From contig RSEE01000093.1 in the NCBI GenBank assembly GCA_003971905.1, positions 186,001-250,000 of the forward strand: a stretch of 64,000 nt of DNA, written 5' to 3'. The stretch's first letter is position 1. Each line of letters opens with the position of its first letter. Source of the DNA: Moniliella sp. 'wahieum' (taxonomy: Eukaryota > Basidiomycota > Moniliellomycetes > Moniliellales > Moniliellaceae). The position numbers were made by a program, and so were the translations under genes. A model generated the notes under the pieces. That model saw nothing but the letters and a program-made list of their open reading frames with translations, did not search any database and had not been told where the DNA came from. Below, piece after piece: positions 1-64,000 of this stretch.

Positions 1-588
1 AGTTGCTTGGCGGGGCCCATGTGGGCAAGATCATCCTGAGCCTCGGCCAAGAGCGCCTGCAGTTGCCGCACCTGCTCTGGGAGCGCAGTCAGCTTGTCCA
101 GCACGGCAGCCGTCTGGACAAAGTTGCGGTGCACCTGGGACACCTCGGCAATCAACTTGAATGACTCGTGCTCTTTGGCCGGCTGCTTTCCTGACGGGTG
201 GTCTGACATGCCGTCGATCTGGACAAAGGCCTCGCGGATGAGCGCAGTGTTGGCGGGTGCCCTGGAGCTTAATCAGTCCTTCGCGCGTCGCTTCCAGTTG
301 CTCCTTGGCGCCGCTTTTGAGCTTGGCTTCGAGCATAGCCTGCTCTTTCTCCAGCTTGCGCCGCAGCACAGCGATTTTGGCCAGGTCATCAGGCGATTTG
401 AGATGCTCGGACGCAAAGGAGCTTACCGCGCCGCCGGGCAGCGGCAGCGGGCCATTGCTAGTGCCTTTGCCATTGGCCTCGCGGGCGGGCAGCCGGTCGG
501 GCTGCACTCCGGCCGCAGCGGCAGCGGCCTTGACGCGCTGGCGCGATGGCAATGGGGGGGCTCGTGGTGGCGGCTGGAATTCGCTCAT
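1..588 (-). CDS. SEC6: Exocyst subunit Sec6, N-terminal part (runs off the window start)
   Basis: Sec6 is a subunit of the exocyst, the complex that tethers secretory vesicles to the plasma membrane. The visible part is a disordered Pro/Ala-rich leader followed by the coiled-coil start of the family: a charged helix around LAKIAVLRRKLEKEQAMLEAK, then KSGAKEQLEATREGLIKL, then ALIREAFVQIDGMSDH and VSQVHRNFVQTAAVLDKL. These match the known Sec6 pattern of a helix, a basic-acidic repeat and a 'VHRNFxxT' helix. The ATG at 588 (MSEFQPPP) is chosen as the likely start. An in-frame ATG at 750 would add 54 residues of low-complexity sequence. One frameshift lies near 245-255: the family sequence continues in another frame, consistent with one missing base. 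The gene is cut by the window edge. Confidence 0.75.
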
Positions 589-750
589 GGCGGGCAGACG
601 ACCAAGTGGGGGTGGTGCGATGAAGGCGCTGGGCCCAAGCATGCCGCTGCCCGTCGCCGCCTCCGCCCTCGGCCTCGACGCCCCACCCCACACGTCACGC
701 GGGAAATGTTCAATTTCGCTCTGCTCTGAAAGATTGCGCATCGAATGCAA

Positions 751-1193
751 CCAATCCCCACGGCCAGTTAGATGATCTTTTCTGCCATGCGATGCTCCGC
801 CATTGGGTTATCGACGCTGCCTACACCGAAGCGGGGAAGGACGATCCTTGCCTACGATCCCACCCTCTTTGCCCACGGATCCGAGCATCTATTTTTCAAA
901 ACGTGGTTAGGGCAGGAAACACGGGCGCACATCTCCATATTTGAGAGTTCTCTTACGTTTGTATATCAGTCCCTTTTTTCAGCGAGTGTTGGGCCAGTGA
1001 GGAAGAGGCGGCAAAACAAACTATACAAGGATCGTTAATACACAGAAGGAGGAGATGCATTATGCAGACACAAAAGCGGGGAGGGTATAGCGTCATAGTA
1101 ATGCGCAAACAAAGGATGCGAGATTAGGATACGGAGTAGGATAGGCCTCTTCTAATAGTGCTTCTCGTCGAAAAAGGGCGACAAAACAAAGAT
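751..1193. other. Intergenic, SEC6 to IML2-like gene
   Basis: This is the 443-bp space between two minus-strand genes. It should hold the SEC6 promoter and the 3' end of the IML2-like transcript. No gene, repeat or recognisable site was seen. Confidence 0.5.
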
Positions 1194-4097
1194 TCACGCG
1201 ACTTGGTGGGAAGCTGGGAGCATGCTCAGAGCCCCATTGGTCCGGAGCAGGCACATGTTCTGCATGGCATATTTACCTTTGCGCCCACTGTCCAGCTGCT
1301 TACCCGACATGACCACATCAAACGCTTCCCGTGCCTTCTCCACCTCTCCCCGTGCGGAATACAACCGCCCGAGCTCATAGTAGGAAAAGTAGGCCAGGTA
1401 GTGGTCTTGCGACAGTTGACGGGCATGCGAGATCACCACCTTAAGACTCTCCTCCGCTGCTTGGTTGGCCTTGGCACGGAGAGGGGCGGATACAGGGGGC
1501 TCGCTGGCATGCTCCTCAGGGTAGGCCAGGTGCTTCTGCACGGTGGCATGAAGAAAGTGGGCCAGGCACAGGTCGTCCCAGTATGCCTCCGGGCCTGCCG
1601 GATACGCATCGGGACTTGGTGTGGCTTGGAGTTTGCGCAACGCAGCTTGTACCTGAGGGAGATGGGCTTGAAGCAGCGCAGAACCCGGGGCATGGGAGAT
1701 GCAGTGGTACACGTAGCTAAACTCGAGGGCTGGAAGCACCAAGTAGCCCTGGTTCTTGAGCTTGGCTGCTTTCTTCTGGACAAACTTTTCCAAGGGGATC
1801 GACTTGCCTGCAATTCGTTGCATGTGCTTTGGCGCCTCGGCCATCAGTTCCAGGGCATGAGACTGAGCCGCCCCGGGCTCAGCATCCGCCCACAACACCG
1901 ACGGTTCCCCCTTTTCACCCCACTGCTTCGATGCTTTGTAAGGGGAGACACCCTGGGCCCGGGCGATGAGCAAGTGCTGATACATGGTGGCGCCCATGCC
2001 CCACATGTAGACTGCTTTGGACCAATTGGATTCAGCCAGCAGCGTCTTGTAGCATCCCGCGGCCCCAGCCCAGTCTCCTAGGCTCATACTGCACAAGGCC
2101 ATGTCCCAAATACAGATGTGGCGGATCTGACGGTACTCCGATTGGACGTCGCGGGCGCGCGAGCGAATTGGGTGATGGCAGCCTCGGGCTCGACTTGGGT
2201 ACTGTGCAGACGACCGGAAAAGTAGAGGATAAAGACGCCCTTGGGGTAGCGCTTGAGATGGTAGTTAAGAATGTGGCTTGCCGTGTCCACGTCCACGCCT
2301 TGGACCGGCATAAACGTCGCAATGACCAAGTGGTACAGCAAAATGCTCATGTCCACCAACGGACGCCGGATGCCCTCTTTTCCAGCGGAACAGCGGGGGT
2401 GGCTACGCCCTTGCTCCAGCCACCGGGCTCCATGAGGATGCGCAACCCTTCTGAACAAGAGCCAGTATAGCCAAAGCAGGTCATCAGAGTCAAGACCTTA
2501 CTGGGAAGGAGGCCGAGACACATATTGATCAAGCCCGTTCCGAGTGCAACCCCCGACCGGAAGTCCTCGTCAATCTCAGCTTGAACCGAGGTGTTGCCCT
2601 TGCCCACTTCCTCGTCCACCCAGGCAAGGTATTTGGCCAAAGAGCGGTAGATACCGTAAGCGTTCCGCATACTCAGGGCCTCTGACACAAACCCCAGTAC
2701 ATCCCCAGATGCAAGGATGCCCATGACAGCTTTGAGAAAGGTGCTTTCAGCATAAACCAACTCCGCATGGCGTTGGACCATCGTCATGCTGTGCATGCTT
2801 GCCGGTGACATGCCTGATCCGCGCACGAACCGACCTAGGCTGGAGATAGTGCTGGAAGGTTTACGAAGGAGCGAGGCGATATGCATCGCGTCTTTCGGAA
2901 TGACGAAGCGGCAAGGAGATCGTCGTGATCGAAGGTCTGAGCAAAGACAAAAGGGAGCCTTTTGTTAATTCTGATCAAAACATCCACCCTTACGCCTTAT
3001 AGGGAAGAGAACTCACCATAAATGCCTTAAAAACTTGGATCAGGGCCGCGCCCAGAGCATAGTATAGACGGGAATCCTTGGTCTTCATCAGTTCCTCGGC
3101 AGCGAGCATGTCCGAGTTGAGGAACTTGTGCACCGCCAATCTGGCCACTTCCACATCTTGCCGCAGTTCGGCGTCGGACTGTGTCACATCCTGCGTACTC
3201 AATCTCGTTGTCGCTGCCGCCTTGGCAGCCACATACTTCATGCGCAACTTGGCGTCTGGCTTGTCCGAAGCGGTCGACGCTGGATCCGTGGAAATCGAGG
3301 GTTGTACAGCACTCGTGTTGTTTTTGGTGCCCGAGCTTGCGGTTGTCAATGCAAGGTCACGGCCTTTCGCGCCAGATGGATGGCCCTGTGAGCGAGCCAG
3401 GAGCGGATGAAGCAAGGGGCTGCTCTGTGGATCAGATACAGAGACCTCGCTTTGGGCATCTTGAAAGTCATCGCTGCTCTCGTTCTCCGAGTCATAGCCC
3501 GGGTCCGAAAGGGCAGGTGCACGTAACGGCCCCGTGGGGGAGGGCGGAGAGCGAATCAGGTCGCTGGGGATAGGTCGTGTTGGCGCAACCTTGTGGTTCT
3601 GTAGCTTTGTGCCAGGCAACGTCGACCAGGGCTGGGAAAAGCGCGGAGGGGGGGAAGCTGGCTCGATCCAGGCATCGGGGAGCGTCCGAGCTGAGTGAGA
3701 GTCGGTGGTGCTGTCGTGGCGAGGACGCTGATGGGACTGGTGTGGGGGGGGAGCGCCGGATGCGGCGGCCGGACAACGACCGGCTGGTCGAGTCGAGGAT
3801 GGCGCGGGGCATCGACATGCGCGTAAAATCGGGTGCGCTTCCGCGGCGAGCATCGGAGCCAAGGGTGGGTGCGTTGGGGGTGGCGCTGCGCAGGGATCGC
3901 AGCAGACCGCCCACCCGGCTGCCGCGGCGCGGCACATCGGGAGCGTAGGACTCAGGGGGGTCGTTGAGGGCGTCATCGCTACTGAGGCCGAGGTCGGTTG
4001 TGGATGTGAGGGTGGCGCTGGGGCCGGTGCGCTTGAGCGAGAGGAGAGCGGAGCTCGAAGACTCGCGGCGACGGCGTGGAGAAGCCAAGACGGGCAT
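1194..4097 (-). CDS. IML2: IML2/TTC39 family TPR-like protein
   Basis: The protein belongs to the IML2/TTC39 family (DUF3808). In yeast Iml2 is linked to inclusion-body clearance and lipid droplets. The N-terminal ~150 residues are Ser/Arg-rich and disordered, starting MPVLASPRRRR at 4097. The family core follows: LIQVFKAFM, then TFDHDDLLAAS after the intron, then RHAELVYAESTFLKA, GLINMCLGLLPSKV, HLKRYPKGVFILYFSGR, YRQIRHICIWDMALCSM and YYELGRLYSARGEVEKA. A clear 80-nt intron (2937-3016, GTGAGT...GCTCAG) separates two core exons. At least four frameshifts interrupt the locus, near 2163, 2379, 2890 and 3680. Two fall in A runs, where one extra A restores the family sequence. I read these as sequence errors rather than decay, because the residues stay conserved on both sides. 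Confidence 0.75.
2937..3016 (-). other. Spliceosomal intron in the IML2-like gene
   Basis: Read on the minus strand it begins GTGAGT directly after codon ATG (F-M) and ends TTTGCTCAG before ACCTTCGATC. The length of 80 nt is typical of basidiomycetes. The reading frame continues into the conserved TFDHDDL segment. Confidence 0.8.
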
Positions 4098-5407
4098 GGT
4101 ATGCGGGGCAGGAATGGGGACGGAGGGGACGGTGGGGACGGTGGTGGCGGGAGGGCTGGCAGCGGCCCAGGGAGAAGATGGCTGGGGGGGCTGGCTGCTT
4201 ACGCGAGCGGCGCGGGGTTAGCGCTTAGTGCAGGTGTCGTATCGCAAAACACACACCTCGTGCCGGCGCAACAGCACAACGGGGTTAGGCCGATGGTCGG
4301 TGATCGATTCTCGGTGATCGATTGCCGCTCTGGCTCCAAGATCGATGCGAGCGGTTAGTCATCGATCGTCGCATCCCTCCGTATCCGCGTCCCACCGCTG
4401 GGAGCGCAGCCCCACAAAAGCCCCACCACACTGCCTGGTTGCCCGGGGGGTTCCCCCGCAGTCTACGTCACGGCTGTCACCGGTCACCCATCCCTCCCGC
4501 CATTCGCCTCGTTGCAATCGGACGTAACGCGTAACGCGTAACGCGTAATGCGTAGCGTAACCTGACGTAACCGCGTACTCTGACCTAGTAATATGTAATC
4601 CACGTGGATACGAACATGAGCGTGGCAGACAATCTGTGAACGATGAAAGTTCAAGTTGGACGCTGAGCAACCCCCATCTCCATCCAACCATTAACGTCAT
4701 TAACCACAGACTCTTTTCCGTAAGGCTCCTCCAGCCCTTAACCATATAAAAAACTGGTTGGCAGTCTTGGTGTCTTTAGAGTACTCGCATATGGTCCTGG
4801 ACGGGGGACAGACGGCTTTTGAGAGCGTTCGTGTGGTGGGTAGCCTCGTCACACTCCGCGTGCTCTCCACTAGTCGAAAACCAGCTTCTTTTTTGTCCGC
4901 AGGCGTCGCACAACTCTCAGCAGCCACGCCCACTGTATGGCCAATTCACCTCCCACTCGTTTGTCAGCACAGGAGAGGGTCATTGGCCATTGCCTTGGTC
5001 GGCTCGACGCAGGTGCATCGAATAGCCAATCTGGGACAACAGGGGACTACACTTGTACCCAATGAGCCACGCTGCGCGTTGTAGATAGAAAAGCAGGACA
5101 AAAAAAGGTATGCATCAAGGGCCCATGAGAATAGAGAGCGAGAACAAAGAGCAACAGGCAATATGCGGAACAAAGTACAAAGGATAGAAGGGGGACGTGG
5201 GCGGGCTGCTGGGCAAGCCGCGGTACGCTAGAACGACAGAACAAAAGGCAAGGAGAGTGCAAGTTGGCCGCAAAGGTCCACCCGATCCAGTCCCTAAGCC
5301 CCAGAGAGGGGGGGGGGGGCGTAGAAGGAAAGAGATGGGTGCAATGGAAGAAAAGACAAACGACAGAGACCGTGGCCGTGATGAGAAGCAAGATGGGGCG
5401 GCTCGAC
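4098..5407. other. Intergenic region with TAACGCG and TGATCGA heptad repeats
   Basis: This is the putative promoter of the IML2-like gene plus the 3' flank of the WW-domain gene. TAACGCG is repeated three times in tandem at 4525-4545, with decayed copies up to about 4576. TGATCGA occurs twice exactly 14 bp apart, at 4301 and 4315. A run of 12 G lies at about 5308-5319. No conserved protein is visible on either strand. Confidence 0.55.
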
Positions 5408-6505
5408 TCATACCAACAGCGCCCCGAGCACCAGACCACCCACCACACCCGTCACGATTGGCAACGCTGCTCGTTGCTGCTGGAATTCCCGGCCGGGAGG
5501 CAAGCCGGTCGCGTCAAAGTTGGGGGTACGGATGCACTTGAGCTGTGGGTCGACGAGCAGCGTGGCACATGGATCCTGCATCGGCACGTCGCCTCCAATC
5601 GCCGGTCGGGGCGGAAGCACGACTACATCCCGCCCATCAATGTCTTCTTGCACAAACTGCGCCACGCCCGTTTCGCGACTGATGGTGAATGCGCGGGCGA
5701 GGCGAGCATGGGCATCGGCAAAGACATCGCTGCGCTTTTTCTTGGCTTGTCTCCGCTCTTGCCGCTCGGCATGCGTGCTCTTGGTCATGCCGTCTTTCAG
5801 GCGTCGTCCCATCTTCTTGAACCCACCTACGGGCTTTCCATCGACCAGCGACACAGGCGGCTCGGGTTCGGAAAGTTGCGCCTGCGCCTGTAGCACCCGC
5901 TCGGGCGGAGCTGAAAGCTCGACGCCCACGCCCAGTTGGCGTAGGCGGAACAGCTTGTTCTCCCACTCCACACACGCCCGTTCCGGGGCAGAAAGCGAGG
6001 CCAAGTACCGCTCCTCAAACAGCGGGTGGTTCCACGTACTTTGTCCGGCTCCCTTGTTGGCTTGGGTATCGACGTAGTACCACCTCGAATGGTCAGGCGA
6101 GAATTCGGCGACCCAGCCCGGCGGCAAGGCACGCTCTTGGCCCAGAGAAGAATCCAACACGGGCACGGAGCTGCTGGCGGGTCGAGGTCGGGCCGTGATG
6201 GTGTGCGCGCGAGTGGGGCCGGCGCTGGGCTGGGAGGGGGAGGAGGGTCCGGCGTGGGATAAGGGTCGGCGCGGACGCGGGGCGGCTACCGAGTCGCCAT
6301 AGGAAGGGGGCGCCTCGTCCCCGGCGGGAGGTGGTGCTAGGGGGGGGGGGAGGTCAGGTGGGGCGGCGGGACCGCCGGGGGCATCGAGCGGTGGCGGGCG
6401 TTCGTCGGCGGGGGTGGAGGCGGAGGTGGAGGCAGAGGCAGAGGCAGAGGTGGGGGCGGAGGTGGGGGCAAGGAGCGGCGGAGGCGGGGCAAGAGACAGG
6501 GCCAT
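5408..6505 (-). CDS. WW-domain protein with C-terminal membrane anchor
   Basis: A single intact reading frame of 365 residues. The first ~125 residues are Pro/Ala/Ser-rich and disordered, with a PPSYGDS motif (PPxY-like, the kind of sequence WW domains bind). A WW domain lies at about residues 128-162: LPPGW at its start, the aromatic pair WYYVDTQ, then STWNHPL with the second conserved Trp and Pro. A basic stretch follows (KKMGRRLKDGMTK, ERRQAKKKRSDVF). The last ~18 residues, LPIVTGVVGGLVLGALLV, form a hydrophobic glycine-rich helix ending exactly at the stop, as in tail-anchored proteins. The role is unknown. It may recruit PPxY proteins or itself to a membrane. It is one of the few long genes here with no frameshift. 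Confidence 0.75.
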   Translation of the reverse strand: MALSLAPPPPLLAPTSAPTSASASASTSASTPADERPPPLDAPGGPAAPPDLPPPLAPPPAGDEAPPSYGDSVAAPRPRRPLSHAGPSSPSQPSAGPTRAHTITARPRPASSSVPVLDSSLGQERALPPGWVAEFSPDHSRWYYVDTQANKGAGQSTWNHPLFEERYLASLSAPERACVEWENKLFRLRQLGVGVELSAPPERVLQAQAQLSEPEPPVSLVDGKPVGGFKKMGRRLKDGMTKSTHAERQERRQAKKKRSDVFADAHARLARAFTISRETGVAQFVQEDIDGRDVVVLPPRPAIGGDVPMQDPCATLLVDPQLKCIRTPNFDATGLPPGREFQQQRAALPIVTGVVGGLVLGALLV

Positions 6506-7203
6506 GGTGGTGGGTGGGAGGGGCGAGAGGCAATGTGACCGGTGACGGGTGAAGGGGAAGGGAAAGGGTTAGCGCTGCGAGCAGGTGGAGGCGGCTGGGT
6601 CGTTGGGGCGACGACAGATGCTCGCTCGCGGAGAGCAGTGGCGAGTGGAGGGACAGGCGAGGCACGCGCCCGCAGTGGCAATGTCCAACGCGAGCAGATA
6701 GGATGGTCGGGTGTGGCTGGCGTGTGGCTGGCGGTGGCCTGCGGGGCCAGTCGGGCGCCTGGCCTGTCTGGCCTGCACCACTCGGACCGAGCACCGCACG
6801 TGCTCAGTTTGCAGTATTTCTTACTGAGTACGCCTTGGCCCGAACAGTGCCTGCTGCGCCTCAGCGCACGCCTCCCCCATCATGCATCACCCACCCCGCC
6901 CACGTGGAGCCCAGGCGCGTCTGACCACGCCACACTGCCCTGCCCTGCCATCAGCTACCGCCATCTTGAACATTGCACATCATGCATCATTGCACCGCCC
7001 GATGAAATAACCCTAACCCCACTCTGGTCAAATCAGCTCAAAATGTGCCGCAGCCGGAGCACGCAGCCAGTCGGGGTGCCCGAGGGTTCGGTTGCTGTAA
7101 CCCTACCCGCCCTCCGCCTGGCGCTGCTGTTTGGACCCGGGCCTGTCCGCCGCGTCGACGCTGGCCGGCTCATCTCCTCACCAGCACAAGCAAGCAAGTC
7201 GAG
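6506..7203. promoter_or_regulatory. Divergent promoter region of the WW gene and RPL35
   Basis: The 698 bp between divergently transcribed start codons. It holds AACCCTAACC at 7009-7018 and a related TAACCCTACC at 7098-7107 upstream of RPL35. It also holds a GGGTTAGCGCT word near 6566-6576 that recurs near 4215. The AACCCTAA word resembles the Tbf1/telomere-box element known from ribosomal-protein promoters of many fungi; the functional role here is inferred. Confidence 0.5.
7009..7018 (+). promoter_or_regulatory. AACCCTAACC box upstream of RPL35
   Basis: The word lies 186-195 bp before the RPL35 start codon. The identical 10-mer is found 192-201 bp before RPL29. The conserved spacing supports a shared ribosomal-protein promoter element, possibly a Tbf1-type site. 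Confidence 0.5.
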
Positions 7204-7658
7204 ATGGTACGTGTGCTTGGCCTTGCATCTTGCCGTTGTCCGCCGCGGCTACTGACCCCTCGCGTCTGTGTTTTGCTGCGTTCCGCCAGGCCAAGATCAC
7301 AGCAAAAGAGCTTCAGGCCAAGTCCAAGGCTGAGCTGACGACGCAGCTGGAGGAGCTCAAGGCGGAACTGCTTTCGCTCCGGGTTGCCAAGGTCGCCGGT
7401 GGCTCCTCCTCGCGCATCGCCAAGATCAACAGCACGCGCAAGGACATTGCGCGTGTGCACACGGTCATGCACGCCAAGCAGCGCGCCAACTTGCGCGAGT
7501 ACTACAAGAACGCCAAGTACCTCCCGCTCGACCTGCGCGCCAAGAAGACGCGCGCCCTGCGCCGTGCACTGGCCCCCGAGGAGAAGAAGGCGACGACGGT
7601 GCGGGCGCAGAAGAAGGCGCATGGCTACCGCAAGGTGACCTACGTTCTCAAGGCCTAA
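7204..7658 (+). CDS. RPL35: 60S ribosomal protein L35 (uL29)
   Basis: uL29 of the large ribosomal subunit, located near the polypeptide exit tunnel. The protein is 123 residues, close to the 120 of yeast. Exon 1 is only the start codon (7204-7206), followed by an 83-nt intron (7207-7289, GTACGT...CGCCAG). Exon 2 then runs to the stop at 7656-7658. The frame reads M-AKITAKELQAKSKAEL, then the family signature DLRAKKTRALRRAL, and ends with GYRKVTYVLKA. An intron directly after the ATG is common in fungal ribosomal-protein genes. It is transcribed away from the WW-domain gene and has an AACCCTAACC box about 190 bp upstream. Confidence 0.97.
7207..7289 (+). other. Spliceosomal intron of RPL35
   Basis: Donor GTACGT directly after the ATG and acceptor TTCCGCCAG before GCC AAG ATC. 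It contains a CTACTGACC branch-like sequence. Length 83 nt. Confidence 0.9.
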
Positions 7659-8147
7659 GCCGCAAGGGTTGAATGGGACTATGCAGCTCTCCTATCCCTG
7701 CCCTCGCTCGTTTGGGGGCGCCTCCTCGCCCTGCCCCCTCTCTCTCCCCATCCCCCACCTTCCGCCCCTTAACCTCTTCTTCCTCTTTCCTCCCATGCAA
7801 TACAAAAAGGTGTCCTCTGGATGCCGTCTTTGACCGAGTTGGGTCTCTATGTTCTGTGGGAAAGGGCGCATGCGAAGCGTGAGCAAGGGCCGCAGCCTGG
7901 AACGGGTTACTAAAAGGGACACGCCACTGGTGAGCCGACTACCAAACGCCCAATAGAATGCGACCCTCACTGCAGGGGCAAGAGCAAGTACAAGTACAAG
8001 TACAACGTGAGGCAAGGGGTCATGGATCGTAGAACCGCGAGCAGGGAGGGAGGGGAGGGGATCAATGGCAAAGGATGACGCCGTGGGGGGCAGGACGAGA
8101 CGAGACGAGACGAGACGAGACGAAACGAAACGAGACGAAACGAGACG
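7659..8147. other. Convergent 3' regions of RPL35 and the RhoGEF gene, with a pentanucleotide microsatellite
   Basis: No gene was seen. The RPL35 side is a C/T-rich 3' UTR. A GACGA-type pentanucleotide repeat (about ten units, some as GAAACGA variants) fills 8094-8147 and ends exactly at the stop codon of the RhoGEF on the other strand. Confidence 0.6.
8094..8147. repeat. (GACGA)n microsatellite
   Basis: About ten tandem pentamers, GACGA with two AACGA variants, immediately 3' of the RhoGEF stop codon at 8148-8150. It would lie in that gene's 3' UTR. Confidence 0.85.
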
Positions 8148-10219
8148 CTAGGAGCACACGGGCACGGGTACCGCCGCATTGCACAGATTGGCAACGCGGG
8201 TGCAGAGCGTCAGGGCATCTGCCAGCAGGGGAGCATGCGAGTCTGGTGCAGTGGGCACGAGGGCATGCAGCTGCTTGAGAAGGAAGTAGCGTGGCAGGCA
8301 CTGGGTTGGCATGATGGCCACATCGAGCGGAGCCAATTTGCCCTTGGGCGGGTGGGAGCGGGAAAGCGAAGGGAAGAGGAGCTGGTGGACGAGGGTGCAC
8401 GAACGCCGCGCAGCGCATGCAGCAGCGGGGGCGCAGCGCAGGTCCATTGCACCAACGCCGTTTCCAGCAGCGGCACGACCGAGGCAAACGCATGCGCGAC
8501 CCCGGCGGGAGTGGGTGTCGACTCGAGGTGACGCAGCAGCGTGTGGCTCAAGGTGATCAAGGGTGGCAGGTGGGTCCGCAGACCGTCGCTTGCTCGTGGC
8601 CAGCTGGCAGAGTTGGCCAGGTGGAGAAGGGTGGATAGGTGGGCGGCGTAACTGCGTTCGCTCTGGATCAATTCCCGGATCACTGGGGTATATCAGAATC
8701 GAGACTCAATTAATCAGCCACAAACGGAACGGGACGAACGAGGCGCTCATCGCAACGAAACCACGTACAGAAAAGGACCTTGACCTGTTGTGCCTCCAGC
8801 ACTTCGGATGCCTGTCGAGGCCGACCGGGGGGGCTGACTCTGAGCAGCTCTGAGCGCGGCTCAACCGTAGCGTTTCGGCTTCAGAGGAAGTTGAAGTCAG
8901 ATTAAGGGAAAGTGTGCTCAGCTGGGCCGAAATGGAGGATCGGAGATGGACATGAGCCTCGATCGCACGAAGAAATTGGAGGTCGTCGGCAATGTGAAAA
9001 GGGAACGCAGACGGTGGTGGGAGAGGGCGTTCAGGAATCTGGAGGGGATTGGTCAAGGAAGGATCCCTAGCGGTTGTTAGAGAATCAAAATACTCTGCAC
9101 CCGAGACAATCCATTCCGCCGAGAAGACCGAGGTGTCGGCGGTGGCTCTGCCTCACTCGCGCTCGAATCGTCGGGGGAGCGGAGGGGGCTGTCGGGGAGG
9201 GAAGAACGACGTGAGCGCGGCTTAGACGCAGCAGAGCTCAATCCTTGCCACGCCTGGTCATTGACCCCCGAACGAGCTCTCAGTTTCAGCCCCCAAAGAT
9301 CGATCCCGGACGTGAGAGAAAGGGACGAGGAACTACTTGTTCGTCCTGACCTTACTTGTACCACCACCGCTTCTTCCGATTTCTCCTTTTCTACTGAAGC
9401 GGGAGACATGGTCAAGGTACGGAGAAGCGAGCAGGAGGTCAGAAGGGATGGCCTTCGCTTGCGCAAGGGCATTGGCGTGGACGAGGTAGTGTCTGCCAAG
9501 GGTCGAGCCTCCACCTTGAGTTGGGAGAGTTCTGGGAGCGCAGGAGATGGGCGAGCGACCTGGCAGGCCGGAAGAGAGCGGACGACCTCCGTCGATGACA
9601 TGGAGGAAGAGGAGGGGAAGGCTAGCGAATACAGCCCTAGAACGTTGGTCGTACACGGCAATTCGGGGGAGGAAAGATGGTGAGTGGTTCAAGTGGATGA
9701 ATGGGTACGAGAGAAGGAGTGCGGCTGAGAGGTGTGCGGTTGGTAGACGGCGGGGAATATAGGGGAGCGCCCGCCCAGAGGCTGGCGGGGGTGCTTCTGC
9801 CTCGCATCAACACGGATGGACGGGGTCTGAGCTTGATGGGGTTGGAGGTGGGGTCGAGCTCGGGCTCCGGACTGGCCGGTGGGGTGGTGGCGGCGGTGCG
9901 AGCGGAGACGGCAGGAGATGCGGTGGATGAGGAGGGCGAGTGCGGATGGGACAACGCATGATGAGAGTCGGACAAACGACGGCGATGGGGGACGGAGGAT
10001 TGGGGTCCAACAGTCAGCGCGCCGACGCCCTCGAACTGGTCCAGCATGGAGTAGGTGGTGTGGTGGTGGTGGAAGCGGTGGTGGCGGGGAGAAGGACATG
10101 CACGCGGCTTCTACGGCGGCAACTGCCAGCAGCAGCGTGCAAAGCTGGGTGCCCACGAGCAGGATCAGCAGCGTGGGTGCACGGACCGTCACGCGTCCAC
10201 GCGTGCTTCTGGTCCCCAT
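8148..10219 (-). CDS. RhoGEF with a terminal DH domain and possible N-terminal membrane anchor
   Basis: A Dbl-homology protein, expected to load GTP on a Rho-family GTPase. After the intron 8683-8768 the DH domain begins VIRELIQSERSYAAHLSTL (CR1 with the ERSY signature). It continues with GVAHAFASVVPLLETAL and, after frameshifts near 8400-8450, with MPTQCLPRYFLLKQL (the P-x-Q-x-x-x-RY-x-LL signature). It ends only ~35 residues later at 8148, so no PH domain follows. Upstream is ~400 residues of Ser/Pro-rich disordered sequence. The ATG at 10219 would give an N-terminal hydrophobic helix (LLILLVGTQLCTLLLAVAA), joined by one frameshift near 10050 to the frame beginning MLDQFEGVGAL at 10047. If the anchor is wrong, the start is 10047. 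A stop near 9087-9090 sits in a short candidate intron or is another indel. Confidence 0.6.
8683..8768 (-). other. Spliceosomal intron in the RhoGEF gene
   Basis: Minus-strand donor GTACGT and acceptor ACCCCAG, 86 nt. It joins a disordered exon to the DH domain beginning VIRELIQSERSY. Confidence 0.75.
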
Positions 10220-11867
10220 GCCTGTGAAATATAGGCCTGGCCTGCGCATCGCGGGGATCCTGGGACTGCCCCCGTTGCGGACGAGGGCAGCCAGCAGGGG
10301 GGCAGTGCCTGGCCTGCAGGCTGCAGGGCAGACACTGAGCTGATGCGTGCTGATGCGCTGCCCGGTGTCGGAGGCGGCGGCACAGGGCCAGAGGGGGTGC
10401 TGTGCTGAGTCTGGGCAGTGGGCGCCGGCGCGGAGGCAGTGTGGGCTGCGGCTGAGCGCTATACGCTGAGCGATCTGGGTCGCCAAAGAGGACGCGGGGG
10501 GACGGCGGGCACAGCCAGCACCGCGCAGCACACCACCCGAGCCCGAGGGCGCAGACAGGCGCCAGGCCGCCGGCGGGGATGCGCAGGCGACGTCACCTGT
10601 GTCGGATGGGCGCGGGGGATATGAGGCAGATGGATCGATGGGGCGACCATAGTAAGGTGCGTGGCTGCGCTGCTACTGGGTCCGACAGCTGGCTGTGATA
10701 GACAGGCACCGTGACAGAGTCAAGAGTCAAGACCTATGCCGCCCTCGTAGATCGTACGGCCTACAGGCCACACCACACGTTTGCCGAGATCATTTGTCGC
10801 GATCAGAGCGTTGGCAAGCTGGGCTCTCTTCCATTGCAGATTCCATCGGCACATCGGCCACATACTATTTCTGTTTTCATGCCTCTCGTTACCAATCCAT
10901 CCATCAGATGGCCACGCAGTGCTCTTCATTCATGTGCATCATCAATCGAATCATCATTGCACGCACACGAACCGCCCTAGAAGCTTGAGCTGCTGCATGG
11001 CAAGCCGCCGTTGCAGCCGCACTTGGAAAAGGGCGATAACGCGAACGCTTGATTAATAACCCTCTGTTGTTAGGTTCGTTCACCTGTGGGGTGTGGGGTG
11101 GATGGCCAGGTGCGAGTGTGTGCACACTGCCCCCATCTATCTGCTGCGTTCTACGCGTTAAGGTGGTGCTGTGGGGATTCGCTGTTATGGTATAGTGCAG
11201 TGGTGGTTCGATCATCGATCATCCCGTATTCGTGATATCTGTGTTGTGCGCCGGCGCACAGGTTCGCTCTCAGACGACCTGACGAGCTGATGACACTCCT
11301 GCTTCGCCAACCAGCGTCCACCACGCTTCTACGCCCCATCCTGGGACTGGCATCCCATATCTTCTCCATCGAGACTGGTCTCCCCACTGGCCATCAAACT
11401 CGTCCACATTGGCAGTTGCACCGCACAACAGAAAGTAGTAGCCCTCTCTTCCCCCCAAGGCCCGACCATCAACATCCAATACTGTTCTTCCAGATACCCT
11501 CCCGAGAAATACCCTCCTAGTCCTCCCGAGCACACATCAGGCTGGGCCGATACAATATGCGTAGCCGTCTTCGTTGTTCTTCGGACACTATACTTGGATG
11601 AACTGCCGCTGCTGTTTGTGGATTGCTTTGTCGCAGCCGTCCGTTCTGATTGGGTCAAGTCGATCGATCGATCAAGGCCATAGTACAAGTCTATGGGCGA
11701 AGGGGCCTGGAGACCCCCCCCCCCCTACCGGTAGAGAGCAGGAGAGAAAGGATGAAGTAAGGATTTGAGAGCGGCCAAACATCAAAATGGGAGAGGCACT
11801 AGCTCATGTTCTGAACCTGGATGCAACGGCATTTGCCAGGCTATTATCCATCATACTCTTCGAGGGC
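10220..11867. other. Intergenic, RhoGEF to TUL1
   Basis: About 1.65 kb with no supportable gene on either strand. It includes the presumed RhoGEF promoter and the TUL1 3' flank. It contains a TCGATCA heptad pair at 11208-11221, a (TCGA)-rich word near 11660-11675, and a C12 run near 11704-11715. Confidence 0.5.
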
Positions 11868-14800
11868 TCACACTTCCAAGCCTCGGCGGCACTGGGGGCA
11901 CTCGGTCTTGATCTGGAGCCATTGCTCAAGACAAGGTGTATGGAAGACGTGGTGACACTACGAGGCGCAACCTGGGTCAGCCCAGTCCCCCGCCACATCA
12001 CAAAACAAAAAAAGGCAACAGGGCACGGCACGTACTGGGGTCACCATTAGCTCCGATCGACGGTTGCGTGCCAAGGCCGAGCGCCACGCCGCGCTTGCCT
12101 CGATCATCTGTCGGCCCCAATCGTACACCCCATGCACGAAGCGCAGCAGGAGCGAAAGCTTGGTAGACGGGTAAGTAGCGTGCGCCCGAGAGGCGGGGAC
12201 GAGGCGGGTGAAGAAGCATGGGAGGAGGGATGAGAGTGCCGGTGATTGTGGCTCGTACCGGGGCCGGCTAGGGTGGGGAGTAGAGCTCGCTTGGTCCAGC
12301 AGAGCTTCGTGCTCCTCGGGTACATCCTCCGAATCGGACCCCCCCGCTTCTAGATCCTCCTCACTTTCCGAAACGGGGCCCGAACCCACGACGGGCACCA
12401 CAATCGGCTCAAAGCAAATCGGGCAATCTCCCAGCTCAATCTTGCCATCCTTGGCCGCGGGGATGTCCTGCCCTCGAGAGCGGACCAAAGCCAGCGCATC
12501 GGAGGCCGACACAAAGTAATTCCACCGTTGTTGGGGCGCGATCCCAAGGCGGACCAAGACGGCGTCGGAGAGGAAAAAGGACGGTCCAAACGCACCCTGT
12601 CCCATGAGGATAAGGGCCTGCACAAGAATGTAGCCATCCACCACGCCAGCGAGCCACGGCTGCGGAGTAAAGCCAGCATAGTTATCGGGATACACCAAGA
12701 AGTACGTGGGCAAGACCATGCGCGCCAACGAAACCAGCGCAATAAACTTACCCTCCAGAGCACCACGTTGATGTCGCTGCACATTGCGCCAGATTTGAGG
12801 CACCCAGAAACTGTGCACCATAACGAGTACGGCCGTCAGAGAGTGCAACACCATTCAGTGTAAACAACAGCGCCGGTACGCCCAACATCAATGTCATCGA
12901 AATGGGACGGAGGCGGATGACCTTAAAGGCAATCTTGGCCATGCGGACCAGCAACCATCCCCGAGGCTGGGCCGGGCTCGCAGGTGGGCCGGTAGGGCGC
13001 CAGCAGGAGCCGAAGTGCCCTGCGCGCCCTCCGATTGCTCGGCGGCAGGGGAGTTCTCGGCTGACGGGGGGGGTCACTAGGCGAATTGGAAGCCGAGGCG
13101 GCCGATGCAGCGGCAGCGGCACTTTGGGCCTCCATTCGTTCTCGAGCTGCCTGCTCCCGATTGGTAATGTGGTGCAAGTGCCAAATGTTGAGCGTGTGTT
13201 GGTATTCGAGCGCGATAAATAGCATGGCAAACCCAAAGGCGGTTGCATACCAAGCTGGCGTGTCTCGTTGGCCTTGAAAAAGATGGCGACAACAAGATGC
13301 GTGGCAAAGAAGGACACGTCCGATATACAAAACAGGGCCCACGTCGGCCAAGCAAGACGGGCGAGCGCAGCGGGGGACGTGGAGCGATCCATGCTGCGAG
13401 TAACGAGGTGGCACAGAAACAGGAGGAGAAAGACCACCCCCGTAGTGTACCGAAGCGCTCGTGATGGCCGCAGCAGATCCAACTTGCCCGTCATGCGGGT
13501 GCGCCCAAGCCAATCCGAAAACTCGTCCGTTCCCTCGGAAGAACGGCGGGAGTGGGTGGCGGAGCAGGAGGGTTGAGCACCTAGCACGGAAGATAGGTCT
13601 GTCTCCACTCCCCGAGTCGCATTAGAAGGAAGCATTCGGGCGACCAGAGCACCCCACGCATCTGTGGAGACTCGGGAAGATGCAAGTGGGGCCAGCCGCG
13701 CGGGTCGCGCATAGCCCACTCGGCCCTGCGCACCGCTTGGGCTCCCTCGGCCTCCCCCACAGGTTGCATATGGGCATACAGATGGAAAGTGCAGTTGTGG
13801 GCCCAAAGGGGGTCAAGGTGCCGGGAAGATGAAGGACTGGGGCGCACGGGTGTCGACCCATTGACCCCGCCACTCCCCGATCCCATCGTCTGATTCCCAT
13901 TGTCAGAGTGAGACGAGTCAGGCGGTTTGATTGGTCCGGGTGCAGTCGTATCTTCATCTCGCAGCCGACGCGTTACCTGCTCCACTTGGGCCGACAGAAC
14001 GGCATGGAGCGTCTGTAGCACGCGTGACCACAGTCCCCAGGCCGATGCGTTGCGTGCGGCATCCGCCAATTGCGCCTGCTCCAGGGGATTGGTGGCGGGG
14101 GTGAAGTGAGGTTGGACAACTGATCCATCACCTCCTGCCACCCCACCTCGGGGAGGGGGACCATCTTGAGCGATTCACGCGGATCGATCCAGTGTGGATC
14201 GGTGGTGGTGAGAACTTGGGCATACAGTAGACCATGTGGGCGCACATGCACACCTGTCACGTCAAACTCAAGTCCCTCGGGCATGGGGTCCATCGGATTG
14301 GCGTGAACAGGCGCGGCAGGTGGCGCTTGGTTCACAGGTGGGAGTTGTCGGCCACAAGCGGGAATGGAACGTTGCTCCCATTTGGCTGAAGCCTTACCTA
14401 GGCTAAGCGTGCCCACAATTGGCACCACGCCAGCCGCCGTGCCTGATACAGAGGTCTCGAGCAGATCCAAGTCGACTTCGCCTCCAAGAATGTGACGAAA
14501 GGCAGTCAAGTTGCTGCCTCCGTATATGCCTGGGAAGGCGTTGGAGGAGCCGAATAGCAAGGTAAGGAGATCGTTCTGTTGTCGGGCCACGCGCTCCTTG
14601 GTTCGGCGATCAAGACGGTCCACCACGGACCCAGAGGGGGGGGTGGGAAGGTAGGATGGTCACTCGGCCCTGGCGCAGCGGGCCGATAGGGCTTGGCAGG
14701 CTTGCTGGCCATGGGCTTGGGCTGCTGAATGACAAAGGCGGGGTCAAGCGACCAGGAGCTGGCGTGCCAGATGCCGCGAAAGGAGCCGAGGTAGGAACGT

Positions 14801-15274
14801 GGCGGAAGCGGCCAGGCACGTGCAACGGCCGCTGCTTCGGGCGCCAGGGAAAGGGGGGCGGTGGGCGAGGGGGGCGCTGGTTTAGTGAGCGACAGGTTGA
14901 GCAGCAAATCCGGAACGACGGGCAAGGCGGTGCGGTTGTAGGGGTTGAAGTCGGAGAGGGTGTAGTGTGATGCGGGGCGCACCTCGTGCCATGTCGGCTG
15001 CGACGATGGAGGCGGCGTACATGTGCGCCAGGGGCTCAGCAAAGAGTGTGTGGTTGTCACGGCCCGCGCGGTAGCTCAGGTCCCAGTGCTCCAACTCACG
15101 ACGGTCGCCGGTCAGGAGCGCGCGCAGCTCCCGGGCCTGGGTCAAGACGGAGCGGAGCTCGCTGGCGTCGTGCTCGAGCTGGCGCAGACCCTCGTCCCCG
15201 TCCGAGGGGTCCTGGGCAGCGGCGGCGGGCACAAGGCTGAGCAGGGCACTGGCGAGGATGAGTGCCAGCAGCAC
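11868..15274 (-). CDS. TUL1: Golgi/endosomal RING E3 ligase of the Tul1/Dsc1 type
   Basis: A multi-pass E3 ubiquitin ligase, the catalytic subunit of the Dsc complex that ubiquitinates membrane proteins in Golgi and endosomes. It starts with a signal peptide (MLLALILASALLSLVPAAAA, ATG at 15274). A long lumenal domain follows with GIYGGSNLTAFRHILGGE and NCTFHLYAHMQPVG. Then come several membrane helices, for example TTGVVFLLLFLCHLVTR, AFGFAMLFIALEY and HSFWVPQIWRNVQR. The C-terminal RING begins CPICFEPI, continues after a ~125-residue insertion at ELMVTP, and, across a 78-nt intron (11958-12035), ends CHHVFHTPCLEQWL then CPQCRRGLEV and the stop (11868-11870). About seven frameshifts divide the locus, near 15010, 14600, 14110, 13625, 13270, 13000 and 12850. 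The family match continues through all of them. Confidence 0.85.
11958..12035 (-). other. Intron splitting the TUL1 RING finger
   Basis: Minus-strand GTACGT...CTCGTAG, 78 nt. It falls between MVTP and CHHVFHTPC, so the metal-binding Cys-His block lies in the last exon. Splicing restores the family sequence exactly. Confidence 0.85.
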
Positions 15275-15702
15275 ACACGCCCGCCCTCCTGCCCGGAGGA
15301 CGGCAAAGGAGGCTTGTTCCCGCCCTCATTGTGTGTCCATGGCCTGGGCCGGGGTGTACAGAATGGGCGCGGGCGGTGGTGGCGGCGAGCATCGGCCGCG
15401 TCCGCCGGCTGGCCGGGCCTCGTCTGCGTCAGCCTGACCCTCTGGCTCCCGACACGTGTCATCGATCATCATTTCAACTCTGAAGGCGGGGCAAATCGCA
15501 TCCTGCGGTCGATTAACCATTTTCACCCGCCATACGCCCGAGCTACGTTTGGGCAGACGCAAAACCTGGTGTTCATTGGGACCATCAATTCCACAAGGGC
15601 ATCCCCCCCATCCCATCTCCATGCCGCGCGGACGAACAAACAGAAGAGGCTGGGCCAAGTGGTCAAGGGAAGAAACAGGATAGAGAAGAAAAAAGGATGT
15701 AG
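15275..15702. other. Intergenic, TUL1 promoter and CaaX-gene 3' flank
   Basis: The 428 bp upstream of the TUL1 signal peptide and downstream of the CaaX protein stop. No gene or clear site was seen. Confidence 0.4.
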
Positions 15703-17449
15703 CTACATGATTGTGCACTTGCACTTGCCAGCGCCGATGGTGTCTTCCGTCTTGGGCGCAGCCTTGGCAGCAGGCTTAGCAGCAGGTGTGGGAGCAGGAT
15801 TGGGAGCAGGATCCAGAGCAGGCGCTGGGGGCATATGGGAAATGGGCTCCGGATTCTGACGACGCGGGGTTACTTGAACACGACTCGTTGTTGTGGGGGA
15901 GGAGGGTTGGGCAGAGAGGGTGCGGGAGCCGAGGCTGACCCAGCGATTGGCGATGTCCGCGACGTGAGTGGGGATTGGACGGCCCAAGGCATGGTACCAG
16001 CCTGGGAAGTCTGGTCGGCAGTACCAGGGAGACTGGCTGGGGAAGCGGGGCTGTGCGTTGACACCGGCTCGATGGGTTGAGCGGCTACGCGGTGGGATAT
16101 GGCCTTCTTGAGGGGCTGAAGAGAAACCAATTGGCTCGCGTTAATACACAAAAGCGTGGTACAAGTAGAGGAAGAAGCACGCAAAAGTAACATACCAATG
16201 GAGGAAGGTGGATTGTCATCACGACGCAAGTCAGAAGCAGAAACTTGGTCATGGTTGGTGGGCACAGAGTGGACGGGGTGGTTAACACTGGGGCGGGGTT
16301 CGCGTTCAATTCTGGTTTCATCCGCAGGAGGGGTTGGCAGGCTTATCTCCTTGAGATCGTAGGGTTGCCGTGGATGTCCCACTTGTCAACCAAGCCGCAC
16401 GAGGCCAAAGCGGCGGCCATGTCAAAGTTGGGATCCTCGCGGGATGCCTTCAATTGGCGTTGTGCCTCATCTCCTCCGGCAGCAGCTGCAGCCGCCAAAA
16501 GTTCACGTGCACGAGAGAGACGAGCGCGGCGAGCGACAGTGGGAATTTCGTTAACAGCCGGCTTCGATGGCGTGATGCTAGGCGCAAATGACGGGGGGAT
16601 TCGGACCGCTTAATGCCTCCCAATGGGCCAAACTCTTCAAGCTCAACAGAGCTGATCTCCCCTCGGTGAAACTGGGACAAACGTTGGCGCTTGATTGAAG
16701 CCATACGGGCCCGAGAACGAGAAAACTGGTATCCTCATCGGCTTGAAACGTGCCAATCGAGCTTACTGAGAGGTTTTGGGCTCTCTGGGCGTGCTAGCCA
16801 TGGGGAACGTTGCACTGGATTGGGTTCGGTTATGCGACTCCTTCCCAGGTGTTTCCGCCCTGGACCGTTCCCAGAAGCGGCGGGTGAAGTTTCCCCCGTC
16901 TGCGCCCAGACAACAACGGGGTAGAGTTGGCGCGCCCATTGTTGGACCGTAGGGATCCACTACGATTCATGCTGCGTGATGGCCGACGAGGACGTGAATC
17001 CCAAGTAATGTAACGGTCACTCACGTCGGGAGCAGGTCCACCCAAAGGGCCGAACTCGGACAGCTCATCAGCACTCAGCTGAGCCGCTTGTGATTTAAGC
17101 CGGCGCCTGCCCAGTGGAGTGGAGACATCAGCACTCAAATCGCCAGCCGAAGCGGCTTCTTTCGAGAGGGGGTTGCAACGGATATGTCAGCGTTGGGGAC
17201 GGAAGCATCATGCGTTGAAGCATTCCCTTGAGTTTGGCCAAGGGTGGTGGGCCATGCGGGGGGGGGGCGAGCGCGATGGGGAGAGGGGCTGGGAGTGTCA
17301 TATTGAATGCGACGGTCAAAGGGGGGGGTTCTGTTGGTCTGGGAACGGCGGCGACTGCGAACGGGGTGGAGCGACTCGAGTGGGACCCAGTCGGATGCTT
17401 GCGGATCTGGCAGGCCAGTGCCAGCGCCGCTCGCCGCGACGGTGGCCAT
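15703..17449 (-). CDS. Unknown protein with FGPLGG repeats and a C-terminal CaaX box
   Basis: Not recognised. The locus starts MATVAASGAGTGLPD at 17449. Two copies of one motif are visible: ADELSEFGPLGG (about 17072-17034) and SSVELEEFGPLGG (about 16653-16615). Later parts read ELLAAAAAAGGDEAQRQLK, SREDPNFDMAAALASCG and LVDKWDIHGN, then DLKEISLPTPPADET. An 80-nt intron (16116-16195, GTATGT...CTTCAG) follows. The last exon reads PDFPGWYHALGRP then HVADIANRWVSLGSRTL, then Ala/Pro repeats, and ends GKCKCTIM at the stop. CTIM fits a farnesylation box and the neighbouring Cys could be palmitoylated, so plasma-membrane attachment is likely. Frameshifts occur near 16390 and 16590. The join between 16720 and 16960 is unresolved, so two genes are not fully excluded. 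Confidence 0.5.
16116..16195 (-). other. Spliceosomal intron in the CaaX-protein gene
   Basis: Minus-strand GTATGTTACTT...TCTCTTCAG, 80 nt, phase 1. Splicing leads without a frameshift into the frame that ends with the CaaX box. That exon has strongly C-ending codons. Confidence 0.7.
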
Positions 17450-17869
17450 GACGGCAGACGGAGCAGAGAAGGCAGGGGCGAGGAAAGAGGCGGAAGGGTG
17501 GGGGGAGCGGAGGGGAGAACGGGCGGCAGTGCAAGCGACCGAGTGTCACTGGGGCGGGCGAAACGGGGGGGCGATGGTGGTGGCGATGGCAGTGGCGGTG
17601 GGGGTGGTGGCCGCCGTCACATCTCGGGCGGCAATGGGCCCAGAGCCGCCCACAATTTCACACAGGCGAAGTTCGGGCCTTTGCAGGCATTTGGCCTTGG
17701 AATTGAGGCTGCCTTATTTAATTAGTCAGTCCCACTGGCATGGCAGTTCTCCAATTTCAAACGGCTGTCCAGCTCATCACATCGCATGTGACGCAGTGAC
17801 GCAGTGACGCCGTTCCAGCCACTTTACTGCCCCTCGCGTTTTCACGCCACCATCTCAGCTTCCCGCGCC
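17450..17869. promoter_or_regulatory. Divergent promoter, CaaX-protein gene and unknown conserved gene
   Basis: The 420 bp between divergent start codons. It includes a TGACGCAG octamer repeated in tandem (two full units plus a partial) near 17790-17811. No other recognisable element was seen. Confidence 0.4.
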
Positions 17870-19059
17870 ATGTCCTCGCCACCATCCGAGGCGTCTCTCA
17901 GTCTGCATGACCTCATCAAGATGCTCGTCTCCCCCGCGCCAACCAGACGCGGGCGCGGGGCATCCGACACGTCTCCTTGGCTAACAATGCGCGAGGCGAT
18001 GCCAGTCGCCGGCAAGCTTTATATGCACGGCGACCTGACCTCCTCTCGTCTCTCCGTATTGAGCGCTCCGTTGCTCGAGGATTTGGGCGTCCAGCCGGCA
18101 GAAGTTAGAAGGAAGGCTCTTGCAGCCGTGCGTGCCGCTTTGGACAACCCCGAGTGGGCACCCAAGCTGCGCCTGTCGACATCGGTTACCCCCGCCCCCG
18201 CCGCTACGCCTGCCAAGCAGAAACGCGCATTCACCTCCAAGGCCATGGCTAACGTAGGCAACACAACCAGCCCTGACTCTGCATATTCAAAGGCCTCTCC
18301 TCGCAAGCGGCCACGGAATGCAAGTCCGGAAACATTGGCACGAGATTGGGGGGATACATCTTTCTCACCAAACAGAGACCATCCCGTACCCAAGACGTAC
18401 GTGTTCAACGAGGTCCTGGACCTATATAAGCTCCGCGGGAGGGCAGTGGTCGTCAACCGTGCGCCCGTATTGACCGCCTGGGCGACAGTCGTGCTCGAGA
18501 AGATGGGGTTTGAACGAGACGAAGCCCTGAGTTTGGCGCATTGCTATGTCTCGCATACTTCCACCGCCCGCGGCCTGGCGATCGGTGCGTTCCCCAAAAA
18601 GGGGCCTGGTAGTCGACCTGAACCCGTGGGGTAGGCCCCAATCAGCCTCACTTTGAGTTGATGGGTGTTAAGATTCCCGTCATGCAAGTCCAGGGCGATG
18701 TCGGACTAGAGGAAGAGGAAGAGTCCAAGCGGTACCGCGGCATCAGCGAAGGGCAAATGGTACCGCCCGACAAGGCGTACGACTATCTCAAAAGCAGCAT
18801 GCTGATGAACCTTCCCTTTGTCATGGGTGCCATGTATTTACTCGCCGATGCGTGGTGGGCGAGGGCGCCGGAGAGCCTGACCCTCAGCGTTTGGAGCGCG
18901 TAGCGTGGCGCCTGTACGTGGACTTTCGCCCCGATACCGGGGGGAATGGGGGGGAAGCGGGCTGCTTTAAGCCTAGATAAGATACTTTCCCTCCGGCCCA
19001 ACTTCGAGGAAACGGAAAAGACGGCGCAGGATGGATCAAATGCGGAGGATGATACATAG
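17870..19059 (+). CDS. Conserved fungal protein of unknown function
   Basis: Starts MSSPPSEASLSLHDL at 17870. The N-terminal third is predicted soluble, with DLTSSRLSVLSAPLLEDLG and a following helix. A basic disordered linker rich in S/P/K comes next. The C-terminal domain reads FNEVLDLYKLRGRAVVVN, APVLTAWATVVLEKMGF, then (after a frameshift near 18615) HFELMGVKIPVMQV, ISEGQMVPPDKAYDYL and PFVMGAMYLLADAWW. Two more frameshifts near 18880 and 18955 lead to LYVDFRPDTGGNGG and RAALSLDKILSLRPNFEE, ending at 19057-19059. The pattern RAPVxxAWATVVxEKxGF recalls uncharacterised fungal proteins that I cannot name. The 3' end is only ~60 bp from the convergent GBD/FH3 gene. Confidence 0.6.
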
Positions 19060-19118
19060 ACAGAGGGAGACAAGAAACGAAATCGGATGGATGCGGCATT
19101 GGAAAAGGAAAAGCTTAG

Positions 19119-20968
19119 TTAGAGTACGTTACCGCTAGCAAATCTGTCGGCAATGGGAGTGCCTTGCTTGCGAGGACTTGAAAGCATCGGCGGGTCAGGC
19201 GCCCCGCCCACCCACCGCGAGCTCGTGGGGGAGTGTGTAGTGCGCTTGGAGTGCTTGGTGATAAAGATAGAGAGCTCGAGGTGCATGGGTTGGTAGTACG
19301 TCTGGCTCGCCTGGCGGACCGAATGGAGGATGCGGTCAAACCCACAATCCAGCAGGCCCCTAATCAATGCTTGCGGTCCCACCCACTTGCCCTGGCCCGA
19401 CACAAACTCAGCCCGGACCAAGGTTCGCACCGCCCAGTTAATCAGCTTCATGTGGGCAGTAAGATAAGCGATAGCTTCAAACTCAACGCCCCCTGTCATC
19501 CCCCCGGCACCTTTGGTTGAGCAGCAGCTTCAACAGAACGAGGGTCCATCTCCTCGAACCGCCAAATCGTGTTGCGCGAGTGACAAAATACCCAGAAGTA
19601 GTCAGCCACCACGCGAGCCATGTCGTACACCAACGTTTTGAAGGGACGGGGCGTATGAGCCGCCCGAACGAAATCAACAATCGCCTCTTGATCGGGGTCC
19701 CGAGGAGAATGAAGAAGGATAATGACCAAGTGCTGGGCGCTCGTCAACGCACCATTGGAGAGCAGCTCATCGCACCGTTCCAAACACTCCGACCCTTGGC
19801 GCGTCTCTTGAACGCCAGCCAGCTGCGAGGATTGCATGTCCAACTCGCCCGCAATGATAATCAAGTCAGTCGAGTAAGAGCTTGCGCACATAAAGGTCCC
19901 CGGCTTCTTCTCTGACCACAGGAGGTCGGTCAACGCAACAAATGGCTTGGGTGCCTGGCTCGACAGAAGGGACTTGCCCCGAGCCGAGGTACTGAGGATG
20001 ACAAGCGAACGAAGCAGCTCGTACAACAATTGATCATCGTGCTGTTCCTCCCTCCACTCCATATCCAATAATCCCTTGAGAGTATCCAGCAGCGCGCCAT
20101 ACCCACCTTGCTGTGTTCCAAAAGATTCGACCCACGCCGGGGATTCGGCAGCTAGAGCTGTACGAAGGCGCTTCATCTCTCCAATCTCGATGTTTTGGAC
20201 CAAGGTGGTTTTAAGAAGGGAAGCAAAGTATTGTGGTGTCTTGGGGGCAGCCGTTTGTTTAGAAAATGTCGACGCGGCCGTCTGTAGTGCTCTGATAGGC
20301 TGAGAGGCAGCCTGTACCGTACTCTTATGAGGCTCTGGCACAGCAGATACCGTCGCCACGTCGGCTCCACGTCCCAAGCGGAGCTTGCCCATCTTCGAAG
20401 GCGACGCACTTCGGCGACCAGTGATCTTGGAGGGGGAGGGAAGACGCATTTTGCTAGGAGAAAGAGTGCCCCGCCCAAAGAGCTTGGAAGGCGACACTGA
20501 GCGTCTCGGGCTGGTCGTGGTAGCTGGAGCTGGAGCCGAGGCAGGTGGGGTGGAGGAACGAACAGGGGCCGGCCCTAGTCCAAGCTGCGGAGGAGGAATA
20601 GATGCCTTGGTCTCCGCTGCTACGCCCTTGACTTCGGAGAGGTCCAGGGAAGCCTTGCCCTTGAGCATATTCTGCTGCACAGAAGCAGGTAACGAAAGCA
20701 GTTTCGCGCGGGTGGCAGCTGGGACTTCGAGGTTGTCCTGTGGTGGAATACCCAGCGTCAGCATGCCATACGGTCAAGAGGAGGTTAGACGCACGAGCAT
20801 AGCGGCAAAGACGGGGGTGACTTGGTCCATCGTCAGTGGCTTCTTGGGCGACGAACCGGGCTGAGGCTTGGCCGAGGCAGGAACAGGGCGCGCCGCTCTG
20901 GCAGCAGCCTGAGCGTCACGATGGGCCAGATAAGATCCGATGGGAGCAAGAGGGGTTCGCTCCGACAT
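19119..20968 (-). CDS. Formin-like GBD/FH3 domain protein without FH2
   Basis: Starts MSERTPLAPIGSYLAHRD at 20968. After a 57-nt intron (20738-20794) the frame reads FAAMLDNLEVPAATRAKLLS, the opening of a Drf_GBD (Rho-GTPase-binding) domain. A Ser/Pro/Lys-rich insert with several SPSK motifs (PSKLFGRG, PSKMRLPSPSK, ASPSKMGKLRLG) follows, and then the FH3-like armadillo part: PQYFASLLKTTLVQNIEIGE, LLDTLKGLLDMEWREEQ, DDQLLYELLRSLVILSTS and, after a frameshift near 19500, FEAIAYLTAHMKLINWAVRT. It ends at 19119 without FH1 or FH2, so it should bind a Rho GTPase but not nucleate actin. It could scaffold or regulate polarity. Confidence 0.65.
20738..20794 (-). other. Spliceosomal intron in the GBD/FH3 gene
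   Basis: Minus-strand GTGCGT...CCACCACAG, 57 nt, with a CTGAC branch-like site about 20 nt before the acceptor. Splicing joins FAAML to DNLEVPAATR, which restores the GBD motif and removes an in-frame stop. Confidence 0.75.
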
Positions 20969-21202
20969 GGTGGTGGTGGTGGAGACAAAGAAGTAGATAG
21001 CGGGAACAACAGAGCAGGCCGCCCGCGCTCGCTCCGTCCGCAGGAATCCAGTCCACGCTCCCAGCTCGGCTGTGGTAGAAAGACAGCCAACGTCCACATT
21101 ACGTTACCAGACCCCCGATTTGCACACCATACATCATGCATCCCACATCACCATGGGCACGGTCTCTGAGCTGTCACGTGTGATGTGGGGAATGTGATCA
21201 GG

Positions 21203-21223
21203 TGACATGTGACATGTGACATG
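21203..21223. repeat. TGACATG heptad array (three units)
   Basis: Three perfect tandem copies of TGACATG, i.e. TGA plus the palindrome CATG. It is upstream of the RPL29 promoter box and belongs to the heptad family described in the findings. Confidence 0.9.
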
Positions 21224-21374
21224 TGATGCCGCAGGGCCACGAACCCTAACCTGTAGAAAGAATACGCAAAACTTGCCGCAGTCAACCCTATCGCCTCCTG
21301 TGGCTGGCTGTCTAGGCCTACCAATGAGCCCGAGGCGCTACTTCCCCACCACAAAGCTCCGCTAGAATCACGAG

Positions 21375-21436
21375 GTGCGTTATTCGGCCTGCTTATGCCG
21401 CTCCGTGTCCGTCGTTAACCCCATTCGTCCCCACAG
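21375..21436 (+). other. Probable 5'-UTR intron of RPL29
   Basis: GTGCGTTATT...CGTCCCCACAG, 62 nt, directly before AGCAAA-ATG. Consensus ends and position support splicing, but there is no coding frame to check it. Confidence 0.45.
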
Positions 21437-21442
21437 AGCAAA

Positions 21443-21646
21443 ATGGCCAAGTCCAAGAACCACACCAACCACAACCAGTCGTCCAAGGCGCACCGCAACG
21501 GCATCAAGAAGCCCAAGTCGTCGCGCTACCCGTCGCTGCGCGGTGTGGACCCAAAATTCATCCGCAACCAACGTTTCGCTAAGCACGGTACTGAGAAGTC
21601 CCTGCGCGAAGCCAAGGCAGCCAAGCACGCTACTGTTTCGGCCTAA
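21443..21646 (+). CDS. RPL29: 60S ribosomal protein L29 (eL29)
   Basis: A small basic protein of the large ribosomal subunit. The frame is intact and 67 residues long, with the family start [20 protein letters not shown], then [19 protein letters not shown] and [10 protein letters not shown]. The stop is at 21644-21646. Yeast eL29 has 59 residues. It shares an AACCCTAACC promoter box at the same distance as RPL35. Confidence 0.95.
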
Positions 21647-22485
21647 GCCATAGGCTCGTTGGTCTGTGCGGTGTTGCAACACCGCTTTTCTAAAAAGCGC
21701 GTCGTGCCCAGGATGGCCTGCTTCCACTGGACCTTTGTAATCGGCCCGGGCATTGGTCACTCACGCTTCCTTTGCTCTCTGGCTGATGTGCTTCAGTGAA
21801 CCTGCAACTTGTCTCGATGCTTGTCCATGACCTTGTGTACTGTTTGTTCCCATATGATTATGCATCCTTGTGCACAAGCCCGATTGCGGAACTTCATATG
21901 TGACCTTGCAAAGGGAATCAGCTACTTCCTTTTGAGTGCACACGCGACAATCCCACCATTAGTTTTGCTAGCAGCTACCCACCGTAGTGTTCGTTCCGAA
22001 GGCGCACCACTGATGAAAGTGATATCACTTTACCATACTCTCTAGTGCTCCCTCGGGTTACCGCCCGCTACCGCTCGCAGGCAGATCGATGAGCTGCAGC
22101 CGCAAGGTTACGGTCTTCAGCAAGCTGAGCTGAAGTGTCTCAAGGCCAAGTCCGAAGCCTCGTGGCCAGATCGGGGAGAGCAAGAGAACAACTGAGAATG
22201 GCAGAGGAAGAGTCCAGTTCCTCCGACCTGAGCATGGCATGCTTAGCGCTTACAAGCCGTACCGCTATAAACAACTGGACTTTGCCATATGGACAGTTTC
22301 CCATCTCATCCACCTGCTCTCATGGAGTATAAAACCAGGCTGGTTACATTCAAGCCAATGCAGCAGATATGAGAAAGAGCACGAAAAGGGTTGACGGCCA
22401 TCGATGTGGTTCCGTACAGAAATGGTCGTAAGTGCGCTCAACAGAGTGTAGGTGTAGAGGAAGCGTGCGAAAATTCAATCGACAT
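21647..22485. other. Convergent intergenic, RPL29 to MBF1
   Basis: 839 bp with the two 3' ends facing each other. The open frame of MBF1 runs through part of it (to 22350), but this is most likely read-through after an indel. No separate gene was seen. Confidence 0.45.
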
Positions 22486-23007
22486 TTAAGCCGCTTCTTC
22501 TTGGGTCCGCCAAGAGGAGCACCGATATCCTTGCCACGCAGCTTGACCCCGAGGGCACGCTCGAGCTTGGCCAGAATCTGCGGATTGGGGACGGCGCGAC
22601 CCGACTCGTAGTCACCAATCACCTGAGGTTTTTCATTGATCTTGGTGCCAAGCTCCTTTTGGTTGAGGCCCTTGGCTTGGCGGGCCTGGCCAATGGCTTT
22701 GCCCACGCTAGGCGCCACTTTGGGAGGCGCCGTCACTTCGTTCTCGCGGTCCAGTTTTAGCGAGACGGGCATGGTCTACACCTTCGTGGCCCTTGTTGTG
22801 ACCAGCCGCGGTCTTGCGGTTGTGTCCGTGATCGCGCCAGCGGCGCGGCCACGGTCGTAGGCATTCTGGGATGCGGTGGTGCCGCTGCCCGAGGGGCGGG
22901 TCTTGTAGCCGATTTTGACGTTGGTCTTGGTCTGGGGGAGGGGAAGGAAGGTCAGGGCCAAATCCGGGAGCAGGGGAAGGGGAGAACAACGTACCCCAGG
23001 CAGACAT
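22486..23007 (-). CDS. MBF1: Multiprotein bridging factor 1
   Basis: MBF1 is a transcription co-activator that links regulators to TBP and in yeast also guards ribosomes against frameshifting. The start exon is MSAW (ATG at 23007), then a 63-nt intron (22932-22994), then [17 protein letters not shown]. The MBF1 N-domain follows ([29 protein letters not shown]). The Cro/C1-type HTH reads [38 protein letters not shown] and [18 protein letters not shown]. It should end GPKKK plus two residues at about 22486: one missing G makes the open frame run on to 22350. Two further indels near 22740-22830 split the N-domain. The gene is divergent from PRP19. Confidence 0.85.
22932..22994 (-). other. Spliceosomal intron of MBF1
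   Basis: Minus-strand GTACGTTGTTC...CCCTCCCCCAG, 63 nt, four codons after the start. Its junction is off by one or two bases from the family's MSxWDT start, probably another indel. Confidence 0.7.
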
Positions 23008-23424
23008 GGTGGCGAGAATGAGGATGAGGTGGTGGTTGAAGGAGTGGCGGCGAGGGAGGCTGGAAGAAAGGCCAAGTGCACACCCGGCGGCCAGTGCCCA
23101 GTTCCCAGTGGTTCTGTCGTCATCGACACCAATCACGTCGACGCGTCCTCTGGGCGGCGGGGGGCGGGCAGTTGGCCAGTCGCCTGTGACTCGACGCAAT
23201 CGATGCATGACTCGACGTCATCGAAAGCAGGCGAAGCGGAGCGGATTGAATATTGAACTTTGAAATTGAATGGTGTGTGCGGTGCCAGTTCGCGAACACA
23301 CATTCCGCCCATGCCCTCCGACGGCCATTCCGCGCCGGAATGAGCAGGGCGGCGGGCTGGACAGCCATCGTTATACAACGCTTTGCTGCTCCCCGTCTCT
23401 TCCTCGGCAGCCACTGACACACGC
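23008..23424. promoter_or_regulatory. Divergent promoter of MBF1 and PRP19
   Basis: 417 bp between the two start codons. No specific element was recognised. Confidence 0.4.
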
Positions 23425-25041
23425 ATGTCGCTTCTGTGTGCCATCTCGGGCGAGCCGGCGCTCGAGCCCGTCGTGTCCGTCAAGAGCGGCCGCGTGTACG
23501 AGCAGCGTCTCATCCGCAAGTATCTGGCCGAGCACGACAGCCAGGACCCCATCGACGGAACTGTCCTCGACCGCCCGCGACTTGGTCGCGGTCGCCACGG
23601 GCGCTCGGACCCGCACGGCGCAGCCCCGCCACGCAACGCCCACTTGACGTCCGTCCCGTCCCTGCTGACCTCGATGCAGAGCGAGTACGATGCGTTGCTC
23701 TCGAAATGGCAACGCTCAAGCGGCAGTACGACACGACGCGGCAAGAACTCGCTGCCGCTCTGTACTCGAACGACGCTGCGTCGCGCGTGATTGCACGCGT
23801 CCTGCGCGAGCGCGACGAAGCACGCGATGCCTTGGCCTCAATCGGAAGTGCCCTTCCTACTCATCTACCTCGAACACTGCCGACGCCGCCTCTGCAGAAG
23901 ATGCGGACATGCCAGATGCTGCCCGCTGTCGAAGCAGGTCTGCCTACTGAGCTGGTTGACACGGTCAACTCGCTTGCGGCTCAGCTCACCTCGGCCCGCA
24001 CGGGGAGGAGCAAGCGTAAGGCGCCTTCTGCCTATGGTGGTTGGCAACCTATACGGCCGCCAAAGGCGCTGCATTAGCCTTGCAATCGTCGACGACAATC
24101 GCACACCCCGCTCCAGTGGCTGTCACCTACCCACCCTATGCCTTGGCTTCTGCCGAACCCGGGGCCGTGGACCTCGTATCGACGGAAGGAACTGAACTTG
24201 GGCGTCTATCTCTTCCCGATACGGCCGGTGTGTCGGCACTGGCACTGGCGCTGCCGGCCCAGCCCACTCTAGGCCAGATTGCAGAGCTGCCACCTTTTAC
24301 TCTCGCTGCATCGGCCGATGGTACTTCGGTACATGTGGTAGCATTGCGCGACACGATCAAAGTGACGGCCACCATCTCCTGGCGGCGCTGGGTGGGGCCC
24401 AGCACACTCCACCTGTTGCCTTGGCGGTGCACCCGTCTCATGCGTTTTTCGCAGTCGGGCGGGCGACGCGGTGGCGCTCTTTGTTCCCTCGGGAGGTGAG
24501 CCTGTTCTGCTTGTCCGTGTCCAAGAAGGGGAGCAGATCACCGCAGCTGCTTTCCATCCCGACGGCCAGCTCCTCGTCACGGGCACAGCGAGCGGCAAAA
24601 TTGTAGTGTGGGACGTCAAGACTGGAGCACAAATGGCGGTGTTTGAGCCGACTGGCGCGGCCGAGGCGCAAGCCGGGCATGCGGTTGTGCCTGGCGGTCT
24701 TGCCTTTAGCGAAAATGGCTACACACTGGCTTCAATTGCCCAGGGAAGTTTGGCAGCTGTGATTTGGGACCTACGCAAGCTGGCGCCGGTGACGGCCTTG
24801 ACTTTGCGGTGGCCCCCACGGCCTTGGCGTTTGACCCCAATGCCCAAATGCTCGCCCTGGCGGCACCGGGTGAAGTGACACTGTACGCTACCAAGGGATG
24901 GAAGCCCCTCCTCACCTCGCCCCTCGAACCTGAGGCCACGCCACGGCTGTGGGCTGGGACCAAGCCACCGCGCACTTGTCCATCATCCAGTCCCGCACCG
25001 ATGATGCGCTCTTGTCGGTCTTTGCCCCACCCAAGGCGTAA
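23425..25041 (+). CDS. PRP19: Pre-mRNA-processing factor 19, U-box E3 ligase with WD40 domain
   Basis: Prp19 is the core of the spliceosomal NineTeen complex and a ubiquitin ligase. The N-terminal U-box is clear: MSLLCAISGEPALEPVV, GRVYEQRLIRKYLAEHDSQD, then DLVAVAT. The tetramerising coiled coil follows: SLLTSMQSEYDALLSK, MATLKRQYDTTRQELAAAL and NDAASRVIARVLRERDEAR. The C-terminal WD40 part shows DGQLLVTGTASGKIVVWDVK and AFSENGYTLASIAQ. It ends SVFAPPKA at 25039-25041. At least seven frameshifts lie near 23575, 23643, 23706, 24030, 24400, 24460 and 24805. One falls in an A run where AAA should be AAAA. The gene is essential in yeast and the residues stay conserved, so sequence error is the best explanation. 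It converges on TUM1. Confidence 0.9.
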
Positions 25042-25235
25042 GGTGCTTCCCCAATAATCAACCCTCTGACCACCAATCTCTCGACCACTTCCTCTGACAG
25101 TTATCTTCGTGATTCCTCTGTGTAGATGAAGATCACGTCCCTCCTCTTGTATGACGCATGTGGCGGCGAATTACTGCAAAACAACCATGATGGATTGGAC
25201 TACTACAGACCTTGTTTGCGGTAGATTCAGTTGGC

Positions 25236-26386
25236 TTAGGCGGTCTTAGTCGGCACGTCCTGGTCGATGGGGCTTTGGGGCCGGTTTGCCCACCCATCCA
25301 ACTCTGCCATGATCGTGGTCAGTCGGACTGAATTTCTAGCAGGAGGCCCACTTACCTCGTCATAAATCACCGCGTTGACCCCGAGGCGTTGGAGAGCAAG
25401 CCAAATGATGGCGGCTGTCATGCCCGACCCACAAGTAGCCACTGCCCCGGGAGCCGGAGGAGGAAGCGTGCCGCGCAGCCTCCAGGCCCTCTGCACCACC
25501 AAGTGCATCCGAGGCTGCACGCCACAGTTGGGGCTGCTCCCCCAAGGTGGTGTAGGTATACTCCCGCGTACCATCGGTCCAACCGACTGTTGGCCTTGTG
25601 GACCGGGCACAGCTTCAGCAGAGCGGAAGGTGTGGGAAGTGACCAAGTTTGGTGAAAGGCAGACTAGTACTTCCGGGGATATGACCAGAAGACATGCCTT
25701 TCCGCGGCTCTGGCGTCTCCTGTGAACCGCGCATGGGAGCGGGCATCAAGGATAGGCACGCCACCCGGCTTACCTGTGCTCAGACCGTGCCAGAGCCACG
25801 ACTTCATCGTACGTCACTGTCGCCGCCGTGGGGGGCTCGAGTCCGCCTGATTTGGTCTCGGACGGAGCCAGGGCAGGCGGCAGCGGCTGAGGGGCCTTGC
25901 TCCAAGGGGTATCCCTCCTTGAGCCAAGCGAGCAGGCCTCCATCTAGCACCGAGACACGTTCGTGTCCACGGGCAACAAAGTAAAGGCAGTGCGGGGAGC
26001 GGAGAAGGTGCCCTCCACATCATACGCAACAACATGGTCGGACGGAGAATACCAAGAGCTTGGCGCGCGTCGTCAAAGGTGCGTTGAGAGGGCAGCATGT
26101 GCGGAAGAGGCACCCCATTGACTGCAGCCGGGGTGGCGACAGCGTCTACGTCCCAAAACTGGGCATTAGGAAGACGAGGGCCCCGATTGTACTCCTCCTT
26201 GGGGTTGCGCCCAGAGGCAGGCATGTGCCACGAAGCATCAAGGAGCACGATGCGCTGTGCGCATCGGCGAGACGCGTGTGGCTCTTTGGGCGTCAAGAGC
26301 AGAGGCGGTGCAGCAAGGGCCGAGGCGCGGGCCGAAACCGTTTGGGCGGCAGCGGCGGCGCTAGAGGGGGACATGCTGCTGCTCAT
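25236..26386 (-). CDS. TUM1: Thiosulfate/3-mercaptopyruvate sulfurtransferase (double rhodanese)
   Basis: Transfers sulfur from 3-mercaptopyruvate or thiosulfate. Fungal Tum1 supplies sulfur for tRNA thiolation. The N-terminal inactive rhodanese reads VLLDASWHMPASGRNPKEEY, LPNAQFWDVDAVATP and PLPHMLPSQRTFDDARQALG, then ERVSVLDGGLLAWLKEGYPL. The catalytic half has PILDARSHARFTG, EPRKGMSSGHIPGS, and the active loop CGSGMTAAIIWLALQRLGV with the nucleophilic Cys. A 52-nt intron (25304-25355, GTAAGT...GGCAG) falls before the last exon, which ends GWANRPQSPIDQDV. About five frameshifts break the locus, including ones near 25700, 25900 and 26050. It starts MSSSMSPSSAAAAAQ at 26386. Confidence 0.85.
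25304..25355 (-). other. Spliceosomal intron of TUM1
   Basis: Minus-strand GTAAGTGGGCC...CATGGCAG, 52 nt, with a CTGACC branch-like site. It follows NAVIYDE in the catalytic rhodanese domain. Confidence 0.75.
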
Positions 26387-26749
26387 GTTACGAATCCCAG
26401 AGGCAAGGAGACGAGGAGAAAGACGCCCAGCCGAAGAGTGACATGGACGCTACGCCGGTGGTGGCAGCACATCACCAAAGCACGTAACCTCCATGTTGGA
26501 AGCCCCAATTGCAATGAGCCACTTTCAAATTGCAATTGGCACGGTCCGTGCGCTGAAGACGTCCAACTGATGACGTTCGAGGCTTATTGCGCCTGTGAGG
26601 CTTATTTTTGGTGCTTGATCGGTGAGACCTGGATCCCTGCCTGTTGAGGCTTGATGGTCTTCGAGGGTGATGCAATCGCACTCGTGGTGGTGGTGGTCTA
26701 ATCCAGCCAACAACACCTACAAGAGGGACATCAAACTCTTCAGGTAACC

Positions 26750-26930
26750 GTTAGTCGCCACCAGGAGTTATATTAGGCTGCGGAACGAGAGAGACAGAAG
26801 CGAGGAAGAAGCGAGGAAAAAAAAATGGAACTCCTGCAGTACTATATATACTTAGGCCTGTGTGAGGAGGGACTGGAGGGACCTTGGTCAAACACATATG
26901 AACCACCCGGTGGTTCAACCCCCCCCCACC
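26750..26930. repeat. Diverged interspersed repeat, copy A
   Basis: Shares an ordered series of words with 29730-29850: GTCGCCACCAG, an AACTCCT/TTATA block, GGGACCTTG, AAC(A/G)CA, CCACCCG and AAC. The copies are strongly diverged, as in an old transposon or MITE family. Confidence 0.5.
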
Positions 26931-29729
26931 CCCAAGCCCAGGGACCAAAGAAAACCCGTAGCCCAAAAACGCGGTAAAAGAAAGGACCAAACGAGAAGAA
27001 AGGGGAGAGCCAAATGGAAGTGCTGATGAGAGAGATGTATAGAAAGGAGTAGTTGGGAAGACCAACCGCGGTTTGGTGAATCAATCAATCAGAGAGATAA
27101 TCAATTAAAGGAGAGTATGGGGAACCACTAGTTCGCCGTGATGTGACACCACGCATCGGTCTCACGGATCTTACTGAGTCTGCCGAGCTTCTCGGCAAGA
27201 ACATTGACTTTGCAGTGTCGTCGAACTGTCACGACGTCATATATTTATGAAGAGGAAGAGACAAGGAGGAGGCTGGGAGGCGGTGAAGTGTGGAAGCTCT
27301 TCAAAAGGGATATATGATTCCACTGCTCATTAACTCGGCCAGCCTTGTTCAAAATGCTGAGGGTTCAACAGAATGAGCACAACGATTGCTCTACAAACAT
27401 ATTGTAGCAGGCATCCGTAATAAGGTATGCCACCTTTGCAGCTCAGGTAGATATGGCTTGCACCCACGTGGCAACCAAGCTCTCGATCCCGACAATCGAG
27501 AGGGGGTACGCGCGTACCAAATTATACGGAAAAGAAGCACGATAGAAAGCATATTGGGAAGTTGGAAAAGCAGGTGAGGACAGGCACAAGTATATAAGGA
27601 TAGAGAAAGAGATAGTGCCAATGCCGTCATCGGCTTATTGTGGACGACCTGCCTATATAGAAAAGGCATGATAAATGTATGGGAAAAGTTAATGCTTTCT
27701 TGTGGGCTTGAAGACGGATGGTCGCGTTTTCCAAAATCATGTTGCGCATCCGGGAGCATGGTTCATAGTGTGCAGTCCCCGCGCAGGCCTATTCACTAGA
27801 TGTGGAAGCGACGGGAGCGTAGTTGCCCCCCCCCCCCAGAAACATATATCAAGAGGATTATAAGGACGCGATGATATATAGAAGCTCTGATGTATCAACA
27901 CGGCAAACAAAGGGCAGAAAATCATGCCCAGACCCTTATAAAAGGTGGTGTTGCCGTCGAAGAACAGCGTAAAAACCTCGACTGCTGGTGGTCTATTAGT
28001 TGGCAGTACTGCAATCGATCAGGGTAGGTAAGTCTCCACTGCTAGGCCAACCCTCCCATGCACCCCTCATATAAGCTCCTATCTGCGTCTCGATGAAAGG
28101 AACCGCCGCTGGGATACGTAGCAGTCTCGCGGAAGAATAACACTCCCGGAGACGCGCCCTAGTGTGCAGACCACGTCACCCCAATGAAGCTCCCGAAGCA
28201 AACGATGTGGGTGTGCCACAAGCCCATGACTCGTGCCCAGCATCGAAAACCTTCTTCGTATGTTCTCCCGTCATACGAGAACTCATTCTTACTATTCTCC
28301 ACAGCAGCGATCACCACCAAACGGAAGAGCTTGGGACCCATATGGAAAAATCGAACAACAAGTTGGCCCGGTGTGCCAATCGGAGATGCTGCACAACAAA
28401 CTGTTGTGAGCTCGTTCTAGTCCGAGACCCAAAGGCCAAGTGAATCAGCGCCGATGAGACTGTGGATATCTTCACCTGGGGTGTGGTATGACCCTATCTT
28501 TTAAAGACGAACTGAGAAGACGCCAAAGTCAGCATGTCAGCAGCACGACTAAGCAAATTCATGGACATAACGGTGGAGTTAAGCATAAATCATTGTGAGA
28601 TGTGGAACTATTTGTGGTCCAGACCAGAGATGATGTAATGTGGGCGGTAGGTCCCAATTCGACCATCGCAGAATTGCCCCCGACAGAGACCATTGTAGGG
28701 TGCCTAAGACGTTATTAACCCAAGGCCAAAAGGGTTGTCCTGGTTTAAACTGGTCCATCTCATGAAGGTTGACAGTAAATTAACATGGGACACATATCGG
28801 CCAAAATGTTGGGATCCGTGCCATCATTACAATGACGGTGGCGTTCATACAATACCGTGTAGGTTTGTGGAGTTCAACAACGTCCGCACTAAACACCCGT
28901 CGAATGGCATATGATCTCATTGATCTGACTCGAACGGAGACCTCCGTCGATCAAACGTCGCTAGTCATCGACTGCCTTTTGCACACCTGTGGATGTGCAT
29001 GTGGGAGGTTGTCGGGACAGACGAAGAATTTTTCAACCTAAATTTCTCTCCGTAAATACCCTCTTCTAGAACCTCCACAACAGCTGGTACGCCCATTTCA
29101 GTACCTCACCGCTTCTCTGTCACGTCCAGGAGACGGTCCTCAGTAGGCAGCCAGGAACGAGTCTAATAGTCGCATGGACATATAAGCATAGAAGCATGGA
29201 ACGGATGAGAGAAATGAAGCTGCCGTTCAAATGTTTCCACAGCAGCAGGAGGCGTTACCATGCGACGTGGGTTTAGGACGGGATCTTTCAGTAGCTCGAG
29301 TATAGATATTGTAAGACGTTTCGACGGAAGATTGTTTCGTGGATGAAAGAGAAAGCCAATATGAATAGAGCAAAAGCCCGCCAAGACCAGATAGAAGATG
29401 CCATGTGCAATTCGTTGAGTTTTAACGCGCGAAGACAGACACTTGAGTGGACCAATCGCCGTGTGCCCGCTTCTCGGTGTCGTCACAGCCACAATCTTCT
29501 CCTCGAGGGATGAGAGTCGGTTAGAGTTAATAAGACTATGTATACGTGTTGATTGTTGGAATCACTACTGACTCTCGCATGTGGTGGCCACACCGAAATC
29601 GTCTTCCCATGAGGAACAAATGGTAAGAGATGAGTTTGGTATTGGCTGAGCCGTTCTTTGACCAGCAGTTGAGAAGCATGATGTTCGAAAATTCAGTGGG
29701 AAAAAGGAGACGGATTATGGTCTTCGACC

Positions 29730-29850
29730 CAGTCGCCACCAGCAGGGGCGAGGTAACTCCTATAATCTATGGGCCTGAAAAGAGGCATTGAAGGGACCTT
29801 GATGAAACGCACGGGAGCCACCCGATGATTTAACGTGTTACTCTACCTCC
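29730..29850. repeat. Diverged interspersed repeat, copy B
   Basis: Partner of 26750-26930 in the same orientation. It has the same word order at similar spacing with many substitutions. Confidence 0.5.
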
Positions 29851-31575
29851 AACTGAGTGGGGAGGAGGAAACATTAAGGGTTCTTATCCGGACAATATTA
29901 TCTTCACCTTGAGACTTATAACCGATAAATCAACTTATAGTACATGTGCCCAAACGATTGGGGCGATCTTCCCTCCACTTAGTTGTTCAGGGGTGGCTAT
30001 ATCTGACGGCAACAGAAGCAAATGTGCTACCCGGGATTGTCTCTTCATGGGGGGATATCCCTCACCGTGAGTACGAGGATAAATTCGACGAAACAGTTAC
30101 TCATTCGAAGACGCGGTGTAAAGAAAGGGATGGGTCCAGCCGGAGACCGAGAGGCCCTTGGACACACGTCGTATGTGTAGGCACAAGTTCGGGCATGCGC
30201 ACAGAAAAAGTTTGATTGAAAGTCTCTCAAATCATCTTATGCCGGAGTTGCTTTTCATCATCGTTTCTGTTTGTGGTGGGGCCACAGAGGCGGTACATTT
30301 CCGGATGGTGCAGCGGTGAAGACAAGCACGACTATTGCGGGCCTGATGGAACCCAAACCTTTCCCCGCCCTCATAGTTATAAAAGGACAGGAAACGAGTT
30401 GGTTTGGGGGGATGGTGTATAGAACTCTCGTTACACGTGTAGTATAGAGGGTCACCGGTCACCCCCGACGCGAGAGACTCTCTGAGATGGCGGAAACCCA
30501 CCTCTTCTGTCCTCCATTCTTTCGGTACCTCTCTTCACATGCGACTCCTACATGACGTGCATATGATGGGTGCAGTTTTGACAATGCGATGGGGAGCTTG
30601 TGTTCGAAGAGCGGCCGCACATAGTATAGAGATGTGTGGCACGAGAACGAGGCATATAAGAATGTGTCGGGTAAGAGGTACTAATAAACCGTCCTCTTGT
30701 TGGACGCAATTTCAAGGTTTGTGATAGAGGGCGTGACTGTGAGTGTTTTATAGGGGTGTTCGTACGGGTGTTCGCACAGCTTTAGTGGGAGATTTGCTGC
30801 GGTCTTCGCCGTCAACAACAGGCCTCTCTTCTCTTCTCATCATGCTGTTTCCCCACCCCGTGACAGAGAGTCCCGTTACCACCCTCTCCCGGTAATATCG
30901 GTAATGCTAACCGAGCATTGATGGCCACGATGCATGAGCCGATTGGAAGCTTTGAGACCCTCACATGTGAGTGACATGTGACACACGTCTATATTCCAAC
31001 GCCGCCGCCTCTTCCTCCATTCGCGGTGGCGCGCTATATACGCCCGGGGACGTACCAATTATCATCTTTCCCTCTGCCGCACAGATTTGGCAGTGCCATT
31101 CCACTTCGACAGGACTTGGATATATATATATGCCGAAGACGCGACTACCATCGCAATTCCCATTTGTGAGCCCATTTCTGTCAGCAGTAGCAGGAAGCAG
31201 GGTATGTGTGGCTGCGAGATGCTCGTTGAGCGACACTGAACGTTGAATGTTGAAGAACGTACGTTGAACACGTTAAACGTTGAGTGCATTGACTTCTTGA
31301 GCTTAAGCGCCGCGGAAATTGCCGTTTAACGTGTTTAACGCGCTACACGATCGGCTTCGATCAGGCGACGTTGTGCAAGCGAGATACTGTGCATTTGTGG
31401 ATGCATTCTCACAGAGGCTGTGAGAATGGAACGAGTAATGCTAGTGATGAGCGCGCTTTTAGCTGAAGCGACTCTACATCGCTCAGCGTTGACGCTCACC
31501 TCCTGAGCTCTCAAGTTTTACTCCTGAGTAGTGCTCAAGCCCTCACGCGTCACGTACTGAGGACTGAGGCTCAGT

Positions 31576-31596
31576 ACGTTCAACGTTCAACGTTCA
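31576..31596. repeat. ACGTTCA heptad array (three units)
   Basis: Three perfect tandem copies. In the complement each unit is TGA plus the palindrome ACGT. Related single units surround it (31236-31285). Confidence 0.9.
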
Positions 31597-31803
31597 GTAT
31601 CAGTCCACAGGACGAGACAAAACTATACCGTCGCGAGTCGCAGGCCACCTGTCACATACATGTCACGCCGAGCTTCTTGTATTCCTTCGCACATATCTCT
31701 CAGAGCGGCTGCTGTGCGGTATTCGGCTAGGTTTACTTACTTTTGCATGCACACGTTTGCAGCTAATAGATGTTTCATCCCGTCTGAGGTCGATGATCGA
31801 TGC

Positions 31804-31821
31804 GGCCTGAGGCCTGAGGCC
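31804..31821. repeat. GGCCTGA heptad array
   Basis: Two units plus a third GGCC: the palindrome GGCC separated by TGA. Confidence 0.85.
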
Positions 31822-32294
31822 ATGCATGGAAGCGGTTGTGTTTGCGTCTGATGCGTGTGCAAAGGCAAGTGTGTGTGTGGACGGAAATAATACAACGACA
31901 ACAGTGTTGCTTTTATCGAACTTCTTTGGTTGACGTCTTATTGGTGGCATACTATATTGTTAGTACCCTCGCATCGTCATGCATGCATCATGATCCAGGG
32001 GGAAGAATGGCTCTTGAGCAGCTTGAGTGGGCGTCCCTGTCGTATTTGGAGTACTTGTCGTATTTCGCTTGTTCTTCCAGCACAGACGAAGCCGCCCTCT
32101 TGTTCCTCTCCCGTTGGCGTTCAACGAACAACGTTCAACGTGTTCAACACGTTGCACAAGCTTCAAACGAAGCGCTGTAGTTTCCTCGTGTACGTGTGAC
32201 TTCGTCATGTGACTTTGTGACTTTGTGAACATGATGCATCAGGACCACAGAGGCTGAGCCTCAGGCCCAGGCCACCGATTGCCGCCACATCGCG

Positions 32295-32585
32295 TCACTA
32301 GTCACTATAGTCACTAGAGTCACTAGCGTCAACCGGCGATGGAAAAACCAATGCCCGACTCAAGTACTCAAAGGACCTGCAGTGTGATGCATGTGATGGC
32401 ACGTGACATGTGACACTGGTATCTGACAGTCAGACGGGACGTTCGCGACGCGTCGCTAGTCACTAGTCACTGTGACGAGTATTTACCAGTTGAATTCTTA
32501 GTGACCGAGTGACCGGTGACCGGCCCTAGCCTGCTCCGCTTAGCTTGGCCTAGCCTGGGGACCGGCTTACCGGTTACCGGTTACC
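32295..32585. repeat. Cluster of CTAG-, CATG- and CCGG-core heptads
   Basis: Within 290 bp: TCACTAG units at 32295-32317 (with 2-bp insertions), TGACATG near 32404, CTAGTCA twice at 32456-32469, TGACCGG twice at 32510-32523, and TTACCGG twice plus a partial at 32567-32585. Confidence 0.85.
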
Positions 32586-32705
32586 AACAACGCGGTACGT
32601 ACACTCTGTTTGGATCTAAGATCTCTGATCTCACCATGTCACACCTTCTCACACTCGTTTGCCAGTGGCGAAAGCACATGTGCCTGGGTGCGACTATGGG
32701 CGCTG

Positions 32706-32751
32706 TCAAGCTTCAAGCTTCAAGCTTCAAGGCGCGCTTCAAGCTTCAAGG
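32706..32751. repeat. TCAAGCT heptad array
   Basis: Three and a half perfect tandem units (TCA plus AGCT) at 32706-32731, then a GCGCGCT interruption and further units to 32751. Confidence 0.9.
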
Positions 32752-33396
32752 TAGTGTCACCATGTCACCCATTCGCGCTAAGCTTAATCATTCATCAGCC
32801 TAGGGCCTAATCGATGACAGGACTGGCCCAGCACAACCACCATGGCGTGAGGCGTTGCCTAGCGGTGCACGCACTGGCGGTGCACTGTTACATGTTAGGG
32901 TTTTGCACACCATCCTTAATCCTTGCAGCCCACACTCATTTTCCTAGCCTGCACCCTGGCTGAGCACCGAATCTCAGATCGCAGCATTCGCTACATATGC
33001 AGGCACCCACTTCTTGCATTGTGAGTTGCATGTGAGTCCCGACTACCGAATGAGTACTTGGTGGCTGTGTATGAATGAGATCGACGGTGGCCCGCCACAG
33101 GACCCTGCGGCCTGGAGAGCGACTGCAGAAGCGGCGACACCGCAGGACAAAGGGCTATGTGATACATCGCACATAGGTACTAGGTGGTGGCGCTGGTGGC
33201 ACACCCGAATCTATGGAGCGTCTAAGCAGATTATTAGCAGAACATAGCATTGTAATGGGTTGCTGGTGTCCTCCTCAAAACTCTGGTGCGCGAGGCACCA
33301 TCACGTCAATCACGAAGATAAGTAAACGTTCGGGGTAGTAAAAGTTCGGGGGAGGCATCCCTGAGAAGCCAGAGGCGGGGGGCCAATCCGCATCGA

Positions 33397-35057
33397 TTAT
33401 TTCGTCAGCTCTTTGAGTTCGGGGAGGGTCTTGGTCATACCCGCCTTGTCCCCCAAAGCTACCGGTGAAGATTCCGGGTCGAGGAGGGCAGCAAGTGCGT
33501 CGTTGGGGTTGGTCGCTCTCCGCTGCGCGGCATAGCGGGTGAGCCTGGCAGACAACTGGGAGACGCAGGTATTGATGCTGGTCGACGCCCGGGAGCTTGA
33601 TCGGTCAAGCAGTAAAAGGCCGTGGCTCAAGACGCGGTTGGCCAATGAGGGGTCCGGGTCATAGAACTGCTCGGTCGGGTGGGTACTTGGCTAGGGTCGA
33701 CCCAATAGCCCGAGGTGACCACCGAAATCGCGTCGGCCGACAGCGCCGTGTGCCACATAACTGCCACAAGAGGCAGAGCAAGCGCCCATGCAGCGTGCAT
33801 ATCAAACGTGCGATACAGCGGCGGTCGGTCCACCGCCCAGTCGAGGCTAGTGCCCGCGAGAACCAGGAGCAATGCAACTCGCAGCCGGTGCAAGATCGCC
33901 CGTCTTCCCGCAGAGGCAGTAACACCACTACTCGCCACTTCATCAACGTCGTTTTGAAAAAGAACGCCACCCATTACCATGGGTGTGGATCCCGACCACC
34001 AATGAGGCCATAGCGTCAGGAAGAACCAGACCCCCCAGACGGCGGGGAAGAGCACCTTGTTGACAGAGACGAAAAAGGGGGCACGGAGTAAAGTGCAAAC
34101 CATACCGAATGCCTCAATACCCAGCACGGTATACACAACCTTAGTCCCAAGCTTGAAGCGCTGGAAGCTCTGAAGACATAGCAGGGTGACGGGAAAGGTG
34201 GGAATTCTTGCCAGGTGGGCTCCACCGAGCCAGGCGAGCCAAGCCCTGGAACAATGTCGCAACCAGGGCGACGTGCAGCCCAGCTGCCATTGCAAGATCA
34301 CTGCGCGGCGTATGGCGAACACTCCCAATCACAGCCCCAAACCCTGCAATCACCCAAGCGAAGGTGGTGTAGGTGTAGAGGTTAGCGAGAGGGAAGGTGC
34401 CGGGCAGAGCGGGAGGTGAAGGAGTGTTGGCGCTGGGACGGAAACGCAGTAGCGCAATGATATGGACGATAAGGGTGAGTGTCATCCCCAGTGCTGCGAG
34501 GGGCTCCTCCATGCCACCCACTCGGACAAAGACCCAATGACCATTGTACTTGACCATCTCCTTCAATATGGGCGGCATGGCATCCAGGGCGGTCTTGGCC
34601 CTCGCATTCGCTTCGGCCGAGATGGCGGGGAGACTAGCGTTGGGCAAGGCGGCCTGGGCTTGGAGCAGGGCATTTTGGCGAATGGCCTGAGTACGTTGGA
34701 TGGCATCGTTAGTGAGGGTGTGGGTGCAGCGATAGGCGGTGTCCGCAAGGCAGTCCCACAGCGTCCAGCGCATGCTCCACGGTTGGTTGCGAAGCCACCC
34801 GTCACCACGGCCCGTGATACCATCATCCACGCCATCAGGGCCGCAGACGTCGTCATAGCGGGATTGGATGCAGAGGCTGAACTCGGTCGTGTCGGCGCCA
34901 TTGCTGGCAAAGGAATGGTGGTCGACGGAGTCGGCTTCCGAGATGGTGTAGAGTGTCGGTGGTGGCGGGCCAAGGGTTGGGTAGGAGCGACAGTGGCCAT
35001 CGTGCTCATGGCCAATGTGGCCACGGTGACGAAAAACAGTGGGCAGCGCCGACGCAT
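33397..35057 (-). CDS. PER1: GPI-lipid remodelling protein Per1/PGAP3
   Basis: Per1/PGAP3 is an ER/Golgi multi-pass hydrolase of the CREST superfamily, needed to remove the unsaturated sn-2 acyl chain from GPI anchors. It starts with a signal peptide (MRRRCPLFFVTVATLAMS, ATG at 35057). A lumenal Cys segment follows (TTEFSLCIQSRYDDVC), then the family motif WSMRWTLWDCLADTAYRCTH and YNGHWVFVRVGGMEEPLAAL. Several membrane helices follow, with FAWVIAGFGAVIGSVRHTP as the counterpart of the conserved FHTRD region and DMHAAWALALPLVAVMWHTA near the end. Frameshifts lie near 34950, 34235 and 33660. The last ~85 residues (VLSHGLLLLDRSSSRAST onward) go beyond the usual family end and may be a lineage extension. 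The gene stands alone between two gene-poor stretches. Confidence 0.75.
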
Positions 35058-38000
35058 GACACCAATAGTTGTGAGAGAGGGGTGGGTGTTGTTGGTGGAA
35101 GAGGGGGAAGGTCGATGCTGGGGGGCAAGCTTTTTGTGTGAGTTCAAAGCTCGCTTGGATGGAGGTGCGCAATATAAAGCTGGCGAGGGCTGGGCGTTTG
35201 CTTGCGCCTATCATTGACTTGAAGCTGAAGGCAGGCAAAGGCAGCAGGAGGTGATCGTCACGCGTCACACACCACACATGCATGTGCATGAGCGCTGTCT
35301 CAGTACTGAGTAGTACGTAGTTGCGCAGTGCACCGGCGCATCAGAGCACCAGCGCCAGCCGCCAGCCCTGTACTTACAAGCCAGTCAAGTACATAGCATT
35401 GATTGGGACTTCGCGCACAGATGATCGATGATCGATGTCGATGACAAGCCTCCAGGGGGCGCTGAAGCTGAAGCGCTGAAGGTGCTGAAGCTTGACGCTC
35501 TGTAGTGCAGAAACTGTCGCAAGCCTCACTGAGGAGGCCCTGAGGCTTGAGAGCTTGAGGCCTGGGCCTGACGTCTTTCGGGTGTGGGAACATGTGAATA
35601 TTGACTATTGAATCGCCGACAAGAACCGAGCACTCGGACTGAGTACTGAGTGACTCTAGTGAGGCTAGTGGCTGCCTCATTCGGTCGCAAACACACCCCG
35701 ACGGCACACACTCAGACAGGATTTCACCGTTTAAGACATTTAACGTTTTAAGTTTTAAGACGCTACGCGTTCGTAGCTTGAAGCTTGGCTGGCGTCCTTG
35801 TGCGACGATCGGCCTAGACCTTTTCCTTTTTACCGGTCGACAGATGCTCGCACTCAGCTGCCTATCGACATCGAGTATCGGTTACTCTCCTCGCCGTTTG
35901 TTTCCACATCCGTTTATCTCCCCTAATTGATTATATTGCTCACGAAGTGTTAGGATTTGAGCGCCTCCGGCCCTCAGGCCCTCATCAGACCCAGGCATCA
36001 GGCCCTTCGGCCCAGGCCTCGGGGTCTCTGGGCCCGAGTCGGCTTGGATTTTAACGACTGTAATGCCGATCAGATCGATCATCTCTTACTGTGACCATAT
36101 CATTGGCAGAGCTTAAGGCCGTGTGGGACAAAGAAGCGCTGCACCTAAACCAACTTCCTCATCCGGCGTGTGTTGCTTGTTGGGGCCAAACTCCATTTAG
36201 GAAACACAGAAGAGCCATCACATGCACAGTAGGTCAGGACCCTCTGGCGCCCGCTATCCGTTTTTCCAAACCCAACTAGATAGCTCGCGTGTGGATACGA
36301 ATGGGCGTGGCAGATGACATGATCCGAGCGGTGAACTCGGTGAACCGGGGAACGGGGTGCCGGTGGACATCCATCCCCCCCATGAGACTCTTATTTGGTA
36401 AGTCTCTTTCCTACAACCTAACACCTTGCTGTACCACCCCCTCTTGGTGATTAGTATTATCCTCGCGTCGTCATAACTAAAGGGGGAATCAAGGTTTTTT
36501 GACTGCATCCCTGGTATTGGGCGTTCTTGTCGCATTCTGCTTGTTAAAAATCGGAAAAAACACCCGGGGTGTGTGTGATGCACATACAGCGTCTAGACCT
36601 TCGGCCTTATAGGCCTTAGGCCTTAGGAGAGTATCGGTAATATGATTACGACACCATCTCGTCCCCATCTCCACTAAGGACTGTATGGCCGGGTTCTAGC
36701 CTCCCGCAATGGACGCACCCCGCCCAACATCAAAATCCACCCCTCTTTCGGCAATACCAATGCTTCGGGCATTGTCAACAACCGCGCGCCCTAACATCAG
36801 AAGCTGCCAGTTGCTCCGCCTGCCACCGCTCTGATCCGTCGTCGTCCACGATGCACCATAACAGATACACCACATTACACTACAGCCGCCCTCATACCCG
36901 CCCCCGTCGCGTACGTATTTTTGCTATTACTTTCGCACTCCACGTCTCCCTCTGTGGAGAAGAACGCGCCGCCGATTCAGTCCAATCAAGCCCGGCCTTC
37001 TCCATATGCTGCACCCCAGATGCATTCGTCTTCCTCTTCTTTTCTTACTCTTCTGTCTCTCTGCCGTCAGGCACAGTAAACGTTCCAACATCAGGGATAA
37101 GGCATGTCCACGGCTGTCCAAAACTCTTTGCACTACGCAGCGCACGTGTGCGCGAGATACCATCTGCTTTCGAGAGTATTAAAAGAGTTCCCCAACAAAA
37201 GACACGTGCGTACAACGAAACATTGGTCTTCAATACTTCATGGCTTGCCAAATACGGCCATCGCTTGGCCAGTGCTCTCGGGGGAGTGTAACATGTAACG
37301 TTTGATCCTCCATAATGGCGCACCGCTTATATTACTCCGCAGCCTGGCGCCTTAGTACATCCTACCACTTACCAAAAAAGGAAACCCCGACCCCACCCAT
37401 CGAAGATCAGAATGGCTCACACAATGTGCGAAGATCTATCCGACGGGTCTCGCTAAGCCCTACCCGTCCAAAAGGCTCGCAATGCATCTACCCTGGGTCA
37501 AACCCTCGACACACCACTCCTGCGGTCCATCGTCTTGGATGAACCCGAGCAGGTTTGCCGTAACCCTAACTCTTTGAGGTTATTTAGCGCCACCCCCACA
37601 AATCCCTCATGATGCTGCGGTTTCATTTTGGGGCGAGAACAGTTATGGCCAGCGGCAACGCAATCGGCCTACACTTCCCCGGAAATGGCGATCATTCTTA
37701 TGCCCGGCATGGAGGATGATGCCGAGACCCAGGGCCTGCTTGGTGTCCCTGCGTTGCGCTTTCTGCAGAAAAAAGATGCTATAGCTAGGACATATATCGT
37801 CTGCATGCGTCAATAACAACATATACTAAAACTCTCACTCTACATACCCATCCTCTGGTCAGACTCACGCCGTGCTATAGGGGTGTGGTCATGATGCATC
37901 ATGGGGCGGGACCCCAGACGGAGCCCGACCCCAGGATTTAATGGGGGTGAAATCCCTTAGAAGTGGAATCAGAGTTACCTACTGTTGTATATGTCCGGCT

Positions 38001-39049
38001 TCACAGTTCCTGGTTGAGTGCTGAGCCGAGCCGGTGTAAAGGCGAAGGAGAGACCCTCTATAGTTTGGGTGGCTGTGCCTGTGTACAAATACCGCAGTCC
38101 AGACTCTCTGAGGTAGGAGCAGCGTACGTACGTCGCCAGACTAGTTAAAGGGGTCAAGGAACTCCGGGGTAACGGGGGTACCTGGGGCGTGTTACCACAC
38201 TCGACGCGCTGTATAATGGAGGCGGAGAATCAGACACGGAGTCCTAATGAAGGGCACGCGCTACCGAGAGAAGAGTAACCGCAGTTTGCAGAGTGGTCGA
38301 CGTATTAAGTCGTAACGAGCGCGCCATCCATTGACGAACGCTCTGTGAGCTTTACTTCATTCGAAGAGGCTGTTGTGGCCAGTTCGACGGTCCTACAACC
38401 GCCCGCACCGCCATTGTCGCGCTCTCACCTGAGGCCTATAGTCTCGTCAGCAAGGAGTTCACCCCCTCCGTCTGTGAGGCAAGTTCAAAAAGCAGCTGTC
38501 AGAGGACACGCCTTTTACCATTTGAGACACCAATTCCCAGGTGAAGACGAAGAGTCTCAAGTAGAGGAGGGGGAGAGAGGAAACTCCTGAAAGCAGGCGC
38601 CGCGCCTTCTCACTTTCATTCAAAGACACTATCATTTTAAGGAAAGTTACTTTCTGGTGCTGCTGCCAATGATGATGTGTTGGATATGGCAGAGTTTGGA
38701 ATGCCTGTTGCGCCCTCCCTTTCCGAGCAGGAGAGTCCATCGAACCTTTGCAGCGGTACACAGAGAGAAAATGCGGCAGCAGAGCGCACCCGGTGACGCA
38801 GGGAAGCAACCGAATACTGCCGAACCCTGAACCCGTGTTAGCCCGGGGGGTCTTCCTCCGCCACATGTAACCGCGACCCATCATCCCCTGTCATATAGTT
38901 TGGCGGATCTCGCACCCATTTCCAATTTCTTCGTCCCGAGCGTCTCGATCTTTCCCTGTTTCTTCCACTTCGCACCATGCCCTCTGTTATTGCTTTCTCC
39001 ACGAACGATTGACTCTGTCTCCTCCCCTTAGCCCTAACCATGACACTCC

Positions 39050-39805
39050 CCGCCCCCTCGAACGCCTATTACTGACAACTAGCCCATCATCTTCATCAAT
39101 GGGCCAGCGGGAATGGGCAAGTCGTTTCAACATAATACTCCTTTTTCCCACATCAGGGGTACACTGGGCCTCAGTGCCACCGCGGTTGCTTCTTCCGGCA
39201 TCGCTTCCCTCTTACTCTCGACGGCGGTGCCCCCCACTACCCGCTCTAGTATATACCTTTAAAATCCCCATCAATTGCCTCAGCACCAGCTCTTCCTTTT
39301 TGTCAAACACGACAGAAACGTTTCGTGCCCTCCATCACACCTCCTTCTCAACGGTTATAAGCCGGCAGATGTCCAGGACAACAATGCTGCTGTTCCCCTC
39401 GAGTTTCTTAATAGGCTCACCCCTGCAGGTTTTCCTCTTCACAAGCTACCCTTAAAGTTATTGGTATGTCGGCTACGCTCCTCCGGAACCTCAATGAGGC
39501 CGCAGGTTTGATCAATGGCACCCATCTCTCATGGCCATATGGCCCGGTTATATTCCATCGGGGCCGTCATCCTCAATGCGGGCAAAAGACCCCAGACAGC
39601 ACACCTTTTCCCCATTATCCCCCTCCGCATCTCTTTAACAAAAGCGACATTCGCTTTAGCCGCAGGCAGTTTCCGATTACCCCAGCCTTTTCCATGACCA
39701 TCAACAAGCCCCAGAGTCAGACCCTGCGCCATATACGTGTTGACGCCTCCTTACCCCTACTTTGCACACATGGCCAGCTTTTTTATGTCGCTCTTTTTGT
39801 CTAGC
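39050..39805 (+). pseudogene. Decayed Pif1-like helicase of a Helitron-type transposon
   Basis: The pieces lie in order but in all three forward frames: the Walker A segment IIFINGPAGMGKSF (about 39085-39127; the usual T is M), GTLGLSATAVASSGIASLLL, FKIPINCLSTSSS, PLEFLNRLTPAGFPLHKLPL, ATLLRNLNEAAGLINGTHL, TAHLFPIIPL, RRQFPITPAFSMTINKPQSQTLR cut across words, and HGQLFYVALF. These are the C-terminal helicase motifs typical of fungal Helitron RepHel proteins. Stops and frameshifts are too dense for a working gene. The Rep (HUH nuclease) half was not found upstream, so the element is truncated as well as decayed. Confidence 0.75.
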
Positions 39806-40071
39806 ATCTCTCTTTCCGCCACAGGCTCAAAGATCTCCTCCCGCGTTCCAGGACCACTTGCAACACTACCGATCGCCAGGTCTTCGAATACGGCGGCGAG
39901 GTGGGGTGCCTGTTGAAGGGGCCGCGACAATACTATTACTGCTGCTCCGAGGATGAACAATGGCGATGGCCTGTTTGTTGGGGAAGACAATGTGGGCGAC
40001 CAGGACCCCAGCTGGTCATTCATGTGCAGGTCATTGGTTACCATTGCGAGACTTGGAGGACGTGATGCTCT

Positions 40072-40240
40072 CGGAACAGTCCCCGATGAACCTCCTGCCG
40101 ACATCCGAAGACGATATGTACATTGTCCATGAGATGCTCCTGCACGAGAAGGCCCAGGACGACGAGATTGATCTGGATGAGCTGCGAGGAGATGCCCTCT
40201 TATATTACAACGAGAGGATCATCGGGCCTACGGCCCCGTC
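40072..40240 (+). other. Coding-like fragment downstream of the Helitron helicase
   Basis: An open stretch with regular acidic coding-like sequence: SEDDMYIVHEMLLHEKAQD, then DEIDLDELRGDALLYYNER. It is not recognised. It could be a second fragment from a mobile element or an exon remnant. Its compositional contrast with the surroundings is the only support. Confidence 0.3.
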
Positions 40241-40339
40241 TGCGTACCATCGATGCTTTACCTTGCGCCGGAGGGTCTGTGCTGGGGCTTGGCCCCAGCC
40301 TTCCCTCGTGTTGGTGGTGACTGTCCACGACAATGTTTT

Positions 40340-40935
40340 TCCCTTGGCCACAGTTCCACATGCCCCTTTCCCCCTTGGTCCACCGTTTCATAGGCATCTT
40401 TTCCTGCTCGTCCACGCTGTCCACCGTTCCATTGTCAACAGAGGCTTCCGCTCCAGCATGCAATCTCGGTTAACGTTCCATCATATTTTCAGTGTGGCGT
40501 AGCACACCGTTCCGTTGTCAGTAGCAGGAAAGTAAGGGAGTCGGAAGCAGGACAGAGTGGCTGTGGCGTGTCACCCACAGAATCGGGTTGGCGAAAGCCT
40601 GTACAGGCTCAATCCTTTTGAGATATCAGAAATGGAGAGCGAGGGGGGGTTTCCCATGGAAGTGAGGCGCCTGCTCTTGGCTGCTGCTTCGTCAGGGAGC
40701 CCCGCCTGACGCTCTCTCTTTGGGCAGGAGGGCCATCGTAGAGCAACCGTTCCGTCGTCACCACCTTTTCCACCGTTCCATGGGCCAGCGTTGACTGGGA
40801 ACCGTAGCCGCCTCACAGGAACCGTTACGTCGCCACTACCTTGGACACCGTTCCATTGTCCACCTTTGATTGATAAAGGCAGCCAGCGTTGCATCGGCTA
40901 TTGGCCCTTCTGGCCACCGTAGCCACAATAGATTG
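40340..40935. repeat. Degenerate ACCGTTCC repeat region
   Basis: The word (C/A)ACCGTTCC(A/G)T or a one-base variant occurs about eight times at irregular spacing, near 40381, 40421, 40506, 40746, 40771, 40823 and 40848. It is often followed by TGTC or CGTC. The complementary word appears near 56380-56440 (GACGGAACTG, ACGGAACGGTGG). Confidence 0.55.
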
Positions 40936-41561
40936 ACCGTCCCACCGTCCGCATTTATGTATGATGCTGAGGTGGGTGGCTGGGCCGCACATGCTAATAG
41001 GTTAGAACTTGATAACGCCGTCTGTGGTTTATTATATAGGGGGATGAACCAGTCTTAGCTCCATACCATGAATGCCCACGCATATAATGCAGAGCAACCT
41101 TCAACCACACCAAAACAAAGACCCTCTTGTTCATATCCATAACCCAGCATTAAAACGTTTGTCATTCCCTTCTCGCGGACAAGATCGTCAACGTTCATGT
41201 CTCCCTCGCTACTGGCATATTGCACACTGATGATCAGTATAACGCTTCAGCGCCGGACGCACCCAACACACCGACCGACGAGCGACTGAGTTTGTTGGGT
41301 GCATGCCATCGCACTTCTTGAACTGCTAAGGCTGTATTGCTTGCAACGGACAACATGCAACACATCGCTGGCTCCACCAACTGTGGGTGTGGCCCCCAAG
41401 GAGCGGGAATGCCCGACTTGCTTGCATCTGCAATTGTGCATTGATAGAATTGACGTGAATTGCTTGACTTGAATCGGTGCATTACGTACGCATCCTTCCT
41501 GCCCATTTACCCCGCCCCGCACCACCAGGCCGAGGGCTCAGGTTGAGCCCCACCGGCAGGC

Positions 41562-42905
41562 TCACGCCCCCGCCTGCTCGAGCCAGCGGGCGCGGTGCAG
41601 CACATCGGGCGCCTCGATCCCCGCCCGACTCTGCACCACCTTGAGCTCGCGCCGGCGGAAGCGCTCCACCTCCAGCTGCGCCTCCCACCCCGACCCTCCA
41701 TGTGCGTGCCCTGCCAGCGGCTGCGGCGTCACTCGCGCGTCCCCGTGCGCCTGCGCCGCCTGCCACGCTGCCTCGGTCGGCAGCGGCGGCAGGCGCGCAA
41801 TGTAGGCCTGGTGGCGAGATGGATTGCAGGCTGGCGATCGCCAGCTCCACTGCCCGACTCAACGGCGTCGGCGCCGAGTGCAGCTGGTCCAGCAGCACCG
41901 ACCGGGACAGCGGCGTGTCTTCCCGCGCACCACCCATTGGCGTACCGGGCGTGGCGGGCGTCCCGGGTGTGCCGGGCACCGAACCGGCAGGCGAGGGCAA
42001 GGCCGAATTGGACACAAACTGGGCTTCTTCGGGCCGCTTGTACCGTCCGAGCACAAGCAGCAAAAGATCGCCCACACCGGAAAGTAACCCTCCACCTCGG
42101 GAAATTGGATGCACCAAGGCCTCAGCCGACTGGCGGGGGTCGTGGGACGAACCAATCAGCGTCATCAGCTTACGGCCGTCCCCACTCGTGTTGGACATAC
42201 CCAGGCGGTTCATATCTGTCTCAGGCAGCTCCACCGAGGTGACCAGCACGTGCGGCACAAGGTACGTCGTGTGCAGCGTTTCCAGCGCTTCGTACAAGGT
42301 TGCCAATGATGTGATTTTCGTGCCCGACAAAGCCCGGGGGTTGCGATAAGTTCCATTAGCCTGAAGCGCACATCCACTCGACCAAGGGGGCGGATGGAGG
42401 GGGGGGGGAGGACATACTGCGCTTCAAATTGGTTGGGTGTGATCATGCTGGCGAGGGGAAGCATATCGCGATAAATAGGCAGCACATCGGGTCGACGTAC
42501 ATGCCGCGATCCATGTCCCCCATCACGGGGTCCAGGACATAGAGCAAGTCAGGATTGATCTGGCGCAAGCGGCGGACTAACTGCTCCACTGTCGCAGCGC
42601 CTTGGGTCCAGGACAGTAGCCCGTCAAGACACGCGCATAGCGCAGCAGACCATTCTCCCAGTCCGGCAAACAAGTCGGACAGGTGGGCCGCATCGAGCAC
42701 CGAACCGCCCCAACGGCAAACCCGGGTGGTTGCTGAACTGGACCGTGTTCACCACATCCACCTCCCAACCCAGCAGCTGGAGAGGAAAGGTGGCCGATCG
42801 GTTGCCTACGTACCCGCACACCACATGGCTCTGGATCGAGAGCACACGCGTCGGCTCCGGTACGTTGGCGGCCATAGCGATGGTGGGGGTGGGGGTGCCG
42901 GACAA
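41562..42905 (-). CDS. BUD16: Pyridoxal kinase
   Basis: ATP-dependent kinase that makes pyridoxal 5'-phosphate; cytosolic, ribokinase fold (PfkB). It starts [17 protein letters not shown] at 42905. Family blocks: [68 protein letters not shown], a 57-nt intron (42361-42417), then [20 protein letters not shown] and [10 protein letters not shown]. The late motif reads [19 protein letters not shown] carries the catalytic Asp. The tail holds a [13 protein letters not shown] linker and ends [13 protein letters not shown] at 41562. Frameshifts lie near 42725, 42490, 42330 and 42080. It is divergent from the NAPE-PLD-like gene. Confidence 0.85.
42361..42417 (-). other. Spliceosomal intron of the pyridoxal kinase gene
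   Basis: Minus-strand GTATGTCCTCC...TGCGCTTCAG, 57 nt, just after TPNQFEA in the conserved core. Confidence 0.7.
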
Positions 42906-43246
42906 GCGGCTTTCCGCGTTCTATGCCGACGGGCAAAACGTGGGGATCCCAACTTCTGACTCGAGGCCCGGCGGCACGGGTTCCTTATTAAATGGCCATT
43001 CCTAATTCCGCCTTGGGCCGGATACGGTGTCAAGCTTCAAGCTGCAAGTACTCCGCTATTTGCTCAGCACGCGTGCTGGACTGAGTACTGAACGTTCAAC
43101 TTGAACACGCTCTTGTGACGCGTGACGCGTGAACGTTGAACGAACGTGACGTCGAACGGCAATGCGCCTGGGAAAGATGAACGGCTGAGCAAGCATTCAC
43201 GAGCGTCCTCGCTCGCCCCCACCGCCACCACCCACCACCACCACCA
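42906..43246. promoter_or_regulatory. Divergent promoter of pyridoxal kinase and the NAPE-PLD-like gene, containing heptad arrays
   Basis: 341 bp. It contains TCAAGCT twice at 43030-43043, TGAGTAC-TGAACGT near 43082-43095, and TGACGCG-TGACGCG-TGAACGT-TGAACG in perfect register at 43116-43142. A CCACCA-rich leader directly precedes the ATG at 43247. Confidence 0.6.
43116..43142. repeat. Mixed-core heptad array (CGCG, CGCG, ACGT, ACGA)
   Basis: Consecutive TGA + 4-mer units without a gap. The core changes from CGCG to ACGT while the 7-bp register is kept. Confidence 0.9.
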
Positions 43247-44974
43247 ATGCCAGGGGACACCGCGGACGCACGCCCAAAGTGGTTACTGCATCAGTTAGTG
43301 CAGTCGTACGACGAACCGCCACCGCACCACGTCACCCGCTCTGCCACCTCGTGTCTGCCCTCGCTCGCCGGCCTGTCGAACTGCATCATCGGCATGCCCG
43401 ACGCGGGCACCTCCCGCTACCCGCCCGATGCGCCCTTTGTCCGCACCGGTTTCCGGAACCCATGGCCCAGCTGGCACAAACCGACACCCTTCCAAGTTTG
43501 GAACGGGCTAGAATGGGGACCGTCGGGTCCTCCTGCCGCCCCTCCGCCTCCCAGCTCGCCCAACTCGGGTGATTCATCGGACCCGCCTTCTCCCCCTTCC
43601 CCAGCTGCAGAGACGGAGGCTGACCAGGAGTTGGACGTGGCTACGGTGCCTCTGGCAGACTGGCCTGTCACTCTTCCCCGCAACAAGGTACGAGCGACTT
43701 GGATCGGGCATGCCAGCACGCTCGTGGAGTTCCCGCTGTACCACGGCGATGTGATCCGGGTCCTGTTTGATCCCATCTTTTCCGATCGGTACGTTTACGC
43801 CTTTCTATTCCGTTTGACCATGGACCCACCCTACCAACACCGCTTTGTTCTCCAGGTGCTCTCCGACGCAATCGTTTGGTCCGCTGCGCTCCTTGCCGAC
43901 ACCAATTGAGATTGAGAGTTTGCCACCGATTCATTTTGTCCTCATCTCGCACTCGCACTACGACCACCTCGACTGGTCCTCCATCAAGCGCCTCGCTCAA
44001 CGTAACCCGTCTCTCGTGGTGGTCGTCCCGCTCGGCCTCGAGTGCTGGTTCTACGCCACGGACCAACCGCCGATCCCAGAAGGCAACGTGTACGAGTGCG
44101 ACTGGTGGGACAAGGTGATAGTTAGCATCCCCACGCTCCCTGCCACGCAACTCACATTTACCTGCACCCCGGCCCAGCACGGCTCGGGCCGAATGGGGTT
44201 GGATGCCAGCACGAGCCTCGGGCCAGCTGGTACGTCACCTACCGCCGCATGCCTACCCCCACCCGCCACGGAGCTGTGTTTCGTACCTTTTTCGGTGGTG
44301 ATACGGGCTTCCAATTCCACGATCCCGCCCCTGCCGCGCCCGAAACTTCGCCCACGACGACCGAAGCAGAAAGAGAGGACGAAGCCTTGCCCTTGCTCGA
44401 TAAGGAGCCCTACCCGATCTGCCCGGCTTTCGACGAAATTGCCTCACGCCTCGGCGCGCCCGACCTGAGCTTACTGCCGATCAGCGTGGGTGCAACCTTA
44501 AGTTTCCTCAAGGGATTTGACCCGTTCCCTGTTGGCTACTCGCCCATCCCCTGCGGATTGAACGAGGGTCTGACAGCGGCGAACCACATGACGCCAAGGG
44601 ATGCCGTGCGCTGTTTCCGTCTGATGGATCGCGCCGGGTCCTGGTCGGACGAAGGCAGGCATATCCGAGCGCGCGCTCGAATTCCAGTTCCTAAACCAGC
44701 GCCCGTGGCGGTCGCGATTCATTGGGGTACGTTTGTCGGTGCGGAGGACGAGGCGAGAGGATCGGTACGACAGCTTCGTGAGGCGTGTGGTGAGTTGGGG
44801 GTCGAATTTACTCGCTCCTATCGCCCTACCGACCGTTCGGCCTTTGTCGCGCTCAACCCTGGCGAGTCGGTGCTTCTCCCCTTGCGACCCTGGTCCCGGG
44901 ACTATGAGGACGACAGCGACAGCGACACAGACCACGACGTTGCGCACGTTGATCCTCCCGATGTGGACGAGTAA
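43247..44974 (+). CDS. FMP30: NAPE-hydrolysing phospholipase D-like metallo-hydrolase (Fmp30 type)
   Basis: A metallo-beta-lactamase-fold enzyme that releases N-acylethanolamines from N-acyl-phosphatidylethanolamine. The yeast relative Fmp30 is mitochondrial. It starts MPGDTADARPKWLLH. Conserved blocks: FRNPWPSWHKPTPFQVWNGL, VRATWIGHASTLVEFPLYHG, VLFDPIFSD, a 67-nt intron (43789-43855), then the metal-binding HSHYDHLDWSSIKRL, FTCTPAQHGSGR, TFFGGDTGFQFHDP, LPISVGA and VAIHWGTFVGAEDEARG. It ends HVDPPDVDE at 44972-44974. A frameshift near 44230 separates LGPAG from SWYVTYRRMP, where the family has W-x-SWY. All metal ligand motifs are present. No clear mitochondrial leader is seen. Confidence 0.88.
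43789..43855 (+). other. Spliceosomal intron of the NAPE-PLD-like gene
   Basis: GTACGTTTACG...TTGTTCTCCAG, 67 nt. The join gives FDPIFSDRCSPTQ in frame. Confidence 0.85.
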
Positions 44975-45116
44975 ATGCGTGGATGAGTCGGAGTGTTGGG
45001 CCGAAGGCTGTCCAGGCCTTTGCCCTTGCCCCAACCCTTCTCTTTTCATAGCACAACCCCCCCTTTGCACAGCAAAAACAACAGCTCACGTCCTCTTGAG
45101 CACTGAGTACGTGAAG

Positions 45117-45332
45117 ATGGAGAGCGTGTCGCGTACATTGAGAGAGGAGGGATCCCCTGCCCCCTGCCGCCTCTCGACCTTTACCGCCCACGACTTCCGT
45201 CTCCTAATTCCCTCGACCTTGCAAAGCCAGGCCGAGCAAACGCCCCTGTTAATCCCATTCAGTCAAGATCTGTCGCACCTGTTGACCCGCATGACCGACG
45301 AGCTTCACAAAAGGAATCGTGGCAGCTCATGA
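45117..45332 (+). CDS. Possible small unknown protein downstream of the NAPE-PLD-like gene
   Basis: A 71-residue frame beginning MESVSRTLREEGSPAPC and continuing FTAHDFRLLIPSTLQSQ, LLIPFSQDLSHLLTRM. Its composition looks protein-like (regular amphipathic C-terminal helix), unlike the neighbouring noise. It may be a small gene or a terminal exon whose earlier exons I cannot place in 44975-45116. No family was recognised. Confidence 0.3.
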   Translation: MESVSRTLREEGSPAPCRLSTFTAHDFRLLIPSTLQSQAEQTPLLIPFSQDLSHLLTRMTDELHKRNRGSS

Positions 45333-48300
45333 TTAAGCTAGAACGCATTTCTACGAATCGAAGCAGATATAGATAGGTACATTATAGGAGTTGAGGGGGG
45401 CGCTGCGCAACAAGTGTCCATTCGCGTGTGGGTAGCAGGCTGCGGGCGGATTCAGGGGGTATATACGGATCCGGACACGCCGGGAAGACGTCCCTGCGTC
45501 AACAAAGGCCGTATTACTAGGGAACTGTGGAATTTGGTACCCTACTGTTAATGCGAGCGGAGTATTCGTAGCTTTCCAACGCTCTTTCGAGCCAACTCGA
45601 TTCTAACCCTCTCAGAGAGCGACAACTGCTACTGCTAATGATGTAAAAGGGGAGAGCCATGCAGGGCGACTAGCACCGTCAAGAAATCGATGTATGCCAG
45701 GGTACAATACCAGAACCAGAACGGCATCGTGATAGCATCGCCCAAGTACGAAACCATTGTCACACGGAAAGGAAAGCATCATCATCCTCATCTTCATCAT
45801 CCAAAACGAAGATAAGAAAAGCTTCGCAACAGAGAAACAAAACAACGATTCACGATACTGTACAAAGGGGAATCCGTAATCCGTATAGCCGGTAACAGCG
45901 TTGTATATCGATCTTCAATGCACCTCCTCTCCCATGGGAATAATGAGGAAAACAAGAGAAGAAGAGCAACAACGGTATCTACCTACCCCGCAACCGACGG
46001 TCTCCGCGTGGGTGTGCGAGCGAGCACCTCGTAGAAGAATAGCCGTCCAGAACCGCAGAAGTCTCAGAAAGACTAGCGCTCAGCCTGGGCGGAGAGTTTA
46101 AGCGCTGAGAGCATATATGCCAGCTATTCCTCTATATACGATCCCAACCCGCGGGCCAAAAGCAATGGTGGCAACCGGATCGAATGCCAAAACCTATATA
46201 AAAGGCCAATCCCGTCCAATCATTAGTCCGTATCTATAGCCTCACATGTCACATGAACAACAAGTTGTTCCAGAAACGTTCTGGTTCGTTCTCTAATATC
46301 AGTACAATAGTCACCATGATATGCTTATAGTGTTCAACGTTCAACGTTTAACCTCCCATTGCTCGTTATTGAGTGTAATGTTTAGAATCGACATCTGCCG
46401 TTAACTGTGGTATAATATGGTAGAGTATAGTCCGTGTTCAGACGGTGAGTACTATGGATGCGCATTCGCTAGCACATTTCGGATGTCTGTCCGAAAGGCG
46501 CATCAGTGATGCTCAACTTTTTAATGTGCTAGTATACTATACGACACACCCCTTCCCGGGCCAGCACCACGCCCTGAAGAAGGGGCCAGGGGTGATGATA
46601 CTAGTATCATTGCGGGGGGACTTCTGTTGTTGACTGCCAGTATGTTGCGCCTATCGATACCGGAACTGGTACTACTGCTTTTGAGAAACCCAACAATTCA
46701 TGTTGATGACTTGTTTATGTGGAACTTCTCCGTGTTCTATAGGACACAGCGCGGAACAAAAACAGTATATTGATCTAACCTCTGGGCCTTAGGCTTAGTC
46801 CTTATTTTCAGTATATCGGGGCATTGTTGGTCATCTGTTGTTTGAGAATCTCTCCCCCCCCTCCACGGTACTCGTCCTCATCCGTCAGTATAAGAACTGC
46901 CCAAGGGAGAAGATAAAAGATCGGTGGGGAAATACTTCGCAAGCTGTCTTGCTTCTCCACGCTCTGCGGTGACACGCGGTTTCGGTTACGGGATGGGTTT
47001 TACAGTGGAGAGACGGTCGTCTATAAAGAACAGGGAGGGTCGGAGATATCTTGACTGTATATAGGTGTGCGTGACATGTGACATGAGATCCTCGAACGCA
47101 CATGATCTCTTCCGCTTGCTGTTGATTAGATAGATAGGGCACGTGCCGGTTGATGAAGTGATATTATACACAGATTGTTATGAGACGAAGAGATATCCAT
47201 AGAGATCAGTAGGAGATCACAGCAAAGGATTATTTGGGTCGTATTTCACTTTTGCTTGACGGGTGCAGGGGGGAGAAAAGAGGGCTAATTTCTCACACAG
47301 TATGCAATCAAGAAAAGATAGAATGAAGAACAGAGGCATGTGTGTGGAAACACTGAAAGAGGGGAGATATACAGAGAGCGAGGTGTAGACAACATGTGCG
47401 TGCCAACAGCGAGAAGAGTGACCAAGAGATCTGCCATTACTTTGACCCAACCCAACCGAGTGTTTCAACAACCAACAGACCGGACAAACAGATGGGATTC
47501 TGATTCGACGCACCCCCCGGTCTCTCCTATTCCATCACCGTGCTAATCGGGGTACCATATAGATTGTACAATTCCAGTGGAAACAGAGCAGAGAGTGATT
47601 CGGATCTCTCCCGTGAGTGAGAGCAAAGAAAGCCTGTCATAGTCAGGGCTAAGGCGAGGAAGGTCAGAGTCGAGAGACTAGGTCAAGGGATGTAGCAATC
47701 GTTCGTGGAGGGGAAGAAGCAAGAATAGAGTACATGGTGCGAAGTGGAAGAAACAGGGAAGAAGCGAAACGTACGTGCTGACGAAGAAATTGGAAATGGG
47801 AGCCAGACCAGCGAAACTATGACAAACCCCCACCTTACAAACGATGGTCCGCGGTCGCCCCTATCGTGGCAAACCAGAGAGGCTGTGGAAATGAAGAAGG
47901 ATGTGATTTCCGGATTGATACCAGCCAGGTCTGCTCGATACGTATATTATAGTAGACGAGCAGAGGGTTGTATGAATGAGAGTGCTCTTCTGATCGACAG
48001 AAGGTACTGACGGCTATATATTATAGAGTCAAAATCTCGTGTTCACAGCATTTTCGCCCCAATTGAAGGACGCTGATCCACCAAGGGAATAACGCCTCCT
48101 TTCAGTTTTATATAGAAGGAAGGGTTAGACGTAGCGTTCCCCCTGTCCCAGCCTTAAGCTCTGCCAATGAAATGGACGTACTCTAGAAGGAATGGTGAGG
48201 AACCTCTTTTGCTCAGTTGTGAAATGGGACAATTGTAGAAGAGAGAAGAGGACAATTTCGACCACACCAAAGAGTGGCATTCTGCATCTCGCGATCGGGT

Positions 48301-51300
48301 CAATACTCGGCTTTCTTTTTCAAAAACTGCGGGAGAGAAGAGCTCAAAAGGGGAGAGACAAACTGTTTTGCATTTTCCCGATGAACAACTCACAAGCTCT
48401 CTACCCAAAGCGAAGAGTTTTTCGCCGTCTGGATGGCAGAGCAGACCTCCAGCACCAAAAGGAGATGTATGAAATGACTGTGAACACATATTCTTGTAGC
48501 TGTCGAACAGGAAACTCGAATGCTAACAGGAATCAAAAACGACTGACAACTATAACGACTCTGCTGTAAGGAACCCTGCGCAGGAATGCGTACCCACCAA
48601 GCCTTTTCAGCCAGATCTCGTGAGAGGAAGCTATACATTACCGACAGAGCATTATCCGCTTTTTGGATCCGTGTATACAATACGGGGTAGGAAGAGTTTT
48701 TGTATTCTCTTTTACAGCAGACAATGACTTGTTTTTCTGATTTTTGCGCCTCACAGAGTGACGGACGAGATCCGATCGCCATCGACACGATCGCCCGTCT
48801 CCACCACAGCATCAATGCTCTAGTGCACCACCTGGACTGCATTTATCCGATTCGCTATATTACCACGGCAAACGGTTGTCGCATGTCAGGGCGGATGATG
48901 TGGGTGAGTTTTGTCTGTCGTTCTATGGACGTCTTCGCGATTGCTCCAAGGTGGGCGGGAAAGTGCATCAAATGGTAGAGGTGGAGCAGCACACAACGGT
49001 GGTGCGTCTTTTGTTTTCAGCGATGAACCCCAAGTATCCGGCCCTCTTCTCCCGAAGATGTTCTCATGTTTCGTCGTAGTGACCTATAGGGTGGACGCTC
49101 AACAAAAATCCTTCCGTTACCAGGGGCATTCCCGACGCCAATCCGCTTTTCTATAACGCAGGAAAGGGAGGCGAATTCGACCATAATGTATCGAATCGCC
49201 AGGAAAGAGGAGCTGAGGACTTGTTCATGGCTGTGATACTACCGAAATCTCCATCATGAGACTGATGACTCTCACATGGTACCCATAAGTGGGAAATCAA
49301 GTGACGAACGGGCACTGCGGGCAGGCTTTTAGCTATGGCCATTAACAAGTCCTAAGGGCACGGACTCACCACTCAACGGAGTACTGAGTATACTGCGTAA
49401 TATTGAATCTCGGTCACCTCCTCCATCCCCCCTTTACCCTCGATCGTTTCTATTTGCTCCCTGTTGTGCGTCTCCCTCACGGCATTATATTGCCGTTGGA
49501 TCTAGTAGTCGGGGGCTTCGCCGAATCGTCTCTTTGTTTTTATCAGTATGATGAGGTCTCATCAGCTGCATCAACGAGGAGAAAGAACAACGCCTATTAT
49601 ACGAGCAGCATCAGTAAAACCCGCTCGGGTTGCTGAGCCGATGACGGAAGGCGTTGATGAGGCTGTGGAGTCTATGAGGAGGGTGCTGTGGAGGGAACTG
49701 AGGATAGTATTGATGAACTCATGTAGCCGATGCAATGGACGGTGTTGAACGTTGACGTACGTGAACGTTGAACATAGAACGCTGAACGTTATCATTGGCC
49801 TGAGGGGTCCTCTACACCCACCGGCTCCTCTAACGGCCTACACTGCTGTAATATTATGATTTCCCGTTCTACAATAATACAAGTCTGGATTATAACCTAA
49901 CCCATCCCATCCACTTGGTGCTAAAAGCCGAGGAGAGGGCGAATGTCCGTGGCGTTAAGAAGATTCGATCGGCCTTGCTCGTTCTGCGATACTAAACGTA
50001 CGTTAACTACCAGGCACTGCACAGCCCCGGCCGACCAACCACATGCAGCCCAACACACATCTCCGACCCCCCCTCTCCGTGCCTTATAGCCTCAGGCCTG
50101 AGCCTGAGGGCGTCGTGCACGCGACTGGGTTCCCGCCATCTGGCCAAGAGGGGTCGCGCTGCCAGCTGCATGCGTTGCGCCAGTGCCCACGCACACTTGC
50201 GCACTGTGTGAAGCGGAGAGCAAGGGCAGATATCGTCGGCAATATATAGATCGCCAGTGGCCTTCTCTTCGGAGATTGGGCAGCTCAGATGTATCAGGTC
50301 TCAGGCCCTTAAGCCTTAGGCCTTAGGTCTCCAGGCCAGATCCCACACACCACCCCAGCCCCCCCCTGAGCCCGAGGTTCTTGCTGCTGTTGGATTCGGC
50401 TGTGGGCGAGACAAGCGGGGCTGGACGTTGGCAGGCCTCAGGGGCAAGAGTGTTGTTGGCGACGGTAATAAGGCGGTAATGCACACTGATTGGATATTGA
50501 TGCCTTTAATTTGTTTCGACAGGCAGTAGTGCGTCAGCGTCGTCCTTGAGTCCAGACGCGGCGTCGCCTCTAAGCCCCCCACGGTCCCTTATGAAGATCT
50601 CAAGCCTCAGGGCCTCAGGCTTCAAGCTTCAAATGCCAACAAGGACTGAAAATCGAACGCTGCTAGTAGGGAGTAGGTCCAGGGACAGGCGTTCTCCGTG
50701 GCTCTCGGCATGGATATTGGCGTCTGACCGTACTGAAGGGTACTGAGCTCTACCAAGCACTGTACTGAGTTACTGATTTTGACCACTGGACGACTGTCGA
50801 CCGGCGACCGGCGGCCGACGCCCGGGGTGCCCATGTTCTAGGCGTGTGTGAAGCTTGAAGCAGGCCAATTCAAGGGGAGGTGGTATAGGGGGGCAGGTGC
50901 GCTTGGCTGGCTTGGCCGGTTTGCCGTTCCGGCGCGCTGTATACGTAGGTGCGTACTAAACGAGGTGACGCATGACGTGCGATGCATGATGCCACTCCAG
51001 CCGAAGGTCACATCAACACTACGTTGTGTTCATTCAACTGAACGTTCCATTCAGAATTGCTCAAAACCGATTAACGACCAGGCGCTCAGCTTGCTCATGC
51101 TGCGCTCAGCACTGGACTGAGCGTCCTGAGTAACCAATAACTGAGCCTGCGCTACCTTTTTGCTGTGGCGGGATTAAGGCCTAAGGAGTAGCGATCGGGT
51201 GGTGGAGAAACAACAGGCGCTCGGGCTGTGTGTTGACACACACGCCCCCCTTCATGCTTCAAGCTTCAAGCGTCAGCGCCAGCGCTTCAGCCTCCTCCAA

Positions 51301-51779
51301 AGTACCTACATACCTGGTTAGCCGCTTCCAATGCACTATGCCCCTCGAATCCATCCATGCAGCCATCCATTCTAGATCCAGGGCAGCCGTCCCAGTGCAC
51401 ATCCACAACAGCTGTGACCAGCCTGCGACCCCGGCTGGCCAGGCCCGGTTACTCAGGACTAACATCCGTGCCAGTACTCAGGTCAGGCCGGCCAGGGCTC
51501 ACACGTTCCCAAGACAATTCTCCAAAGCAATAACATACAGCAGCCCTAGATCAAAACAGAGATTTTTTCTGATGGTACAGTCAACATGTGGTAGCTGGGG
51601 GTAGTGAGCCTAGTAGAAACATGTCGGAGAGCAGGTGGGGGGGGGGGAATGCGTCGCGGGCGCAGGTATTCAGAAAGGAGAAAAGGGCAAGGGAAGAGAG
51701 AGATGAAGAGGGTATCGTCACGTTCCTGGCTGAGCCATGCTGGGAGCAACTGAGCTGTCGACTCAGCTCGCCAGGCTAT
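45333..51779. other. Gene-poor stretch 3
   Basis: About 6.4 kb with no supportable gene. It is AT-richer with short unrelated frames. It holds TCAACGT twice at 46334-46347, dispersed ACGTTGA words near 49740-49790, mixed TCA heptads at 51259-51279 and an 11-G run near 51637-51647. Open frames near 48192 and 48700 have no recognisable similarity. Confidence 0.5.
51259..51279. repeat. Mixed-core heptad array (AGCT, AGCG, GCGC)
   Basis: TCA-AGCT, TCA-AGCG, TCA-GCGC in continuous 7-bp register. Confidence 0.8.
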
Positions 51780-53471
51780 CCAACGTGAATACGTCTCTTG
51801 GGTCCAGCATCGCCGGACAATCGTCGTGCCAGTGGCTGGATCAGCTTGGTGGGGAAAGGGAGCAATGCCGGGGACGAAGTGGGTGAGCTTGTGCGACTCG
51901 GAATCGGTTGGTGTAGCACCGTCCCCGGGGCAGGATACCGTTCCGGCATCACGTCATTCGGTACCGTAGAAAGGGAGGTGGTGCACCAACCAATCCAGGT
52001 GCCGAGGCATCGCAGCCGGGACCATTTGCAGTGCCCGGGGGCAAACCCCAGGGGGCGGTACTGGTCAGGCAGCGGGGGAAGGCGCAGGTGGCTGGGGGAG
52101 AGGCGTCGATGGCACGGCCAAGGCTTGAGGAGAGGAGGCGGCGGAGAGATAGGCAACCATGTTCTGGTGCATAAAGTTGCGAATGGTAGCCATCTGCATT
52201 TGCATCTGCACGTACGTGTCGACGAGTTTGCGGGGCAACAGGCAGGGTCAAGCCAGTCGTTCGTGGACGAAGACATGAGCCAGGTCTGGGGGAGTCAACT
52301 CGGCCGCGGCGCTGAGGGGTACGGTTTGGCCAAGTCCGCCTTGCCCACCGATCCCATCGTCTGGTACCCACCACGTCCATCTGAAGCTGGGGGTCACAGC
52401 GGTAGGGACATTGACGGATGGGGGGGGAAGGGAAGGGCCTCGTCGAGAAGGTGGAATGGGACGAAGGACTCAGGAGCGGGAGAGAATCGATCGCAGTGGT
52501 TCCGGACGAGGAAAAGGATGCCGAGGTAGGGATGAACCCAAGGAAGACGCGATGGTATCCGATGGAGGGTGGTTCCTTCGGAGCTTGCCCCGTTCGAGGT
52601 AAAGGTACCGCTCGAGGTGGGTGAAGAGGTTGAAGGAGAGGCCTGAGGATACGGGTGAAATAGAGGGGCCGCCATTGGCGAGCCAAGTTGAATGTCCCTG
52701 ACACCGTTTGTAGCCCTGTCGGGTTGGAACAAGGGTTGGTGGGAGAGGTCAGGCTATTCAGCGAGATTCGCAATGCTTGAACCTGGAAAGACACAGCGAT
52801 GCTGCCGAGCCAGGTTCAAAAGCCGCGTATGGCCATCGTCGGGGGAAGCGCTGCCGGTCTCATTGGCCGATTCGGGCGTAGACGCAGTAAAAGCTGTGGA
52901 GGTAGCGGCAGTGCCAGCAGTAGCCTCTTTGCTTGCCTCCAGGGGTTACGGCGGGCAAATTTGGCACAGCGTGCGCATTTTTATTTTCGGTACATGACAT
53001 GCAAGCTGCGTATTCCAGGCCATGAGGTCAATGACAGGTCAAGGAGGAGGAGGGTTGAAGGATCAGGGGCTGGGGGGGGGGGAAACGTACCCTGTTGTGC
53101 TTGCGCAGCTGGCCGACAACTAGGCTTGCCCTCCGGAAGACGTCCTTGTGGAGGCGAGCGTGGCGCACGAGCGAGTCGTGGCGGCTAAACGTCTTGCTGC
53201 AGCAGGGGCACTGGAAGGGACGGTAGTCCACATGGCGGTATTCATGGCGCTGGAGGTGGAGCAGACGGGCAAAAGAGCGTCCGCATTCTTTGCATACAAA
53301 CTGGCGCGAAGGCGACGCACTTGCTGCCGAGGCGGATGCTGCGCCGGCACCACTGGAGGCCAAGCCGTCACTGCTGCGACGGCGGCGGTGGCGGCGGGGG
53401 TTTGCGCCGGAGCCAGTGGCGGGGGCAGGGGGTGGCCCGGACGGGAAGGCAGGGTCACTGTGGGTGTCCAT
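51780..53471 (-). CDS. C2H2 zinc-finger regulator A
   Basis: Starts MDTHSDPAFPSGPPPAP at 53471 with a basic linker (NPRRHRRRRSSDG). Two adjacent C2H2 fingers follow: FVCKECGRSFARLLHLQRH and FQCPCCSKTFSRHDSLVRH, joined by an EYRHVDYRP linker. An 85-nt intron (53006-53090, GTACGT...ATACGCAG) follows. The next exon opens ACMSCTE and, one indel later, CARCAKFARR: a second Cys cluster C-x2-C-x5-C-x2-C shared with regulator B. The rest is a long Ser/Pro/Gly-rich tail with a QMQMQMATIRNFMHQ segment, broken by several frameshifts to about 51780. Probably a nuclear DNA-binding transcription factor. The 3' limit is uncertain. Confidence 0.65.
53006..53090 (-). other. Intron in zinc-finger regulator A
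   Basis: Minus-strand GTACGTTTCCC...GAATACGCAG, 85 nt. The exon boundary before ACMSC matches that of regulator B. The phase is off by one base, probably an indel. Confidence 0.6.
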
Positions 53472-54310
53472 GACGAGGGGCGGTGAAAGCGGTGGCGGGC
53501 GGGCGGAAGGGCGTGCGGGGGTGAGCACGTTGAGCGAGAAAGGGCGCGGGGGTATATATGAAAACCCCTCGTCCCGTCGTGCTCAACTCTGGGTTTCGAC
53601 ACACGGCCCTCGTGCCGCACCGCCCCGGGTGCGGACGCTCCCCCGTGGTGCTGCTCGTTCTTTGGGCCGTACCAATGGCCCACTGCCCCGTGCTGGCCGC
53701 GGCCAGCGGCCTGTTTTCTCTTTGCGCTGCTCGGCGCCGCTCGCTCTCTCGCAGGTACGTACCAGCGTTTAGCGCTTCTGGGCGCCTAGCCTCCAGCAGC
53801 TTAAGCCCGCCGCAGCGTGCATTGTGCATTAGTATTAGTTGCCGTCCAAGACTAACGCGCACCGCGTAACGTCTACTGCGCATCCCGACGAAGCTGGTTG
53901 CAGCGGGGACGGGGGCAGTGTCGCGTGCTGCGCCTCAGCGCCCCGGCTGAGCATGCGGGTGGCGTGCCGAGGCCGGGGGCGCACACAGGCAGCACACGCC
54001 CTGCACTGTGCCGCGATGCCTTGCCACCGCAGCACGCCGCAGGGGTGGGCGCGGCGCTGAGGCTCCGTCGGCACGCGTCACATATCATACGTCATGCACA
54101 TGCGTCATTCGTCACAGGTGACACATGTCACAGCGGAGGTCCACGTACCAACGGGCAGGGCGCTCCGCGGTAAAAAGCGGGTACAGCAGGCACAGCGTCC
54201 AGCGTCCAGCCGCACGCAGCCAACGCCGAGGTTGAAATTTGAAGCTGGAAGGGGCACAGGGTGGCTGGTGGCGGGCGGCCACGAGTCAGCGCGAGCGCTC
54301 AGCCCTTCGG

Positions 54311-54337
54311 TCAAGCTGCAAGCTTCAAGCTTCAAGG
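54311..54337. repeat. TCAAGCT heptad array
   Basis: TCAAGCT, GCAAGCT, TCAAGCT, TCAAGG in continuous register (one first-base variant). Confidence 0.85.
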
Positions 54338-54982
54338 GGCGCCAGGAGTGCCTGTATGCGTGGCTGACTAAAACATCCCAGCGCCAGTGCCTGGCCTGGC
54401 TGCAAGCATGCGTATTACGTGGGTAGCGTTACGTCGGGAACAAGCGTAGGACGACACTGCCGCTGTGCCTTCCCCGCACTCGGCGTATGCTCTGGGGTGC
54501 GCCAGGGTGCTGGCCTCTTGTGGCATTTGAAATCGGACGCAGCTGCCAGAGCGTATGCGCCTGTTGCATGTTACGGGGGCTGACAGACTGGCGTGAGATG
54601 ATTGATGCACATGGTAGGCCTCGCCTGTACAGGCAGCTAGCAAAGGTGGCTGGATGCAGGATGTTGGATGCTGTTCGGATGTGCGATCTGAGATCGGATG
54701 CATGATCCAGGGCCAGCGCTCCAGCGCGTTTGTATGTTGGTGCTGGTTTGGTGCCACCTGCTGTCATACACAGTTCGACCATTTTTGTCCATGTCAGGCC
54801 TCGGGTTGCTCATGACATGCATCAGCTGAGCGGCACCGTGGCAGCTGCTGTAACCAGGCTGCGTCCGGCGTAAAGCTGTACCCCTGCCGCTTGCGTCCCC
54901 CCTGGCGAGGGCCCAAGCGTCAGTGAGAGGGTGGCAAACCAGCATCCTGGCTCCGTAGCGCTCACATGCTCAGGGCGACCTG

Positions 54983-54996
54983 TGACATGTGACCGG
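54983..54996. repeat. Mixed-core heptad pair (CATG, CCGG)
   Basis: TGACATG directly followed in register by TGACCGG. Confidence 0.75.
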
Positions 54997-55361
54997 TGCC
55001 CTGTATATACATGTCGCACCAATGCATCAATCATCAGTTCCTTCTCGTATCTCTCTCGATGGGACCTGCGAGACGGAGAAAACGCAGAGGACAGAGAGCG
55101 AACACAGGCGAGAGCAGTTTCCGCGTCTCTCTCGGCCTCGGCAGCCTCGGCCTCGGCATCGAGTCTTCTCGGGCAAATCAAAACACATGCCTGCCGTCGC
55201 GATAAATGTGGCATCTCCATCCTAGCACAAACCCATTCGCGTCAAATGGCGCATGTCACATGTTGTCACACTGCATGGCGTCACTCACCAGGCCTCAGAT
55301 GCTAGTCGCCAATTGCCAGGTACTACTGAATCAAAAATGACAATCGTCGCCCACGGTTACG

Positions 55362-55416
55362 TCACGCGTCACGCTAATGCCGCTGCGATACAAGCGTTAC
55401 CGTTACGCGTTACGCG
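55362..55416. repeat. CGCG-core heptads
   Basis: TCACGCG-TCACGC at 55362-55374 and TTACGCG twice at 55403-55416. Confidence 0.85.
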
Positions 55417-58400
55417 CAGGTAAGAACAGACGTTAAATTTTAAACGTGTCAACGCGTAACGCGCAGAACGTCTGACCACATGCCCAGCCCCTTGTCCCTG
55501 CCAACTGCATCCTGCACATCGGCACGATCCAGCTCCAGGGGCACATCCATCTTCCAATGCCCATGCTCAGGGGCACCTGGGAGAGCCCACGAAATCCAGC
55601 TTAGTAGCACTGTGCGTCGGTGATGTGACCGTGCGGGATAGCAGGAAGAAATGTGTGGGATATGGTACCGGCGCAACATACACCAGCGTACACCTTTGTC
55701 TTACATGTTACAAACGAGAGCAACATGAGAAGCAAGCCACCGCCTAGCTCGCTGGGGCCGGTCACGATAGGCCACTAGGTCACTACTCAGCCGGTCAGGT
55801 TATCTCTCCTCAGGACCTCGCAGGCCCTCAAAAACCAAGGACGGCCAGGCTGGTCAGAGGCTGCCTCACAGGCCTCAGGTAACCAACAAAAAAAACGAAT
55901 GTGTGTGTGAATTATTGACAGGCCCGCGCGTCAAGGTGGCGCTAGACTCCCCCCTTTTTCCCTGTGGTGTGTCGGAGTACCAACACCTGCACCAGCACGC
56001 ATCAGGGGCCTCACACGCGTCACGGGGCTTCACATATATATCAGCTACAGGATAAACCCGCCGTGTCAATGCAAAAGCGGCTTTTACGAGCTTAATTAGC
56101 TGCCGGCGATCATCGATCAAAATTCAATGCGTGTTGTCTTCCGTTTACCTTTACCGGTCCACAGACCACGGCGGCAATACGATGTGGGAGCGGAGAAGTG
56201 AAAGCGGCGAAGCGGAGACCGAAACCAAGGCTGGCACCGAAGTGAAAGGTGGCAACGGAAGCGGAATCAAACTTGCCGTGTCACGTGCCTGTCTCGCATT
56301 CTTTGTATGCTCTTCTAAGATCTAAGCGCTAGTAAGCCACGACGCCGTTCCGAGTCCCCCAGGAAGCAGATGATCGACGGAACTGAGGGTGTTTCTGCTG
56401 CTGATCGACATGGACTACGGAACGGTGGAGGATGGAACGGTAACGCGCTGGAGACTTGTGCGGGAACAGTCCTGGGCGCACCCATGACAGTTCCTCACGG
56501 ACTTTCCCCGATAGGCAGGAAACGAGAGGAGGGGACAAGAGGGGGAGAGAAAAGGAGGGGGGAGAGGCCAACAGGAAGACTTCTGTTGTGCGTGGCCATG
56601 TAGTGCCCCAGCAGCGAGATCTCGCCTGCAATTTTCTGCTTCATATTTTCTTCTCTGGGCCTCAATGCGTTTGGTGCCGCGCCTGCAAAGAGAAGAGCAG
56701 GAGGTGCATACGGTGTATTATAGAAGAACAGAGATCAGGCACTGGTGGTGCAGTATTGCATTGCACATGAACTACGCGTGGAGTCTATGACGGTGGCTTC
56801 ACCTTAGGACACAACAGGGGAATAGTGTCGGGGTAAATAGCGAGGAGTCAATGGTCGACAATGACAAGGGTATGTGTATCCCCACGCGCCTGGACGAGGA
56901 AAATGTGGACGACAATGAGGTAAAGTCAAACGAGAAGAGCGAGAGACTAGTCTAGATGAAGTAGTGGCCAATCGCAATTTGAGGCGGAGCAATGACTCGG
57001 GACGGATGACTTGGAGTACAAAGCCATGAGGGCAGTTCCAGAGTGACATCCCTACCTCAGAAGCGTTCAAAACGGGTAAGGAGTGGTAGAATGAGAGTGC
57101 TGGAAGCTGGAGGATTAACGCCAAATACCACAGTTGGCGTGGGGGTTACATCAGAGGCCTGAATCATCAACAGTATCACGCGGCATGATGGTATTGGGCG
57201 AGGTGACACTGTTGGGGGCTCGGTGCGGAGGAATAATAAGGGTATACTACTAGCTGGAGTCGGTGGAGAAACGAAGAGATCGCACCCGGTTCGTCTCGGA
57301 AGATATATAGATACCTTTAGCGCCCACCCAAGAGGGACTCAGCTTCCAATAAGTCCGTGCAATCGACGAAAGATGATATGTGCATGTGGAATACTTCTGG
57401 GGAACGAGAGGGGCACCATGAAAGCTCCAGCGTAAGAGTATCAGGACAAGTGGCCTGTGTTATTAGTGTCAATGCCTTCACTGTGCACATAACCTCCCAT
57501 TGCTACTATATTTGGGTTGGTGGTGAAGATGAAGATGGATAGATGACATTTCTGATGTCATGTTGAATGCAGATATGTGGTTGGTCGCCTCAAATAACGA
57601 TCAACTAATGGTGGGTCCAGGTTTCAGCACCGACTCACGCCAACAAGGCCACAGAGGCCTCTCGAGATTCCCAACAAACCCTTTCTTCTGGTGACGTTTA
57701 TTGCATGCAGCGCCACAGCGCCAAATGAAGATCCAGGAAATGAGTCAAGAACAGCGCAAGAACATCAACGAGGCATATGGCCGCCATGTGCCTGAGCACA
57801 GCAAACTGCGGCCAACTACACTTGACTTTACTCCATGCCGACAGCCAGGTGCCTTGAGAGCTCGCCGACAGCCATCAGGTCCCGATCGGCCTCCACATCA
57901 TCCGTCCCTGGGCCGTTCCTCTCTCGCACACAGCACCCCGCCAAGAGTGTGATCTGGTGTTACCGCTTCAGCACATCATGGCTTGTGCGTTCCCGCTCCC
58001 ATCCAAGGCTGGCGCACTGCAGACTGTGCGGGAGCCGATCCGATATCATGTGCGCGCATCCCGGACACTCATGTTCTCACTGATCCCACCGAGGAGGAAT
58101 TATGAGAGAGAGGAAAGACGTGGAAGGAAAGAAGGAAGGCCACAGGCATACGGCCGATCATGTCGATCATGGGAGAGGGAATGTTCGGAGGATCGGGGAT
58201 GGAGTGAATCACACTCTGACTCAGGTACCAACGAGGACAAATGTGTCCCGAAAAAGGTGGTACACGAGGAGACAGCAAAAACGCCTGCGTGGAACATCAG
58301 TGGGGGCGCCGCATCTACTGTTTCATCAGCTGCATCATGCATCAGTAACAGCAATGCGCCAAGAGCGCCAAGAGTCAGATACGACTAAGAATGTGTCATT

Positions 58401-58609
58401 CTTTCCCCAGAGGTCATGTTTGATGGCACATGCCAGTGGGCGCTATAGCGGCAGCCTATAGGCTGCCACGGAGGTTGCCAGTAAATTGTTTGGGCATCCG
58501 AGGAAAATCTCATCATCGAAGAGTCTCATTCTGGGGTGCGGCCTTCCGTCTCCGTTCTCGACCCCCCCCTCTGTTTGCGCCCTCGCAGCGGGTTGTCATA
58601 CTTTGGCTG

Positions 58610-58740
58610 ATATCTCGGTCCCACCATTTCCAATTTTTTCGCGTCCCGCGAGCGTCTCGCTCTTTCCTTGTTTCTTGTTCCGCTTTTCCTCATGTCTTTT
58701 GCTCTTGTTTTGCCACGAACGATTTAATCTCGACTCTGGT
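58610..58740. repeat. Diverged copy of the Helitron-flanking sequence
   Basis: Aligns by eye with 38898-39010, just upstream of the helicase remnant. Both share TTTGGC-GATxTC, CATTTCCAATTT, GAGCGTCTCG, CTTTCC-TGTTTCTT and CACGAACGATT in order. The helicase itself does not follow here, so this is a truncated copy or a separate element family. Confidence 0.55.
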
Positions 58741-60896
58741 CTCTCCTATGGTCTCCCTCGTCTTTGTTAGAGCCCAGAGACTGTAGGAGTGACACGGGTT
58801 ATTATTATTGCCTTTTCTCCCACAAGTGATTGTGCATCCCCTACTGTAATTGCATCACTACCACATTCCTTCCCCTTGTCGTGCTCGCCTTCCACACCTC
58901 TACGCGGGAGGGGAGCTATCACCATCCGGTAACGGTTGTCCGCAATCGGTTGCGTGTGTTGGTTACGCACTCTGCGCGTACGACTCGTCCCAAAAAAGCA
59001 CGAAACCGCAAATTAAACATGCCACTGCATAGCTTTACGGTGACGTGGTGACGTGACGCGTGATGGCGTTCTGGCCTTGTCACACGACCGCAGTCCACAT
59101 ATGAGGAGGGCAGCCATTGTCAGGCACACCGCAGTTCACAGGCGGGGTTTGCATTATATGCAAATCGTTTGGTATTCAAAATCGGTGTTTGGCGCCTCCG
59201 GCCTCCGTACCCGGCATGGTCAGCTTCCATGTCCCTCATCTCGTAGGATCTAAGCTCTATTAAGGCCCTAAGGCCTAAGGGCCTATAATAGTCCTTTTAG
59301 ACACACTAGTCAGTCTGAGATCTGACTATTGAACGTTTTGAACGTACTATACGTTGAACTGAATCGGGGCCATATCTGATTGCGGCAGAAACTCGTCCCT
59401 GGGCAACAGATTCCAAAAGCCTGAGGCTCAGCGCTGGGCGCCCGATCCTGCAGCAAGTGCATAACACTTGCGGATGCGTGACGCTGCGCGGTTACTCAAT
59501 AGGTGCAGTTGCCCGGGACCGGCGGCCGGGGGGCCTGCGACCGATGGGCGAGATGGAATTGGAAGGTGATGGACCGCGACCGGGCACGGCGACCGCTGGT
59601 ATCGCCGGAGTACAGAGCGCCGGATGCTTTGGCCGAACGCCACTGGAGCAACGCGTACAAGTTGCCGCGGGCCCAGCACTAGCCAGCAGTACGCGCAGTC
59701 CGCACCCTGTATTGAATTTGAGGTCTGAGGCCCTGAATACTGAGTCCGGGGTCTGAGACCAGGCACTGTTACTGAGTTTATACGTTCATTGTTCTGAATG
59801 CACTACTGAGTTAACTGAGTTATTAGTGACTAAAGAGCAATACATTAGCGCACCGATTAATAATAAGCTGCTTTCTAGTTGCCATGGTAGTTACTGTGTA
59901 TTAGGTTACTGCTGTCGCTGACTAGCAGCCAGGGGCGAGTCTAATGAGTAGGACTTCCAAGTGGAAGCGATATGGCTACAATGTGAGCACCATGTGAGTG
60001 TGACATGTTGTAGGGGCGGGGTTTGTACCTAGTACTTCTAGAGTACTCAATCTTTAAGTGATGCATCTCTGTGATATATGCATGTGTGTTGCGTATCCGT
60101 ATTCCTGTGTATCGATCGTGCATCCCAGGAGAAAAGCTGATCACAAAGACGATTGTCACTATCCAGAACAACGCGTTGGGGCCAGAGCAGTACATCAATA
60201 TGAAATGCCATTTAGGGGTGCATGGGAAAAACGGAGGCACTGTGAAGCGTCCGGTGTGATCAAAAGTGGAGAGAAGGCTGACGAAGGGACCCTCGGAGAT
60301 GTATAGTATACTTTTGCGCTATACTCTTTCGCCGTTTGTAATATGCACATGCATCGCAAGAACCAGACCCCAGTCCCGGGCCTCTGTTGGGAAGTATAGA
60401 GGGACGCACAATCGTTGAGTGTTGAGCGTGAGTGCCACGGCTTGAAAAATGCGAAATGATCCTATGTGTATACCCGTTACGTGTTACGTTGAACATTGAG
60501 GAGATAGGTGGGCTGTGCAAGTTTGAGCATTATCAGTGAAGAGACCTGCCAAAACTGTTAGGGGGGGCGTGTACAGAAAACGTGTTGCGCTGGTTCTGTC
60601 CTTGGGGGACAGAGATGCTTCGACGATCTGATCTATATCTGAAGGCTGCACACAACACGGCCAACTAGTCCAACTGTCAGTCGTTTGGTGTGTGTGGCAA
60701 CTTGAACATCCATACCGATCATCACAATTGTGCAGAAGGGTCTAGCCCTGGGCCATCCTCGAGCCCTTGTTTTGCCGAAAAAAAGCCGTGGACGCAGCAG
60801 CCAGCGTTAGCCGGTAACCAACGTTCACAGTATTCTGAGGTGGTGAGTCTGAGTACTCAACGGAGTAGTGACTACTAAGTGAATCGTGGTGGATAG

Positions 60897-60920
60897 TGAC
60901 TAGTGACTAGTGAGATCTGA
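60897..60920. repeat. Mixed-core heptad array (CTAG, CTAG, GATC)
   Basis: TGACTAG, TGACTAG, TGAGATC, TGA in perfect 7-bp register. Confidence 0.9.
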
Positions 60921-61697
60921 GAGTAGCTCAAAGCTTTTGCCTATATTATTGTACTGTGTGGCGGGATGCTGTGCCAGAGCGCCTGAGCTCAGCGCCTCCG
61001 CGCCTTCGCAAGCCCTCGAAGGTTTCCTCTATGCCAAACGTGCTGCAGCTCTTACTGACAACGAGATGGAACGTATAGGAAAGGGGTTTGGTATAACTCA
61101 GCACTCACACGTCACATACCCAGTATACTCAGGGCGACCTCTTCTAATATGTATGCAGCGGAGAAGATCTAAGATCATCGATCATATCAATCTGCATATC
61201 ATATACTTCTTGGGGGGTTCCCCCCACACCGGCACGTTTTCGTTCTTCCGTACACAACTGGCCCCAACGCAAGTTATTCAAGAGAGACATTGAGGGGCTG
61301 TGGTGCAGGATCTACCTTTAAAATTTGATGGCACCAACAAGTACTAAGGCCTGAAGATGTGCATGATGCACGTGACGGCGTCTCAATAAGCTGCTGAATC
61401 TTCGATGCACCTACTGCCATTGCCCATTTCTGTTTTGAGTACCTTGCGTATGATCCAGATTCTAGGAACAGTTGTACAGCCAAAGCAGACCTACATTTGG
61501 CCCCGGATGTCCTTCGAAACGAAGCGTTCAGGAGGACACGGATCGGCCCTACTATGATATATGGTACACTTGCGAGTATATAGTGTCCATCGTCTCGTAT
61601 TGAGTATTGCAGATGCTGGAGAAGAGAAACCACGATCGATTGTGGTGCAAGACGTTTGGGGTCTAGATTGATATCGACCTCAACGTTCCCATATCTC

Positions 61698-61735
61698 TCA
61701 GGCCTCATGGATCATCGATCATCAGGCCTCAACGT
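61698..61735. repeat. Mixed-core heptad array (GGCC, TGGA, TCGA, GGCC, ACGT)
   Basis: TCAGGCC, TCATGGA, TCATCGA, a bare TCA, TCAGGCC, TCAACGT. Four of the five cores are perfect palindromes. Confidence 0.9.
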
Positions 61736-61842
61736 CTCAACGGCCTCAACGTCGGCCGACCTCGGCGTATTACTCAGTTACTCGGGTGGCAAGACGGCTA
61801 CCACAGGCGGCACTCAATACTGCAACCACTACTTGAGTATAC

Positions 61843-61863
61843 TGAGTACTGAGTACTGAGTAT
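61843..61863. repeat. TGAGTAC heptad array
   Basis: TGAGTAC twice then TGAGTAT; another TGAGTAT lies 9 bp before. Confidence 0.9.
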
Positions 61864-62412
61864 CCGTCGACATTTTGTTCGGTGTCCACCATACTCACCC
61901 CCCCCCTAACACAATCACCTGCCCGAGGCCTGAGGCCTGAGACTCAAGCTGCAGGAGAAGCGAGTCCGAGCGCTACCTACGACAAACTGTGTGGGACCGT
62001 CATACTTCAACGGCTTATTTGCCCAACTCTACTACCCTCCTATGCCAGCCTCTCACGCATTGAACAAAGTAGTCATAGTATATGCGTCCGGGCCCCGGAC
62101 TTGGTCTGGATCCCTAGGGCCAACAGCTCGCTGTCGATGACTACAAGTACTTTTGGGTTTCAGTGTCCAGCGTATAGCATAGGGGCAATGAGCGCTGAGC
62201 GGCGCTGACCCAGCAGAGAACCCCGCGGACCACCAGGAGAGCAAGTAAAAAAGTACATATATCTCCGCTACGCTCTATATGGGATGCCTTTTTCCTTCCC
62301 ACATATCCTCCCGTCCTACACACGAATCCTCCATCCCGCGTAGGGCAGCCGGTTTTTTCCCACCAATTTCTCATCGCCGAGATCAACCTGGACTTGTGCT
62401 ACGGTAACCCCG

Positions 62413-63672
62413 ATGCCCCCATCCTCCAACTCCTACTCCCGAAAGCAGCAGATGCCCCGCTGCAAGAACCCACGCCGTCAGAAGCTCGCTATCGAGCCCA
62501 GCAATGAGGGTGAGCATCGCACCTTCACATGCACCGTCTGTTCCCGCCAATTCCATCGCCTACTCCACCTCCAACGTCACGAGTACATCCACTCTGATAA
62601 AAAACCGTTCCAATGCCCTTGGTGCCCAAAGGTAAGTGTCTCTCCCTACTGCTCCCTCCTCCCCACAGTACAGGGCAATGAGTGCATAGTGTACTGATTA
62701 TTTTTTTATCCTCAATGCAGTCTTTTACACGCCAAGACTCTCTTGTTCGCCATGCTCGACTGCATGTCCAAGAAGGAGACAAGAAGATGGTATCTCTCTC
62801 ACTCAACAGGCATAAGGGTATGTTTGTATCCAAATCAGTGGGCAATACTCTGTGACATGCTAACCCATCACGACCCGTCTTTCTTTTAACGATTATAGCG
62901 TGCATGTCCTGTACTGAAGAAGGGCAGTGCGAACGGTGCGCGGCGTACAATCGACGTTTGCTAAAGCGTAAAAACAAAGAAGACACTCTATCTCCATCTT
63001 CTCCTCCGCGCAAACGCACCTCTAGGAAGCCCACGAAGGAACCCAAACCTCCGGTACCCCCTCCGCTTCACGTGCCTCAATGGCAGGACCATGTTCGGCC
63101 CTCTCTTTCACCCATCTCGGCCGAGGAGAGAGCCCCACCAACCTGATTGAAGACTGTTTCAGTCCAGATAGTGGGACGGGTAAGTGGCGCCTCGTTTGAT
63201 CTTATGTGTTGAGGAGACGGATCTAACCCGACCCTGTTTTGCCCCCTAAGATCCCTTGTCGCCTACCGCTACTCCCGAGCTGCTCCCACCAGACCAAACA
63301 AGAACCACTCGGGACCACAGTATTTCTTCGTCAGAGTGTGGCTCTCTCATGAGCGGTGGCGATGTGCTACCGTCCTACTTGGCTCCTCCTGTATTCTTTC
63401 CCAGCATGCTTACCCCCCGTGCATTTGTGGAACCTGGCGCCATGACCAACTACACCCTCTCGCCCTCCTACGACTGCCGATCCCAGTCGATTTCCCCTTT
63501 TACGGCTCACTATGGTGGAACGGACCAGCCCCTTATTCCTACACCTCAAAGCGGATACTTTGATTCTTCCTTTTTCCCTACCATAACGTCTCCTGCTTCG
63601 ATCCTTGCTAACACCCTTCCATCGATGGTGTCCAAGATCAACTGCTCGATATGCTTCGCGCGTGCGAAGTGA
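62413..63672 (+). CDS. C2H2 zinc-finger regulator B
   Basis: Starts MPPSSNSYSRKQQMPRC at 62413. Two C2H2 fingers: FTCTVCSRQFHRLLHLQRH and FQCPWCPK-SFTRQDSLVRH, the second split by an 89-nt intron (62632-62720). A second intron (62818-62898, 81 nt) precedes ACMSCTEEGQCERCAAYNRR, a Cys cluster shared with regulator A. A basic stretch (LLKRKNKED, PRKRTSRKP) could be a nuclear signal. A frameshift near 63110-63130 leads to PTNLIEDCFSPDSGT. A third intron (63180-63250, 71 nt) follows, then a Ser/Pro-rich activation-like tail. The open frame stops at 63672. One more indel near 63630 would give the helical end QDQLLDMLRACEVMELSL and a stop near 63708. Likely a sequence-specific transcription factor. 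Confidence 0.75.
62632..62720 (+). other. Intron 1 of zinc-finger regulator B
   Basis: GTAAGTGTCTC...CCTCAATGCAG, 89 nt. It splits the second zinc finger after CPWCPK; regulator A lacks this intron. Confidence 0.85.
62818..62898 (+). other. Intron 2 of zinc-finger regulator B
   Basis: GTATGTTTGTA...ACGATTATAG, 81 nt. The position relative to the Cys cluster matches the intron of regulator A. Confidence 0.8.
63180..63250 (+). other. Intron 3 of zinc-finger regulator B
   Basis: GTAAGTGGCGC...GCCCCCTAAG, 71 nt, joining DSGT to DPLSPTATPELLP. Confidence 0.7.
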
Positions 63673-64000
63673 TGGAGCTTTCCCTTTCCTTACCTCGGGC
63701 TTCCTGAGGCGCATCAATTGATTCCCTTTTACTCTCCTCTGTTGTCCATCCCCCTCTATGGTCCATTTGTTGTCTTCCACCTAGTCTCCTATTCTGATTG
63801 ACCTTCATGATCATGTACTGTTTCCTGGTTACCAGGTGTTGGCGGTAGGTAGGCGTGCACAATCATGTAGAGTCTCTTCCGCGACTGGGAGGTTTTCTTG
63901 CCCTAGAGGAAGGGCATCAGGTCTTTTTCATCCGTCGTGTCATTACATGATAATATGGTGTTGGCGGAGGGAAATGAATGCTGGCGATTTGACCGGTTGA
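63673..64000. other. 3' flank of zinc-finger regulator B
   Basis: Probable end of the gene (to about 63708) and downstream sequence. No further gene was seen. Confidence 0.4.

Follow-up and report, generated by a model that had tools for sequence, protein, structure and literature searches.

A recurring 7-bp insertion as the probable origin of heptad arrays at T-N-A in the genome of Moniliella sp. 'wahieum'

Short tandem arrays with a unit of 7 bp are scattered over a 64,000-nucleotide stretch of contig RSEE01000093.1 (positions 186,001 to 250,000; hereafter the window) of the basidiomycete Moniliella sp. 'wahieum'. The first-pass annotation described them as TGA or TAA followed by a self-complementary 4-mer, and suggested either a generating mechanism or a protein that reads TGA at 7-bp spacing. 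Its description agrees with the DNA at 18 of the 20 positions that it listed; GATC at 60911 forms no array of its own but belongs, as third unit, to the mixed array spanning 60897-60920, and at 51273, where a 7-bp array with core GCGC had been placed, the spacing is 6 bp. Judged from their sequence, the arrays (Table 1) are most readily understood as the outcome of a single kind of 7-bp insertion that recurs.

Table 1. Heptad arrays and related duplications in the window, with differences from the other haplotype.
Position	Strand	Feature	Other haplotype and remarks
4523..4548	.	TAA heptad array, core CGCG	
11208..11223	.	TCA/TGA heptad array, core TCGA	
21202..21226	+	TGA heptad array, core CATG, three cores	
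30450..30463	.	GGTCACC x2	7 bp absent (L030, C66)
31576..31604	.	TCA array, core ACGT, then TCAGT-A-TCAGT	13 bp shorter; TCAGT-A-TCAGT is a duplication plus one P-type base
31804..31821	+	TGA array, core GGCC	one heptad fewer
32456..32471	.	TCA array, core CTAG	
32567..32585	.	TTA array, core CCGG	
32706..32750	.	TCA array, core AGCT	lacks 26 bp of the array
33174..33185	+	TAGGT-AC-TAGGT	single TAGGT; insertion geometry as at TNA sites, but target TAG
35420..35437	+	TGA array, core TCGA	
36610..36627	.	TAA/TTA array, core GGCC	
43116..43139	+	mixed TGA array, cores CGCG, CGCG, ACGT	
46332..46348	.	TCA array, core ACGT	
51250..51275	.	TCA array, core AGCT	
54311..54336	.	TCA array, core AGCT, one unit altered	
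55401..55416	.	TTA/TAA array, core CGCG	
60897..60920	+	mixed TGA array, cores CTAG, CTAG, GATC	
61840..61862	+	TGA array, core GTAC	
61925..61941	+	TGA array, core GGCC	

The main counts cover 264 kb, made up of the window and twenty 10-kb loci (L009-L028), or 21 of the 49 sequences; L001-L008 and L029-L048 were left out because they had been retrieved through the array pattern or with an array-rich query. The mixed-array, length-pair and inverted-end analyses used a wider locus set, minus four or five overlapping loci. The 264 kb hold 197 arrays, about 0.75 per kb, with every one of the 16 palindromic cores represented and some arrays reaching 6-7 units. Exact period-7 duplications form 180 runs where shuffled sequence gives 16.6, and 90 of these runs contain a 6-bp palindrome, against 1.6; the palindrome has the form A-N4-T in 86 of the 90, in keeping with the annotation's picture of rows of such palindromes. 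Four bases between two TNA triplets with identical N are palindromic in 244 of 441 cases, compared with 7 of 49 in a 50-kb E. coli control.

When any triplet is allowed as spacer (XYZ-N4-XYZ), the palindromic share lies 9.1-fold above 1/16 for TGA/TCA (208/366) and 7.7-fold for TAA/TTA (36/75), which bears out one grammar with many cores, while the best other triplet reaches only 2.1-fold. Palindromic N4 number 104 between TGA copies and 104 between TCA copies (2.6 and 3.4 expected). Those with one complementary pair are enriched about 2.4-3.8x (33 against 8.8 and 25 against 10.2 for TGA; 28 against 8.9 and 23 against 9.7 for TCA), which fits the decay of palindromic cores, and those with no complementary pair show no excess (16 against 28.9 and 33 against 32.2). 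Other cores and spacers are thus not as frequent as those of the rule. Genome-wide, with overlapping copies counted, TGACGCGTGACGCG occurs 370+370 times and its non-palindromic anagram 2+0 times; with 2 against 740, an ordinary microsatellite, made of plain copies of any sequence, is not supported. Tandem repeat tables by themselves did not separate the array classes.

The junctions support a more specific reading. A typical array begins when 7 bp are inserted into a site pq-T-N-A-x-y, so that pq-TNA-xy turns into either pq-TNA-[xy y'x']-TNA-xy or pq-TNA-[q'p' pq]-TNA-xy. Such an insertion doubles the 7-bp target, and the 4-bp stretch separating the TNA copies takes its self-complementarity from one flank only. 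Junction classes were counted in arrays with exactly two TNA, where left-end copies (41 observed, 0.5 expected), right-end copies (41 and 0.7) and odd-palindromic targets (25 and 0.0) outnumber plain 7-bp tandem duplications (10 and 0.8). Half-cores flanking 188 arrays occur on both sides in 39, on one side in 55+61 and on neither in 33, and are one-sided more often than by chance (Fisher p = 0.002). The symmetry that counts is that of a 7-bp target with T-N-A in its middle. In the 5+2 form of the duplication, targets are enriched 21x for TGA, 19x for TCA, 11x for TTA and 10x for TAA, and at most 2.3x for other triplets.

Duplications of NNTNANN separated by 1, 2 or 3 filler bases, counted on both strands with odd palindromes removed, number 34, 34 and 16, against 1.4, 1.0 and 0.4 expected. 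Two-base fillers are an exact left-end P pair in 9/17 and a right-end P pair in 5/17, and the P-type signal is weak for one base (of 17 cases, 7 fit the left end, 7 the right end and 10 either end) and for three bases (either end 3/8, with TNA not the leading triplet). Heptad copies set apart by 5-10 filler bases likewise exceed expectation (6-16 against 0.4-1.4), an excess for which the model does not account. Duplication plus P nucleotides at any length was rejected as the main process, the highest counts lying on the 7-bp diagonal and at TNA; several length pairs off this diagonal were also raised in that survey of an array-biased locus set.

Arrays with two different cores were sought in 44 of the 49 loci, many of them chosen for holding arrays, and those with extra units beyond two cores were excluded. 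In the 17 that were retained, the right half-core matches the right core in 16 and the left half-core the left core in 12, with 0 and 0 cross-matches to the opposite core, so arranged that they look like two insertion events at one TNA. Arrays grow through repeated events, and probably also through slippage, and are worn down by point mutations.

Alignment of the two haplotypes, both contained in this assembly, yielded 68 indels, of which 8 are exactly 7 bp, none 5 or 6 bp and one 8 bp; among indels of at least 4 bp, 7 bp is the commonest length both between haplotypes and between paralogous copies. When the eight were read by hand, four proved to be TNA heptads with a palindromic core, one showed the one-sided geometry at TAG, and three had no simple fit to the insertion model, which, again on reading by hand, accommodates three of six 7-bp indels between paralogues. 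In one polarity case L009 has GTTGATG and L013 has GT-TGA-AC-GT-TGA-TG, the predicted right-end copy. The unmodified target state is present in sister copies, namely in the C66 haplotype at 33174 and 31594, in L009/L013 and in L001/L037. Together with the one-flank junctions and with mixed arrays fitting two events at one TNA, these 7-bp differences uphold the generating mechanism that the annotation had suggested.

By analogy, the array grammar is that of a transposon excision footprint, with target duplication, hairpin-capped ends and two-nucleotide P nucleotides. As in such footprints, the duplications have a fixed length and a symmetric target (NNTNANN, with 0-3 filler bases), and P nucleotides are found at two-TNA junctions and in 2-base fillers. 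A transposase-like enzyme would cut a symmetric TNA target with a 7-bp stagger, leaving two chromosome ends that would each carry pqTNAxy and be capped by a hairpin. Nicking two bases from the hairpin tip would produce self-complementary 4-nt overhangs, xyy'x' on one end and q'p'pq on the other, and these would be aligned and joined, mismatches being resolved toward one strand. The simplest source would be a cut-and-paste element with quick entry and exit. The machine may be a transposon that hits and runs fast, or else a transposase-like activity that breaks TNA sites directly. We consider it probable that the arrays arise as excision footprints with P nucleotides, the simplest agent being a fast cut-and-paste element.

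Resident elements were sought in 338 kb of the 69.5-Mb genome by matching inverted ends between NNTNANN 7-mers, and none that convinces came to light. The 18 pairs with at least 5 matching inverted end bases had no end motif common to different loci outside arrays, and the best of them (L048:1527-2050, 10 matching bases) is a doubtful candidate whose ends are heptad-array sequence and whose body had no second copy in the loci examined. In this sequence the strongest inverted-repeat pairs are the arrays themselves, plus this candidate, and the over-represented 7-mer pairs with TC..AT ends trace to one repeat in L044. Whole-genome profile searches gave no match to hAT (PF05699, PF14372) or KDZ (PF18758, PF18803) domains, for which control genomes were likewise without match, nor to MULE (PF10551). 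Because these partial searches returned neither a convincing element nor a matching transposase, the enzyme is one that we infer. The net length difference is small in two haplotype comparisons, -3 in 3401 bases and +120 in 7001, so that any resident element stage would need to be short.

The same small length differences, the partial or weak negatives for an element and for hAT, KDZ and MULE domains, and the single dominant product would also suit a process free of any mobile element, in which a domesticated transposase, a topoisomerase-like enzyme or a hairpin-forming nuclease breaks the chromosome at TNA itself, its cuts staggered by 7 nt, and repair of the hairpin ends follows the course described above. 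This is rather unlikely: a 7-bp duplication at both ends requires two offset strand cuts and fill-in, we know of no host enzyme with such a 7-nt offset-cut geometry and a TNA preference, and deletions would also be expected, which these data do not separate. An element-independent system acting genome-wide, with T-N-A cuts, 7-bp stagger, hairpin caps and P-nucleotide rejoining, is a possibility to be taken seriously, if an unlikely one; if true, it would amount to V(D)J-like cutting and joining on ordinary non-coding DNA, with about one scar per 1.3 kb.

Replication slippage, for which the palindromic core would let a slipped heptad strand fold as a hairpin with a TNA loop, is improbable as the source. 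It would give the same appearance to the 25 two-TNA arrays whose target is an odd palindrome, and the four palindromic-core heptad indels between haplotypes could arise in this way, but slippage recopies an existing heptad and does not yield the self-complementary junctions, copied out of a single flank, that are seen in 41+41 cases. It predicts plain duplications, and these number 10, compared with complementary junctions that are one-sided in 82 cases and two-sided in 25, and it leaves in-register mixed cores without explanation. Where a TCA/TGA loop is enclosed by a 4-bp stem that is not palindromic, there is barely any enrichment (40 against 28.9), and a TNA-triloop hairpin was rejected as the primary unit on the same count. 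The junction classes and mixed arrays speak against slippage for the birth of arrays; for their growth it stands, since arrays of 6-7 units and alleles differing by whole heptads indicate that slippage probably extends existing arrays.

Only 1.6% of 244 events fall in the most coding-like quartile (by 3-base periodicity, not annotation), compared with 20.6% for a sample of 3000 TNA sites, which agrees with the annotation's placement of the arrays mostly in gene-poor DNA and fits the elimination of +7 frameshifts. Retention by selection as protein-binding sites, to which this avoidance of coding-like DNA might point, is very improbable, as frameshift removal accounts for the location, copy number differs between haplotypes, half-decayed forms are common, and all 16 self-complementary cores are permitted, which base pairing could produce and a protein could not read, so that the suggested reader of TGA at 7-bp spacing is not supported.

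Studies of excision footprints normally deal with modest numbers of them, next to an element already known. In this genome, footprint-like scars lie at the array density given above, some still polymorphic between haplotypes, and the target and junction rule is exact enough for the sequence by itself to suggest how the broken ends were structured. Should a fast hit-and-run transposon be responsible, it would be a mobile element visible almost solely through its scars, and if no element is involved, the arrays would point to a new kind of breakage, programmed or accidental. On either reading, a sequence-specific, frameshift-making mutation process would shape intergenic DNA and bias dating based on indels.

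No published description of such arrays was found among the literature matches listed. V(D)J coding joints carry palindromic P nucleotides at the broken ends and are comparable to the footprints of hairpin-forming transposons. In the account of Ds in Candida albicans, footprints are short deletions or hairpin-explained P-nucleotide insertions of 28 kinds (PMC5873905), and the arrays resemble them in target duplication with short palindromic P-nucleotide insertions at broken ends. They differ from Ac/Ds and other hAT footprints in a duplication of 7 bp, not 8, and from known footprints in that one product class prevails, with 197 arrays in 264 kb and no convincing element found. Such dominance of one class in this fungus, next to the many kinds for Ds, counts against the footprint model. 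Kyakuja (KDZ) elements have CA..TG ends inside the duplication. Target duplications of 7 bp, as in this fungus, are ascribed to two basidiomycete DNA transposons, hAT7 of Puccinia and Kyakuja of Agaricomycotina (PMC12730594). Unlike with those elements, this genome gave no hAT or KDZ domain match, both being weak negatives. The cyanobacterial heptamer repeats (STRR) are genome-dispersed 7-bp tandem units of fixed sequence, whereas here a variable self-complementary core is the rule. Palindromic poly-A/T repeats of Fusarium mitochondrial genomes are likewise short, length-variable and located in fungal intergenic DNA, but unlike those poly-A and poly-T runs the arrays of this fungus take any core and keep a fixed 7-bp register around TNA (PMC7218506).

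The statistics below were drawn mainly from 264 kb of the genome, comprising the window and twenty 10-kb stretches of contigs C1-C20, with expectations obtained from Markov shuffles. Period-7 duplications number 180 in this sample against 16.6 expected, and 90 of them contain a 6-bp palindrome (1.6 expected), with 86 of these 90 taking the form A-N4-T, where N4 is the four-base core between spacer triplets; the 7-bp arrays with palindromic cores are thus real. The first-pass annotation had claimed at least 11 such cores and a TGA/TAA spacer; the 197 arrays include every one of the 16 self-complementary cores, and the spacer rule also stands, given that the share of palindromic N4 relative to 1/16 is 9.1-fold for TGA/TCA and 7.7-fold for TAA/TTA, and only 2.1-fold for the best of the remaining triplets. 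With overlapping copies included, TGACGCGTGACGCG has 370 genome-wide occurrences on each strand; its backward control has one and its non-palindromic anagram TGACGGCTGACGGC has two. Palindromic cores make up 244 of 441 in the fungus and 7 of 49 in a 50-kb Escherichia coli control. The commonest exact array is the AAGCTTC heptad (17 of the 90 palindromic runs in the 264 kb), which has many genome-wide matches and is found in stretches L032-L048 and at window 32706-32750. Extrapolated to the genome, 197 arrays per 264 kb would give about 52,000, a figure from a non-random sample with both haplotypes counted.

The duplicated target is 7 bp long. With odd palindromes (NNTNANN with complementary left and right pairs) excluded, repeated NNTNANN separated by 0, 1, 2 or 3 filler bases was counted 36, 34, 34 and 16 times on both strands, against 1.0, 1.4, 1.0 and 0.4 expected; repeats with 5-10 filler bases are also in excess (6-16 against 0.4-1.4) and fall outside the account proposed here. 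The two-base filler is the exact reverse complement of the left end in 9/17 cases and of the right end in 5/17. The signal of P bases, those complementary to the broken end, is weak for one-base filler (left 7, right 7, either 10/17) and not clear for three-base filler (either end 3/8), where the leading triplet is other than TNA. In the main form, a 5-bp repeat around two complementary bases, the excess is about 20-fold for TGA and TCA, about 10-fold for TTA and TAA, and at most 2.3-fold for the remaining triplets. A central T-N-A is also present in the Tn10 target and the HIV-1 integration consensus, and is expected for strand transfer into bent DNA.

Copying of the unit alone is insufficient, because A-N4-T hexamers with different cores also occur at a spacing of 7 bp (22 pairs, compared with about 5.8 per distance). 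Flank likeness to the array drops near chance two bases beyond the outer TNA, and the flank match is one-sided beyond chance (both flanks 39, one 116, none 33 of 188 arrays; p = 0.002). Junctions, written pq-TNA-xy, were sorted by core-flank relation in arrays with exactly two TNA, 184 sites with an in-register third TNA being excluded. The core equals xy plus its reverse complement in 41 (0.5 expected), the reverse complement of pq plus pq in 41 (0.7), and satisfies both relations simultaneously in 25 (0.0); 10 are plain tandem duplications (0.8), 21 have a palindromic core fully matching neither flank (6.2), 10 retain one P base (2.6), and 109 remain (97.2). Among 17 two-core mixed arrays (44 loci), flank and core agree on the right side in 16/17 and on the left side in 12/17, and no flank fits the opposite core; the simplest reading is two separate events at one shared TNA.

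The genome spans 69.5 Mb in 223 contigs, the window lying in C93. The host is an Ustilaginomycotina-like fungus, because the closest named protein to its uL29 ribosomal protein comes from Tilletiaria anomala (68%); unnamed metagenome proteins reach 81 and 89% along a portion of its length. The assembly holds a second haplotype: window 29906-34024 aligns with L030 on contig C66 (3509 matches, 123 mismatches), and contig C65 matches two further window stretches at 91%. Window 61092-62300 matches both C65 (91%) and C157 (92%), so a third copy may exist, whether from segmental duplication, hybrid origin or duplication in the assembly. Coding-like DNA (the quartile of highest periodicity) holds only 1.6% of 244 events, compared with 20.6% of the 3000 TNA sites sampled, a near absence that would follow from the removal of +7 frameshifts.

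Gene fragments located in the window
Feature	Window position	Strand
Iml2/TPR39 family gene fragment	1194-2261	-
Ribosomal protein uL29 gene fragment	7104-7655	+
Per1-like gene fragment	34144-35340	-
C2H2 zinc finger gene fragment	53031-53582	-

Between the window and C66, the 3632 aligned bases hold 68 indels, with lengths of 1 bp (23), 2 bp (12), 3 bp (9), 4 bp (5), 7 bp (8), 8 bp (1) and more (10); lengths of 5 and 6 bp are unrepresented. The 7-bp indels, here and between paralogues, were classed by hand. Of the eight, four (30450, 31237, 31333, 31804) consist of TNA heptads whose core is palindromic, and slippage could be an alternative source of these. At 33174, TAGGT-AC-TAGGT faces a lone TAGGT, with one-sided geometry at TAG; at 32122 a non-palindromic heptad is added within a TCA array, and the indels at 30603 and 33027 have no simple fit to the rule. 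Two 13-bp differences hold further one-sided events, TCAGT-A-TCAGT at 31594 and, on the minus strand in C66, TAAGC-GC-TAAGC at 32786. Five paralogous pairs carry six 7-bp indels, of which 3/6 fit the rule; the clearest, GTTGATG in L009 against GT-TGA-AC-GT-TGA-TG in L013, sets the polarity as insertion, with new bases complementing the right end. The 7-bp stretch at 30603 (TATGAAC) and a 10-bp one at 31718 (GTTGGCCACA), both specific to the C66 haplotype, fall outside the TNA rule. That haplotype lacks 309 bp rich in TGA/TCA repeats (32179-32487), bounded by two AGTT copies; deletion between short repeats seems a better reading than insertion of an element.

A protein reading TGA at 7-bp spacing, one of two options in the first-pass annotation, is not supported: bases that are arbitrary yet self-complementary are beyond protein choice and must come from base pairing, or from copying of a strand, where an end is broken. 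Taken together, the 7-bp target duplication, the symmetric TNA and the two complementary junction bases probably represent the transposon excision trace of hairpin chromosome ends. Such hairpins, with end structures deduced from the products, would be opened two bases from the tip, so that both ends become 4-nt self-complementary overhangs joined in register, giving a palindromic core in every product. Exactly one flank would fit the core, except where the target was already an odd palindrome; such targets would permit mismatch-free joining and are expected to be over-represented. The junction counts follow these predictions of overhang joining.

No convincing element with a matching duplication was found in the 338 kb of fungal sequence searched. 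At L048:1527-2050, two CTTCAAG copies flank a 510-bp stretch whose inverted ends, 10 bp long, consist of heptad-array sequence; its body has no second copy within those 338 kb. Whole-genome domain searches gave no match to hAT or KDZ, weak negatives since control genomes were equally silent, none to MULE, two to CACTA and 148 to retroelement integrase. Net haplotype length differences are small (-3 bases over 3.4 kb and +120 over 7 kb). On these results, either the element is rare and almost never resident, or none is required. The insertion rule is well supported and a transposase-like origin of the insertions is probable. The hAT7 and Kyakuja elements are candidate basidiomycete families sharing the 7-bp target duplication seen here (PMC12730594), and Ds in Candida albicans leaves hairpin-type footprints with P nucleotides at the junction, like those described here (PMC5873905).
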